Shown here: positions 1-64,000 of the stretch, piece after piece
Position numbering within the stretch: position 1 is the first letter of the stretch
How the letters are laid out: the number at the start of each line of letters is the position of its first letter
Source of the DNA: Cytidiella melzeri
Lineage: Eukaryota > Basidiomycota > Agaricomycetes > Polyporales > Irpicaceae
Reading direction: 5' to 3'
DNA length: 64,000 bases
NCBI GenBank assembly: GCA_022592445.1
Contig: JABYQR010000059.1
Location: forward strand, 103,761 to 167,760
Made by a program: the position numbers and the translations under genes
The notes under the pieces: generated by a model
Seen by the model: the letters and a program-made list of their open reading frames with translations, nothing else
Told to the model about the DNA's origin: nothing
The model's database searches: none

Positions 1-236
1 ACATAGCCTTTAGCCTGCGCAGCCTGGTACTCGGCCTCACCGGCGGCGTGCTCCTCACGACCGGACTGGGTCCACGACTGGGAGCCGGTCGTGTTACCGA
101 TGGTCTCGACGATCGTACCCTTCACCGAGTGGTATTGACCGGTGGTCTTGCTATACAACTCGGTTAGCATGCGAACAAGTTTGCAAAAGAGAGGTCAGAC
201 GTACTTAGGCTCAGTGTTGTTGGTGGTGGAAGACAT
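1..236 (-). CDS. CsbD-like / Hmp1-like small stress protein, 5' part
   Basis: Partial gene running off the left edge. The ATG is at 236-234. Exon 1 (236-205) joins exon 2 (150-1) across a 54-bp intron (204-151) with a GTACGT donor and TATAG acceptor. The spliced start reads [20 protein letters not shown] and continues with [27 protein letters not shown] and AQAKGYV. This layout is that of fungal CsbD-like proteins annotated as mismatched-base-pair and cruciform-DNA recognition proteins (Ustilago Hmp1 type): short, hydrophilic, often abundant, probably nuclear or cytosolic. The family function is only loosely known; a stress or DNA-binding role is family knowledge, not visible here. The frame stays open to the edge and shows no damage. 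Confidence 0.85.
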
Positions 237-591
237 GATAACGATAATGTGGTTGTGGTTGAGGTATGGGGATGTTTGTGAGCAAATCAACGAGAGTTGA
301 GAGCCTTAATGTAGGCAAAAAAACTCGAGTTTCATAAGCAAATTGCATGACGTCTTCGCAATGGGGTGACGTCAGGAATAGGCCAGTGCGTGGCGTTGTG
401 GCGTCGCACCGCTGCCATCAAGTACGCGCACAGGCACAACTCAATTTCGCCGACTGTCTTCGAGCAGAGACGTCATTCACGCTCTGCTGGCGTGTACCCA
501 AGCGCGTATTGTCACACGCATGTGGAACGTGACGGGCGCGTACCGTTAACACAGGAGATCATGCATATCCAGTCGAGCTTACAATACTTAT
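237..591. other. intergenic: CsbD-like upstream region
   Basis: Upstream region of the CsbD-like gene up to the target duplication of the first mobile element. It is CpG-normal. Short open frames occur but none resembles a protein, and no clear TATA box or terminator was seen. Confidence 0.5.
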
Positions 592-600
592 ATACTGCGG

Positions 601-1523
601 TAGTCTCGTATCCAGACGTTCTGCCTGTGAGAGAGAGAGGGAGAGGGAGAACGGTCGCGGAGCTCTGTAGACAGTTGCTAGCGCTCCTGCTGTAAAAGGA
701 GAAAAAAATGATGCCAGAAAAACTCTACAAATCGAGAAAATGATGGCGCGAAATGTCACAACGCGGACAGGCAGAAAGTCTGGTCTTTTTCGTCAGAGTG
801 GGGGTAGATCATACCCCACGTGGCACGAATTCTCGCCGATGTATGGGCGTCTGAAAATAGATTAGATGTACTCGCTACTTTGCGGTAACACGACCGTGAC
901 TAACGACCGAAACCTTTGAATGAAATGCCCTGTCCCTCTGTGAAACCCGCAATAGATAAGCCACAACGATTCCTTGTGAGTAACGTAAGTAAGTCATGGG
1001 TGAGCTCTTTCACCTTTGCGTGCAAAGAGGATCCAAATTCGCCTGACTAACTACACGCACCTGCCCTCGTAAACGTGTGAGTCCCCGCCCTGACAAACAC
1101 AATCTCGAGCCGGATGACAACAAAGTGGATCCAGCCGGAGCGTTTTTCAAGCGCAATGCAAACCTCACTCCCGCGCAAAACAAGTAAGCAAATTGTATTG
1201 GCTAGGATTTCGCCCAATGGTATCTATGCACTCTGGACGCAGGTCTTGTAGAATGATACCTCGGCTGTCCGACGCAAACTCGAACGAGTTGATCTAGACG
1301 CCCATCACTTGAAAAGCTCATGTTTTGAGAACTCGTGCCACGTGGGGTATGATCTACCCCCACTCTGACAAAAAAGACCAGATGTTCTGTTCACCTCGAT
1401 TGTAACATTCCGCGCCATCATTTTCCCAATTTGTAGACTTATTCTCGCAGCTCTTTTTGCCCCTTTCTTGGCAGGAGCCCTGGCAACTGCCTGTCTCCCT
1501 CAGAACGTCTGGACCCGAGACTA
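601..1523. mobile_element. non-autonomous long-TIR element (923 bp), same family as the RecQ/DUF6589 element
   Basis: The two ends are long inverted repeats: 601-834 and 1327-1523, about 200-230 bp with indels. The outer termini read TAGTCTCGTATCCAGACG and CGTCTGGACCCGAGACTA. Flanking 9-bp direct repeats ATACTGCGG (592-600 and 1524-1532) are a perfect target duplication. The interior (835-1326) has no convincing ORF. The outer 18 bp and the inner block (GTCTGGT, then TGGGGGTAGATCAT) match the ends of the large element at 1541-22016, so this looks like a MITE-like derivative moved by that element's machinery. Confidence 0.85.
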
Positions 1524-1531
1524 ATACTGCG

Positions 1532-1540
1532 GCTGTTCTG
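1532..1540. repeat. left 9-bp target-site duplication of the RecQ/DUF6589 element
   Basis: GCTGTTCTG at 1532-1540 recurs at 22017-22025, immediately outside the other terminus. Its first base is also the last base of the right duplication of the small element, so the original target read ATACTGCGG then CTGTTCTG. Confidence 0.85.
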
Positions 1541-1589
1541 TAGTCTCGTACCCAGACGTTTTGGGAATCCCAATTAGGACAGGGGATGG
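1541..1589. repeat. left TIR, outer fragment
   Basis: Begins TAGTCTCGTACCCAGACG. It is cut at 1585-1589 by the Copia target duplication (GATGG here, CCATC on the minus strand). The inner half of this TIR now lies inverted at about 12300-12382. Confidence 0.8.
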
Positions 1590-1700
1590 TGTTGTGATGC
1601 GAGAGGCGTTCGAGTGCACGAGAGATAGCAAGAGTGAATGAATATTTAGACAACCAATTGCAGGGTTTTTATAAGTATATAGAAAAGAGGATAAGATGAA
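1590..1700 (-). repeat. Copia 3' LTR, distal fragment
   Basis: On the minus strand this is the last 111 bp of the 290-bp Copia LTR, ending ATCACAACA and followed by the 5-bp target duplication CCATC. It differs from the matching part of the 5' LTR at about two positions. It is separated from the rest of the 3' LTR (7858-8043) by the Plavaka insertion, whose 7-bp duplication AGATGAA lies at 1694-1700. Confidence 0.88.
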
Positions 1701-1822
1701 CATCAGGAAAAAGGGGTTTTCTACCTAATAACCCTAAATCTAGGTAGTGCGCAGGTGTCCTCGTAGATACCAGTAGAATCCCGTAGATATCAGTAGAGCC
1801 CGTAGATGCAGACCGAAAATAT

Positions 1823-4800
1823 TTACACTGTTATTGACCGAGATCTTCGCCAATTATCTACTAGCTGTCGAAATAACACGAAGTCTGAATGTCGTAGGTA
1901 CGCATTCACGTAAAATCGGTCACAACGTTGTAGTACATTCTCCGAAGTCCAGTCAGTTCGCGCGACATGTACTCGTCCCCAAGCAGGAATCAGATGGCAA
2001 GTGCGTACAATAGAAGTGATAGGAATGATGGATGCTCGACGACGATGAAGCCTCTGTGACGGCGCAACAGAAAACATACCGGTGAGATCGTCGTATCGGT
2101 GGAACGGTGTGTACCACTCGATATATGCCAGCGGATGCTTGCTAACGTGCTCCATGTTGCTCGAAAGTCGAAAAAGAAGCCTAACTTGTCCGACCGTCAT
2201 CCCTAGTATTACAAGTTAGCGTACAGACTCCGAGTTGCGCAACACCATGAAAACTGATACTCACCGTCCAGAGGGTGGCTAGATATTCCGTCTTCTCTCT
2301 CTGAGTCTTGGGTGCTGTCGACCACTCCCTCACGCGCAAGAACGGTCGAAAATTGGGATGGAGTCGCCGGTCGAAGACCTCCCGCGGACTTTGCAGGTAT
2401 TGCGCGAATCGAGTCCATAGCAAGTGTTTTTGACACCTGGCTCATACGCGGGAGCCGCTTCTTGAACTGTTTGTAGACTGAAAATGTTGTGTACATGTTG
2501 ACCACACGGAGGAAGGAGTGCGCGTTCGAGGCAGCCTGTATTGGTAGGCTGGGCCGGCTGGCTGATGAGGACGCTACTGTCTTCGTGACGAAGTCCTCCA
2601 AACAACGAATAAAGTCCAGTGCACCAAACTCTTCAGTGATTGTCTTGACTGACGTGCTTGGGAACGCCGGACGTTTTGAGATAGTGTACTCCTCTGAGTC
2701 GACGTCTGCCCGCGCGTGGCTCTCCGGTGCTGTCTCTTGCTCAACCTCCTCGCCATCCTTCTCTGCGTCCTCTGCCTCTTCAGTGTTGTTGTCTCCCGAG
2801 CGTGAAGGCAGCTGTGAGTTGTGGCCGGCCTTGAGCCACTGAAGGTACTGGTCGAACCTTCGAACCGCATCCTGGCGCTCCATCCAGGTCGTCATCTGCT
2901 GGATGTACTGCTTGCGGTTGCTAGCGCGATACCCAAGCTTCGCGAAGTCGATGTGAAGCCGCTCAGGTCCTTCGGTGTTATAGCCATCCGCCAATCCAAA
3001 AAGTCGGATTGAGTCGATGTAGTGGCTCATCGAATGAAGCTTCGGGATGTTGAAGTCGTCACAAACTCCCAGACGCACAAAACCGTGCTTGTGCAAATGA
3101 AAGCGGATCCAGGCGTCCTGTAGGCATGAAAGTGAGTCCTCGGTGTGCGCCTCGTAATGAGCGTAATAGACGAAGTCGAGAACGGCTCGCACCGCTTTCA
3201 CGACGTCTGGATCAGCAGCTCCCGCAACAACGCCGAGGAATACCTTTTCCATCTGCTTGTATTCGTTACCAGTCCACTGGGACACCAGCGAGATGCCCTT
3301 CTTGAAGTGGCGAAGATCCGGATGCAGTGGCATGGTGCGGAACCGCCTGTTGACTTCATCCTCTTTGCCGTCCATGCATGCTGTCGCCCATTTCACGGTA
3401 TGGTCTTTGAAAACTCCCTTGTGCAGTTGATGGAGCAAATCCGGTGTCAGGCAGGTGAAGATGTCGCAGTGAGGGAGGTTCGCCCAGAAAGGATGGATGG
3501 AACGCAAACCAGCCTCCGCAAATCCTGGCCCCTTGTTTCCCTCGAGCGCGCTGCATATCATTGCGAGCATCTTCTCAGGGTCTCGCATCACCGGCAAGTC
3601 GACAGGCACACCCCGTTTGTTGGGCTGCACGAGACATTTTGGGCAGTGATTCTCCTGGCAGCAGGCCACGAGACATTGTTCCGGATGGTCAGCCACGTAT
3701 GCGGCCACGATAGGGTGGGCTCTGCGGACGTACCCATCAGCACAGACAACCTCCACTCCTTTCCTTCCCGCCTCGACAAGTGGCTCCAGGAGCGAGCGCA
3801 TGCAATCGTGGAAGAGTTGATAGGCCAGTACAGCACGCTTGGCCTTCGGGACGGACTCCAGTTTCGCCACAGGTAGGTACCCAAGTAGAACAGTCGCATG
3901 GGATGAAGGGGACCGGCGTAAGCTCTTCGGGATGTTACCTATGGTGAGATAAACAGGCCACGCTGACTTATCGCCGCTGAAGTTTGACAGCTGCGTCTTA
4001 TCAGACGCGAGTATCACAGGAACAAGTGTAGCTCCTTTTGGGAGCAGTTTCTGCGCAGGTGATTATCAGTTTGGTTTTCTGCGTCTCCACTCGTTTACTC
4101 ACCTGTACTCTCTCCCACCACGCACCACTCCACATCTCGCCGAGGACAGGTCTCTCTCCCCTATCGTCCTCGTATCGCTGTTCTGGTGCGTAGCGTAGGT
4201 TGTCTTTGAATGTCGGATTTGACAATAGCTCACGGATACACTCTACAGGATTTCGCTTCCAAAGTTCAAACACCTCGACACCGCTCTCTCCTTCGCTTCT
4301 CTCCTCACACTGCAGTTCAAAAAGCTCGCACTGCCATCCAGGCCCACGAGGAAGACTGTCAATCTTCTTAAAAAATGCCCGCTTATCTTTGAACGACAGC
4401 GGCAAGCGGTTTTGGATCTGTAAAGGCCGGTAAGAGCAAACACTGATTCTAAATAATGCTCTTACTTACAATATCAAGTTTTAGGTACCTGTCAATTTCG
4501 GATTGACTCAGTCCGCTATGCATCATCCATTGGGCCAAGCCCCACTCCTCCTCACTGGCAAAGGGAACCCACGGTGCGTCCGCTTCAACCCCTTCTTGTA
4601 CTCTCTCCTCGTGCATCACTTCAAACAGAGTTCGTCCTCGACCCGTCGCAGCTCCTGCTTGACCAGACGTATACCAGTGGTCATCAAGAAATGGATTTTT
4701 TGGCATGCCGCCTGCCTTGTGTCCTTCGCTAGCATCCGGTGCAGCCTCAACTCGTGTTCGCTTGGATGGCGGCAAGTCCAAGAGTGGCGATGGCGGTGTA

Positions 4801-5033
4801 TGCGGCTCATGACCATCAGGTGCGTCGTCTGAGCTGTGTATGGCAATATTCTGGGCAGCGGCTGATGGCGACTCGGAGCTTGCTCTGTTTGACACTGCTT
4901 GCACAGCTGTTGTACCAATTCTTGCGGCCGAGTCCCGAGATCTCCGACAGGCATTGTTCAGCTGTATGTGCGCTTTGAGTCCTTGTGCGGTAGGCTTTGT
5001 GGCACCACAATGGAAACACCGATGAGGAGGCAT
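1823..5033 (-). CDS. Plavaka-family transposase (1014 aa, 4 exons)
   Basis: Exons are 5033-4470, 4417-4103, 4050-2265 and 2202-1823; the 3045 spliced bases are in frame throughout. The N-terminus has a C2H2-like finger (CFHCG, then HIQLNNAC). The core has hallmarks of the Plavaka transposase, a CACTA-related family expanded in mushrooms: ILASDKTQLSNFSGDKSAWP, PVYLTIGNIPKSLRR, a Cys-rich CCQENHCPKC segment, LTPDLLHQLHKGVFKDH and GYNTEGPERLHIDF. An acidic linker follows, then a C-terminal region with HPLAYIEWYTPF, TCHLIP and WTSENVL. It would act in the nucleus, excising and inserting the element by binding its subterminal motifs. No stop or frameshift was found. It starts divergently from the DUF6532 gene. 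Confidence 0.9.
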
Positions 5034-5253
5034 GGTCAGAGCGACACGGACAACACAAAGCAGGCGGTGAGCGTATTAAATTTTTTTTCCTTGAACTCCG
5101 ACGTGTAGTGATGGTATTCAAATTATGGGGCAGCGATTTGTTGCTTAGTATCCTCCGATTTTGTGCGCTTGTCGGCTCCTTTTCTCTCCGCCACACTCCT
5201 CTCTGCCACGTCTACTTTTTGTTGTCTACAACTCGACTGCCTTCAGGACTCTC
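5034..5253. promoter_or_regulatory. divergent promoter region inside the Plavaka element
   Basis: 220 bp separate the two start codons. It contains a T-run at about 5080-5090 and a pyrimidine-rich stretch before the plus-strand ATG. No consensus TATA box was assigned. Shared use by both genes is inferred from the geometry. Confidence 0.5.
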
Positions 5254-7488
5254 ATGCCTAGAGCCAAGAAGAAAGCTCAAGAGACCCAGGTTTCGGAGGA
5301 TGACATATCCGAAGATGACAGCGCTCAAACGCTGCCTGCGAAGAGTACAACAAGCAGCAAGAAGCCCCGCACCACCGCTCCTTCAAATACTGTGACACGA
5401 CGAGAATGGAAGAAGTCTTCCAAACAGGAGAAGTTAGGTGAGATCCTAACGAGTCTGGTGTCCTGATTTTGACTGATTTTAGCAGAATTCGAAGCCCTTC
5501 AGAAATTGGCTGCAAAGCTCGAGCGGGAAAACAAAGCCTTGAAGCGATCTCAAGCTCAAGGTATGTAATACTTCGCCTGTGATTCAGAAGCTGACAATAT
5601 ACATAGACAGTGGTAAGCGAGCAACTGTGCGGATCCGCACACCTCCAGCAGCCTCGCAGCTTGTCAACGACAATGACTCTGACACAGGAGACGCTAACGT
5701 TGAAAACGACGACGGCGATTTCTCACCTGAGGAAGAAGACACTGGCTTCGACACCTTCCAGTCTCCGGTATGTTACACAGTCACAGTAAGCTGTCGGTGC
5801 TCACCCTCTCTTAGTTTCAGTCGCAAGGAACAATTCAAGTGACTCAGCCACCTCTCAAGAGGCTGACACGTCGCGTCAACGACCCAAAGACACCGGTGAT
5901 TGCTACCAACACGAGGCAGGAGCGTTCTTCCACACCAGGTGCACTTCCCGCGCGAGCTGAGTTTTATGCACGTTCGTCATCACCGCCCCAGCCCTATGAT
6001 TACCGGCACAGTCGTCATTCATCACGAGCTAGTGAGCGAATGTCTAGTATTGGTGACTCTCCTCCTCCAGCCAGTCGTTCTCCGAGCCGCGCATCATCAC
6101 CATTGTTTCTTTTACCTGACTCAACAGCTGTGACCGACTTGCAAGACACAGCCGGCTCGCCACTTCAAGATGCGCACAACACTCAGGTTGCTCTCTACAG
6201 TAAGTGGTTCCATATCTGCACGGCTGGAGCTGTATCTGACCAAGCTTAATGTTCCTAGGAGCTCGTAACGTTGGCGAAGATGTACCTGCACCGGGAGAGG
6301 AGCCCCGGCGTCGTGGGCGGGCACCTTCGTCTATAGAGAGCCAAGTACAGCGTCAACATAAGCGACCACGTATCACTCCGTCAACTGCTACCCCCCTACA
6401 AATGACCTTGACTACAAGTGCAGTGTCAAGCCTGTTCTCTCTACTAGGGCAAAAGAGGGAGACTACTCGGGTGTTACCGCGAAAATCATCGCACGGTCCA
6501 TTGTCCGATATGAATTGAAAGTACTTACGGAGGCTGCATTTCCAGATCACGACACACAGTACACATGGGCACGCGAGGTATTCCGTGCATCCTGTCAAGA
6601 ATACGAGCGTACATACGGCGATAACGAGGAAGTCGCCAGGATCTATACTTTGGTACGTCTGGTGATCTACCTTTGTGTCGGTACTCACCAAGCTTGCAGA
6701 TTGTCAATCGCGCCTCTACTTTCCGAGGTCATGTCAAAGACAAGGTTTGCAACAGAATTGTGGAGACATACGGGTTGGTACGAGACGTAGCTACCGACAA
6801 TATGGCACAGGTGAACGCTGATCGGGTGAAGCGGTTGCTTGAGCCCGTTGGGCGCCGCAGTGATGCCAACCGCTATTGTTACAAGGTGGGTGCCAGTGTC
6901 TTCGCCGGCTTCCTTTCTCAGTTACTCACCATTGTAACCCCCGATTGAAGGAGTTTGACAAAAATCCACCTCGCGGGCTCATGGCAGTGCCCATTATTGT
7001 TCATGCACTGCAGGACGTCATCACTTCGCGATCTGGGGGCTCTACTCATCCTCCGCCGGGTGTAGAGTTCCGCAGCCTCTTCGACCCGGTGCCATTACCA
7101 ACCATCGCGCTGCTACTCACAATGGTATGTACTCACATTGGGAATCCGTGCGCAAGAACTATTGATGCATAGTCCGAGTCACTAGGTCCGCTACGGGTTG
7201 CAGCGCTGGTCGACCGGACGCCTGGCACAAAAGGATAGGACCCACGAATTTCGCGAAACAACATACAAGGGTGTCTTCACAGAACATCTCCGACACCTTG
7301 AAGACTGGCAGGAGCTTAATCGTACGGTCACCACGAAGATTCGCAGCGCTATGTATAAAACGGTGATGTGAGTATCGACTGTGTTCTATGTGCACGCGCG
7401 CATCTCATTGGGCTTCGCAAACAGCTGCCTCGGAGGATTCAGCTTGGTGGACGAGAAGTTGGCGGGACTTTCAGACATGGCGAAGTAG
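5254..7488 (+). CDS. DUF6532 protein carried by the Plavaka element (577 aa, 10 exons)
   Basis: Exons are 5254-5437, 5483-5560, 5607-5767, 5821-6199, 6259-6369, 6448-6652, 6700-6895, 6951-7124, 7186-7367 and 7425-7488; the 1734 spliced bases are in frame. The N-terminal half is basic, then low-complexity and Ser/Pro/Arg-rich, with a short coiled coil (EFEALQKLAAKLERENKALK). The C-terminal half matches the fungal DUF6532 pattern: AFPDHDTQYTWAREVF, NRASTFRGHVKDKV, FDPVPLPTIALLLTM, YKGVFTEHLRHLEDW. The domain has no established function. Its place between the transposon ends, divergent from the transposase, suggests an accessory factor (regulator, end-binding protein or targeting factor); this is inference. 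Exon 5-6 splicing (intron 6370-6447) is the least certain. Confidence 0.82.
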
Positions 7489-7857
7489 AATGCATTGCAG
7501 GACCTCGAGGGGTGAACAGCTGAAAACGCAGGCAGTGATTAGATACAGCAGTCGCGGAAATACCCAATTCATACTTAGTTCACATATGCTTACTTGAAAG
7601 ATTCTGATATGTTATCACGCATGCATTGCTCCTCTCTTATTGTGCTACAGGGTGCTACAGACTGCTACAGAAGTCCGACTACGTAGAAAAGAAGACCATC
7701 TCAATAAACTACGGAAGCTTACACGTTCAAGGGCTTGCTACGGAGTGCTACCGAGCCAACAGCCGCGAATAACTTTGCTACCTGAGGGGCACTTGTTTAC
7801 CTGCCCTACCTAAACTACCAGAGCTCGGTAGATCTCGGTAGCAGCCGTCATGTTTCC
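7489..7857. repeat. Plavaka right subterminal region
   Basis: Non-coding. It holds repeated GCTAC/GTAG-type motifs, such as GGTGCTACAGACTGCTACAG near 7650 and GGTAGATCTCGGTAGCAG near 7828. The matching left region is about 1701-1822. This fits transposase-binding subterminal repeats. Confidence 0.6.
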
Positions 7858-8043
7858 AGATGAAATAAGCAAGTAAGAAATGTACGGATGCGCGGAATGA
7901 AGTGGAGAGGGATAATACAAATATAGAGATACCGATGAGGAACTAAAATGGAATAGATAAATGTATACTCGGAAGTATAGGAATCAGTCGGGTTGTCGGG
8001 ACTTCCATATATGTGTAGTGATGGCACGTCATACATTACAACA
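7858..8043 (-). repeat. Copia 3' LTR, proximal fragment
   Basis: On the minus strand it begins TGTTGTAATGTATGACG at 8043 and runs 186 bp to the Plavaka insertion. With 1590-1693 it totals 290 bp, the same as the 5' LTR, at roughly 97-98% identity by eye. A purine-rich polypurine tract (GAGGGGGAG) lies immediately upstream on the minus strand at about 8044-8052. Confidence 0.88.
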
Positions 8044-8888
8044 CTCCCCCTCAACGAGTGGCGATATTGATGAGCGCGAGTTGCTCAGAATGTTTGATGC
8101 GTGAAAGCGCCTTGGTGAGAATATCGGCGCAATTATCATTTGAACTGCAGTGGGGGACAAGAATAGTTCCGTCGAGAATTCACTCGCAAACAAAGTGATG
8201 GCAAATATCGATATGCTTCGATTGGGAATGGAATTGATGGTCCTGAGTGAATGAGATAGCGGCGAGGTTGTCGGTGGCGAGAGTGGTAGGTCCAGTAGGC
8301 GCAAAGCCGAGTTCTAAGAGAATTTCCCTGAGCCAAATAGCCTCCTTCGCTGCGTGTGCAAGTGCTACGTATTCCACCTCCATAGTCGAGAGAGCAACTG
8401 TGCTCTGCTTCTTTGAACTCCAGCTAACCATGCCTCCTCCGAGGAGGAAAGCATATCCAGATACCGATTGTCGGTCGATGCGGTTCTGGCCCCAGTCGGC
8501 GTCGCTGAATCCTGAAATGGTTAGATCAGGAGTTGCTCCGTATGAGATTACTAGTTCTCGGGTCCCTTTGAGGTAACGAAGCACGTGTTTCGCCGCAGTC
8601 CAATGAGCAGCGGTATGTGCCAAATTGAATTGGCTAAGGGCTTGGACGGCGAAAGCGATATCAGGCCGAGTGCCGACAGCGGCGTACATGAGAGAGCCAA
8701 TTACGGCTTGGTAAGGAATGTCATCAACAAGTTCTTCATCTGTAGTGGCTGGATTAAGCGTGACATTTGCGTCAAGAGGTGTGGACACGGAATTGCAGGA
8801 TTCCATGCCAAATCACGCAAGAATAATATTGATGTATCTGGTTTGGGAAATGGTAATCATGCCTTTGTCTCGCAGGCGAGCAATCTGT
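8044..8888 (-). pseudogene. Copia pol, C-terminal part (end of RT and RNase H)
   Basis: On the minus strand, from the inversion junction: QIARLRDKGMITISQTRYI, an RT-connection segment (YLKGTRELVISYGA), then a Ty1/Copia RNase H with FSDADWGQNRIDRQSVSGYA, WSSKKQSTVALSTMEVEY and DNLAAI, and a tail ending at a TGA next to the polypurine tract. Stops replace Arg codons (ILA-stop-FGM and VCE-stop-ILD), which fits CGA to TGA. DICHH and FVCE look like Arg-to-Cys at the same kind of site. This fragment continues the pol cut off at 16002-16019; a 7.1-kb inversion moved the first part away. Confidence 0.88.
8872..8888 (-). repeat. inversion breakpoint repeat, copy 1 (17 bp)
   Basis: On the minus strand ACAGATTGCTCGCCTGC; the same 17 bp is on the plus strand at 16003-16019. 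To one side lies Copia sequence, to the other RecQ sequence. Confidence 0.9.
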
Positions 8889-9840
8889 GGCAGACAATCG
8901 GAGTGATGTTCGGACGATCGTTGCCACAATTTATCTTGTACATATGGTTGCAATTGTATTCGAGTTTGTCCAGGGTTCAGGTGTTAAGGTGGCGGAAGCA
9001 ATGAGAATGGGCCTGGAGATTGTCATGAACGGTCTCATCGTGCCAAGCTTGTCGAAGTGCTTGCAAAAGTTCGCACCCCAGTGCACAATACAGTGCGCCT
9101 CATCAATGACCGTGCAGCGAATGCGCTGCATCCACGCAGGGTTGCGAATAAGCTTGGAGAACCGCTCGTGCTCGAAGATCATTTCTGGGGAGGTTATAAT
9201 GATGTGGATTTTGTGCTTTTGAGGTCCTGGACATAAGAAAAACATCAATCAAGGAATCAGAATAAGCATGCGTACATACCTTATGAAGCTGATCGCTGTA
9301 TGTTTCTCCGTTAACAGCTGCCAAAGGTATACCCATCTTATTGAAGCGCGCAGCCTGCATATATGCATGTAAATAGCAGTTACCTGAGGTTTATGACGGT
9401 CCGCTGCTAACCTGGTCCTGTTCAAGCTCGTTCAAAGTTGAGACAATAATTATCTTCGAGTAGCCAGCCTTGTCCACAAGGAGGGGGAGAACGAATGGTA
9501 AGGTCTTGCCTGCGCCGGTGCCAGCCATCAAGACTGAGTCGAGCCCAAGGAGGATAGCTTCGGAGATGTCCAGCTGCCAGCTGTACGGAGTGTTGCCTGT
9601 GCGCCTGAGACACTCCTCTGTCATCCTCTGACGAGTAGCCGCAGAATCAAATTTTCGATTGGCTTCTGCATCCTTTCTTGTCTCCTCCAGCAATTTTTGG
9701 AATCGGGTCTGTTCAGCAATAGATAAGTCTTCCGTAGTCCGCTGTGCCCTCGGTCGTGCCAAGTCATCCGCTGATACGCCCGGAAATCGGCTAGGCGCGG
9801 AGACCCGGCAGCAGCCCGCCATTTGCGCGACCCGCGTCAT
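8889..9840 (-). pseudogene. RecQ-type helicase, N-terminal half (inverted)
   Basis: The minus-strand frame runs from an ATG near 9840 (a more upstream start is possible). Walker A is MAGTGAGKTLPF; next come IIIVSTLNELEQDQ, an intron (9411-9355), then ARFNKMGIPLAAVNGETYSD, an intron (9279-9227), then IIITSPEMIFEHERF, the DEAH box (VIDEAHCIVHWG) and the SATLTPE motif. After TPE a one-base loss shifts the frame; the shifted frame continues LDKLEYNCNHMYKINCGNDR to the breakpoint. A second one-base loss is likely just after intron 2. The ATPase core belongs to the RecQ-like helicases expanded in mushrooms. Helicase domain 2 lies at 16020-18961 on the other strand. Inactivated by inversion and frameshifts. 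Confidence 0.85.
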
Positions 9841-10345
9841 CCTGAGCGGCAAGTCCCTCCACTTTCCCAGTGTCACGGGCACGAGGAGTTCACCGAGGGC
9901 ACGAGGAGTTCGCCGAGGATCCGAGGACTTGACAAGGAGCAACGCGCCGGAAACATCCGGGGCCAAGGAATTGCACCGAACTCTGACTCACAGACACGCC
10001 CCTTTTGCATCGGAGCATGGGCCGGCCAGCCACCAAGAGTTTCGGACGCGGGTCGGACCAACGGTAGAAGAAACTTGACGCGCAAACCCCGTTTCAGGAA
10101 GACTCCTATCACGCCACGCTGTGCAACTCCTGGACGGCGCCTCATCACCTGCTCGCGACGGTTGGCGCCTCTGCAGCGCAAGGGCGCGTGCCGCTACTCC
10201 GCGTCGACCAACGCTGTGTCCCGCCGGGCATCGACTCGCTGGGCATTTTACCTCCGCAGACGGAAGTATTCTGCCACCCCGTTTCCTCGCTCTCGCGTTT
10301 GGGTTTAGGACATAGAAGGAAAGGTTTAGGAGAGGGCCTGTAGGG

Positions 10346-10355
10346 TATATAAAAA
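10346..10355 (+). promoter_or_regulatory. TATA box candidate
   Basis: TATATAAAAA preceded by GTAGGG and followed after about 30 bp by GACAATCAATCAATCC, a plausible initiator zone. It sits 150 bp upstream of the ORF at 10505. Confidence 0.45.
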
Positions 10356-10504
10356 GGTGTTGCTTGTACTGCGTAGACAATCAATCAATCCCCACCCCAG
10401 TTTCCAGAGTTCACTTTATGCTTTGCGTTCGCGTCGAGGGAGTCTCTTCGCGCCCATAGCCGTAGCTTCTTCTGCGTTGTCCCACTGCGACTTCCTTCCC
10501 GTTT

Positions 10505-11032
10505 ATGTCAGCTGCATCTACCAATGACAACCCGCCTCGAGTTTGCCTCTACTGTCCCACCGTTCCCCACCTACCCGACGGTTGCTGCCCTTACCGCCTG
10601 CGCCCGCGCAAGGTTCTACGCCGTTACCCCATCATCCCCGCGCCCACGCCGCCGCCAGAGCCCTAAGCAGCGCCTACGGTCTCCCCTGAGAGATCAACTT
10701 CTAAATCACCCTCACCAGCGTCGTCCGTCGCCTCCGTCACGGACTCGCTTGATAACTGCTCTCACTGCAACACTCAGAGCGACCACCCAATTCCCCTACG
10801 TACAGGACCTTTTGTCCCGCTCGACTGCAATCGCCTGCGCGCGCCGCACCCAGCTTGTTGGCTGTCACCAGACTTTGAGGGCGGGGACCACGGGTGCGAA
10901 CTAGTGCAGTTCAATCTTACCAGCTCTACCGACGTCGTCGTTGGCCACGCATTCGCCTGCAATACGCATCGCCGCTCGGGAGGTGTTGTTCTACACTACC
11001 GCCCCCGCGTGCAGTCTGTCGAGTCCAATTGA
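10505..11032 (+). pseudogene. unrecognised Cys-containing ORF with one in-frame stop
   Basis: An ATG at 10505 opens a frame that runs to TGA at 11030-11032 with only one interruption, a TAA at 10664-10666. The first 53 codons include VCLYCPTVPHLPDGCCPYRL; the second part includes NCSHCNTQ and HPACWLSPDFEGG. A TATA-like box lies 150 bp upstream. I recognise no family. GC-rich sequence can stay open by chance, so it may be spurious; otherwise it is a recently broken gene of the element's left arm. Confidence 0.3.
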
Positions 11033-11537
11033 CTGCGATTTCACATAGCCTTCCGCTGCGACTCGCGCTCCATTAGCTTATCTTTCTCTTATGTTTCCTT
11101 TCGACTTCGTTATACGGCGTTTGCTTTTCACTGCGTTATTTTACTGCGTTACTGTGTTGCGTTTCACCTTCACTGCGTCGAGCTTACTGCGTTCACTTTC
11201 ACTGCGCCCGCGTTTTACAGCGACCATTCATCTTCACCAGCGACCGCGTTTTGTGTTCGAGATTCCTATTGCGCCTGCGTTTTCCATCCGTGTTTCCCCG
11301 CGCGCCGTCTTACTACAAGTCGCGAGGTCTCCCGCGCGTTCTCTTTGAGACACGCTATAACTCTTTTGCTTTTACCGCGCCGACTTGCCTTTTTACCCGC
11401 GATACACGTGGTAGTTGCCCGCCTAGCTCCCTGCGCATACACTTTATCATAAACCTTGTCGCTCTTTTTTTAGCACCAGTAAAACTAGGACTCTAAGACC
11501 ACCTCGCACACTTTAACACTTCCGCGCTTCCACACCT

Positions 11538-11912
11538 TTACACTTCTATTGCCACTTCGTGGGTGGTTGTGTTGTCTTTAAGATTGTTCTTAGTTTGAAG
11601 CGTGACTAAGTGTCTCACCGCGAGGTCTCCCCATTCGTTGCGTGAAGTGCACAGCAGGGAGGCAGGCACCAGTGCAATTTCGCTGCACTGAGGCTCGGCA
11701 ACATCTAAGAAGAGCTGTAAGAACATGTTAGCACAGGTATCATAGTAATGCCAATATTTTCTGACGCTTTCCGCCGCCGCACTTTCCACGGGAGAGACAG
11801 CATTCTGGCGGAAAGGAGGAGGAGCAGCTGAGGGAGCAGATAATGGGACTGCTGGGGCTTTCTTGCGTGAATTTTTCTGATCTTTGGCTGTTTTAAATAT
11901 AGGAGTATTCAT
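11538..11912 (-). CDS. hypothetical 124-aa ORF in the element's left arm
   Basis: Starts MNTPIFKTAKDQKNSRKKAP, then a Pro/Ala-rich stretch and SVRKYWHYYDTCANMFLQLF. An internal GTGAGA after GDLA could be a splice donor, so the true protein may be shorter or multi-exon. No family recognised. In the restored element it would be read in the same direction as RecQ. Confidence 0.3.
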   Translation of the reverse strand: MNTPIFKTAKDQKNSRKKAPAVPLSAPSAAPPPFRQNAVSPVESAAAESVRKYWHYYDTCANMFLQLFLDVAEPQCSEIALVPASLLCTSRNEWGDLAVRHLVTLQTKNNLKDNTTTHEVAIEV

Positions 11913-12299
11913 ATTAATATTCTAACACATTTAAAGACGAGGAGAAGGAGAGATAAACGAGAACGAGAGGATGCAAGCGGAGGTCGCATGCAGTAATATT
12001 GAAAGCGCCCACTCGCGGACGCATTCAAGACGCGAGAATGAACGGTCACGTGCATTTGATGGGCTGTCACAGGCTGTGACTTGAGCCAAAAGTGAGCATA
12101 GCTTACTATCCCTCGGTCATATCACTTTGTCAGAATTCCTACAGGCAGAAATAGCGCATAGGAATGTGTTTCTGCAATTTCAAGTGGGTAGCACAAAAAT
12201 TGATCAAAGTTATATTCGTTTACACCTCACACTGAGGGCGCTTCAATGTGTGACCTATTGTGACACAGTCAAAACTTGGAGTCGCTCTGTCCTTCGATG

Positions 12300-12382
12300 C
12301 GGTCATGTGCGAATGATCTACACCCAATCACTACAAAGTTCACCAGACGTTCGGGGAGCGAGCTGTCTTTTTTCTCGCCATC
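12300..12382. repeat. left TIR, inner fragment (inverted)
   Basis: Contains GATCTACACCCAATC and CACCAGACGT, matching the right TIR at about 21870-21905 (GATCTACACCCAATCT, CACCAGAC). It ends in CCATC (12378-12382), the left Copia target duplication. With 1541-1589 it makes up one complete TIR. Confidence 0.8.
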
Positions 12383-12672
12383 TGTTGTAATGTATGACGC
12401 GCCATCACTACACATATGTGGAAGTCCCGACAACCCAACTGATTCCTTTACTTCCGAGTATACATTTATCTATTCCATTTTAGTTCCTCATCGGTATCTC
12501 TATATTTGTATCATCCCTCTCCACTTCATTCCGCGCATCCGTACATTTCTTACTTGCTTATTTCATCTTATCCTCTTTTCTATATACTTATAAAAACCCT
12601 GTAATTGGTTGTCTAAATATTCATTCACTCTTGCTATCTCTCGTGCACTTGAACGCCTCTCGCATCACAACA
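12383..12672 (+). repeat. Copia 5' LTR (290 bp)
   Basis: Begins TGTTGTAATG and ends CATCACAACA, so it has the inverted ends TGTTGT and ACAACA. Flanked on the left by CCATC, the same 5-bp duplication found beyond the far end of the 3' LTR at 1585-1589. A TATA-like ATACTTATAAAAAC occurs near 12585. Confidence 0.9.
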
Positions 12673-12690
12673 GGTTATGAGCCCCGCGCT
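12673..12690 (+). promoter_or_regulatory. primer-binding site (half-tRNA type)
   Basis: GGTTATGAGCCC directly follows the 5' LTR. It is complementary to the anticodon arm of initiator tRNA-Met (GGGCTCATAACC), the internal primer used by Drosophila copia-type elements, rather than to a tRNA 3' end. Confidence 0.75.
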
Positions 12691-12821
12691 CTAATTGCAC
12701 GAGAATCTCTTTCCATCAAGCTCTATACTTGAACCTTATTCAAATCCAGGCGACAGTACGTCGGCATTACGCCCGTAGGCCATCATTACTGTTATCTCTT
12801 GATCTTGTGATTAGATCTACT

Positions 12822-15800
12822 ATGGCGACAACTACTGCCGCAGCTTCCAAGACGTCGGGCAGCTATTGTATTGAACCACTGAAGGGCGCCAAGAACTATA
12901 TTACTTGGCGCGTCCAAATTACGGACATTCTCACGGACATGGGGCTGTGGGAATACACTTCAGGAGACACCACCAAGCCCGCTGATGCAGTACAAGCTGC
13001 CGAGTGGACCAAGAAGGATTGGAAGGCGCTTACAACCATCCGACTCCGCGTTTCAAACGCAATGATGGCGCATGTGATTTCTGCCAGTACTTCGAAGAAT
13101 GCCTTCGACACACTTTCCAACCTTTTCAATAACGAAGGTGCAGTTGCTCTAATTGTTTTACGTCGCTGTTTTCTTCGTTACCAGATCCCTGAGGAGGGCG
13201 ATCTTGGTCAAGAACTCCGCAAAATCAAAGGACTTTGGCAGGAGATCAACTTGGTACAGACGCCGAAGATCTCCGACAACGAACTAGCCTCCGTCATTCT
13301 TACGGCACTACCGCACTCCTGGGATCCCCTGATCTCATCAATCTCACTTGACAACACTCTGACATCAGCCAACATTATTGGGCGTAGTCTACAAGAAGAC
13401 AATCACCGAAAGGAACGCACAACAGCCGAAACTAGTTTATATGCGCATACCCAACGCCAAAGATCAAAGTTTTGCGCCGGAGTATTCTGCCACGGCTGCG
13501 GAAAAGAAGGACATATCAAACCTGAATCTCGAAGTGGTGGGAAGAATAAGGAAGATGGTAAGAAGGAAGGGCAAGCGAAGGAAAGGAAAGGAAAGGACAA
13601 AAGTAAGAACAAGAGATCATACGCTCATATCGCCGAAGAAGAGGAAAACGGCGATAGTAACACCGAGCCCAAGGAATACGCTTTCCCGGCTACAGAGAAT
13701 GTTTCCGCTGTGCCCACCGGTACTTGGCTTGGCGATTCCGGAACTTCTTCGCACATCATCAATGACAGATCTCTATTCATTACCTTTTCCCCCATCAAAA
13801 GTTCTATCCACGGTGTTGGGAACTGCTCAAGCCTCGGACGCGGCGATGTGCGAATTGCGTTTATCACAAAGCAAGGAACCGTTCCGGTCATACTCAAGGA
13901 CGCGTTATACGCACCATCAATGAGATTTAATCTTATTTCCTTAGGAAGACTCACAAGCGCAGGCCTCTCATACGAAAGCAAAGGTGCGGCACTTTTTATC
14001 AAAAACGGATCAAAAGTAATCGGACATGGAACCAAATCCGGCAACCTTTATCGAATGGCCGTCAAATCCATCAACGCGATTTCAATGATTGCTCGCTTCG
14101 ATCGCTCCTGGTATGAATGGCATTGCGCCCTTGGCCACATCAATAAGGGACAGTTGGAAGAGATGCACCGCAATGGTTTAGTATCAGGTATGAACGTTGA
14201 TACTACGTCAGATGATGATTTTGTTTGTGAAGCATGCATCACTGCGAAACACACTCGCGCATCAATTCCACTCCGGACTTTACGCAAGATCTCACAGATT
14301 GGGGAGATCATCTTTTCCGATATCTGGGGACCAGTGACTACGAATTCCATTGCGGTTCATTCCTATATGATCTCATTTACAGACAGAAAATCACGTTTTG
14401 TCTGGGTTCAATTCATGAAAGATCGGGACGAAGCCGAACAGAAACTCGAGGAACTTGACGCGTTCATCAAGAACCAATTAGGTTGCCGCATCAAATCCTT
14501 GCGTGTTGACAATGCAAAGGAGTATGTCCAAGGAAAGATGAAATCTTACACTGATAGGCGCGGCATCAGACTAGAGCCTACAACACCCTACACCCCTGAA
14601 TACAATGGCGTATCAGAGCGACTTAACCGAACTCTGGTCGAACATGCTCGCGCTATGTTAATTTTGCGCTGGCTTCCAAAATATCTATGGGAGGAAGCAA
14701 TCTCTTACGCCGCTTATGTCAAGAACAGATCTCCAACGCGCGCATTACCGCATTTGACTCCATTCGAAGCGCTCTGGAAGAAGAAACCAGATGTTAGCAA
14801 CATACACAAATTCAGTGAAGATTGCTGGGTACGTGTAAACGTATCTTTGTCCAAACTCAACGCGCGATCAGTCAAACAAACATTTGTTGGAATCAAAGAA
14901 GGGACCAAAGGATTTAGGTACTTGGTACCTGAATCTCGGAAAATTCTTACATCGCGTGAGGTTATTTTTCCGCACTCTGATGACCTTACGGCACCGATTG
15001 TCGAAACCACTACCAATCTTGAGGGGGAGAAATCTATACAGTCACCCAAAGTTCCTATTCAAACCAAGAATGAAGTGGTTCCTACCCGCTCTCTTCATGA
15101 CAAACCCCGGCTCAATTACTTGAAACTCAATGATGGCCCACAGAAGACCCTTCAGTTGCTGACTGCCAAGCCTAAGTCGAAGATTACTACTGTACCTGTA
15201 TCCGAACCGTCGGATCAGGGGGAGTTGCCATCAGTCTCGGAGATACCGTCCGCCAAAACGGACGCAAACATGTGTTTTATCGCTGATGCCTCAGATTCGC
15301 CTCAGTCATTTGACGAAGTTAGGAAGCGCGATGACTGGCCTCTTTGGAAAGAGGCTATGGACAAAGAGATGGCACAATTGGACAAATTAGGCACTTATTC
15401 AATGGCAGACCTTCCTGCTGATCGCAAGGCCGTCGGATGCCGATGGGTATTCACCGTTAAACGTGACGTGAATGGTAACATTCTCAAGTACAAGGCACGT
15501 CTTCTGCGCAGGGTTTTTCCCAGATCCCTGGTCAAGATTTCTTTGCGACTCATGCCCCTGTCATTCGACTCGAGACTTTTTGCACTATCATTTCAATTGT
15601 TGCTCATCTCGATCTCGAACTCCATCAGGTTGACGTCGTTGGGGCATATCTAAACTCCCCACTCCAGGAGGACATCTACATGAAGCAAGCGCCCGGCTAT
15701 GAAGATAATTCGCCGCGTGTATACCGCCTGCACAAGGCGCTCTATGGACTCAAGCAGGCTGGCCGTGCCTGGCGCGCAGAACTCAATCGCGTTCTGCTTG

Positions 15801-16019
15801 AGGCCCTCGGATTCACGCGCTCTCAAGCCAATCCGTGTCTCTATTATTGCGGAAACAAATCAGATTTTACGCTCATTGGTACTCATGTCGACGACTGCCT
15901 CGTGGCATCATCTGATCCAAAGGCCATAAACATTTTGAAAGACGATCTCAAACGCTACTTCAACATCACGGATCTCGGAGAAGCCACACTTTACGTCGGA
16001 ATACAGATTGCTCGCCTGC
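12822..16019 (+). pseudogene. Copia gag-pol, N-terminal part (gag, PR, IN, RT)
   Basis: ATG at 12822. The order is: a gag domain (MATTTAAASKTSGS onward); a zinc knuckle CHGCGKEGHIKPES whose last Cys is missing; aspartic protease (GDSGTSSHI); GAG-pre-integrase (WHCALGH, CEACITAKH); integrase core (SDIWGP, LRVDNAKEY, YNGVSERLNRT); then Copia RT (GCRWVFTVKRDVNGN). A one-base loss at about 15504, just after KYKARL, shifts the frame. The shifted frame continues HQVDVVGAYLNSPLQED, ALYGLKQAGRAW and THVDDCLVASS to GIQIARL at the inversion breakpoint. The rest of pol is at 8888-8044 on the other strand. It nested in the left TIR of the RecQ/DUF6589 element. Confidence 0.9.
16003..16019 (+). repeat. 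inversion breakpoint repeat, copy 2 (17 bp)
   Basis: ACAGATTGCTCGCCTGC; left of it is Copia RT, right of it RecQ helicase domain 2. Inverse of 8872-8888. Confidence 0.9.
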
Positions 16020-18961
16020 CCAAGGGTGCGAAGGAGTTGGAGAGTCTCGAGTTTCTCATTTCCGAAGCTTACACGAGCAAAGAGCTCAAACGCGCTATTG
16101 TTTATGTGAACTCACGCGACTTGGCTAAAGTAGTGTGCGAGCATCTTCAAAGTAAAGTGCCTCCAGAATATCATTCCCGCATAGACTTCATTCACAGCTT
16201 ACGGCACCCCCTTGCAAAAAAGCGTACAATGCGCCTTTATCGTGAGGGTCGCATCAAGATACTGATCGCAACAGAGGTTGCAGGAATGGTAAGGAATTAA
16301 TTGATCACATCTGTACAAACCAGCAAAGCTGACTACATGACAGGGTATGGACATTTCCGACATACGACGGGTCATCCAGTTCAAAGTCACGTCTACTCTA
16401 AGCGAGTGGATGCAGCATTTTGGCCGTGCTGGTAGAGATGGAGAACCTGCGGAGGCTATTCTGTTCGTCGAGCCATCTGTCTATCAGCTGACAAAGAAAC
16501 GGGTGACAAGAGTATTACAAGGATCCAAGAACTCTGCAGCTGAGAAGAAGGATGAGGTGACCATCAAGCGCGAGAATATTGAGATTGCTCTTGATAAAAG
16601 ACCTTCGGTGTTGAAGCGTGCTTGGGATGTTATCGACGAAGACCAGGAGGATGAAGATCAAGCACCAGCTGCTGAGGATTGTGAAGATGATGAGGTCAGT
16701 ATCGTCGAGCCCGAGCCTGGCATGGTTAGTGTGGGGGAGGAGGGGGGTGCAGATGCTGAGGAAGAGGAGGCTGCGGTTGTCACAGATTTTCAATGTTTCT
16801 ACAAGACTTGCCTTACCAGGCAACGGTATTATTGGGAATATTTAAGCGCTTGTCAAGCGCTTATCCAGCGCTTATCCGGCGTCTATTTAGGCGCTTATCC
16901 AGCGCTTATCCAGCGCTTATCAGGCGCCTATTCCGGCGCTTATTCTCAGTGCCTATCAATTGATGCGCTGATGCGCCTCCTGTCTCTGATGCGCTGATGC
17001 GCTCCTTTCCTTATCTGTGTATCACATGATAGAACTCTCTGGAACATTGTGGAACATGCTGGAACTATGATGTCATAGTATAGAACATTCCATTAGATGA
17101 TGTCATAGTTCCTAGAACCTTCTGGAAAAGTCTAGCCTTGTCTTAGAACAAGCTAGAACAAGTCTAGCCTTGGAGCTGGGTCATGGGGTCAGGTCATGGG
17201 GACAATTGCTATTGGTTGATTATTGAAGTGGCACCACTAGGGCATAGGGCATGCTTAGTAAGGTAGATTACTTTGCTTACTCATGTAGGTATTAGGGGTC
17301 TTAGGGTAGTACCTGGGGTCCTCCCCTTCATGTATATATAGAGGCACTCCTGAGGGCATATCCCCTCAGTCTTATCCACTCTGTTGATAAAGGACTACCT
17401 TGTACTCTCCAGTACTTCGCTCACCACACCTCTTACTCTCTATATCTCTATCTCTCCCTCAAGTTAACCACTTATCTGGTGAGTGTAACCTTAACTGTTA
17501 CAGCGGTCATCCAAGCAGGTGACACCGAGGTAGATCTAGCACCAACAGATGTTGCGACTGTTCCTGTCGCAACATCTGCTGCTGATGGCGAGAACAGTCT
17601 TGATGCTGCGTTGTCTCCGGAGATAGAACCCCGCAAGAACCTTGAACAAGGCATGCGGCAGATGGCTACTACAGACGGCTGCTGTCGTGATGTCTACAAT
17701 GTCATCTTTCAGAACCCGCAGAGAGGCAGATGTATGTTCAAGCTTTTCCCTCAGTTCTGCTGCTGATTTTTTGTTAGCTATTGGTGAAAACTGTGGCAAC
17801 TGCGACAATTGCATCCGTAACCTCAAGGCACGCACTGTTTGTCTGACAGCCCATCAGCAGTATATTGCGGACTTGGTGGACAGAATCGGTGTATGTCTAC
17901 CTGACCCTCCTAATGATTCCCTCCATGTCAAGAAGCAGAGGCGTACTGGAGAACATTGTCAGAGTATTCTCAATGCTCTATACGAGTTTTGTTACAAGCA
18001 CTGGACCCGACATCATAAGCGGTGCTCGTGGGAATCAGACGAATTACTACCCAACAAGACCGCTGCGTTTCTTGCAACAAACGCTCATGTACGTACCCCA
18101 GAAGACTTGAAGACTTTCCTATTGGATTGGGCATATTTGGACCAGATTGGCGCACTTGCGCTTGCCCGTGTACAGGCCGCAGAAGACCATTGGCACGAGA
18201 CTCAAGGTACCGTGGACTGTATGATGATTCTGTCACTGAAAGCAACAGAAACACCAAAACAGACTAAGGACCGTTACAATGAAAATTGGCGCAAGAGGCG
18301 CAAAACTCTCAAGGCAACACCAGCCGTCAAGATGGATGAAAATCTTCCAGGCACGCTGAAGTTGGACTTGAGCTTATCTATGTCTCTTCCCTTGACCGCG
18401 TTGACACTTGCATCACTTTCTTCAAAGCCTGCGCCTCTGCCTTTGCCACCTGTGCCTCAACTCTCCAAACCCGCAGCAGATGCTATACCTTTGACCTGGC
18501 TCTCGAACGAAACTCCTCTTAGTTGGGCACCTCAAACCCGGACCCCGTCTATCAGAAAGCATTCGAAAGCTTGCAGCCAAGTTTCCTCAAAGGCTGCAAA
18601 GCCACAACAAACTCGGCGCGGTCGCACTAATTCTAGTCAGCAATCGGCTGCCGTTGCTTCATCCTCTCGCATAACTCTTGACAAATCTCCACCATTGACT
18701 CGTGCTCCAAGCAGCTTCTTTACGTTCTCAATGCTTTTGCCACCACAATCTCTCAAACCAGCCCCCAGTCCAGCTGTCTTTGCTATGTTGGAACACATGT
18801 TTCATGCTTCCGAGTCTCTAGCCTCCCATTCTGCTCCCTCTGATATCTCCGCTTCAGTGCCGTCTCAGTCCACACAAGATATTGACACAACACAACCACG
18901 TCGTCCAAAGCCTCGACAAAGGACCAAGATCCATGAAGATTATCATATGCGCCTCAGATGA
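16020..18961 (+). pseudogene. RecQ-type helicase, C-terminal half
   Basis: Starts at the breakpoint with PKGAKELESLEFLI. Helicase C follows: AIVYVNSRDLAKV, DFIHSL, ILIATEVAGM, an intron (16289-16343), then GMDISDIRRVIQF, and motif VI (QHFGRAGRDGEPAEA). An acidic linker follows. The gene is broken at 16778-17502 by a solo LTR and resumes in frame. Another intron (17732-17777, GTATGT donor) leads into a zinc-binding CGNCDNC motif, then a Ser/Pro-rich tail ending at TGA 18959-18961. Removing the LTR and the inversion would rejoin one helicase gene. Its stop lies 43 bp from the stop of the DUF6589 gene, a tail-to-tail pair. Confidence 0.85.
16778..17502 (+). repeat. solo LTR of a Ty3-type element inside RecQ (725 bp)
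   Basis: Starts TGTCACAG and ends CTGTTACA, flanked by the 5-bp duplication GCGGT (16773-16777 and 17503-17507). The insertion sits between two in-frame RecQ codons. A TATATATA box lies at about 17333-17340. Near its start is a tandem array of GCGCTTATCC-like units (about 16845-16965). Related copies: 27950-28604, 32165-32794, 39919-40595, 45130-45794. Confidence 0.93.
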
Positions 18962-19004
18962 TAACTGTACTGTAGCTCATGTATAATCTCGATACGCACA
19001 ATAT

Positions 19005-21773
19005 CTATAGAATTGTCATTGATGAGTTTGTCTCTGAGGCTCGCTGATCTCCTCCCTCAACAACCTCCGGATCCTCCCAAATCTCTGTTGCTGCGCGGCT
19101 CACCAGTCGTTTCTCTGACCAACGGCCTATTGTGGCCTGGAGCTTGACAATGTTGCTACCAAGAGCAACGAAGTCCTTCGCACGTCGTGAGGAGTCCAGT
19201 TGTTGCTTTGGGGTATAGATGTGAACTTGAGATAATTTGTAGGCTGCTTGTAGCTGTGTGATATCCTTCTCTTTGTCGGGGGAAGAGTGGCTCTTACCGC
19301 GAGAGAAATGATTAAAATCGGCCTCAACGTGATCTTTCACCTTGCGTAGGGTTGGAATTGCAGCAGAAATCTTTTGGATGTATTCCCATGTAGCATACGG
19401 TCCGTAAACCATGAAAATCGACTGCACGAAGTCAGCATTTACATACCCAGAGTGAAGCTCAATTGTACCTTAATATCTCTAATGTTATGCTCTTGAAGCA
19501 TGTCAAACGCCAAAAAGGCTTTGCCGTTGTTGGTATTTGCCAGCCAACAGTAACGCAGAATGAACTCCCTGAGACCTGCTGTGAGAACCAATCAGATGTG
19601 TATACCAATGCAAAATGTACCTGAGATCCTCTGGCCACTCGCGAAGCAGACCTTGAAAGAGTTCCAGCATCTCGATTACATACTTCCAGTTGCTGCCACC
19701 GTGGTAGCGGAACAGCAGGCGGGGAAGAAGATCAATCATTCTCCCAACGTCCCCAGTATGCATCGCATTGTCCAAGTTCACGTAGTCGAGAAGATCGCGG
19801 TTGAGGAGTATTTGGTTCATGAAGACATGGTCTTGTTGTGCCGTGTTCCTCTGCTTCTCTTTCTGGTAGGCAAACGTAGATGCGTAGTTCTCTACAATTC
19901 CCTCTGCAAGACTGACTAGAACCTCCGGGCTCTTCTCGCGCAGCTTTGCAAGATGATCAACACCACCAACGACTTCCCACACGTCGAGGATGTGAGCTTC
20001 AAGAATATGGTGGTATGCGTTGCAAACCTTCTGGTGAAAGTTCCCTTGTACTGACATGAAGTGTAGCCCCTTGCATTTCAGAAGGTCAAATGCATGCTTG
20101 AGTCCGCCTATGCCTGTGGTCAGATGCTGCTTGTGGATAGAATCCTCCTGCGCAATTTGCGCATGGAGCCAGCCGAACAGCGCGACAATGTGCTCCATGC
20201 GGTGCCACCAGTTCAAATCTTGGGCACGGATATTCTGGAGGCTGCGAAGGTGGGAAACAGTCAGCTGATCGCCCAACCAGAAGAACAGTTTCTTGTGCGA
20301 CATTCGCTTCTTGGCTGTGTCTGTACCTAGTCCCAGCTGGCGTTCCCACTCCGCTACACACCGGTCGTTGCCTTCAAGCGAGACCTCTTCAATATGAGCA
20401 GTGTCGAGGAGGTACTGCATGCGAACGTGAGCTTTGCCAGTTGGAAGCTGGCGAATGGGGAGGGGGCGTGAGAAGCACGTATCATCCTCATGTGAATACT
20501 TAGTACGGTCGAATTGGGGGGAGTTCAGCAGGATATTGAGGACCCGCCATTTGTTGAAAGCAAAGAGACGTTCACTAGCCTTGCTGTCAAGCTCAAGGAT
20601 TTCGAATGCGGTGATGGGATGATTACATTCGCGCCGCCATTGCTCCTGATAGCTTTGAGCGTCGGGCAAAGGGATGTCCTGACATTCCAGAACATAGACA
20701 GTTGCGGCACAGCCGCTCTCAAAGACTGACTGATTGTCGACGTGTTGCTCGATCTTGTTGAAGCGCACGTTCAGGTTGTCGTACGAGGTGGTGAACTCCT
20801 TGACATGTTCATGGAGGTCTCGCTGCATTGTGTTGCGTTTTGCCTGTGCCAGCTTCTCAAGCCCGATGTACTTCCACTTTTGACTCATTGTCACGCCGAG
20901 CATGTGCGTGGTATTGTTTGCCTTTGCTGAAAGTCCGCACGAGGTAAAATAGATCGACATGAATTTTTGGAATTTACATCTGTGATGCGACCGTCCAAAG
21001 GACAGCATGCTGATGATAGCTACAATAGACTATAAACCTGTAAGCATACAAGCTACCAAAGCCAGCAATGTTACTTACCGGTGCATGATTCTTGTAGGTG
21101 TTGCGTTGCAGCTGCAGAGGCGTCGACAACGCCGCATGCAGTAAGCTCCAGGTCAGAGGAGCTACCCTCTGGTAATTCGCGGTCAGTCTGCTGAGCTTGA
21201 CATTGAGCAAACTCTCCTCTGAGAGCTCTTCAGGAGGAGATAGCACCAACGGCTTGAGGAGCCGCATCTCGCGATTCATACGCATGCGAACATTTTCATC
21301 AGCCCAGCGTTCCATTGTCATTCGAGCGGCCTTGGTGCGAATGGCCTCACCATGTTTGCGCGGGGGCCAGTACCACTTCTCGAGAATCGAGGCTAGCATG
21401 TCGGTATGCATGAGCAAGGTACGTGCGTACCTGATCTTTGCGTCGTCAGTATTGAGCTGGAGGTTCCAGCTCAGATAGTAGAGGAAGTTTGGAAGGTCCA
21501 TCTCCTCCCCAGCCATGTAGTCAATAATCCTTCCCATCTTTGCAGCGATGTCGTGGTGTGGTACTGTCTTGAGATACCTGCGCAGGATTCAGTCCGTGCC
21601 AGGATGCCACTAGCACCTGCGGGCAGCTCTATGTTGTCCAGGTCATCCGTGGGCTCCCCATTGTATTGTTTGTTGTCGTCATGGTCAAGGTCTGGGTCGA
21701 GTTGGTGTGGCATCTTGAGATCCAACGCCCCGAGATAGATTTCGCGCAAAGTTTGAGAGGGAGGGACAAGCAA
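19005..21773 (-). CDS. DUF6589 protein, candidate transposase of the TIR element
   Basis: The supported exons are 21560-21079, 21029-19621, 19568-19469 and 19421-19005. Introns are 47-52 bp; splicing keeps the frame to TAG. Landmarks: HHDIAAKMGRIIDYM, ISMLSFGRSHH, FFWLGDQLTVSHLRSLQ, MEHIVALFGWLHAQIA, WEVVGGVDHLAKLR, HTGDVGRMIDLLPRLLF, YVIEMLELFQGLLREWP and LQEHNIRDIK. These match DUF6589, a domain found in many copies in mushroom genomes, with no assigned function known to me. The conserved GDQLT, GDVG and YxxExLEL acidic residues could form a D-D-E triad (inference). The 5' end is unclear: an upstream frame (21773 to about 21590) needs an intron or a one-base frameshift near 21590. Otherwise apparently intact. 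Confidence 0.8.
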
Positions 21774-21849
21774 GGAGTGTGCAATTCAAGTCGTACTATG
21801 GAGTAGCGTACAGAGCCAATAATTGTAAACGCCCAATCATTTGCGCAGA

Positions 21850-22016
21850 AATCCATCACATGCGGATGATCTACACCCAATCTATACAAAATGCACCAGA
21901 CCCTCGGGGCCCACGCGTGCTTTTTGATTTGCCTTTTTCTTCTCAAACAGCACGCGCGCGCGTCTGCCTTTTTAGGAACGCAGTGACTGGCCCCGAGAGG
22001 TCTGGGTACGAGACTA
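21850..22016. repeat. right TIR of the RecQ/DUF6589 element
   Basis: Contains ATGCGGATGATCTACACCC and CACCAGACC, a variable CG-rich middle, and the terminus GGTCTGGGTACGAGACTA at 22016. The inverse of the split left TIR; best conserved at the two ends. Confidence 0.85.
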
Positions 22017-22025
22017 GCTGTTCTG
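22017..22025. repeat. right 9-bp target-site duplication
   Basis: GCTGTTCTG, identical to 1532-1540. Confidence 0.85.
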
Positions 22026-22422
22026 CATCTTACTCTTTTCACACCAGTACCTCTTGCCTTCTCCTTTACCAGACGTAAGCTGCGACTAGCTACCACAAAG
22101 ACTACCAACCTCCTTTTCTCCTTCTCGACCTACCGCTGTTGAGCTGCCTTGTCTGCATTGTAGCCAAATTGCGCGTTGGTTTTGCACTCGTCCGCCCACT
22201 GGTACGTGCTCCACTTCCCTTGCCCTCCTCATCCTCCTCCTCCATGACCTTCAGACCTACACTACTCTGCTACCTTTTGCCTCTATCATCTATTGGCCTC
22301 CTGCATACTCTTGTCCCTCCTCTTCTACTCCTCACCATCCTCCAATTAAAGATCTTCTGGTCCAGCCAACTACTCTCCTGTGTCTCCCTTGTCTGTTCTA
22401 GCCCCAATTCCGCATATGCATA
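22026..22422. other. intergenic, pyrimidine-rich
   Basis: CT-rich sequence (for example CCTCATCCTCCTCCTCC near 22225). No coding signal or repeat ends recognised. Before the insertions this followed directly on 592-600. Confidence 0.4.
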
Positions 22423-22965
22423 ATGTTGTAAAAGCAGGGTTTTGATGTGTGCACGGGAAGGGGGCTTGAAAAAGGGGAACACAATGTTGATAGAATAGCT
22501 ACGCAAATACAAGGTTTGTATAATATTTTACCTAGCAGATAAGCTAAAAAGAAAGCTTCCAGAACAGGTAGTCTGCACGGAATCATGAAAGGCAAGGGGT
22601 GGGAACAAATGGGTACAAACAAAAAGTAGCAGGAAAAACAAAAATACAACACATAAAGCAGGGGTTTGAGCTGGGATATGTGGGTAGGATGAGACAAGAG
22701 ATTTCCCAGATTACACACATCCTCAATGGCCATTGCAGGATGTTGTGCGTGATATGGCTAGAAAATAGAACTGAAGGTGAAGCCATGTTGTAAATGCAGG
22801 GTTTTGATGCACGCACGGGAAGGGGGCTCAAAAAAGAGAACACAATGTTATTGAATAGCTACAAAAAATACATGGTTTTTATATTACCTTACCAGATGGA
22901 TAAGCTGAAAAGAGAAATCCAAAACAGGTAATCCACGCAGAATGATGAAAGGCGGGCGGCAGGAA
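22423..22965 (+). repeat. direct repeat pair, about 175 bp each
   Basis: 22425-22600 and 22786-22965 share ATGTTGTAAAnGCAGGGTTTTGATG, CACGGGAAGGGGGCT, GAACACAATGTT and AATAGCTAC, and end in similar AACAGGTA and GCAGAAT words. Divergence is moderate. No ORF. Confidence 0.7.
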
Positions 22966-22984
22966 CAAAGTGTAACCCTGCTCA

Positions 22985-23215
22985 CGCAGATTACCCGATT
23001 TGTATGTAGATTATGTAACGTGATTCGACACCGTCGTGGACGAGACGTGTGTCGAACGACTCTCTCTTCTCAACGCTCTACTTTACGAACCCCTTGTACT
23101 ACATACTCGCACCCGTTGTCGCGCATCTGGACAATACAGCGCGGTCCCGTTCCTTTTCTGAATGACCGCGCGCCCCAGTGAAGACGAGCCGCCAACTCGC
23201 CTTACACTAAAAAGA
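22985..23215 (+). repeat. dispersed repeat A, CpG-rich copy
   Basis: CpG-rich version (ACGTGATTCGACACCGTCGTG) of a repeat also at about 25404-25625, and inverted at about 40790-41000. In the other copies most CpGs are TpG or CpA. Confidence 0.75.
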
Positions 23216-24033
23216 GGTGGGAAAACTATAAATACAACAAACCACAAGGTTATGTCAACAGGATACTCAAAAGAGGTGCTGTCACAGAGACGAAGCTCGA
23301 TGCAACAAAAAGGGACATGATGTGGACGACAACAAAGAGGTGATGGCAGGCGTGAAGCACAGTGCTCTCACCAGCTATCAGACTTTTACAATTCCTGAAG
23401 AATGAAGAAGAATTGTTCCAGTGTGCTCCAGCACATTGATGCCTTTTCAGATGTGACCTTTTTGTCCCTCAAAGTGTGGGAATTTGATGGTCATACAGAC
23501 AATAACAGTGTCAATAACAAAACAATGAATCCAGCTGATGGCATCACACTGGCCTTGTTATCAGCCCTTTATAACTTTGTATCAGGTCACTTTTGCAATC
23601 AAAATGCAGTTTTAGATTTTTACAGACTGCATATGGGTACAGATTTGTACACATGATACACCATTGGATAGCCCTATCTTGTGGCAACATCCTGGTACAA
23701 ACATCCTGTCAATTGAAGTGGTAATGAGCACATTATGGCCAGTCTACTGAAAATGGTCTTCCAGACTCAGATTCAAACTCCACTCCTGCTGGCAAATGAT
23801 GTCAAATTCTGATCAGGTACATGTGCAGCAATCCACAGACATTGCTTGCTCTTTGAACAAGGAATACAATTGGAAGACATGCCACACATAGTATTGCCTC
23901 TGAGCAAGAATTACCAGTACTTTGGAAGCTAACTACAAATTCACAACCCCTACATTCTTGGACAATGTAAATTTTTGGCTGCATTAGTAGTGAGTACTGT
24001 ATCTGATTGTTCCACAAAGTCTCACAACTGTTA
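23216..24033 (+). repeat. mixed repeat fragments, no gene
   Basis: 23277-23390 is a fragment of a repeat also at 32960-33065 (inverted) and 36838-36950 (GTGGTGGCAGGCGTATAGCA-like). 23727-23842 matches 57765-57880 (TTATGGCCAGTCTACTG). The remainder has no coding signal. Confidence 0.6.
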
Positions 24034-24990
24034 GTTGCTCTCTAAGCAGGAGTTACAATCAGAACACAGCCTGTGGCAGTTCCAATGGGGGTGAGGCAGT
24101 TCAGACATCAACAGGACATGGTTGCATCAGCAGCAAGCACTGCATTGGATTGTTGCACAAATGTTCACAACCATTAGTTGCTCTCTAAGAAGGAGTTCCA
24201 ATCTAAACACAACCTGTGGAAGTTCTAGTGGGGCTGATACAGTTGAGACATCAACAGGATGTGGTTTCATCAGCATAGAGCACTGCCTTTGATTCTTCCA
24301 TACAGTTTCACAACCACCAGTTGCTCTACAAGCAGGAGTTACAATCAGAACACAGTCTGTGGCAGTTTCAATAGGAGTGAGGCAGTTCAGACATCAACAG
24401 GACGTGGTTGCATCAGAATAAAGCACTGCCTTTGATTCTTCCATACAGTCTCACAACCACCAGCTGCTTTATAAGCATGAGTTACAATCAGAACACAGTC
24501 TGTGGCAGTTCCAATGGGGGTGATGCAGCTAAGACATCAACAGGACATAATTGCATCAGCAGCAAGCACTGCATTGGATTGTTCCACAAAGTTTCACAAC
24601 CATTCATTGCTCTGTAAGGAGGGGTTACAATCAGAACATAGCCTGTGGTGGTTCTGATGGGGCTGAGGCAGTTCAAACATGAACAGGACGTGGTTGCATC
24701 AGCATAGAGCACTGCCTTCAATTGTTCCATACAGTTTCACAAGCACCGGTTGCTCTATAAGCAGGAGTCACAATCAGAACACAGCCTGTGGCAGTTCTAG
24801 TGGGGCTGATACAGTTGAGACATCAACAGGACGTGGTTGCATCAGCATAGAGCACTGCCTTTGATTCTTCCACACAGGTTCACAACCACTAGTTGCTCTA
24901 TAAGCAGGAGTTACAATCAGAACCCAGCCTGTGGCAGCTCCAATGGGGGTGAGGCAGTGCAGACATCAACAGGACACATGTAACATGTTT
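24034..24990 (+). repeat. 143-bp tandem repeat, about 6.7 units
   Basis: Units start at 24034, 24177, 24320, 24463, 24606, 24749 and 24892, exactly 143 bp apart. Each begins near GTTGCTCTxTAAG and includes AATCAGAACACAGCCTGTGG and GACATCAACAGGAC. Units are clearly diverged. A shorter inverted array of the same unit is at 41390-41740. Confidence 0.93.
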
Positions 24991-25829
24991 CAGCAATTGA
25001 TCCAATGAGACACCCTCAAGCCCTTCATTCCTGAAGCAAGTAATTTTCTAGAATTAGCAGTGAACACTGCACAAGATTAATGGCAAGATAGATGGAGCTC
25101 CTTGCTACCATTGGTGACTATCTTCATCAATGTATGGCTCCTGTTCCCGCAACCAAATTTATCAATTGTAGTACAGTCACTTTATCCCAGATCAAGTTGC
25201 CTATCAAAGGTGTCACCAATAGCAAATGCCTGTAATACAGTCAATATTGATGACCAGATGGCTTGGCAAGGTCCTCACCAGGCACAGAATTGTTTACTGA
25301 GGTTCTTTGTGATAACAAAGTCACAGGTGCAATTAACTATTTCATGCTATATGATTTATTCAATTTGCTATCAATAACAAAATCACTTGTAGCTCTGCTC
25401 CTGCAGTTTACCAAATTGTATCTAGACTATTTAACATAGTTCAACACCATTAAGAAGAAGACGCATGTCAAACAATCTTCATCTCCATGCTCTACTCCAC
25501 AAACTTGTTTCAATTCTCTACTCACACCCATTGTTGCACTTCAAACAATACAGCATAGTGCCTCTTTTTTCATGAATGATTGTGTGCTCCAGTGAGGACA
25601 AACCACCAACTCACTATACATTACTCATTGGAAAAGCTATTCCCAACAAAATTACTTGTTCAGGCTTCTACCAGCACCAAGATTACTTACAAATCTTGCT
25701 CAAAAAGTAATATTTCATTCCATCCTCAGGAATTGTACTTGCCGCTTGCTGGCCTTGCTAACGCTAGTATGCAAGTTGCTAGCCCAGTAAAGACCAAGAT
25801 AGTATTGGGTACTACTAGCTATGTAGTAC
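24991..25829 (+). repeat. repeat block downstream of the array (copy of 40690-41400)
   Basis: Matches 41400 down to 40690 in inverse orientation (GAGACACCCTCAA, TCAATGTATGGCTCCT, TACAGTCAATATTGATGACC). It includes the CpG-poor copy of repeat A at 25404-25625. No ORF. Confidence 0.75.
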
Positions 25830-26389
25830 AGGAGGGGTTTGCTTGCCTATCCCAGTAAAGCCCATGAGGTAGAGATGGGGGGCTAGGAGCGTACATGCAG
25901 CAGTATATATTGACTTCAGGGACCTGTGCACAGACCATGTTAAGGGCAGGCTTTGCAAGAAGCCATGTGAACAAAGAACAATGGCTATTGTCTGGACTGT
26001 GCCAAGACCTCTACTCGTGAGAGAATCTATCTAAAAGGAGACCAACTATTGTATTCCATTTCCACACCTTTGAGAACATTCTTCCATAAAGAGAACAATG
26101 GCAAAAGAACAATAGGAGTCCATGTGAGTGGTATCTATGACAGAACCCTAGCTATGGGCTGAGCCATGTGGTTGTAGCCATGTGGTCTTACATAAGCTGA
26201 GTCACGTGCCAGTGTGATGTAGCACCAAGTAATGTGACCATGTAGAGTGTCTAAGTCACGTGATATGGGTGCTTAATAGATGTGCAAGGGGTTTGTGCAG
26301 AGAGGGTTGCAAGCTAGGTTGCAACCAGGTTTCAAGCTAGTTTCAAAGGTAAAAATTAGAGGTAAAATGCGAAAAATAAGGGCTAGTCA
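25830..26389 (+). repeat. dispersed repeat B, CpG-poor copy
   Basis: About 560 bp shared with 36958-37530 (GAGAATCTATCTAAAAGGAG, GGGCTAGTCAGGCCATCCA). CG in the other copy is often TG or CA here. Function unknown; possibly a terminal fragment of an element. Confidence 0.8.
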
Positions 26390-27400
26390 GGCCATCCACG
26401 ACACAATGTCTCTAGCAGCTCGCAGTCCATCCGTTGCCATTTGAGCATTGAAGAGACGTAAGAGAGCATTTTGCATACTCTGGTAAGCTGAGGTGTCGAT
26501 TGCAATGACATCCCAGGAGAATGAAGCATAATGGAAATCACTGTGGCTCAAAGGCTGCAAAATCTGCACACATCTTCTCAGCACTCCCTCTGCAGTCCAA
26601 GTCTCCGCTGAGCCGTCATCTGGGTGCGCAAAGACAATGTTGTACTGTTTCTTTACCTGTTATACTTCAATGGTCAGTCCAAGGCACCCACACATGCTTG
26701 TCCTATGATTTGTACTCACAACACAATAAGCCATGATGTGCCTCCTCAGTCACATCCACCCTGTCACCTCCAGCACACTCACAAAAGGCTTCAGCTCCAG
26801 AGTCCTTCAACATCACCTCTGTTGGTATGATTGCTCTATACACTGCATCCCCTGTTGCTCTCGGTGGACTAGCCTGTTTGCCTATTCCAGCCAAACCACC
26901 TTCTGCACAAAACTCTTCACACCATCCGCGCCGACAATCAAATCCCCTTCAGCCACTTCCCCACCCACTAAAGTCACACTTTACCTGTCTTCCAATGACT
27001 CACTACCAAGATGCACTGCTGTGACAGTTGACTTCAACCTCAAAAATACATGCCGGTTGTTGTTGTCCGTTGCGGCCCCAGGCTTTTCCACCTCCCGCAC
27101 CTTGAGTAGCCCATACAACAGCCTATGAAAATCTGCCCTGTAATTATGGCAATAAGGTATCCCATATCTCCGTTCCATACCCTCCCAGCTTGTTTACCCC
27201 ACAATCTTTCCATCTGCATACCTCCTTGACGCAATCCTGTCAGGTTTAACAGACACCTCCTCTAGCGCTTTCCCAAGGCCCCACCGACAGAGAAGATGCA
27301 AGATGTTCAGGGTGACTTGGATGCCAGCACCCACTTTACCCAGGGCAGAGGCAGCCTTGAGAATGGTTATTTTGGGGCCGGCCTGGGAGAGTGTGTGGGC
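26387..27400 (-). pseudogene. decayed FAD-dependent monooxygenase (salicylate hydroxylase-like)
   Basis: Minus-strand fragments in several frames keep family order: ALGKVGAGIQVTLNILHLL, RRYADGKIVG, a substrate-binding region (GMERRYGIPY, HNYRADFHRLLYGLL), GDLIVGADGVKSF (FAD-binding GD motif), RATGDAVYRAIIPTEVML, VTGWM, NIVFAHPDDGSAETWTAEG, and a C-terminal LRLFNAQMATDGLRAARD. The N-terminal dinucleotide-binding GxGxxG is missing or too decayed. Stops and frame changes occur throughout, so it cannot make protein. Intact relatives hydroxylate aromatic acids with FAD and NAD(P)H. It abuts repeat B. Confidence 0.8.
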
Positions 27401-27949
27401 ATATCAAATATCTCCCATGGTAAAACAATGGCATACATGTAACATTTTTTCACAGAACAAATTCACTGTACACATGCAAGGGGAAAATTTATGGAAGTAT
27501 TTAAGTGCCTTTTTCAAGGGGGTAAATCCTTGTGGTTCTGCAGTGCTATCAAGCTTGGTACTGTCAAGGAACCACCTTTGCAAATGTGTTTGCAACGAGT
27601 GGCTCATTTAATGTCTGGTTGCATAATTATCAGCTCAAAAATCACAATAGTTGACTGTTACCTAGAGCAATACATCATGTATGATTTTTAGAGGTTTTGA
27701 GAATGAGACTGTATCTTGTACAACGAGCAGGACACTGCTGTTGATGAAAGTCATGTTTTGCAACAGCGTACCCTTAATTTGTCACAGATTGATCAGATGG
27801 TCACAGCAATGCCACTTGGCATATGATGAAGCGCTTCCCTAAAGCATGTGACACTACTCACCCCTTTGTCACACAAACTTGAAACTATCCCATTCCAAGT
27901 TGAATAGCCTCTTTGATAGTTTCAAAAAGCTTGTGAGTATATATCAGCC
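27401..27949. other. no gene seen
   Basis: AT-rich, CpG-poor sequence between the monooxygenase fossil and an LTR. Short open frames look random. Confidence 0.45.
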
Positions 27950-28604
27950 TGTAACAGTAATGCTACACTCACCAGATAAGTTGGTTAATTTGAGGGGGAT
28001 GTGGTGAGATAGAGAGTAAGAGTGGTGGTGAGTGAAGTACTGGAGAGTACAGAGTAGTCCTTTATCAACAGAGTGGATAAGACTGAGGGGATATGCCCTC
28101 AGGAGTGCCTCTATATATACATGAAGGGGAGGACCCCAGGTACTACCCTAAGACCCCTAATACCTACATGAGTAAGCAAAGTAATCTACCATACTAAGCA
28201 TGCCCTATGCCCTAGTGGTGCCACTTCAATAATCAACCAAAAGCAATTGTCCCCATGACCTGATCCCATGACCCAGTTCCAAGGCTAGACTTTTCCAGAA
28301 GGTTCTAAGAACTATGACATCATCTAATGGAATGTTCTATACTATGACATCATAGTTCCAGCATGTTCCACAAGGTTCCAGAGAGTTCTATCATGTGATA
28401 CACAGATAAGGAAAGGAGCGCATCAGCGCATCAATTGATAGGCACTGAGAATAAGCACCTTATAAGCGCCAGATAAGTGCTGGATAAGCGCCTAAATAGA
28501 CGCCGGATAAGCGCTGGATAAGTGTTTGACAAGCGCTTAAATATTCCCAATAATACCATTGCCTGGTAAGGCAAGTCTTGTAGAAACATTGAAAATCTGT
28601 GACA
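27950..28604 (-). repeat. Ty3-type LTR (655 bp), copy 2
   Basis: On the minus strand runs TGTCACAG to CTGTTACA. The 5-bp flanks (CAGCC and CAGTG) do not match. It abuts the RT of the element at 28610-31587 exactly where pol breaks off, so it is either that element's 3' LTR after an internal deletion or an insertion into it. Confidence 0.85.
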
Positions 28605-28609
28605 CAGTG

Positions 28610-29600
28610 ATGTTGTTCAGTTTTTGTAGTCTTGCACAAGGCGCAACGAGCCATCTTTCTTCTTGACAAAGAACACAGGTGCTGCAATTGGACTTTTCAA
28701 TTTCCGGATGTAACCTTTTTGGAGTTCCTCTTTGATCCATTGATCTAGAGAATTCTTTTCCATTGGAGACAGCGGGTATAGTTTAGCCGCTTTGGGAAGG
28801 GAGGCACCTTCCTCAAATTCGATCGCGTGATCGTACGGTTTGCATAACAGCATGCGCTCTGATTTTTTCTTTGAAAAGACGTCACCAAATTCCCATGTAT
28901 ATTTTGGTACTAATGGTTTCCAATTGATGGATTCTTGTTTGTCAAAGCTGTCTTCAAAGCCCTCATCTTCCTTTACAGAAAGTTCAGCAATTATTTCTGC
29001 TATTTCTTGGTCTTCTGGATTGTCTAAGTCGATCCAGTGAACGTGAGGGTTGTCCGGATTGACACTTCCTATTCCGTGCAGGTTGTCTGACACCAAACGT
29101 CCCTTAGGTAACTCAGGTTCATCAATCTCTTCTTGAGTTACAGTGATGGTTTTACGAGCTCTTGGGGCATAGAGTTCAGGACATCTGGTAAATCTCCACT
29201 CGCCATTTGCCCAATCTTTTTCCGGATTATGGCGGCGTAAGAAGGTCATCCCGGTAATCATTTGTTTACTACCGAGATCAGTGGAGAGCATGTGTTGTCT
29301 TGCTCTGTGCAAACCTATTTCTAGGTATGCACGTACTGAATGAGTGACTTGACCATCTTTTTTGGGAGTACCGTTGACGTTGATGACGTTAAACAGTGAT
29401 GCCAGTTGATTTGTTACCAGATTGTTACTTTCAACCACTGACTTACCGATGAACGTGGTTGTGGCTCCTGAATCTACCAGAGCTTTGACCTGCACTTTCT
29501 TTCCATATACCCAAATTGTGACTGGTAGAAAAAATGAATTCTTTGAACGCGCTACATTTTTGACAGTATCTACGGTTCAAAGATCGAGGGTATCAGTCCC
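28610..29600 (-). pseudogene. Ty3-type protease and start of RT, truncated
   Basis: Protease LVDSGATTTFIGKSVV keeps its catalytic DSG and is preceded by LPVTIWVYGKKVQ. A long linker (RRHNPEKDWANGEWRF) and RT start follow: AAKLYPLSPMEKNSLDQWI, KSPIAAPVFFVKKKDGSLRL and VQDYK. One A appears lost in YKKLNN, and after LNNITV pol ends at the LTR. The palm (YxDD), RNase H and integrase are absent. Confidence 0.85.
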
Positions 29601-29623
29601 TAAGCATGCATGTTTGCAGGGAG

Positions 29624-31587
29624 TCACATGATGCTTCGGAAAAAATCCTTGCCCTTGGTCGGCTTTTTCCCTTTACCCTTGTCAGGGGACGAGTGAGGAG
29701 TCAAAGGTTCATCATCTTCAGTTGGAACCTCCTCAATATGAGCTGCCAACTCTAGGCGCGTGGTATTAACATTTTTTGTTTTAGACAACCAGGCTTTAGG
29801 GGTATCTGCCTCGCTGTCTGTTCCTGAGTCCTCGGTATCTGCTGCCCGAATCGTTTTTGGCACCGAAGACTTTCCATCCTTCTTTCCTTCCTTTTTCTTA
29901 TTGTCGGGCTTCTTCTTAAGGCCATTGAGGCTACATTTGTCCGTGTTATGTCCTTTGAACCCGTGAATGTGACAGAACTTTTCCGACTTTTCAGTTGAGT
30001 TCACCTCCTTGCCTTTGCCCTTGTTCCGCTTCTCATTCTTCTTCTTCTTCTTATCTGCCACGTTCACCTCCATGGGAGTGGACATATCCTTCTCCTTCGC
30101 AAAGATCTGGCCCTGCGCTTTCTCAGGATATACCTTCTTGTGGATGTCCAACAAGAGGTTGAGGAATTGAGGCCATGTGGTAGGGATTTGATTTTCATCT
30201 TTCCCAATCATGACGGGCCTCATGTCCTTCTCAATGACATGCTTGAGCTTATGGATAAGCAAGTCGTCTTCGTATCCTGAGAGCCTTCCAAGCATACAGA
30301 AGTGTTCCGCGTACTGGACAAAGTTCTTGTGAGCCAGATCCGTAACGTGAAACAAGGCGTTGAGCTCCTTCGAGCACCTTCCTTGTCATCCCGTTGACCG
30401 TACTGTACCTTGAGCTTGTTCTCGAACTCTTCCCACCTTCTAATTGTCCAACCCTTTGTCAGCTTCTTGATCCACGGCTCCATGTATTGAGCCACCATGC
30501 CTGAGAGCTGGTTCATCGTGACGGCAATACATTGCCTGTCAGTAGCAACATTCTCGTGGACAAGCCACAGAGAGCTCTTGTTCAACCACTCGTTGAACTT
30601 GACCTTGCCATCAGTGCTGTTGAACTCCAGAGGTTTGCCAATCTTGGGCTGGCATGAGGATCCTCCTTGTCCTTGAGACAAGGGAAGCTGATTGATCTGG
30701 TTGACCACATTTGTGATCGTTGTCTTGACCATGTCGAGGTCAGTGTCCATCCGCTGAACTTGCGTGTCCGCAGTGAACTGCGAATGTAGGTCTTGAGTGA
30801 CCTTATCAACATATTCCTGGAGGTTATCCTCCAGCAATGACAACTGATTGTTCCAGATGAAGACCATAATATAACCCCATCTTTGATGTATGTCTACAAA
30901 ACTAATCCTGCCTAAACTCTTTAAGTCCTTTTTTAACATTCTCCATTCCCTATTTGACATCTTGTCCGTGTGATTCTCCCTGAGCCACTGCTCAATCATG
31001 AAGACACGACCGATCAGCAGCTGGGCTTTCTCCCGACAAGCGTTGAGCTGGTGATTAGATGATTGCCCACCACTCGAGAAGGAGGTGTCCAGCTTCTTGA
31101 GCACAGGCTCAAGCCTTTGACAAGCTGCTGTGACCATCGGTTCAAACTCCTGTTGACGAAGCATAAGCTTTGTCTTACAGAAGTGGAGGTTGGCAGGGAG
31201 TGGAGAGGGAGTGGGAATGTAAGCGCGTCGATTGCACTACTCAATACGTTGGAGAGGAGAAAGCTTTTCAGCTTCCTTCTTCTCTTGCTTCTCAATACGA
31301 TCGAGAAGGCTAAGCTGGGACATGAAACTAGAGACCTTGCTCATGCAAGCTTGGTTCTCTTTGTGCTCAATAGTCGTACAAGCTTGCTCCTCAAGGTCAA
31401 TCCTCTTGATGAGGGGCTTGTTGTCGCGGTACTTGAGCCGGCGAGGCTTGCCAGCGTCTTCGAACTTGCCAAGAGTCTCCTTGGAGACTGTAAGGTGTTC
31501 TTGAAGTCTGGTGACTTTGTTGCGGACAGGGATGGAGTTAGGGGTCTTGCGACCAGACCTGACAGCTACGTAGCGGGAAAGCGGCAT
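29624..31587 (-). pseudogene. gag of the same Ty3-type element
   Basis: ATG at 31587 (MPLSRYVAVRSGRKTP). A coiled, charged N-terminal part has one in-frame TAG at 31239-31237; the frame then continues RQQEFEPMVTAACQRLEPVL. The central gag region (GKPLEFNSTDGKVKFNEWL, VRYGQRD-like) meets a one-base loss near 30370. The shifted frame continues LFHVTDLAHKNFVQYAEHF, a Lys-rich stretch and a knuckle CHIHGFKGHNTDKC (CHHC type). Only these two lesions are evident. Confidence 0.82.
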
Positions 31588-32164
31588 GGTGACTGTGTGA
31601 CAATGTGTGATGAGCTTGACAGCTCAGTGATGTGCAAAACAAATCTCCATAAAGGAGAGGTCCTGTGTGTGCGTGGGGTAGTGCCGGAGTCAGCCTGGAC
31701 TCTCTTTCCAGGTCTGGTGGTGAATAGGATCTCCGTCACGGTTCCACCCTTGCGGCAAATGGTTGGCGGATCAGTATTTCACTGACCCAAATCCGGCCAG
31801 AACAAGTTACCCGTCTTCGTGCCTAGGCACTCATGGGCTTCTAGTCCTGTTGTCCAGCTCTTATAACGAGCGTCTGACACCAGACTCCACTATCGCCTGT
31901 GGGGAGGCACACTTTCATCATGTTGGCATAGTGCCAACCCCTGCTCTGATCAGCTCTAGAAGCATTGAGCAAGAGGGTGATTCAAGTTGTGCACATCAAG
32001 GCAAAGCCTAGACATGACTACCACTTAGAGCCTATGGTCCGGCTACCTCTATTTCTAGAGGATTTGTAGAGGGGCCCACGCACAGGCACAAGACCTAGAA
32101 GAAAGGGGAAGAAAACCTCCAGCACGTCCAGAGACGTGAGGAAGTAGGGGCAGTCTTATCCAAA
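31588..32164 (-). other. leader of the Ty3-type element
   Basis: Non-coding leader between the 5' LTR and gag. Right after the LTR, on the minus strand, TTTGGATAAGACTG is a candidate primer-binding site; the tRNA was not identified. Confidence 0.5.
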
Positions 32165-32794
32165 TGTAACAGTTAAGGTTACACTCACCAGATAAGTGTT
32201 TAACTTGAGGGGGAGATAGAGAGATAGAGAGATAGAGTGTTGGTGAGAGTGAGTACTGTGGAGTACAAAGTAGTCCTTGATCAACCTATATATACATGAT
32301 GGGGGAGGACCCCAGGTACTACCCTACAACCCCTAATACCTACATAAGTAAGCAAAGTAATCTACCTTACTAAGCATGCTCTATGCCCTAGTGGTGCCAC
32401 TTCAATAATCAACCAATAGCAATTGTCTCCATGACCTGACCCCATGACCTAGTCCCAAGGCTAGACTTGTTCTAGCTTGTTCTAAGACAAGGCTAGACTT
32501 TTCCAGAAGGTTCTTAGAACTATGACATCATCTACTAGAATGTTCTACACTATGACATCATAGTTCCAGCATGTTCCACAAGGTTCCAGAGAGTTCTATC
32601 ATGTGATACACAGATAAGGAAAGAAGTGCATCAGCACATCAGAGACAGTGGGCACATCAGCACATCAATTGATAGGCACTGAAAATAAGCACCAGAATAA
32701 GCACCAGATAAGCGCCAGATAAGCGCTTAAATATTCCCAATAATACCGTTGCCTGGTAAGGCAAGTCTTGTAGAAACATTGAAAATCTGTGACA
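32165..32794 (-). repeat. Ty3-type LTR (630 bp), copy 3, probable 5' LTR
   Basis: On the minus strand TGTCACAG to CTGTTACA, in the right place and orientation to be the 5' LTR of the gag-PR-RT unit. The outer flank does not match the flank of 27950-28604, so a simple intact insertion is not supported. Confidence 0.85.
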
Positions 32795-34390
32795 TCACCC
32801 ACTTGCACATTTTACACACTTCCCACACTTGACTTGTTCATGTGATTGCCTCCTTGAGGTCTGGCGTGCTGGTTCCTGACCCCTTTTTGTGTCCAGGGTA
32901 GTTGTTAGTGTTTCAGCAGGTAGAACCAATACTAACATGATCTTTACTGGGAAACAATACCTGAATAAGGGTTAGAGTTGGTGAGAGCATTGTGCTACAC
33001 ACCTGCCACCACCTTGTTGTTGTCTTCCACATTGTGTCCCTGCTTGTCACATCAAGCCCCGTCTCTGTGTCACAAATATGTTAAGTCTCCACACAACTCT
33101 TGTAGTCATGCAATGCATATGCCACATGTCTTTGAACAAAGCCAAATTATTGAACTGAATATAGCACAACAATTCACCCAAAAAAGGAAGTATGTGATGA
33201 CACAATCAAATCTGCCACATTATCTTTCTGCCAAGTTTTATAGGTGAAGCAGTAGATACATGTCGGTAAGTTCAGGAATTGTACTGGCTGCATGCCAGAA
33301 GTCATTGCTAATTGAAGTTACTCATGACAGTGTTAGCATGGGTAAGTTGACCTACTCAATTGCCTATGTGAACAAAGCCAAATCATCTACTTTCAAATAG
33401 TACAATGGTCTACTCATAAATGTGAGTCTGATAATCAACTTACATCTGCTACTTGATCTCTCTACTAAGTTTATTGTTTGAAAGGTAGATACAACTTCAA
33501 AAGTTCAGGAATTGTATTTGCCACATGCTGGCCCTGCTACCACTAATACATTTTGGTAAAGACCCCTGGTACTAGGTATGTACCACCACCACTGTAAGAT
33601 AGAGCTGTATAGCTTTCTTGATGCTCTAGCACCTTCCATAAGCATCCATTGGAAATGCACAGCGTGTCTCAGGATAATGCAATCAAATCTTCTAGGATCA
33701 AAATGTGTTGAGAACAAAAGATGAAACTAAGAGTGAAACACAGTAGGGAAAATGAAACAAAATAATGCCAAACAAGGCTGGCCGTGACACCAGAACTGGC
33801 AGCTGGTAAATAAATAATTCACCAATTTTGTGATAGAACCTCATCCAGGCATGCATATAGATACAGATAATCAACAAATGAATATTCAAGAGTATACATA
33901 CATTTACTGTTGTCCATGGATTATCAATGCTTTGAAGCCTTCACACAAACAATACATCCACCAAGGATTGAAATCAAATCAGATTTTGATATGATTGTAC
34001 ATCTGTGTTACAACAAAGCCTTGGGAGCAGCAGAAGACAGGTCAACAACACTACACATTGCCATCTATTGTCTCACTCAGGCTGTGTGTTGTTGCTAAGT
34101 GGTGGAATCTTTCTTGTGAAACAAGAATCTGAGGCACTGCAGATGTTTCATCAGTCAATATCATTTGATAACTCACATGTACTCAGTGGGACAACACAGC
34201 ATAACATGTGCTACATCACTTGATAACTATGCATTGAAACTCTTGGCACAGAGGATGATCAAAGACATTTACAGCCCCTACATTCTCTGAGCATGTAAAT
34301 GTCCCTCTGCCATGTGTGCAGTGCTTGTTGCATCAGTACTGCACATGAGCCACAAGATATATAAAGCCTCCTTTACTAGCACCTCAACAG
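32795..34390. other. CpG-poor repeat remnants, no gene
   Basis: 32960-33065 is an inverted copy of the fragment at 36838-36950. 33281-33300 and 33500-33580 resemble 25722-25830 (TCAGGAATTGTA, TGCTGGCC). Otherwise nothing recognised. Confidence 0.5.
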
Positions 34391-34836
34391 GCCTCTATCC
34401 CAATTGCTCCACATCTTTCCATTGCTTCAGTGCTGGTTGGTAAGTACATCATGGTCTGCATTGAACTTGCCTTGTGTCACTGTACTAACATATTGAACTT
34501 GGTAAATGCTCCCGCAGCCAGCTCATACCTTAGCACACCTCCATTGCTCCACAACTTTACTTTGTTTCAGTGCTGGTCAGTAAGTACATTTCTGTCCATG
34601 TTGTAACTACCTCAAGTCAATGAAAAGATTTTTTTTCCACAGCTAGTGTGTACCCTCCTACGCAAACCTCTGTTGCTTGAGGTCTTTTCATTCTTGAGCT
34701 CTATTTGAGTTGGTAAGTATATTTTTGTCTGTATTGCACCTGCCTTAGGTCACTGTACTGATATCATTCTTCTAGCTAGCAATCTTAGTGTCTTTCCCAG
34801 CCCTTTCTAAACTTCCCTTCAATATTCCACACTGCC
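34391..34836 (+). other. putative multi-intron 5' UTR of the secreted-protein gene
   Basis: Donor-like GGTAAGTA or GTAAGTA words occur at about 34439, 34578 and 34712, each after a similar TGCTGGTTGG or GAGTTGG context. Acceptor-like CAG or TAG precede AGCTAGTGTG- or CTAGCAATCTT-type segments. A similar arrangement precedes the related sequence at 38300. Confidence 0.45.
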
Positions 34837-35382
34837 ATGCGATTGTGCACATCTCTTGTTTTGCTCACCGCCGGCACATTCCATACAGTAACTGTGCTTG
34901 CCATCCCATGCGGCAGTACAGGACACCGCCATGGCAATGCCAACAACTTGGAGAGACGAAATGCAGACTTTCTCAATGTCTTTCATTGCAATGATCTCAC
35001 AAAACACAGGACCCCAATGCCAGAAGCTGAACCATCACTAGATTTTGACCAAACACAAGATGGTCTATCAGATGACCTTGAGAAGCGTAGAGATTGGTTA
35101 GGGACAATATTAGGCCCAGATTGGCCGTGGGGACAAACATCTTGGAAGGATCATCAAGGTTCATCAGGAGAAGTGAAGAAAGTCGCAGCCTCTAAACTGC
35201 CTGTAGCTGGCAACTCTTGGCCTGATCGTGAAGATAGAAAAACAGGGAATGTGAAGAAGGTCAAAGCCTCAAAACCATTTGTGTTTGGCAACCATCGGTT
35301 TTACCATGCAGATAGACAGAGATTACCACCACATATACAAATATCACCACCACAAAAGCTTAAGCCACGTCCCAGACCATAG
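34837..35382 (+). CDS. small secreted-protein-like gene (181 aa)
   Basis: A single exon from ATG to TAG. The first 22 residues (MRLCTSLVLLTAGTFHTVTV then LA) form a likely signal peptide. LERR and LEKRR further on resemble Kex2 processing sites. The C-terminal third has two imperfect repeats of about 26 residues: EVKKVAASKLPVAGN and NVKKVKASKPFVFGN, each ending in basic residues; the tail is PQKLKPRPRP. Few Cys. No known family. The gene sits in a repeat-rich, CpG-poor zone, a setting common for effectors and other fast-evolving secreted proteins, but no function can be assigned. A related, decayed copy starts near 38300; a short frame ending QKPKPRP is at 36262-36518. Confidence 0.55.
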   Translation: MRLCTSLVLLTAGTFHTVTVLAIPCGSTGHRHGNANNLERRNADFLNVFHCNDLTKHRTPMPEAEPSLDFDQTQDGLSDDLEKRRDWLGTILGPDWPWGQTSWKDHQGSSGEVKKVAASKLPVAGNSWPDREDRKTGNVKKVKASKPFVFGNHRFYHADRQRLPPHIQISPPQKLKPRPRP

Positions 35383-36261
35383 AAACTTCTCTATAGAGTA
35401 AATGACATAATAATATCATGTTCAAGTAGCCATAGCCTGTCACTTTGTCATGGTATCCAGCAGAAGTAACCAACAGTGTAGCAACCTGACCTCAACAAAT
35501 AAGAAGGCCTGAATGAATTGACAGGAAGTGTTATAGAAAAGATGAGTTCTGTACCAAGGGCAGCCAAAGCTGAATATTGAGCAGCAAGCTCCTTCAGTGT
35601 ATGCAAAATATGTAAGAACAGTGTGCAATCAGCTTGGCTACGTGGTTCGTACACAAATAAGCAAGTTGCTACAATATTGGCTTTGTTCAAGATTTTGCAG
35701 TACATAAGAGTATGGTTGAGACCTGTAAATCTCCTATTTTTTTGGTTCAACCCCTATTGTCTATTGTTACACTTTCTATTGTTGCCTTGTTGGCACTGTC
35801 TCATGTCTACTGTCTCATTCTTCCACTTCTTCAATTTGCTACCACTACATCGGACTGGTCCATAAGTAGTTAGCCCAATCATGTGCATATAGCTGCTAGA
35901 CACAGAGCTAAAATCTCAGTCTATCCACTTTGTATCAACATTCCTTCCATTGAACATCATCTGCCCCGTCATTGTGCTTCACAGTAATTTGTTGCGGGCG
36001 GGCACCCTGATACATTTCTGTCTCTTGATCTTTTTTCTTATCTTATCTTATCAATGCCACATGACTTGTGCATGTGACCAAGTACATGTGTCCACATGAC
36101 AGCAAGTAGGCAGATAGTTTACTAATGCTGCAGCACAGCTAGGCCCAATACCACTGGATTTTTTGAATTTACTGCTGTGAGATACATGTTGGCCACAGCC
36201 TGTGACCATCACTTTGTACACGCAACTCAAATGATTTTACCTTGGTGCCTGTGCATAAAGT
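35383..36261. other. no gene seen
   Basis: AT-rich, CpG-poor; no coding or repeat structure recognised. Confidence 0.4.
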
Positions 36262-36518
36262 CCTGAATTTCAAGATGTATCAGTGCCAGATCTACAATTC
36301 AAGCTGTCTACCAGAGAAAGTGGCAAGAACTCCGGGATAGCGGCCATGAACAGTACAGCACAGCATTCAATGCAATAAACTGCAGGGCAGTGAAGTTCGG
36401 GGTGAAATATCATGTCAAGTGTCACAAAGAGCACACTATTGAGGAAAGGGCACGTGCAGCATGTGGTTTTGCTTTCTTGGCAGATACATCTCTACAAAAA
36501 CCAAAACCCAGACCCTAA
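36262..36518 (+). pseudogene. open frame ending like the secreted-protein gene, no ATG
   Basis: An 85-codon open frame without an ATG reads WQELRDSGHEQYSTAFNAIN, then CRAVKFGVKYHVKCHKEHTI, ERARAACGFAFLADTSL and QKPKPRP before TAA. The ending resembles PQKLKPRPRP at 35382, and the composition is protein-like. It may be the last exon of a gene or a fragment. No family recognised. Confidence 0.35.
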
Positions 36519-36957
36519 GACCTTTTTTACCAGTGTGGTATTGAGAATCAGGCATTTGACCATGTAAGGTGCTAGAAGATTGTACAATATCATGCAATAG
36601 CACACCTTACTTTCCTGAAATAGGTGTTAGAAGTACAGACCCAGGTACTTGCATAGATGTATATAAACCTGTTTTGTAGTTCCCTAAGGACCTCAGAAGG
36701 TATTTAGGTAATGTCACCTTGTGTTAGGTCCTCTACTGTACCTATATACCCTGGTCTTTAGCCTTCACACTTGGCTGATCCCTTATTTTTGAATTTTACA
36801 TCCTCTTCATTATCTTTACTCCTGTTGTCATTGTCCATGCTATCACGGAGACGGAGCTTGACGTAGCAACTAGGGACATGGAGTGGAAGACGACGACGAG
36901 GTGGTGGCAGGCGTATAGCACAATGCTCTCACCAGCTATAAACCTTATACAGGTATC
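36519..36957. other. intergenic with a repeat fragment
   Basis: 36838-36950 is the least mutated copy of a repeat (GTGGAAGACGACGACGAGGT) also at 23277-23390 and 32960-33065. The rest shows nothing. Confidence 0.5.
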
Positions 36958-37532
36958 TAGCCCAGTAAAGACCAAGAGGTCGAGATGGGGGCTAGAAGCG
37001 TACATGTAGCTGCTTATATAGACTTCAGGGACCTGCGCACAGACCATGTTGAGGGCAGGCTTTGCAAGAAGCCGTGTGAACGAAGAACAAAAGAACTACC
37101 TAAAGGAGAACAATAGCTATTGTCTAGACCTTGCCAAGAACTCTACTCGTGAGAGAATCTATCTAAAAGGAGACCAACTATTGTATTCCATTCCCACACC
37201 TGTGAGAACATCCTTCCATAAAGAGAACAATAGGGGAAGAACAAAAGGAGTCCATGTGAATGGTATCTATGACGTCAAACCCTAGCCATGGGCTGAGCCA
37301 TGTGCTTGTAGCCATGTGGGCTTACTTAATCTAAGTCACACGCCAGTGTGACGTAGTAGCAAGTAATGTGACCGTGTGGAGTGTCTAAGCCACGTGATAC
37401 GGGCGCTTAATAGACGTGCAAAAGGAGTTTGTGCAGAGAAGGTTGCAGCTGAGCTGCAGCCCGGAGTTTTATAGATAAAAACAAGAGGTAAATTGCAAAA
37501 ATTAAGGGCTAGTCAGGCCATCCATGACACAC
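36958..37532 (+). repeat. dispersed repeat B, CpG-retaining copy
   Basis: Counterpart of 25830-26389, beginning AGCCCAGTAAAGACCAAGAG and ending GGGCTAGTCAGGCCATCCA. It keeps CpG at many sites where the other copy has TpG or CpA. Confidence 0.8.
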
Positions 37533-38279
37533 GCAAGTTGCTTGTTGTTCTTCCCTTTTTGTCACTCCCTTGCTCAACTGCAGTTTGGTTGTGATCCTGA
37601 CAGACTGCACAGCCTTGACTATTCTCCAGCCTTGTGTGTAGTTTCACCAGAGTGTTTACATGACACCAGTTGATCTTAAAACATGTACCTTTTTTTTCTT
37701 TTGTCAGCATGTCATGATTATGTGTTTTTTTTTTCATATATGGTTCCAACTTTGTTTCATCTTTGCTTCCATCTTGTTTCATGTCCAGAACACTCTGGTA
37801 AAACCTGCTCACGTAGCCCTGAGACCTGCTGTACAGTTTCAACTGACACTGATGGAATGCACTTGAACAACAAGAAAGCTGTACTATTTCATTCCACAAT
37901 AGTGCTAAAGATCAGACCTAGTATCAGGGGTCCTTACTCATATAACACTTCAATCTGTAGTTGTCAAAATTTTTCTCTCACTTGTCTTAGTGTGAGCTTG
38001 CTTCTTGTCAACTCTCCTGGTCTCTTCACCACTACCATCATTTCCTTCATTGTTACAATCTCTGTGGGTCTGTCAGTTATCATCTTCTCTGTTGTTATCA
38101 ATCTCTAATTACTCTGTCTCAAGTTGTACAAGTTGATCTAACAGCTACATAGATTGAACCTTCACGCACCTCAATTGCTTCAGGCCTTTGCTGTTTGAGC
38201 ACTGGTTGGTAAGTAAATTGTCATGCATCTTGTACTTGCCTAGGGTCACTGAATTGAGTTATGGCTAGCTCACCCTTGG
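37533..38279. other. CpG-poor intergenic; upstream intron-like segment
   Basis: 38200-38279 resembles 34700-34785 (GGTTGGTAAGTA, TTGCCTAGGGTCACTGAATTG), matching the 5' UTR intron of the secreted-protein gene. The rest is T-rich with no gene. Confidence 0.45.
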
Positions 38280-38701
38280 ACATCCTACACCATCCTGCAG
38301 TCCTCAATCTCTCTTATTTTGTGTGCCACCATTGTTTCCTGCACATTCCATATGGTGACTGTGTCTGCTGTCTCAAACTGCAGCATAGACCCCTGCTCAA
38401 CATCCAGAAATTACTACCCAGATTTTGAAGACTTGGTGCATCATAAGCCATCTAGCTTCTACGAGAAGTTTCAAGCTGTTGACCTGAAATTTGGAAACAT
38501 GTCAGAGGCTCTAAAGGAGCTAGAGGCAGGAGCTTATAGACTTTTGAGGGATATGATTATGAAGGAAAAATATCCAGAGCTGAAATCACAAACACATGGT
38601 CTGGGTTTATATATCCAGATCTGCAAAAGCAGGCAATGCGGAAGTGGTTTGATGTGCACCCATCCTATTACTATATGTGAGTTGCAGACAAAAAACACCT
38701 A
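38280..38701 (+). pseudogene. paralogue of the secreted-protein gene without start codon
   Basis: The first 70 bases align with the signal-peptide region of the gene at 34837 (CACATTCCATAxxGTxACTG), but the ATG is missing; the frame would start at a TTG near 38319. It reads TIVSCTFHMVTVSAVSNCSI, then DLVHHKPSSFYEKFQAVDL and ALKELEAGAYRLLRDMIM to a TAG at about 38701. The second half differs from the first gene. It is either a decayed paralogue or uses an upstream exon. Confidence 0.4.
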
Positions 38702-39918
38702 GTTGGACTGTGTCGGATGTACGCAATAGAACTAGTCAAGTAACACATCAACGTATTAGCTAGCCTAGAAAGGACTTGTTGTGATACACACTATGTGCAA
38801 GTCATGATACCAACAGAACATGAAACAAGTAAACCATAACTACCAAAATGGCCAGAAGAATGAAGCATCCATTGTGCAAAGAGACCAAATGAATTTCCAT
38901 AAACCAGGTTCAAGTGCAGCAGACATGGAGTACTCTTATAATGAGCTGGGTTACGCCCAGCATGCCAGCCCTAACACCAGCACTACAAAGGTGTGATAGA
39001 CAGAGCCAGAAACCCTGAAGAGGTGTGCCGCAAGGTGAACCAAAGAAAACAGTGTCAGCGGCTTATGTACCAAAGCTGGTCCTAGTCCTGACCTTCTCGC
39101 ACATCACTCCCATTGCATGAAGCAATGGGTTGTGGACTGGTGGCTTGTGTAGGTTTCTCAATTGTAGGTTAAAGTTACATGTTCATGTGTTCCGCAGGTG
39201 CTAGTTGCATGGAACTTGTTTGCTCTCAGAAAAGATTGTACTTGCAAGCAAGCTGTCCATACCATGTAGTATGCGCTGCAGTGAGCCATCCTCATGATAT
39301 AAGTAGTGGCAGTTGTCACCGAGATGTCAAGTTGTGATGCATGGTCTCATGAGTGCTGCTGCTCTGGTATGAACATTAACCTGTGATGAATAAGTGGAAT
39401 GTTTCCTAACACTTCTGTTCACAGCTCCAGCTAGTGTAGGTCATGCAGCTGGTAAGGGCTGCTTACACCAGGATCAGGTCATCCAGTCAACTCTAGACAG
39501 TCAAGAAGCACTTCCTCTGTTGTTTGTACAAGACTGCATTTTTGCAAGCTACTTGTTTGTGATTTTGTAGATTGAATGTTGCACTCCGTTACACACGTCT
39601 GGTATGGGGTGTGTTGTACCACCTTGCTTGTAGTGATGTACTTGACCAGGCTTAGCCTGAAAGCCCGTCTTTGGCCCGAGTCTGGGGAGCTCTGGCTTTT
39701 CCGATGTATGAACCATGCCAAAAGCTGTTTAAGCCTGGAGGCCAGGTCTTGGCTTTGGCTTGATCCAGGGCTTCTGGAACTACAGAGAGCTTCTCACATC
39801 ACAAAGCTTCTCATGCCTCAAAAGGAAGCACTTGCGCTCACTGGATATGATAACCATGAGTGGACATGTAGTACTTTATCAAAATGTACAGGAGATTTCA
39901 TAGAGCTTGCTGTGGTTG
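38702..39918. other. no gene seen
   Basis: CpG-poor sequence. An open frame at 39576-39923 has no protein-like features and runs into the LTR, so it is not called. Confidence 0.4.
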
Positions 39919-40595
39919 TGTAACAGTAAGGTTACTACTCACCAGATAAGTTGTTAAACTTGAGGGGATAGAGTGAGATCGAGTGTGAGAGATGTGGTGA
40001 GCAAAGTACTGGGGAGTACTGAGTAGTCCTTTATCAACAGAGTGGATTAGACTGAGGGGATATGCCCTCAGGAGTGCCTCTATATATACATAAAGGGGAG
40101 GACCCCAGGTACTACCCTAAAACCCCTAATACCTACATGAGTAAGCGAAGTAATCTACCTTACTAAGCATGCCCTATGCCCTAGTGGTGCCACTTCAATA
40201 ATCAACCAATAGCAAATGTCCCCATGACCTGATCCCATGACCCAGTCCCAAGGCTAGACTTTTCCAAAAGGTTCTATACTATGACATCATCTAATGGAAT
40301 GTTCTATACTAAGACATCATAGTTCCAGCATGTTCCACAAGGTTCCAGAGAGTTCTATCATGTGATACACAGATAAGGAAAGGAGCGCATCAGCGCATCA
40401 GAGACAGAAGGCGCATCAGCGCATTAATTGATAGGCACTGGAAATAAGCGCTGGAATAAGCACCAGATAAGCACCAGATAAGCGCTGGATAAGCGCCTAA
40501 ATAGATGCCAGATAAGCGCTGGATAAGCGCCTGATAAGTGCTTAAATATTCCCAATAATACTGTTGCCTGGTAAGGCAAGTCTTGTAGAAACATT
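39919..40595 (-). repeat. Ty3-type LTR, copy 4, truncated start
   Basis: Matches the LTR family but lacks the last about 15 bp on the right (TGTCACAGATTTTC side), ending after ACATT. No target duplication can be checked. Confidence 0.85.
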
Positions 40596-41740
40596 TCAGC
40601 CATGCACGTCTATCAGTAATAGTGAGCCCTCCTTGCACAAATACCCACTTACTTGAAGCAGATTCTGCTTGAACTGCAAGATACTAGCATGAGCAAGGCC
40701 AGGAAGTGGCAAGTACTGAAGATTGCATGAAATATCACTGTTTGAGCCAGATTTGTAAGTAAACTTGCTGCTGATAGCTAAGTAATGTTGTTGTGAATGG
40801 CCTCTTTAATGAGTAATGTTTAGTAAGTTGGCAGTGTGTCTTCACTGGAGAACACAGTAATTCAGGAAAGGAGGAGGACTGTGCTGTGTTGTTCGAAGTG
40901 CGACAACCGGTGTGAGTACAGAATGAAAACAAGTTTGTGGAGTAGGGCGTAGAGATTAAGGTTGTTTGACATGTGTCTTCCTTGTAATGATGTTGAACTA
41001 TGTTAACTAATCTAGATACAATGAGGATAAACTGCAGAAGCAGGGTTACAAGTGATTATTTTACTGATAGCAAATTGAACAAGTCATATAGATATAGCCT
41101 GAGATAGTTACTTGAGCCAGTGAATTTGTTACCAAAAAAGCCTCATTAGACAACTTTGTTCCTGGTAAGAACCATGCCGAGTAATCCGGTCAAGAATATT
41201 GACTGTAGTAAGGGCATTTGCTTTTGGTGACGCCTTTGATAAGCAAGTTGGTCTGGGACAAAGTGTCTGTACTACAACTGGTAAGTTTGATTGCAGGAAA
41301 AGGAGCCATACATTGATGAAGGTAGTCACAAATGGTAGCCATTAGCTCCATCTTATTATCAATCTTGTGCAGTGCTCACTGTTGATGCCAAGAAAAATGC
41401 TTGCTTCCAGAATGAAGGGTTTGAGGGTGTCTCGTTGGAACAACACCCAGAACATGTTTCATGTGTCTTGTTGATGTCTGAACTGCCTCGTCCCCATTCA
41501 AATTGCCACAGGCTGTGTTCAAATCATAACTCCTGCATAGAGAGCAACTGATGGTTGTCAACTTTGTGGAACAATCAGATGCAGTGCTTGCTGCTGATGC
41601 AACCACATTTTGTTGATGTCTGAACTGCCACGTCCCCATTGAACTGCCGTGGGCTGTGTTCTGATTGTGACTCTTGCTAAGAGAGCAACTAATGGCTGCA
41701 AAGCTTTGTAATCCAATCTGACGCAGCGCTTACTGCTGAT
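40596..41740 (-). repeat. inverted copy of the 24.7-25.8 kb repeat block
   Basis: 40790-41000 is repeat A; 41040-41400 matches 25000-25400; 41390-41740 holds about 2.3 units of the 143-bp repeat. Several CpGs are retained (GGGGACGTGGCAG) where the other block has lost them. Confidence 0.8.
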
Positions 41741-42985
41741 ACAACTATACGTTTTCATTGTCTAAGAACGTACATACTTGTAATTCCTGCCAGAGCCAAC
41801 AATACTTGTGGCATGTGTGCTGCCTGTATTCCCTATTCAGAGAGCCAGCAATGTCTGTAGATTCCTTTTTTCTGATTTTTATATTCTCTAGGTATATAAA
41901 TGTCCATGTGTTATGTAGTCACATGTGAGACCGTAATCCGTAACCATGAAGCAGCTGCCAGCGCCCACCCTGGGTGCAGGTTGTTTTATACAGTCCTTGG
42001 ACAAGTGGTGTGAACCGGACAGCGAGGCAGTTGTGTTCAGGCACCACCCAAGTGCCACAATCTACACTTGGCAGAGACATAAAGGGAGACATAGAACCCT
42101 GGCCCTGTGGTGGCCTGCAGCTGCAAGTGCTCGCTTCCACTGCTACTTTCTGATGGGTTTTTCCAGACAAATGAATGTGGTATGTCCTAGGCCTGATGGC
42201 TTAGCCCCATCTAAGCGCATTGTCACTAATACGCAGAAGAAGAATATAACCCCTCCCTGTTTACAAAACATGATTTCACCAACGTGCCAGGTCATGGCAC
42301 TGGATATCCCTTCCACTCTTTGTTATTGAGGGGTTTTTTTGCCAGACGCAGGGTAGAGTGTGCCCCATTCTTTGTCTGCAAGCTTCCCCCAAATCCAGCA
42401 TCCTGCCTGACAGAGGTTCACTTGCCACCACGTAGATTCCGGCCACAAGGGGTCAACCTTGTCACATTCCTCATGATGAATATTGTGTCTCAAAGTGGAG
42501 TCACAATTTGCCCCAGGAAGGCAATACTCATCCTCTCCAAAATCCAGTGCATCCACAGGTCTTCTGTTAGCAAGGTATTCCTGCTCCCTCTGCAGCCCCC
42601 ACCAGCTGTAATATGGAGATTTAAACTCCAAGTCATCTGCTAGGATCTTTAGGATCCTTTCAACAAACTTTGCTTGGTCTTCCTCTGACCTAACTTTAAC
42701 CTCAGCTTCCGCCTTGGCATGATGATCATTACTGGAATATGCGTTTGTTTAGTGTCTTCACCGTCAATATTGAGTCACACCTCTGCTTCTCAGAAGCTTC
42801 CCCTTTGTATACAAGCAATCTTATAGTCCACTCATAGGCCAACTTCCACACCTCTCAGATGAACTGCCATTGGGCTTGGGGGCTGTAATCAACTGGTTTC
42901 CATTTAGTATAGGCACCAAACACAGTTTTCATGAGTATTGTCTCAGCTCACACCTGACTCACAGTGTAGGAGTTGAAACACTTTG
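41741..42985. other. no gene seen
   Basis: CpG-poor. Several open frames on both strands, none protein-like. The right part may be 3' UTR of the LINE. Confidence 0.4.
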
Positions 42986-45900
42986 CAGCTAAACCTGAGG
43001 CCCTTGTTTTCCTCAAATTAGCCCCCCTCAAAAGTGCCTGCTGTAGGGTTCATAATCAGGAACACAAGTAGTTTGTTTTGTCCAAATGACTTTGTGCAGT
43101 TTTGGAAATCTGCAGAGTCCATACCAGTGAGAGTTGCTAGTTCCTCTTGGTTGTATAGGTCAGGTAGTCTCCAAGAATGGTACCACAGGAGACACTCCTC
43201 CAGCAAATGCTTTCGAGTTTTCACAGTGCCACACGCACATTCTGCAGGGCCCTCCAGGTAAAACATTTCAGGAAACTTGCCAATAGGCAAGTGTCCAGAA
43301 ATGAGTGGTGTAGCAGCAGTGTATTCTGCCACTCCCACTGTATTATCTGGCTTATTGATGTTATACAACACAAATTGTGCCCCAACAAGGTTGGACACTG
43401 GTATCACTCCCTTGATCTCTAAATGTTTTGACAACTTTACTGTGTTTTTTTTTTGCTTTTGTAATCAAATTTCCTCATGAGACAGTGCCACCATTTAATA
43501 GTGAGTCCATCCCTGCCTTGACATGCCACACTCCACGAGGTGAGCCTTGGTTGCAGCTTTTCCACAGCTTCTTTGGCAAATTTGTCCATGTCCTCGTTGA
43601 GTGTGAGGCCAATGTGACTTGGTACACAATGCAGCCCCACGTAGCATGCAGGGTTTGAACTCAAGAATTCTTGCACCTTTTGGCACACTACTAAACACAT
43701 CATTTGCTCTTGGCCAATACTTGGGTTCAGGATGGATTGTAATGCATACTTGTTGTCAGCAAAAAGATGGATCTCAGTGATACTGTCAGGAATGTTTGTG
43801 ACAGCATTGCTAATACCCATAGCAAGTGCACAAATTTCAGCGTTATACAAGCCAGAACTACCCATAGGAGTGTGTTTCCTAATAAGAGTTGCACTCATCT
43901 GCCGTGTGGTCCAGGCTGCTCCTAACTTGTGTTGTTTTGCAGGGCCATCCCAGATAAGAAATCTGTCAGTCCATACTGAATAAATCTGTATGTTGTCCTT
44001 TGTGAACTCAATTCAGAATTCCAGAATCCCATCTACCCACGATCAAAATTGTTGGAGGATTAATGTGGTGCGTCCAAGTAGAACTTAATTTGGTCCTGGA
44101 ATCCATCTAAAATGTGTTTACCAGGCCAGTTTCCGACATTGACAGGATCCAAGGCTTTGTCAGAAGTCATCCCTATCTTATGATTACGTGCCAAAGGCAA
44201 ATTCACTTTATACCATTGTGCCCCTAAAGGGAAAGGCATGCAACAATTTGCATCATTGGTCTCCCACTATACCGGGAGGTTAGCCCAGAGAGGATGACCA
44301 CAATGCACTGTTCGTACTCTAAGAGCAGCTTTCAACATGACTTTGTCTACTTGGTGTTGGATGGGAATGAGCCCAGGCATCATTTTTATTGCACCAATTT
44401 GGATTGGTCTTGAGGCCACCCGTGATCCACCTTGCAGCTTGCGACTGAGCAAGTTGAAGCTCCTTCTCAATCCATTTGTATCACTTCCAGCTGAGTCCCA
44501 CCACAGTTGCGCATTGTAGAGAAGGGCTGCGAGCACATTAAAGATGTATAACTGTCTCTTATGGTAAGGATTGAATCCCCGCTGCAAATTATCAAGTAAC
44601 CATTGCATTGACAGTACTACATGCTTTGTTAGTGTACCATCTTATGTGTTCTTTCCACGTTAAACGGGGGGTGAAGAAGAAACCCAAGTACTGCACAATG
44701 TCCTTGGGTGTAATGACAATTACCCTCCTGTTATGGCCAGGCAGACTTACACTGGGGCCTAGAAATCTCTCTGGACTCAAAGGCTTGGTGCCATGTTAAA
44801 TTGGATAAGTTTTGTCTTATCCCCTTCAAACTTCAAACCTGCCATTTTCATGGCATCAGTCAGCTTCATATAAGTGTGTTCCAACAATTTAGCATTGGTT
44901 ATAAATTGCTGGTGAAGGTGTGCTTTTGCTATCAGAGGGCCAAATACGTGAATCCAGCCATTGTCAACAAAGAATTGTAGGGTTTGGTCAACCTCAAGAA
45001 CCTGGTTTGTAGACACAATATGATGCAGTGCCGGTGCAAGGTACAATGTTGTTACAGGCAGAGACAGGACAGCACCCTGCCCTGCTCCTACTAAGCAATC
45101 CTTTGGGTCAGTCACAAACCCTTGGAAGCTGTAACAGTTAAGGTTACACTCACCAGATAAGTGGTTATCTTGAGGGGGAGATAGAGATATAGAGAGTAAG
45201 AAATGTGGTGAGCGAAGTACTGGAGAGGACAAGATAGTCCTTTATCAACAGAGTGGATAAGACTGAGGGGATATGCCCTCAGAAGTGCCTCTATATATAC
45301 ATGAAGGGGAGGACCCCAGGTACTACCCTAAGACCCCTAATACCTTCATGAGTAAGCAAAGTAATCTACCTTACTAAGCATGCCCTATGCCCTAGTGGTG
45401 CCACTTCAATAATCAACCAATAGCAATTGTCCCCATGACCTGACCCCATGACCCAGTTCCAAGGCTAGACTTGTTCTAGCTTGTTCTAAGACAAGGCTAG
45501 ACTTTTCCAGAAGGTTCTAAGAACTATGATATCATCTAATGGAATGTTCTATACTATGACATCATAGTTCCAGCATGTTCCACAATGTTCCAGAGAGTTC
45601 TGTCATGTGATATACAGATAAGGAAAGGAGCGCATCAGCGCATCAATTGATAGGCACTGAGAATAAGCACCAGATAAGCGCTGGATAAGCGCCTAAATAG
45701 ACGCTGGATAAGCGCTTAACAAGCGCTTAAATATTCCCAATAATACTGTTACCTGGTAAGGCAAGTCTTGTAGAAACATTGAAAATCTGTGACAGAAGCA
45801 AAACGTAGTCATGCAACCTCTGAAGTAGTCTTCAAGGAAGTTGCAAACTTTGGAATTGAAGCCCTGTTGTCAGAAAACACCAGTAGCTATGGTGTGGTTG

Positions 45901-46000
45901 ACAGACGGGAAAAACTGTGCCACGTCCACCAGAAGGGGAGAAAACATTCTGTTTCTTGCCCATCTTTCTCACATGTTGTAAGAAAATGTTTGTAAATTGC
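42986..46000 (-). pseudogene. LINE (non-LTR retrotransposon) with RT, RNase H and zinc motif
   Basis: On the minus strand, RT motifs appear as LLVDVAQFFPSVNH (about 45900), then GAGQGAVLSLPVTTLYLAP, a thumb region (RQLYIFNVLAALLYNAQLWW), then RNase H: VWTDRFLIWDG, YNAEICALAMG, LFADNKYALQS and CVPSHIGLTLNEDMDKFAKE, which keep the D-E-D-H-D residues. A C-terminal zinc segment (CACGTVKTRKHLLEEC) follows. A solo LTR (45130-45794) splits the RT. Stops between segments show it is dead. The order RT, RNase H, zinc motif fits Tad-like fungal LINEs. Upstream ORF1 and endonuclease were not seen. Confidence 0.82.
45130..45794 (-). repeat. solo Ty3-type LTR in the LINE, copy 5 (665 bp)
   Basis: Runs TGTCACAG to CTGTTACA on the minus strand, flanked by a perfect 5-bp duplication GAAGC (45125-45129 and 45795-45799). 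Confidence 0.93.
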
Positions 46001-46849
46001 TGTACATGTACCTGATCATAATTTGACATAAGCAGGAGATGGAGTTGAAGGAGAAGGGGGTGGAAAGTGGAAAAGGTAAGGGTAGAGCAAAGTAGAGAAG
46101 AATTAATATTCTCTGTTATACTCGTCTTACCGAAGCTGATCAGCAGCAATCGACAAAGTGATGAGGAGGAATAACAGGTTTTGATTGACGAGACAGAGTA
46201 CACCTACATAGTCTGAGTCTCCATGACACGGAACGTGCAAAACATAATGCTGTCTGCACTCTTCTGCACTCCATCTCATCCCAAGCTCATGATTCCAGAG
46301 CTGTCTGAGCTAGCCAGTGGCCGCGTAATTCACTTGCCATTGTCAATTTGGTCAGCGATGAGCTATCCACAACGCACCGTAAATACGTGATACTCTTTTG
46401 TGGAAGATGATCCTTCCGTCTTTGGCTAGAAGACACCCATCCACAAAAGAGTGAGTTTGTTCTTTCTGGACCACAGAGAATGGAAGACGACACGGTCACT
46501 CCAACATGAAGCATGCAGGATACATGTGCGCCACCACTAGGAATATTCGGCATACGCAGCTGCATGGGCAATCAAGCTCGCCTTGAATGTCGTGTCAGTG
46601 CCGCTGGAGACTGATACGACACACCACAGATCGCTTCCGGCAGCTTATGTCATATGCTGCCATAATCTGCCCTGCAGAATGCCCCAGAGGGACGTGTCCG
46701 AGCCGCCACGAAGACGCGAGGGTGTGAAAGTCGCGACATGTATGGGTTGCACTTCGAGTCGTATGACGGCATGAGGCGGCCAATAATAGTCTTGTAACTG
46801 TCATCGGCCTCATTGTCTGCTGCGCGTTGTAGGGTCCGTCTTCACATTA
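46001..46849. other. transition from CpG-poor to CpG-normal, no gene
   Basis: From about 46200 CpG frequency rises sharply (for example CGAGCCGCCACGAAGACGCG near 46700). No gene recognised. Confidence 0.45.
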
Positions 46850-47208
46850 GGGTCGTTCAAAGTTGGCGCAGCGCCGCCGCTCGCAGTTCGCAGCTCCGGC
46901 GTCTATCACCCCAAAGAGGAAGGTGATGTAAGCAGTCACAGTCTGTCACAAATGTGCTTGGCATTGTTGTGGGATTTTTTTGCTTGTGCCCAAGTAGCTT
47001 ACATAGATCAGCCTTCAGAATACATAAAAATCAATCATTCCATTTTATAGTTATGAACCACATCAAGAAATGCAAGATTTAAGTAATAAAAAAGCTGGAC
47101 GGTGTTACATCTTCGTGACTACCTAATGCGACAAGCGCCCCTCGGACCGGCTCAATAGCCGGAGCTGCGAACTGCGAGCGGCGGCGCTGCGCCAACTTTG
47201 AACGACCC
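46850..47208. mobile_element. 359-bp MITE with TA target duplication, copy 1
   Basis: TIRs of about 50 bp (GGGTCGTTCAAAGTTGGCGC and its inverse) with flanking TA at 46848-46849 and 47209-47210, as in Tc1/mariner-type MITEs. 98.9% identical to 57310-57668. No ORF. It sits about 380 bp upstream of the GH16 gene and could affect its promoter. Confidence 0.92.
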
Positions 47209-47586
47209 TAATGTCTGCGTTTACGCTGTTGGCAATGATGATGCCGAGGGGGCACGGCTCAAAATCAGCACCGCAGTCGCTGCCTCGTGTAAGTTGACGC
47301 TTACTGTAGTACGTACATATATCCGACCCTGTTTTTCCTTCTTTCCTCCTACGAATTCTTCACGACGACCATCTTGTACGAGTTGACAGGACTGCACAAA
47401 CCACGAACATCGGAGAGTGACTCCAAGCAAGATCAATCCAAGCATATTAGACGCCTCGACGCCACCAGGGGGAATTTGGCTGTATCCAATTTACTGTAGT
47501 ACTTACCACCGCCAGGTGCGACTCTACCTCCCAGAACGTTTCTCTGGTCTCAGCTCACCCACCACAGATACCCAACAACGCACAGG

Positions 47587-49189
47587 ATGAAAACCATTCT
47601 TTCTACCCTTACACTCGTTTCGCTCAGCCAGCTCGCCCTAGCTGCTAACTTTACACTACTCAAAAACTACTCCGGAAACGGCTTCTTTGATGACTGGGAC
47701 TTTTACGGGAACTTTGACAATCTAACGAACGGTACGTTGACCCTGCCTAGGTGCTCTGCGGCTCGCCATAACCGTCTCGCAGGTGATGTGACCTACGTAA
47801 ATCAGTCTCAGGCGACCAACCTTGCGTATGTGAACCCCGACGGCCACGCCATCATCAAGGTCGACAACACCTCTAATGTCATCTATGAGGATAAGCGCAA
47901 TTCTGTTGGTCGCGTTTGGTCTGCCCGTCTACCTCGACTCACCGCCCTATAGGTCCGAATCAGCACCAAGGAATACTTCGCCACCGGTTCCATCTGGGTG
48001 TTTGACCTCGTCCACCTACCGTTTGGCTGTTCCGTAAGCAATGGGCCTGTGACTACACGTTCTACTCGTAGCTCACCCTTCTATGACGGCAGGTATGGCC
48101 GGGCATCTGGACTTCTGCCAAACTATGGCCTCAAGGAGGGGAAATCGACATTGTCGAGGGTATTAACCAGGTCACCGCAAATCAGATGGCTTTGCATACT
48201 GTCCAAGGATGTAGTGCTGCTACCGGAACCACTGCAATAAATCAACCGTCGATCACGGATTGTAATTCGACCACCTCAAGTGGCTGCACTGTCGTGAGTA
48301 CGGATTATCCTCTCATGATCTCACTTTGACACCCGCTTCGCAGGTTGAGAGTCAGCCCAATAGCTACGGCCAAGCGTTTGCCTCTGCCGGTGGAGGAGTT
48401 TGGGCAACGCAGTTTGACGTCTCTGGTATCTTGTACGTCCACTTCATTCCTCAGTCGCGTATATATGGCTCACAGTCGCGCTTTAGCATTTGGTTCTGGA
48501 GTGTAAAGCATGTTTTTTGAGCGTAGGGGGTATATTCTAACCTGATTTCAGCGTCCGAACGTGCCCGCATCGCTCACCACGGCGACGGATTCCCTTGACA
48601 TCTCGACGTGGGGTAACCCATCAGCAGCTTACCCGGCTTCGTCCTGCAACATCGCGGAGTTCTTCGCTCCTCAACAACTTATCATTGATATTACCCTCTG
48701 TGGTGACTGGTGAGATTCTCTGTGCTCACGTTATGCTGTCGTCCGCTAATCCGCAGCACAGGGCTGGCGTCCCCTCGATTTACGCGTCGACGTGCGGTGG
48801 TAACGCTACTGACCCGAACACATGCGTACGTCCGTTTTCGTTGACGCTCACTCGAGAAGGACCTAACACCGCTGCTCCGCCCTTCGTAGTACGTCACCAA
48901 CGTCATAAACAACGGATCCTCTGCCCTCTCTACCGGCTACTTTGAGTTCAACTACATCAAGGCCTTCGGTGTAAACAGCTCTGTGCTTGTCAACGCCGAC
49001 GGGTCCAGCTTAAGCTCCTCAAGCAATTCTTCCAGCGGTACCGGCTCTAGCTCTGGCTCTGGTTCGAGCTCGAACTCGTCTGGCGGCAGCGGCGATGCTC
49101 AGGGCAGCGGGGCGGATGTAACGATGTCACCACGAGGGCTGGCCGCTGGGATCGCGATGCTATCGCTCCTCTCGTGGCTGCTGCTGTAG
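47587..49189 (+). CDS. GH16 glucanase-like enzyme with GPI-type tail (388 aa, 9 exons)
   Basis: Exons are 47587-47731, 47783-47904, 47953-48033, 48093-48293, 48344-48432, 48487-48502, 48552-48710, 48762-48825 and 48900-49189; 1167 bases in frame. A signal peptide (MKTILSTLTLVSLSQLALA) leads into the GH16 fold: NYSGNGFFDDWDFYG, FGCSVWPGIWTSA, and the catalytic EIDIVEG, whose first Glu is the nucleophile and second the acid/base. Exon 6 is only 16 nt and encodes the FIWFWS part. A Ser/Gly-rich linker and a C-terminal hydrophobic segment (AAGIAMLSLLSWLLL) suggest GPI anchoring. Family members hydrolyse or remodel beta-1,3(4)-glucans at the cell wall. Undamaged. Confidence 0.92.
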
Positions 49190-49567
49190 ATCGTTCTCAG
49201 ACTGCGCATGTGGGAGGTTATTCTTGGTCCTCCGTGGGGTTGGACCTTTTGCGATGGAATGGAATGTTGACAATGACTATCTTGACTTCTTACATAGTAT
49301 TGATGTATATGTTACAGCCTAGCAGGTTCAGAGACCTTGCTGTGGGTCCATATATCTTTTTTGTCATATACAATAAGCTCTGTTTACTATCTCTCGTCCA
49401 TTATTTGAAAGGAGCGCTGATTTTGTGGCGTGAGAGACTGAGAAGGTGGTTGTGCGGCTAGCGCTGTTAACTTCTCGCAATGAAATCCTGTACAACTTGA
49501 ACGTGAGACTCGTGAGTTGGCAGTCTCGTACCAGGGATTGACTTGAACGTCGTTTCTCGCCGTGACT
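49190..49567. other. intergenic
   Basis: 3' region of the GH16 gene and upstream region of the kinase-like gene. No repeat recognised apart from a weak AGTCTCGTACCAG near 49531. Confidence 0.4.
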
Positions 49568-50688
49568 ATGACCCAAATCAGTACACCTCTACCTCCTCAA
49601 TGGCTAGTAAACCATCCAGAGCTCCTCAAGCGAAACATCAAGCTTCACCCGCAAGGTGGTCAATTTTCGGTCGGTTTGGATTGCTTCTCTTAGTTGACTC
49701 TTGCGGCACTGAATTTGATGGTAGCATCGAATGAATGTTTGGAGTACCAGTCCATTTGACGATGTGGTACATGTTGTCAAATTCGTGAACTACGACTGCG
49801 ATGAAGCAGCCATCATTGAGCTACTACAACACAACCTCGCTTCTCCAAATCACACTGTCCCTTGCGAAGTCATCCGTTCCAGTGACAACTCACCTTGCCT
49901 TCTTCTCATGTCTTTTGTTGGGCATTCGCATTGCGGAAATGAGAGTGGAACGTATGTCGAGTTGTTCGACAGCTTCTACCAAATCGCAGAGGTTTATACG
50001 TTCTGACGTTTGCACGAGATAACTTCGCTGAGCAAGTTGCACAGGGACTGGAGGAGCTCCATCGTCGCAAAGTTGCGCATCTGGTACGTCAAGCCCAGAT
50101 ATGCCCATGAGCGCAAAAGCTAAAGCAAAACTTTGACACTTACATAGGATTTTGCGTTTGGAAATGTTCTTCGCGCGCCACCCGGCCGACCTCACTTTGA
50201 CTCACAAATCATTCTTGGCAAGTGGTACATAATCGATTTCGAGCAAGCCCTCGTATTTGATCAGGGGCCAGGTCATCAGCCTGCCATTATTCTTCCGATT
50301 AATGGCCAAGTTCGAAAGCCTGAAGGACTGGAACGCCTCGATCCGTATTCTTGGGATGTGTATTGCTTGGGGCACGCATGTCGTGTCATGTACAAAGTAA
50401 GTATTGTACCTTCTTCATCTCGTTTTCATGCTCGGTGATCACCTAGCACGGATGTATTTTATTTTCCAGCTCTCTCCTCTGCGTAGACGCATCAAGGCTG
50501 ATTCACGTTGCATCGTGAGACTTTTGCAATGGATGCAAGGAGATGCACAAGGCTGCAAGGGGTGCACGCTAGCGTGTCACTGTCGACCCATGGCGCGTCG
50601 GGTTAGGCAAGTTCTTGGCGTCATACGATGGTGCTTTCGCGCATGGGACGGAGCCTCGAGGATGTTCCAGTTCTTCTGTAGAACATAG
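49568..50688 (+). CDS. fungal kinase-like protein, exon structure approximate
   Basis: Likely ATG at 49568 (MTQISTPLPPQWLVNHPELL). Later segments: HVVKFVNYDCDEAAIIELLQ, NHTVPCEVIRSSDNSPCLLL; then QVAQGLEELHRRKVAHL, an intron (about 50092-50151), DFAFGNVLRAPPGRP, WYIIDFEQAL, ERLDPYSWDVYCLGHACRVM, an intron after MYK, and a Cys-rich end (CKGCTLACHC). HLD..GNVL and IDFE stand where kinases have HRD..N and DFG; this is a kinase-like family expanded in mushrooms, often of doubtful activity. The 5' exons could not be joined with certainty, and a frameshift cannot be excluded. Substrate unknown. Confidence 0.55.
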
Positions 50689-51383
50689 GCCTCCTTTGTT
50701 CACCGCATCGTGATGGTCCCTCGAGGTGCTCGGAGGTACTATTTGCTGCCATGGCTTCTCAATCATTGGCCTTCAAACGCTCTGTTGGAGGCACTTGAGT
50801 GTCTTCGGGCAGATAATGGACACGTTGTTCTCTACCAAGCAGTCGTCTCCGAGTAAAGGTGCGCATATCGAGCTTGTCATCGATCAACCCCCAAGTTGAC
50901 CATTGCCACAGTACGTTCACGCAGCCCAGGTTACCCCAGAGTCAAACTTGAAATCAAGCGTTGAGAGTACTGGCTCTAGGGGAGCCATAGTAAGCTTCGC
51001 TGTGTGATGCTTATGGACGTTTTGCCGCCTATAATAGCTACAGTGAGCTGGTATGGCTTTGATATTACAGTACAGTAGAGTAGTTTTTAGAGAAAAAGCA
51101 TGGGGTGGGGAGCCAGCTATTACGGAAAGCAAGCGTTCTATGATTGAAAGAGCTTGAATTACCACCAACAAGGCCCGTAAGTGTTAAAAGCAATGCGTGA
51201 GAAAGATTTGTCCTTTGTCCAATACCTGGCCTTCCTATTACGGATAAACGACTGATGGATGATCGTGGGAATGTCAGGTCTCTTTAAATGTTACCTTTTT
51301 CCCAGCGTTCAATCTTCCATTCATCCTCCTCGCTGCTCAACTCGACGACGCCGCTGCCGACCCTCTCGCTCCCTTCTACCACG
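50689..51383. other. intergenic
   Basis: Probable 3' UTR of the kinase-like gene, then upstream region of the Kre9/KNH gene. No ORF or repeat convincing. Confidence 0.4.
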
Positions 51384-52177
51384 ATGCGCTTCGCTCTTGC
51401 CATCCTCGCTCTCTTACCCTCCGCCGTTTTTGGTACGGTTTGCTGAGACTCCACGCAACTTCTGCTCATACCTGCCCTTTCATAGGTACCCTATCCATCA
51501 CTGGCCCTAGCTCCCAGGCCTACTGGTGAGTTCATCACGTCTGTGTCGGAGCTGTTAAGCAAGCTGAACTCACGGTTTAATAGGGTGCAGAACACTAGCA
51601 ACACCATTTCGTGGCAGTTTACGACCGGTGACCCCTCCCCTGTTGACATAGTTGTCACCAACGCCGACAACACTACTCTCAACGGACCATTCTCCATCGC
51701 TCAGTTTGTCAACACTTCGGCCGAGGTATTGAGCTAGCTGTTGAGCCGTGTTCAAATACTGACTTGCATGTCTTCGAAGACCATCACGATAACGAACGTC
51801 ACCTTGAAAGTTGGATCTGGCTATGAAGTTCAGTTTGTCAGCCCGTCAAACCACTCCCAGATCTTTGCTACGAGCCCGGACTTTGCTGTAATGACCCCAG
51901 GCAGTACGTATTTGTGCTATCGCCTTCGTTCCCGTTGCCTGACATGACTTGTCGTATAGCTGCACCCGCCAACGTTTCCACTTCAGGAAACAGTTCTACC
52001 TCGTCCTTGTCTGCTAGTGGATCGTCAACTGGTGCCCCATCTCCTACTAGCTCGGGCAACACCACGAGCCAAACCCCTCCGCCAGCTAATAGCGGTGCTC
52101 TGCCTGTCCTCGGCTCCTCCGGTGTCTTTGGTACCATTGTCGCTTGCGGCCTCGCCTCCTTTGCGGTTCTCCTTTAA
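51384..52177 (+). CDS. Kre9/KNH-like cell-wall protein with GPI-type tail (190 aa, 5 exons)
   Basis: Exons are 51384-51432, 51486-51525, 51584-51725, 51780-51903 and 51960-52177; 573 bases in frame. A signal peptide (MRFALAILALLPSAVFG) is followed by a Kre9/KNH-type domain: ITGPSSQAYWVQNTSNTISW, DIVVTNADNTTLNGPFSIAQ, TITITNVTLKVGSGYEVQFV and FATSPDFAV. A Ser/Thr/Pro-rich stalk follows, then a C-terminal hydrophobic segment (GTIVACGLASFAVLL) consistent with a GPI anchor. Family members act in beta-1,6-glucan assembly or wall organisation. Close to GH16; a shared wall role is plausible, but not an operon. Undamaged. Confidence 0.9.
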
Positions 52178-53336
52178 AGAACCGTGGCTCACAGAGAGAG
52201 ATTGTCACCTCCCCAGCTCGTCGCGTTTCCTCCCCCCCTGTTGCAGCCACCGCCTTCCCATCGACCGTGTCTCAGATACCCCTGGTTTGCTACATCTCCG
52301 GTCGCCTCACCGCCTAAACTCCTACTCTCACAGTCTCTCCTTGTATCCAGTCCACTCCTTCATCTTCTGCTGACCCTTCTCACATCCCCGACATGTTCAC
52401 TTCAGCTCGACGTCGCCATCTTCCGTCGCGTTCCGACCGCCTGTTGTAACTCATGCATGTACACGTGTTAGAACTGTTGAAGGGCGTTTTTTTTTGGGTC
52501 TCCTGGCAGGTGTATTGTTCGTTGTTAGGTTCGCAAAGTATTGATATTATTTGTTGTTGTCAATGCGCGCGTGCTTTCTGGATATTGACCCTTTGATGTG
52601 TACCTGTAGGCGTGCCTTGATCTCGACATTCGTGAGTTGTCGCAGGATAGTAGTATGTCAGTAAATCGCCTGCGTCCCAAGCAGTAGATCCACAACTTGG
52701 TTCTGCTTGGTTCTGTCAGATACGAGGTTCGACGTGACCGTGAGATGGAGGTACGAGGGCAAGACTTCGTACTGAATACAGTAGTTGCGCTCGAATATAA
52801 GTACTGGGTCCCTTGATCGTCGCTGAGGACCCCTTTCCGTCTCCCGACTCCTTCCCGACTCTGTTGCCCAATCCGGTCACCCGACTGGTTCACGACCTTG
52901 ACAGGTTCAGCAACGAGTGCGTTAATGTAGCGCTACTACCCATGGTCACACGCAAGCGCTGAGGTTGTGGCGTGGGAGACTGAAAGACTGTCTCACTGTT
53001 CTCCGTGCAACGTGAATCCGACCTACACCTCACCGACGCAGGCGTGGATTGGGAAGAGTCAATGCGACAAGGACAACATCTCGTCGTTACCAATAGCATA
53101 GATAGTTCTTTAAACCCGACGTCCTATCCAAATCCGGCCAGTTCCTCAGTGTAGTCGGCGCGGGTATGTGCTCGCCACTAGGACTCCAAGTTCAAGTTGG
53201 TGCGCAATCCTGTGTATCGTTTATGTTACTTCGCTCAACCGATTCAGACTGTTCACGTGCTCGTTGGGCGTCAACCGTCTCACGCTGACATCTCACGTCG
53301 ACTCAGTGGCTGGCACAGTCAGCCTCCAAGCTCAGG
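52178..53336. other. intergenic
   Basis: CpG-normal, no repeat or gene recognised. The right end leads into a TATA box at 53337. Confidence 0.4.
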
Positions 53337-53343
53337 TATAAAT
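53337..53343 (+). promoter_or_regulatory. TATA box
   Basis: TATAAAT 117 bp upstream of the ATG at 53454. Confidence 0.5.
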
Positions 53344-53453
53344 GCGTCGCCGGACGGGTGAGAGGAGTCCCTTGTCCCTCTTCCTCATTCCATCACCACC
53401 CCGTCTATCAATCCCTTCTTTCCTTTGCTTTCGACGCTTTCGACGCTTTCGCA

Positions 53454-55421
53454 ATGGCCCCCGTACCCACCACCGCCAACCTACTCGACATGCCTGTACA
53501 GGCAACCCCACCCTGGGTCCACTGGGTCTTACTCTCTATCTGTGGCCTCGTGGGTCTTCTTCTGGCTGTGTTCATCATCGGATGGATTGCTCCAAAGGCG
53601 AAGAAGTGCATCACGGCATCCATCGAGAGAGCTCAACATCACAAACTGGTGTTGCCGACACATCTTGATCCACAAGCACCGAGGCCTGTGGTTTTGCCCC
53701 TACCATGTACTTTGACGGTCGTCGAGGAGGTACCGGCTGCTGAGCAGAAGGAGCCTTCCATCGAGGAGGAGGCTGACAAATCCCAAGAGGTACGTCTACC
53801 CCCAAGTCGGGTTGAGATCTCACTAAATGTACTGTAAGGCTATTCAGGACGAGTCGGAGATATCGCGGAACACTGTTGAGCCGGAGGACGAAGACGACGA
53901 CGACGACGACGACGACGACCGTTCGGAGGCTCATCTAGACGGAATTGCCACCGAGACGGCTGCAGAGGCTGACGAGAGGATGACAAGACTATTCTCTGAT
54001 TTGGAAGGCAGCTGCAGTACCATCTGGTCTACGTCTTCCGCTTCAATTTCGAGCTCAATGAACCTCTACGGTGACTTTGGTCGGGGAGACGACAGCGCCC
54101 TTGCCAGCTTTGCTTTCCGGCAACTGTCAGCCCACGTTACGATCATTCAGCCACAGATGGATGTCGATCTCTCCACGCATCTAGAAGAAGAGGAGTTTGC
54201 GAGTTTCGACGAGTCGGACTCGGTCAATACCCCGACGCTCAGTCCAACAGTCGACTCTGACTCGGACTCTGACGACTTTTCAATGCGTACGCCTCCTATC
54301 CACAATGGATCCTCGCTTGTCTCTAGTCACTCTATTGGTCTAACTGATGAGGCTCTCGGCGAGTTCTATGGCTCTTTACCGACTTCGGCAGCTTTCTCTG
54401 GTTCTCTTTGCTACGCCTGCAGTGACGTTGATAGCGCCAGCAACTATGGCTCTTCGACCGACTCTGTAGTTTTTATCGACCCTCAGTGCGATGACGACAT
54501 GGCCTACGATATGGAGATACCAATCATAGCCTTGCCCGACGAGTTCGACGTCGACGACGACTATTACTACGACGGCCCGTCTCTCGTCTCAACAGCATCG
54601 ACTGCTGCTCTCTACGAACTCGGGATGTCTTCATATGCCACTCGTGATCCTCCTCTCGTCCCCTGTGCTCCTATTCCGATCAACTTCGCTCCAACGCTTC
54701 CGTCCAACTGCTACCTCTTTGTCCCCCTCCTGGCTCAAATGAATACTTCTACAACCCCGCACCATCCCCCACTATACTTGATGAAGACTCAGAACCGTTT
54801 GACTTGTCACGCCTCGGGCTCACGCCTACTAGTGAATTCATCGATCTGACTTCGGACGAGTTTATTCTGGGATCTTCGCCAAGGCGAAGAGGTAGAATTA
54901 GAGCAGGCCCCGACAATGGACACGAGCACGCTTTTGTGGAAGATATCTCACCGTCTTTGACTGGATCTGGATCGGAGGAGTCGCCGTCTGATTCGTTGCG
55001 CCTCGGGCTCCGGCCTACTAGTGACTTCAGCAATTTGGCTACCGACGATTTTGTTCTGGGATCTGCGCCGATACCACAGGTTCGAACAAGAGCTGGCTTA
55101 CACAATGGACACAAACATGCGCTACTAGTCAATCATACCTTACCTCCCTCAACTGGATCTGAAGGGTCTCCTTCTGACTTGTCGCGCCTCGGGCTCCAGC
55201 CTACTAGCGACTTCAGTACTACGACTACGGATGATTTTGTTCTGGGCTTTCACGACCAACTCGACAATGTGCTACCAGTGGACAAAGCTTTTCCTCCCTC
55301 GACTGAATCTCAAGAGTTGTTGCCTCATTCGTCGCGTCTCGGGCTCCGGCCTACTAGCGACGACAGGGATACAGCTCCCGACGATTTTGTTTTGGAATAT
55401 GTGTCGGGACCACGGTTTTGA
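53454..55421 (+). CDS. single-pass membrane protein with acidic region and short repeats; frameshift in a C-run
   Basis: Exon 1 (53454-53789) encodes a short N-terminus, one transmembrane segment (WVLLSICGLVGLLLAVFIIG) and a basic stop-transfer. The intron (53790-53838, or to 53847) joins an acidic region with nine Asp in a row, then Ser/Asp-rich sequence. That frame ends at 54849. A frame one base away (from about 54740) continues YFYNPAPSPTILDEDSEPFD and then LSRLGLTPTSEF repeats to 55421. Adding one C to the CCCCC run near 54722-54726 would join them, so a real or sequencing frameshift there is likely. Each repeat reads roughly SRLGLxPTSDFSxxTTDDFV. I recognise no family; cytoplasmic tail inferred from topology. 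Confidence 0.55.
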
Positions 55422-56400
55422 ACAAGGGTCAGCTTCGACCACTGGTACGAAAAGAAATGGCGGTGAACAACAGTACACCTACGAATGGATCCGAAGAGTC
55501 TCAGCCCGCATTGTCGCGCCTCGGGCTCCGGCCTACTAGCGACATCAGCACTGGGACCACCACTGGCAACGACTTTGCTCTGGAGTCTGTACAGGGTTTG
55601 CGACGCTTGGCTCCAACAACAGACGCAAACACGTGTGCTGGTGCATGCAGCATACCTTTTTCGAATGGATCTGAAGAGTCTCCGTCTGAATTGTCGCACC
55701 TCGGGCTCTGGCCTATTAGCGACTTCAGCGATATGACTACCCGATACCGTCACTCCAGGATTGGCTCTGGGACCTTACAAGCTTATCTCATTGATAATTC
55801 AAGTCTCGCGCTCCTGGACAGTCGCCGCCTGCTTTGACGCGCCTCGGGCTCCAGCCTACTAGCGACTACAGCGCTGTGACTACCACTATCAACAACTCTG
55901 GGGTCTCTACCGAGTTTCCGAGACTCGACTTCAACAATATACACACGCACATCGGTCGATGTAAAGAGTCTCACGTCTGATTTGTCGCGCATCGGGCTCC
56001 GGCCTATAAGCGACTTCAGCGATACCACCACCGACGACTGCACGCTAGGATCGGCTCCGATACCCAGTGCATGAGCAGCATCTTTGGCGAACACTTCACC
56101 AACAATGAAAATAAGTCTCGCGGTCCTTGACTGTATCTGAAAAGTGTCAGCCTGCCTTGTCGCGCCTCGGGCTTCGGCCTACTAGCGATTTCAGTGCTCG
56201 ACTACCAAATACTTTACTCTGGGATTTGCGCCGAGCTCACAGTTTAACGAGACTCGGCGTTGACAACACACACGAACACATACTGCCGGTGAATCAAGCC
56301 CACCTTCCTCGAATGGATCTGAAGGGTCTTCGTCTGACTTGTCGCGCCTCGGGCTCTGGCCTACTAGCGACTTCAGCGATTCGACTACCCAAACCTTTTA
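54804..56400 (+). repeat. tandem repeat of about 150-190 bp, about 10 units, coding then decayed
   Basis: CGCCTCGGGCTCCGGCCTAC-like cores occur near 54813, 54995, 55182, 55337, 55522, 55699, 55846, 55990, 56162 and 56343. The first four lie in one long frame; from 55421 on, frame changes and stops break the reading, so the array extends well beyond the present gene. Confidence 0.85.
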
Positions 56401-56801
56401 CTCTGGGAGACTTGGGGGGACAATCAAATCACCGCGGGACTACTCGTGGCAAAACACAAGGTACCGATACCGTTCAACCGGCTTCAGTACTCCGCATAAA
56501 ACTACTCAATAGTGCGACCTATGGTCACACCTCCGCGGACATGTGGTTCATTGACAAACAGTCCGCGCACAATTCCTGTTCTAATTCATTGCCCTCGTTG
56601 TTTGGGGCCTATTCACTGTTGCCAAGACTTGCGCTACCGGTCTCCCCAGACGGCCCACCTGGTTCCGACATCCCTATGCTAGCACTAGAATCCCTCGATT
56701 TTCTGGCACGCTTCCGAGTGCTGCAGAGCGACAATTACGCTTTCACTGGCCCTTGTACATGCCGATCTCCTCGTACCTGCGACACTACGACAACCGCCTA
56801 A
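56127..56801 (+). pseudogene. open frame at the end of the repeat array
   Basis: 224 codons open with a repeat-like start (QPALSRLGLRPTSDF) and a non-repeat end (SVLRIKLLNSATYGHTSADM, SLPSLFGAYSLL, SPRTCDTTTTA). It may be the former C-terminus of the gene at 53454 after array decay. No family. Confidence 0.35.
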
Positions 56802-57309
56802 TCACCGCCCAGGTGCTGTTGTACTGTCACACGCGTATTATGGTTTTCGAATGGGCCAGTCTCTGCGATCTCTTTCTCCTCAACGCATGGCGAGGGTAGT
56901 GAAACCTTCGACTTCCGAGTCATTGCTTCTCGTTGTGTGACACTAGTAGCTACCATCTTTATTTATTCTTCGCACTGCTGTACGTGTAGCCCCACGTATC
57001 ACTTTTTTCTCGGGTTGGTCAAGAAATCCGTGTCCACTCCTTTACGTTGCAATTTATTTTCTGCTCAAAAAGCAACAGCCTGTTCGAGATCGTGATGAAG
57101 CCTGTAGACGTTTGCTCCGAATAGTTCCAGAAGAGCTCTGAACTTACAGTAGCGGCAAAAAGTGCAGAATGTTCCGAGTTTGGGATTTCTGGCCAATGGA
57201 GTGGAGAGTCTGCCAAATTAGGAAGGAGCGTGTGACCGCCTGTCACACCTCTCTTGCGTCATCGTCCCTCGTCTACGTGAGACGTCGAGTTCTGGCGGGT
57301 TTGGCATTA
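56802..57309. other. intergenic
   Basis: CpG-normal; nothing recognised. Confidence 0.4.
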
Positions 57310-57668
57310 GGGTCGTTCAAAGTTGGCGCAGCGCCGCCGCTCGCAGTTCGCAGCTCCGGCGTCTATCACCCCAAAGAGGAAGGTGATGTAAGCAGTCACA
57401 GTCTGTCACAAATGTGCTTGGCATTGTTGTGGGATTTTTTTGCTTGTGCCCAAGTAGCTTACATAGATCAGCCTTCAGAATACATAAAAATCAATCATTC
57501 CATTTTATAGTTATGAACCACATCAAGAAATGCGAGATTTAAGTAATAAAAAAGCTGGATGGTGTTACATCTTTGTGACTACCTAATGCGACAAGCGCCC
57601 CTCGGACCGGCTCAATAGCCGGAGCTGCGAACTGCGAGTGGCGGCGCTGCGCCAACTTTGAACGACCC
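57310..57668. mobile_element. 359-bp MITE with TA target duplication, copy 2
   Basis: Same element as 46850-47208, flanked by TA at 57308-57309 and 57669-57670. Only four base differences were found, all at CpG sites. Confidence 0.92.
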
Positions 57669-57764
57669 TATTGCCTCTTTCATTCTTCAACCACCACTAC
57701 CCTCACTTTTGTACTCTTGAATAACCTCAATTCTCTGCATGAGCGATACCTCAGAGGTGCAAAT

Positions 57765-57880
57765 GAGCAAGTTATGGCCAGTCTACTGCAAAAAGTCATC
57801 CGGACTCAGATTCAAACTCCACTCCTGCTGGAAAATGATGTCAAATTCTGGTCAGGTTGATGTGCAGCAATCTACAGACA
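57765..57880 (+). repeat. dispersed repeat fragment
   Basis: Matches 23727-23842 (TTATGGCCAGTCTACTG, CAGATTCAAACTCCACTCCT, AAATGATGTCAAATTCTG). Confidence 0.75.
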
Positions 57881-57881
57881 T

Positions 57882-57994
57882 GGGGAGTTCAGAGTAGGTT
57901 GATTATCAGTGATTCAAGGTCTGATTAAGTGGTGATTTTCTTGTGATCATTCTTCTTAATCAGACTATTAATCAGAGTGCACTCTGAACACCCC
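57882..57994. mobile_element. short palindromic MITE candidate
   Basis: 113 bp with near-perfect ends GGGGAGTTCAGAGT and ACTCTGAACACCCC (13 of 14 paired) and an inner TGATTAAG/CTTAATCA pairing. No clear target duplication. Confidence 0.6.
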
Positions 57995-58250
57995 ATCAGC
58001 ACATTGCTGATTCTGGCTGATTTCCCAACACAACAATAAGTGATTCACTGTACAATGTATAAAATTGGCCAAATACTTGGGTGCCAAGCTACCTCAAGCA
58101 GTATATCTCTTATAGCTTGCTGACTATGGTTTCTGCAAGCAAACCTCTTTATAGTACAAAAGAACACATATGTCCAGATGTGTCTACATAGTTTTATGTA
58201 TGCTACCTTGATTAAGGTCATATTGAACTGTACTAGGTGATGGTAGATAG
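57995..58250. other. AT-rich intergenic
   Basis: No gene or repeat recognised. Confidence 0.35.
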
Positions 58251-59009
58251 CCATGGTAGAGTGGGGGTCAGAGCCTAGAGAGGACAGACTGTCGTGGAGC
58301 GACTGCTGTTATGCTGATAACCCTAAAAAGGGAGTGAAGTAGATAGGAAGGGGGTAGATCTCCAACAACGACAACGAGGTCAAAGTCAATGGTGAGCAGG
58401 CAAGCAAGCACTGAGGCCGGATACTAGCAGTGCAAATGACAGAGTTAATAGGGTATGATACTAAGTTACATGCAGTAACTCACCTAGCAGTGCAAATGAC
58501 AGAGAGGTCAAGATGCAGAGCTAGGGAGGGTAAGGGCTACTATATATACTGTGGCTGTGTGGTCTGTGCACAAGTTCCCACATTAGGGACTGGAGTAACT
58601 GTGGGGCTGGAGTAACAATAGAACAATAAGGGACCAGGGTACGTAGAACAATAGAGCTAGAACAATAGAAAAATAGAGCAATAGAAACTGGGGGAATCCC
58701 TGGGGAATCCCTAACAATAGACAAAAGACAATAGACGAAAGACAATAGGACAATAAGAACTGGGGGAATCCCTAACAATGGAAGTGGAACAATAGAACAA
58801 TAGCCTAGGTTGATCTGGAACCGCTCCAGATTGAGTCTAGGGTTTGGATCTGGACTATTGGTAAATAAGGCAAGATGTCATGTGACCCGGGTTATGGTTA
58901 GGTCCGGTAACACTCCTAGCCAGAAAATAAGCACTCTAGATAGGCGCCTAAGGCTGTAAACTTGTGACAATGTTGGAAAAATACGGTCTCTGTTGGACTA
59001 TCCATGTCA
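58250..59009 (-). repeat. 3' LTR of the chromodomain Ty3 element (end approximate)
   Basis: On the minus strand, after a polypurine tract (AGGAGGGGGTAA), TGACATGGATAGTCC starts the LTR at 59009. A direct repeat CTAGCAGTGCAAATGACAGAG-type lies at about 58424 and 58481. The distal end is not fixed because the 5' LTR is outside the window. Confidence 0.6.
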
Positions 59010-59019
59010 TTACCCCCTC

Positions 59020-60394
59020 CTAAAATTCATTGCCTTGATGAACTAAGACCAGGGACTCGACCATCTGCCCACTCGAGGTCAGATGCAATAGCTTCTGTGA
59101 TGTTCTCCAACGGTTCCCAAGGAATGGAGTCGAAGAGTGCTTTGGGCAATTTCTGGGGTGCATTGGTATGTCTGGCGTGGAACTCTGCAATGCTCTCTTT
59201 TGCATTGGTCAGATTTACTGCAGGTTCCCATGTTACATTGCCTTCTCCATAGCCTTTCCATTTGACTAGGTACTGCATTTGCTTCCGGTAGATCCAACTG
59301 TCTAGGATGTTCTCGACTTCATAGACTTGTTGATCATCTACTATGATCGGTGCTGGTGGTTCTGGTATGAGGCCGTTTACTTTGTTTCCTCAATACGGAG
59401 ATAACCGTTCAACGTTGATGTTGTTGTGAATACAATATCCGGATTTGAGTTTGATCCGATACATATGTTCACTGGTTTTCTGATGAACTGTGAAGGGACC
59501 CAGCTGTCTAGGCCCTAGCTTGTCAGACTGCTGATGTAATTTGACGTTCTTGGAAGACAACCACATGAGGTCCCCTTCCTTGAAGACTGGAGTAGCTCTG
59601 CAGGTGTATCCAGAAGCTTTGGCCATCTTTTCCTCAGATAGACGCGAGGCAGCTTCGGCTTCTGCCCGAACCTGTCTAAGCTTTTCTAGATGTGTGTCCA
59701 GGTTTGGCATGCAACTTTGACGACTGATGGGGATGGTAAAGTCCGGTAGATACCCGTACATGACTTCAAATGGAGAGTGCTGAGTAGATGAGTTGACCTG
59801 GGAGTTGGTGGTGAATTCAGCCACTGGGATGTATTCTGCCCAATCATCTTGTTGTTGGTCAACAAAGAGTTGTAGAATCTTTTCTACCTCTTGATTGGTT
59901 CTTTCCGTTTGACCATTGGCCTGAGGGTGGTAGGCGGTATTCACGGCGCCAGTGATGTCTAGCCGTTTGTATAACGCTTGCATGACACGAGCTGCAAACT
60001 GGGGTCCTTTATCGGATATAAACTGTCAGAGAATGCCGTGGAGCCTGAACACTTCTTTGATGTGAAGGTCGGCTATACCATCAGCTGTGACAGTAGACTG
60101 GGTTGGGATTACATGCGTTTGCTTGCTGTACAAGTCTGTGTACACGGCAATCATGTCAAACCCTTTACTATGTGGGAGTGGTCTGACTAAGTCTACACCA
60201 ACCACCTGCCAAGGTCTGTCTGGTACTTCAATGGGCTGTATTGGGGAAACAGGGTGCTGTGCTGGTTTGGTCCGCTGACACTTGTCACATCCGAGGACGT
60301 ATTGTTCTACAAACGATGCCATGCGAGGCCACCAATAGTGCCGTGTTACTAGTGCCAGGGCCGCGTGTTTGCCAGGATGTCCTGCTGGTAACAC
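59020..60394 (-). pseudogene. Ty3 integrase and chromodomain
   Basis: In one frame: HYWWPRMASFVEQYVLGCDK (zinc region), CQRTKPAQHP, VGVDLVRPLPHSKGFD, then a stop after HGIL, QFISDKGPQFAARVM, AYHPQANGQTERTNQEVEKI (DDE core), a long tail (GDLMWLSSKNVKL, LGPFTVHQ), a stop after NVERLSPY, then a chromodomain (QYLVKWKGYGEGNVTWEP). The stops are TGA where family members have Arg, fitting CGA to TGA. The chromodomain marks a chromovirus, which usually targets heterochromatin. Confidence 0.9.
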
Positions 60395-60586
60395 ATCGTG
60401 GCATCGCCATACAATCTCCTTTCGAACTTCTCAATCTTTAGGAATATACAGCTTTCCTTTGTAGTACACCAGTCTGCTGTCTTCTTCCCACTCCAGTCCA
60501 CCATCTGTCAACTTCCGGGGTCCGTCCTTCTTCAGTTTGGCTAATCCCTGAACAACCTCTGCTTCTCAAAGGCTGATGTCTCTGAT

Positions 60587-61725
60587 TCAAGCTTCCAATG
60601 GGTCTGTTTCTAGAGTACTTGAGGCAGCTATGGTTTGGAAGTATTCAGGTTTCAGCACAACTTGTTCTTTGTTGTCTGAAGCATCTAACACTTCCAAGGT
60701 TCTAATTCTGGACAGCGGGTCACCTTGAGTAAGGGTCTTTCCGGGTTTGTGGGTCAACACAAAATCAAACCGGCTAAGGTATAAGGACCACCGAGCTTGT
60801 CGTCTAGACAGGTCCTGAGCGGTACGCCAGTACTGCAGATTTTGATGATCTGTGAGCATTTCGAAGGGCGCAGGTGTAATCCTTCCAGATAGTGATGCCA
60901 ATCTTCGAGAGCTCTGATGATAGCGAGCATTTCTCAATCATAGATCTCATAGTTCCGTTCCGCTTGGGCCATAGACTGAGACCAAAATGCTACTGGGTGC
61001 CATTGTCTGTCCTTTAGTTTCTGCAGTAGAACTCCTCCAGTTGCAAAGCCAGACGCATCAACTTTGATACGTGTAGGGCAATCGGGCTCCCATGTGACCA
61101 GAATAGCTTCCTGAGTGAACACATCTTTGAGCATCTGGAAAGCGGTCTGCTGTGCTTCTCCCCATTTCTAAGGCTGGTCTTTCTTAGTGAGGTTGTGGAG
61201 GGGATGAGTGTGCCGTGCAAAATCCTTGATGAAATGTCTATAGAAGTTTGCAAATCCAATAAAGCCGCGTACATCACGGAGATTCTGTGGTACGGGCCAA
61301 TTGGCTATGGCTTCTACTCTGCCTGAGTCCATGCAGATTTTTCCATTACTGATGATTAGACCTAAGTACTCGACTTGTGACTGTTCAAATTCGCATTTCT
61401 TGGGGCGAAGGTACAGGTCATTGGGTTCAAGTCTTGCTAGTACCTCATGGACAAGTTTCTGATGTTCCGTGATGTCTGAGCTGAAGATGAGGATGTCATC
61501 CAGGTACACAGAGACCTTTCCTTCCACAATGAGATCAGCAAAGATGGAGTTCATCATTGCTTGAAACGTGGCTGGAGAATTGGTCATGCCAAACAACATC
61601 ACCTTAGGCTCGCACAGCCCTCGGTTTGTCACAAATGCACCCTTTCATTCATCATTTTCTTTGATCCGAATGTTATGGTAATCCCATCGTACGTCAAACT
61701 TAGTGAATATTTTGGCTTGACGAAG
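60587..61725 (-). pseudogene. Ty3 RT palm and RNase H
   Basis: RT: FTKFDVRWDYHNIRI, KVMLFGMTNSPATFQAMMN, VYLDDILIFSSD and VEYLGLIISNGKI, in the same frame as the upstream RT start, with stops at former Trp codons (after DITN, NDE and KDQP). RNase H: IKVDASGFATGGVLLQ, NYEIYD-stop-EML (Arg lost), then a frame change before MLTDHQNLQYWRTA, and WSLYLSRFDFVLTHKPGKTL. Confidence 0.88.
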
Positions 61726-62784
61726 TCAATTGGTAATGTCTAATACCAAGGGGAGTGGGTAGCGGTTTTTGATTGTGATGTCATTCAACCGTTGATAATG
61801 AACAAGCCAAAGCTTGCCATCCTTCTTCTTGACAAAGAATACTAGTGAGGCCATGGGCAACTTGGATGTGACAATATATCCTTTCGCTAGGTTTTCCTCA
61901 ATAAACTTGTCCAGCTCCGCTTGTTCATTCGGAGACATGGGGTAGACCTTGGATCTGAACATCTTTAAGTTCTCTGTCAGATCAATTGTGTGATCCCAGG
62001 GTTGGTGCTCTGGAAGGCGCTGTGATGCTTCTTCAGAGAAGACTTTCTGGTGCCTGCGGTATTCTTCTGGAACCATCTGTTTGAACATCTGTTGTTCTTT
62101 AGATTGATGGGCTTTAGCAGCGATGTCTGTGGAGTACGTAAAGCTAGCACAGGACCAAAGCTCTTCCTTGGTGTCCTGAATGATACCGGCTCTGAGCCAG
62201 GCTCGCCTCTGCTTCCAATTGGCTGTGATAGACTGGAAGGGTTCGAAGTCTTCTTCGGCTTCCAGTTCCATGTCTTCGGTAGCCCAATTGATCTTGTGGT
62301 TTGCTTTTTTGCGAAGCCAGGGTAGGCCTAGAATGCAATCTTCTGGTCCGATGTCTGTGACCAAAAAGGTTGCATTTTCTTTGATAGTCCCAATTTGTAG
62401 TTTGAGCTCTGCTCTGTGTGTGATACGTCCTCCTTGATTTAGAGTCCCATTGATGTTACGGAGTGGGATCTGTCTTTCTAAGGGGACCGTACGTACTCGG
62501 TGCCGATTGACGAAGTCTTGACTCAGGAATAAAGCGGTGGCTCCTGAGTTGATCATGGCTTTCATGCCTTGTTCTCTAAGTACTCCTTTGAGCGTGATAG
62601 GAACTTGGAAGTGCATGCTAAGCGGGTCTATCTCTGGTACTATGCAGGATGACAAGGTTTCAAAGTAGTTATACATGTTGTTAAATGAAACTACAGGCTG
62701 TGAATCGGGTTGCTGAGCGGGGCGGGTATTTACTACAGGCGTGCTAAAAACTGTGTCCGTGGGGGAATTATCAATGTCCTCCAT
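61726..62784 (-). pseudogene. Ty3 protease and RT start
   Basis: Protease region MKAMINSGATALFLSQDFVN has NSG in place of the catalytic DSG, so activity would be lost. GPEDCILGLPWLRK closes the domain. RT start: KVYPMSPNEQAELDKFIEEN, GYIVTSKLPMASLVFFVKKK, YQRLNDITIKNRYPLP. The frame ends with a TGA at a likely former Trp (DITN-stop). Confidence 0.88.
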
Positions 62785-62843
62785 TTCTTCTATGTAGGTC
62801 TTTCTGGAGGGACTCGAGGGTGTGGTTTCACCAGGAGTCCTTT

Positions 62844-64000
62844 CTAAAAATCCCTTTGATTACCCAGCTGCTTGACTTGGTCTGTGAGCAATGACATCTG
62901 CTTCATGATGGCATTGTAGTCAAATGGACTTGAAGAGCTGGCAGCGGAGGCGGCGGGGGGATTAAGCAGGGGCCTCGCGGATGAGAACAACGAGGGAGCC
63001 GGAGTGGATGGATCAAAGAGGGCACTAACAGCCACCTTCTGTTGCCTGGGTGGGTACCCAAGGAAACGACTTTGGCAAACTTGCGTCTGATGGTTGCCAC
63101 CACAATGTCCGCACAGTTCACAATTGTGTTTTCCGTCCTTCTTTTGGTGATCCTTTGATCCGCATCCGTAACATCTGCCATTCATGGCCTTCATGAAGTT
63201 GGTGTGTGTTTTTCTGTTGGGCCCCACTTTGGTAGCATCAATTTCCGTGGCATTGGAGTCACAAGGTGCTTGGACGAAGGGAGCTGGGGATAAGGTGGAG
63301 ACCGGTGTGGTTTTGACCTTGTTCACAAGCTTTCTCTTGAGCTTGAACACGAAGACAATTGTCAAATGTCAGTAGCAACATTGATCAGATCTACGAGAGT
63401 GACGTGAGGCCTTGCGGTGTGAACCAGTTCATCCTTGATGGTAGTACTCAGGTGTTTGTAATACCGATCGCAAAGGTCTTGTGTCAAGTAGCTGGTCCTG
63501 TCCATAATCTCCCTGAATCGAGCTGTGTACTCCGGAACCGTTTTCTTGCCTTGCCATAGCTCCCTGAGCTTGGCTTTAGCATCTACCATTTCATTGACCG
63601 GTTCAAACCGTGCTTTAAACGCTGTTCTGAAGTTGTCGCAGTCACCGTTGAAGGCTGCCTGATGACTAGCAATCAGATCTATGTGGGGTGTAGCCCAAAC
63701 TGCTGCATCTTCTGTCATGAATGACAGGGCCGATGAAATCCAGAGGTGGTCCAACCAAGTCTGACCGCCTTGAGTGTTCTACGGAGACAGCTTCTCGTTA
63801 AACTGTGCGTACATGGAAACGGCAGCTAAAAAGCGATGTGCATCGCTGCTAGCATTGCCTTTGAAACTGGCAGGTTTTTCCACAACCATTTCCCTTGATC
63901 AGTTGTTGACCGGTTGCTGATTCTGAATCAGCGCTGTGATGGCTTGTGTCAGCTGTTGCTGACCAAGGAGGAGTTCTTGCAGTAATTGTTCTGCAGAAGG
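62844..64000 (-). pseudogene. Ty3 gag, 5' end outside window
   Basis: From the right edge: AEQLLQELLLGQQQLTQAIT, a TGA, VEKPASFKGNASSDAHRFLA, a TAG, then FKARFEPVNEMVDAKAKLRE and WQGKKTVPEYTARFREIMDR. A frame change near 63362 leads to two zinc-knuckle-like motifs (CYGCGSKDHQKKDGKHNC and CGHCGGNHQTQVC). Another one-base loss in a T-run near 62850 precedes the protease frame. This is the start of the same minus-strand element. Confidence 0.85.

Follow-up and report, generated by a model that had tools for sequence, protein, structure and literature searches.

Kolobok transposons duplicate TTAA, Mutator-like elements (MULEs) typically leave 9-bp target-site duplications (TSDs), the nuclease of AcademX elements is XPG, and AcademH, within the Academ superfamily, is reportedly the subject of Kojima 2020 (Mob DNA 11:15). 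According to the available excerpts of the respective papers, AcademH transposons produce TSDs of 9-10 bp, a trait tied to their helicase (PMC10045372), occur in Basidiomycota, Ascomycota and Mucoromycota while being low-copy in fungi (PMC10799480), and a ‘RecQ Helicase in Academ’ is mentioned (PMC3627910). Our literature search returned no basidiomycete transposon with a 9-bp TSD and no Agaricomycetes transposon joining RecQ with terminal inverted repeats (TIRs). The element described here, located at 1541-22016 of a 64-kb window (the whole stretch of DNA that was analysed), probably fits the AcademH group and would not be new in kind, since the combination of helicase, 9-bp TSD and probable fungal host matches the published description. 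An earlier note on this DNA had regarded the unit as undescribed, a view not supported by these three sources, whose accessible parts cover the helicase, the 9-10-bp TSD and the fungal hosts. We put at roughly 0.84 the probability that the locus is a dead cut-and-paste transposon of the AcademH kind, with DUF6589 as its transposase and a convergent RecQ gene as helper. New would be, at most, DUF6589 as probable transposase, the converging gene layout, and the high copy number together with recent activity.

The interval 1541-22016 is a TIR transposon bounded by exact copies of the 9-bp TSD GCTGTTCTG (Table 1), as the earlier note had read from the inverted termini and their identical flanks. 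The terminus TAGTCTCGTACCCAGACG lies at 1541-1558 (+) and, with one mismatch, at 21999-22016 (-); allowing up to three mismatches, the window holds 4 matches to it, compared with 0.01 on average in shuffled sequences. The earlier note had spoken of long TIRs as typical of Mutator-like elements, but the TIR measures only about 18-25 bp and is accompanied by a 70-bp subterminal repeat (77% identity). The left-hand neighbour is another, independent small element, which shares these termini but has its own TSD (ATACTGCGG, at 592-600 and 1524-1532).

The element contains nested insertions. A copia retrotransposon (target duplication GATGG/CCATC) is split into pieces, and the breakpoints of an inversion carry a 17-bp inverted duplication (8872-8888 / 16003-16019). 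All three nested insertions recognized previously, and the inversion, were recovered, but a fourth insertion (9772-11617), which is 92% identical to a stretch within the C49 element of the family, had been overlooked. Because of this omission the former estimate of about 8.8 kb is too large, and by length subtraction the element's own length would be about 7 kb.

Table 1. Features of the element at 1541-22016 and of its small neighbour (window coordinates).
Feature	Position	Strand	Evidence or remark
Small non-autonomous element, separate, same termini	601-1523	.	own 9-bp TSD
Left TSD copy, GCTGTTCTG	1532-1540	.	flank comparison
Left TIR (TAGTCTCGTACCCAGACG...)	1541-1565	+	terminal repeat match
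Outer piece of copia 3' LTR, inserted in element	1590-1700	-	duplication GATGG at 1585-1589
Plavaka transposon nested in copia LTR	1701-7857	-	PF18759 E=3e-87; 7-bp duplication AGATGAA
Remaining copia 3' LTR and 3' internal part, to inversion breakpoint	7858-8888	-	
RecQ helicase, N-terminal part, inverted segment	8889-9771	-	PF00270, alignment of relatives, translation with GAGKT
Fourth nested insertion, solo-LTR-like (TG...CA)	9772-11617	.	relative inside C49 element
Copia 5' LTR (12383-12672) with part of gag-pol, in inverted segment	12383-16019	+	CCATC at 12378-12382
RecQ helicase, C-terminal part	16020-18961	+	alignment of relatives; interrupted at 16778-17502
Solo-LTR-like insertion in RecQ	16778-17502	.	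duplication GCGGT
DUF6589 gene	19005-21537	-	frames 19005-19427, 19503-21008; PF20231 E=7e-82 on 19503-21008
Right TIR	21992-22016	-	terminal repeat match
Right TSD copy, GCTGTTCTG	22017-22025	.	flank comparison

The elements of this family code for a RecQ-type helicase, with TIGR00614, PF00270, PF00271 and RecQ structures (WRN, BLM and RECQ1) as matches. Within the window, PF00270 was detected on ORF 9391-9966 (E=3e-6) and PF00271 weakly, below the cut-off, on ORF 16347-16997 (E=0.007); the N-terminal part contains GAGKT, a nucleotide-binding motif. The RecQ sequences of three full-length copies align at 9753-9403 and 9221-8887 (-) and continue at about 16020-16291, 16329-16694 and 17521-18304 (+), the 5' border of the C-terminal part with the copia end (16020) being approximate. 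The best family for single RecQ exons of the full-length copies was TIGR00614, most scores falling below its whole-protein cut-off. The final RecQ frame ends at 18961, and the 3' exon frame of DUF6589 at 19005; our re-measurement of the gap between the two tail-to-tail genes gave the same 43 bp as the earlier note.

DUF6589 is a probable transposase, judging from linkage and from its conserved acidic residues, not from structure. The candidate DDE residues comprise D77 (18/20) and D247 within a GDxxT motif (25/26); a C-terminal D-x3-E, the further candidate, is present at 24 of the 26 loci with an aligned C-terminal frame, some of them aligned weakly. The stretch 20974-21537 (-), which yielded no Pfam match, is probably the N-terminal part. 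Against solved structures a single DUF6589 sequence gave chance-level similarity only (best E=0.17) and the profile no match; no relationship to other Pfam transposase families was detectable, with a weak HTH_Tnp_Tc3_2 signal in 2/27 sequences (best E=0.015). Similarly, the profile showed no similarity to the window's own Plavaka transposase (probability 0.1%), and a single sequence found no match in IMG/VR. An AlphaFold model of the window's DUF6589 exon alone, computed from a single sequence, was uninformative (pLDDT 35). In the literature searched we found no mention of DUF6589, PF20231 surfacing only in an unrelated context.

The same genome holds many full-length relatives of the window element. 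At least 82 DUF6589 loci are present in the 49.7-Mb assembly, 38 of them with a tail-to-tail RecQ gene; among the 40 DUF6589-RecQ pairs lying within 6 kb, 39 consist of separate convergent genes and 1 is arranged otherwise. At 49/82 DUF6589 loci a known terminus lies upstream or RecQ follows downstream, and 39/53 RecQ loci are paired or end-adjacent (14/53 are without a tail-to-tail DUF6589). One DUF6589 group was seemingly unlinked to RecQ, until a search with TIGR00614 revealed the same tail-to-tail layout. A second lineage (B) retains this layout even though its DUF6589 is only 21-24% identical to that of lineage A, to which the window element belongs, and its ends (CAGRCTCCTACCCAGYCG) are akin to those of the window element.

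The 18-bp terminus (up to two mismatches) has 202 matches in the genome, compared with 18 for the reversed pattern; for exact TAGTCTCGTWCCCAGAC the respective numbers were 120 and 0, for two terminus variants 67 and 30 against 0 and 1, and for the lineage-B termini 69 and 0. The expectation that such termini stand near DUF6589 genes was borne out in this genome at 31/82 loci, where a terminus pointing inward lies no more than 3 kb upstream (all at 1.37-2.30 kb; an outward-pointing one within the same distance was found at 0/82), whereas at 33/82 we could find no terminus and no RecQ gene nearby. Exact 9-bp TSDs flank 29 of the 39 assigned end pairs: 9/12 full-size elements of lineage A, 8/11 of lineage B, 2/3 large elements without a DUF6589 match and 10/13 small ones (the remaining ten comprise three that are one base off, three with 8-bp TSDs and four with none). 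The idea of DUF6589 and RecQ as a mobile TIR unit is thereby upheld, with full-size examples from both lineages of this genome.

Some family members moved recently, as seen from the near-identical copies on C397 and C405, which are identical over 3,922 bp and sit at different sites with different TSDs. Precise insertion is documented by the copy at C22:75134-81889, which entered a small element with the same ends; this small element also occurs without the interruption at another place in the genome, and the joined flanks plus one TSD copy match that uninterrupted form at 98.2% over 829 aligned positions.

We infer a catalytic role for DUF6589: its protein would bind the short TIRs as transposase, excise the element and insert it at a target cut with a 9-bp stagger, while the RecQ helicase from the convergent gene may unwind or remodel the ends or the leftover gap. 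A family of ‘unknown function’ (PF20231) would gain a probable role as transposase. DUF6589-RecQ elements account for the abundance of both gene kinds in this genome, since 49/82 and 39/53 of the respective loci sit in pairs or near ends. This bears on fungal gene counts and annotation, where such genes may pass as host helicases, and the family, with its nearly identical copies, its sites lacking the insertion and its small derivatives, offers material for testing whether cut-and-paste transposition needs RecQ.

Four other explanations were weighed. It is unlikely that DUF6589 by itself makes up the mobile unit, with RecQ as optional cargo: at 44/82 DUF6589 loci no tail-to-tail RecQ was found within 6 kb (only the best candidates being scored), but the arrangement occurs in both lineages and the RecQ searches miss some genes. 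For instance, the element at C132:397-7047 gave no RecQ match and yet shares its 30-bp ends with the C49 copy, which does carry RecQ, so that an unmatched RecQ does not establish gene absence. We consider similarly doubtful a separate, undescribed superfamily, in which a DUF6589 transposase unrelated to Academ independently gained RecQ and 9-bp duplications; such a superfamily would be characterized by convergent DUF6589 and RecQ genes, YAGNCTCSTACCCAGNCG-like ends, 9-bp TSDs, lineages 21-24% identical, high amplification and recent activity. The silence of the searched literature on DUF6589 and the lack of any Pfam or PDB relative found speak for it, as does a copy number far above that given for AcademH in the available part of PMC10799480; moreover, RecQ is also carried by KolobokH (PMC9587614, in part), and therefore unrelated transposons have acquired it. 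Against it, helicase, 9-bp TSD and fungal host together make up the AcademH description in the accessible parts of PMC10799480 and PMC10045372.

Far less probable is a MULE that captured the RecQ and DUF6589 genes and was moved by a transposase encoded elsewhere in the genome. The 9-bp TSDs, common to both, would agree with it, but the TIRs of the family are short, and the DUF6589-RecQ pair was retained across two lineages 21-24% identical, which makes captured cargo hardly likely. We rejected a Mutator-like element upon finding no such transposase (PF10551) among the 10 window frames scanned or the 28 frames (>=150 aa) of three full-length copies (C127, C93 and C22), in line with the earlier note, which had seen none. 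Hardly credible, too, is KolobokH, a Kolobok lineage of DNA transposons with RecQ helicase that the available text of PMC9587614 gives as found only from fungi. The helicase and the probable fungal host agree, but KolobokH has its RecQ downstream of the transposase domain, whereas in the window family RecQ is encoded by a convergent gene of its own; the TSDs, 9 bp and of varied sequence instead of TTAA, also differ, and we rejected this assignment on TSD and gene layout.

The AcademH reading remains preferred as the probable one, by likeness to the published description: both are DNA transposons with a helicase gene and a TSD of 9 (or 10) bp, and the host in our case is probably a fungus as well, to judge from Plavaka, copia, introns and the 49.7-Mb assembly size. 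AcademH is reported, in the accessible portion of its description, as low-copy in fungi, in contrast to the abundant window family (at least 82 DUF6589 loci). Besides this difference, several results count against the preferred reading: DUF6589 matched no solved structure and no other Pfam transposase family beyond chance or weak signals, 10/39 end pairs lack an exact 9-bp TSD, and 33/82 DUF6589 and 14/53 RecQ loci stand outside the pattern. AcademX belongs to the same superfamily but, as far as the excerpt of PMC10045372 goes, makes TSDs of 3-4 bp and carries a nuclease instead of the helicase; the window family has 9-bp TSDs, and no nuclease family was found in the 28 frames of the three full-length copies. 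Subtelomeric RecQ helicase genes reported from fungal genomes (PMC7473861, PMC4522978) are likewise multicopy, but in the available parts of these sources they are placed at chromosome ends and not given as part of a TIR transposon, whereas the RecQ genes of the window family lie within TIR elements bounded by TSDs.

The window corresponds to C545:103761-167760 in a 49.7-Mb assembly, whose gene and repeat content points to a fungus. Motif counts across this assembly were used to evaluate whether the element is part of a mobile family. The exact terminal motif TAGTCTCGTWCCCAGAC occurs 120 times genome-wide (0 for its reversed control), while two variants of the terminus pattern were recovered 67 and 30 times (0 and 1 for the reversed controls). 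DUF6589 gave at least 120 matches merging into at least 82 loci, a lower bound since only 102 of 216 candidates were scored. When both RecQ searches were combined, 39 DUF6589-RecQ pairs (<= 6 kb apart) stood tail to tail and a single one otherwise; among the loci found, 39 of 53 RecQ and 38 of 82 DUF6589 belong to such pairs. Inward-facing termini were present within 3 kb upstream of 31 of the 82 DUF6589 loci (18 of a first type, 13 of a second, no locus having both), and outward-facing ones at none.

Twelve full-size elements of the window's lineage carry DUF6589 and both ends, nine of them (the window's on contig C545, together with those on C127, C93, C22, C151, C352, C49 and two on C132) flanked by exact 9-bp duplications; the duplication measures 8 bp on C161 and is absent on C173 and C168. 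Exact 9-bp duplications also enclose 10 of 13 small elements (one further at 8/9, two with 8 bp) and two of three large elements devoid of a DUF6589 match (the third at 8/9), which are either diverged copies or bearers of other cargo. These counts exclude seven alternative pairings among ends of neighbouring or nested elements, as well as a C236 pairing that uses an outer left end, all without duplication. The C22 element is nested within a small element having the same ends: joining its two flanks gives a sequence that matches, at 98.2% over 829 aligned positions, a small copy lacking the insertion, with the duplicated word ACCTCTCGG present once. This small host family shares its end sequences with the window's element, of which it looks like a deletion derivative. 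The earlier note's reading of a TIR element with 9-bp duplications and convergent DUF6589 and RecQ genes was right, and has stronger support than the sequence alone gave.

The window copy itself is dead, as its RecQ-type helicase gene (whose 3' end lies 43 bp from that of DUF6589, tail to tail) is broken by an inversion and insertions. The three nested insertions and the inversion listed in the earlier note all stand, the total of three does not (a fourth insertion was found), and the proposed unit of about 8.8 kb shrinks to about 7 kb once all four are subtracted. The other 11 full-size, both-ended copies of this lineage span 6.65, 6.66, 6.76, 6.78, 6.78, 6.80, 6.95, 7.42, 7.66, 8.52 and 11.77 kb.

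Features of the window element and of large elements with the same ends (C, contig of the same assembly; L, DUF6589 locus)
Feature	Position	Evidence
Left terminus	1541	TAGTCTCGTACCCAGACG, motif match
Right terminus	ends 22016, inverted	TAGTCTCGTACCCAGACC, one mismatch to the left terminus
9-bp duplication	outer flanks of termini at 1541 and 22016	GCTGTTCTG
DUF6589 gene	between termini	PF20231, E=7e-82 (Pfam)
RecQ-type helicase gene	between termini	helicase domains, alignment to relatives
Inversion in helicase gene	~8889-16019	17-bp inverted duplication at both breakpoints
Copia retrotransposon	within element	duplication GATGG/CCATC
Plavaka transposon	1701-7857, nested within copia LTR	7-bp duplication AGATGAA
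Solo-LTR-like insert	within element	duplication GCGGT
Fourth insert, 1.85-kb solo-LTR-like repeat	9772-11617	92% relative in copy C49 (L072 5026-6875)
Large elements without DUF6589 match	C411:9655-18397; C262:11872-22634; C57:13216-22516	9-bp duplications, one 8/9

The 1.85-kb repeat hit two different DUF6589-RecQ elements, at separate positions within the RecQ half. The Plavaka transposon carries a second gene (~5260-7500, plus strand, delimited by eye), for which Pfam returned no match in the single frame scanned (5839-6249). Just beyond the element's right end lies a 52-bp direct repeat (22423-22474 and 22785-22836, 88% identical). A small non-autonomous element (601-1523) adjoins the large one and shares its TIRs; it has a 9-bp duplication of its own, ATACTGCGG, which overlaps that of the large element by one G.

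Alignment of 26 DUF6589 frames to the window's separated 16 at 39-85% identity from 10 at merely 21-24%. The ends of this distant group, read where near-identical copies diverge into their flanks (CAGGCTCCTACCCAGCCG, CAGGCTCCGTCCAGCCG or CAGACTCCTACCCAGTCG), appear plainly akin to the window terminus; a pattern search recovered 69 of them (0 reversed). Many of these elements also carry RecQ tail to tail with DUF6589, and of the 11 that are full-size with both ends, eight have exact 9-bp duplications (C45 8/9, C15 and C177 none). Two 6,088-bp members (C397 and C405) are identical across the 3,922 bp compared, yet their duplications differ, indicating that this lineage moved recently. Neither terminus nor RecQ was found at 33 of the 82 DUF6589 loci, which could represent additional lineages, fragmentary copies or cases that the searches missed. 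Copies without a known inward upstream terminus (L030, L033 and L038, on C387 and C24; others on C61, C724, C229, C452, C111, C130 and C353), some of them open frames of 750-1019 aa, had RecQ beside C24:154972 only, and perhaps represent a third lineage with other ends.

Within all 28 open frames (>= 150 aa) of three full-length copies (C127, C93 and C22, the main exon of the last scanned as an identical stretch of L021), no family other than DUF6589 and the helicase families exceeded the Pfam cut-off. Since RecQ is a helicase (with relatives including WRN, BLM and RECQ1), we reason that the DUF6589 protein is most likely the enzyme for cutting and joining, while RecQ probably aids at the element ends (strand opening or gap repair). 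D77 (18/20), D247 inside GDxxT (25/26) and a C-terminal D-x3-E (24 of 26 loci with an aligned C-terminal frame, several alignments being weak, with E near 1) are the best candidates for a DDE triad, though other acidic columns are conserved equally well (e.g., D342, D393, D420). Searches with DUF6589 gave no sequence match to solved structures or other transposases.

Among published DNA-transposon lineages, AcademH was reportedly named by Kojima in 2020, and KolobokH targets TTAA, unlike the window element. In the excerpts available, target-site duplications (TSDs) are given as 9 or 10 bp for AcademH and 3 or 4 bp for AcademX, and are related to the encoded helicase or nuclease (PMC10045372); AcademH is described as a low-copy lineage of Basidiomycota, Ascomycota and Mucoromycota, with DEAD and Helicase_C listed as domains from AcademH, KolobokH or Helitron (PMC10799480). 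Further excerpts name a 'RecQ Helicase in Academ' (PMC3627910), report putative non-autonomous Academ elements as widespread in the mushroom Marasmius oreades (PMC8290104) and assign a RecQ helicase likewise to KolobokH (PMC9587614), the layout of which, as excerpted, differs from that of the window element despite the shared RecQ. On account of these descriptions of AcademH, Academ and KolobokH, we assign the window element to AcademH, of which it is probably a new member. The earlier note's proposal that such mobile units had not been described before is probably wrong. What seems new is the link between DUF6589 (of which the literature searched yielded no mention) and an AcademH-like transposon, the high copy number and recent activity of DUF6589-RecQ elements and, as judged against AcademH by its excerpted descriptions, the conserved converging layout of the two genes and the end motif common to two distant lineages.
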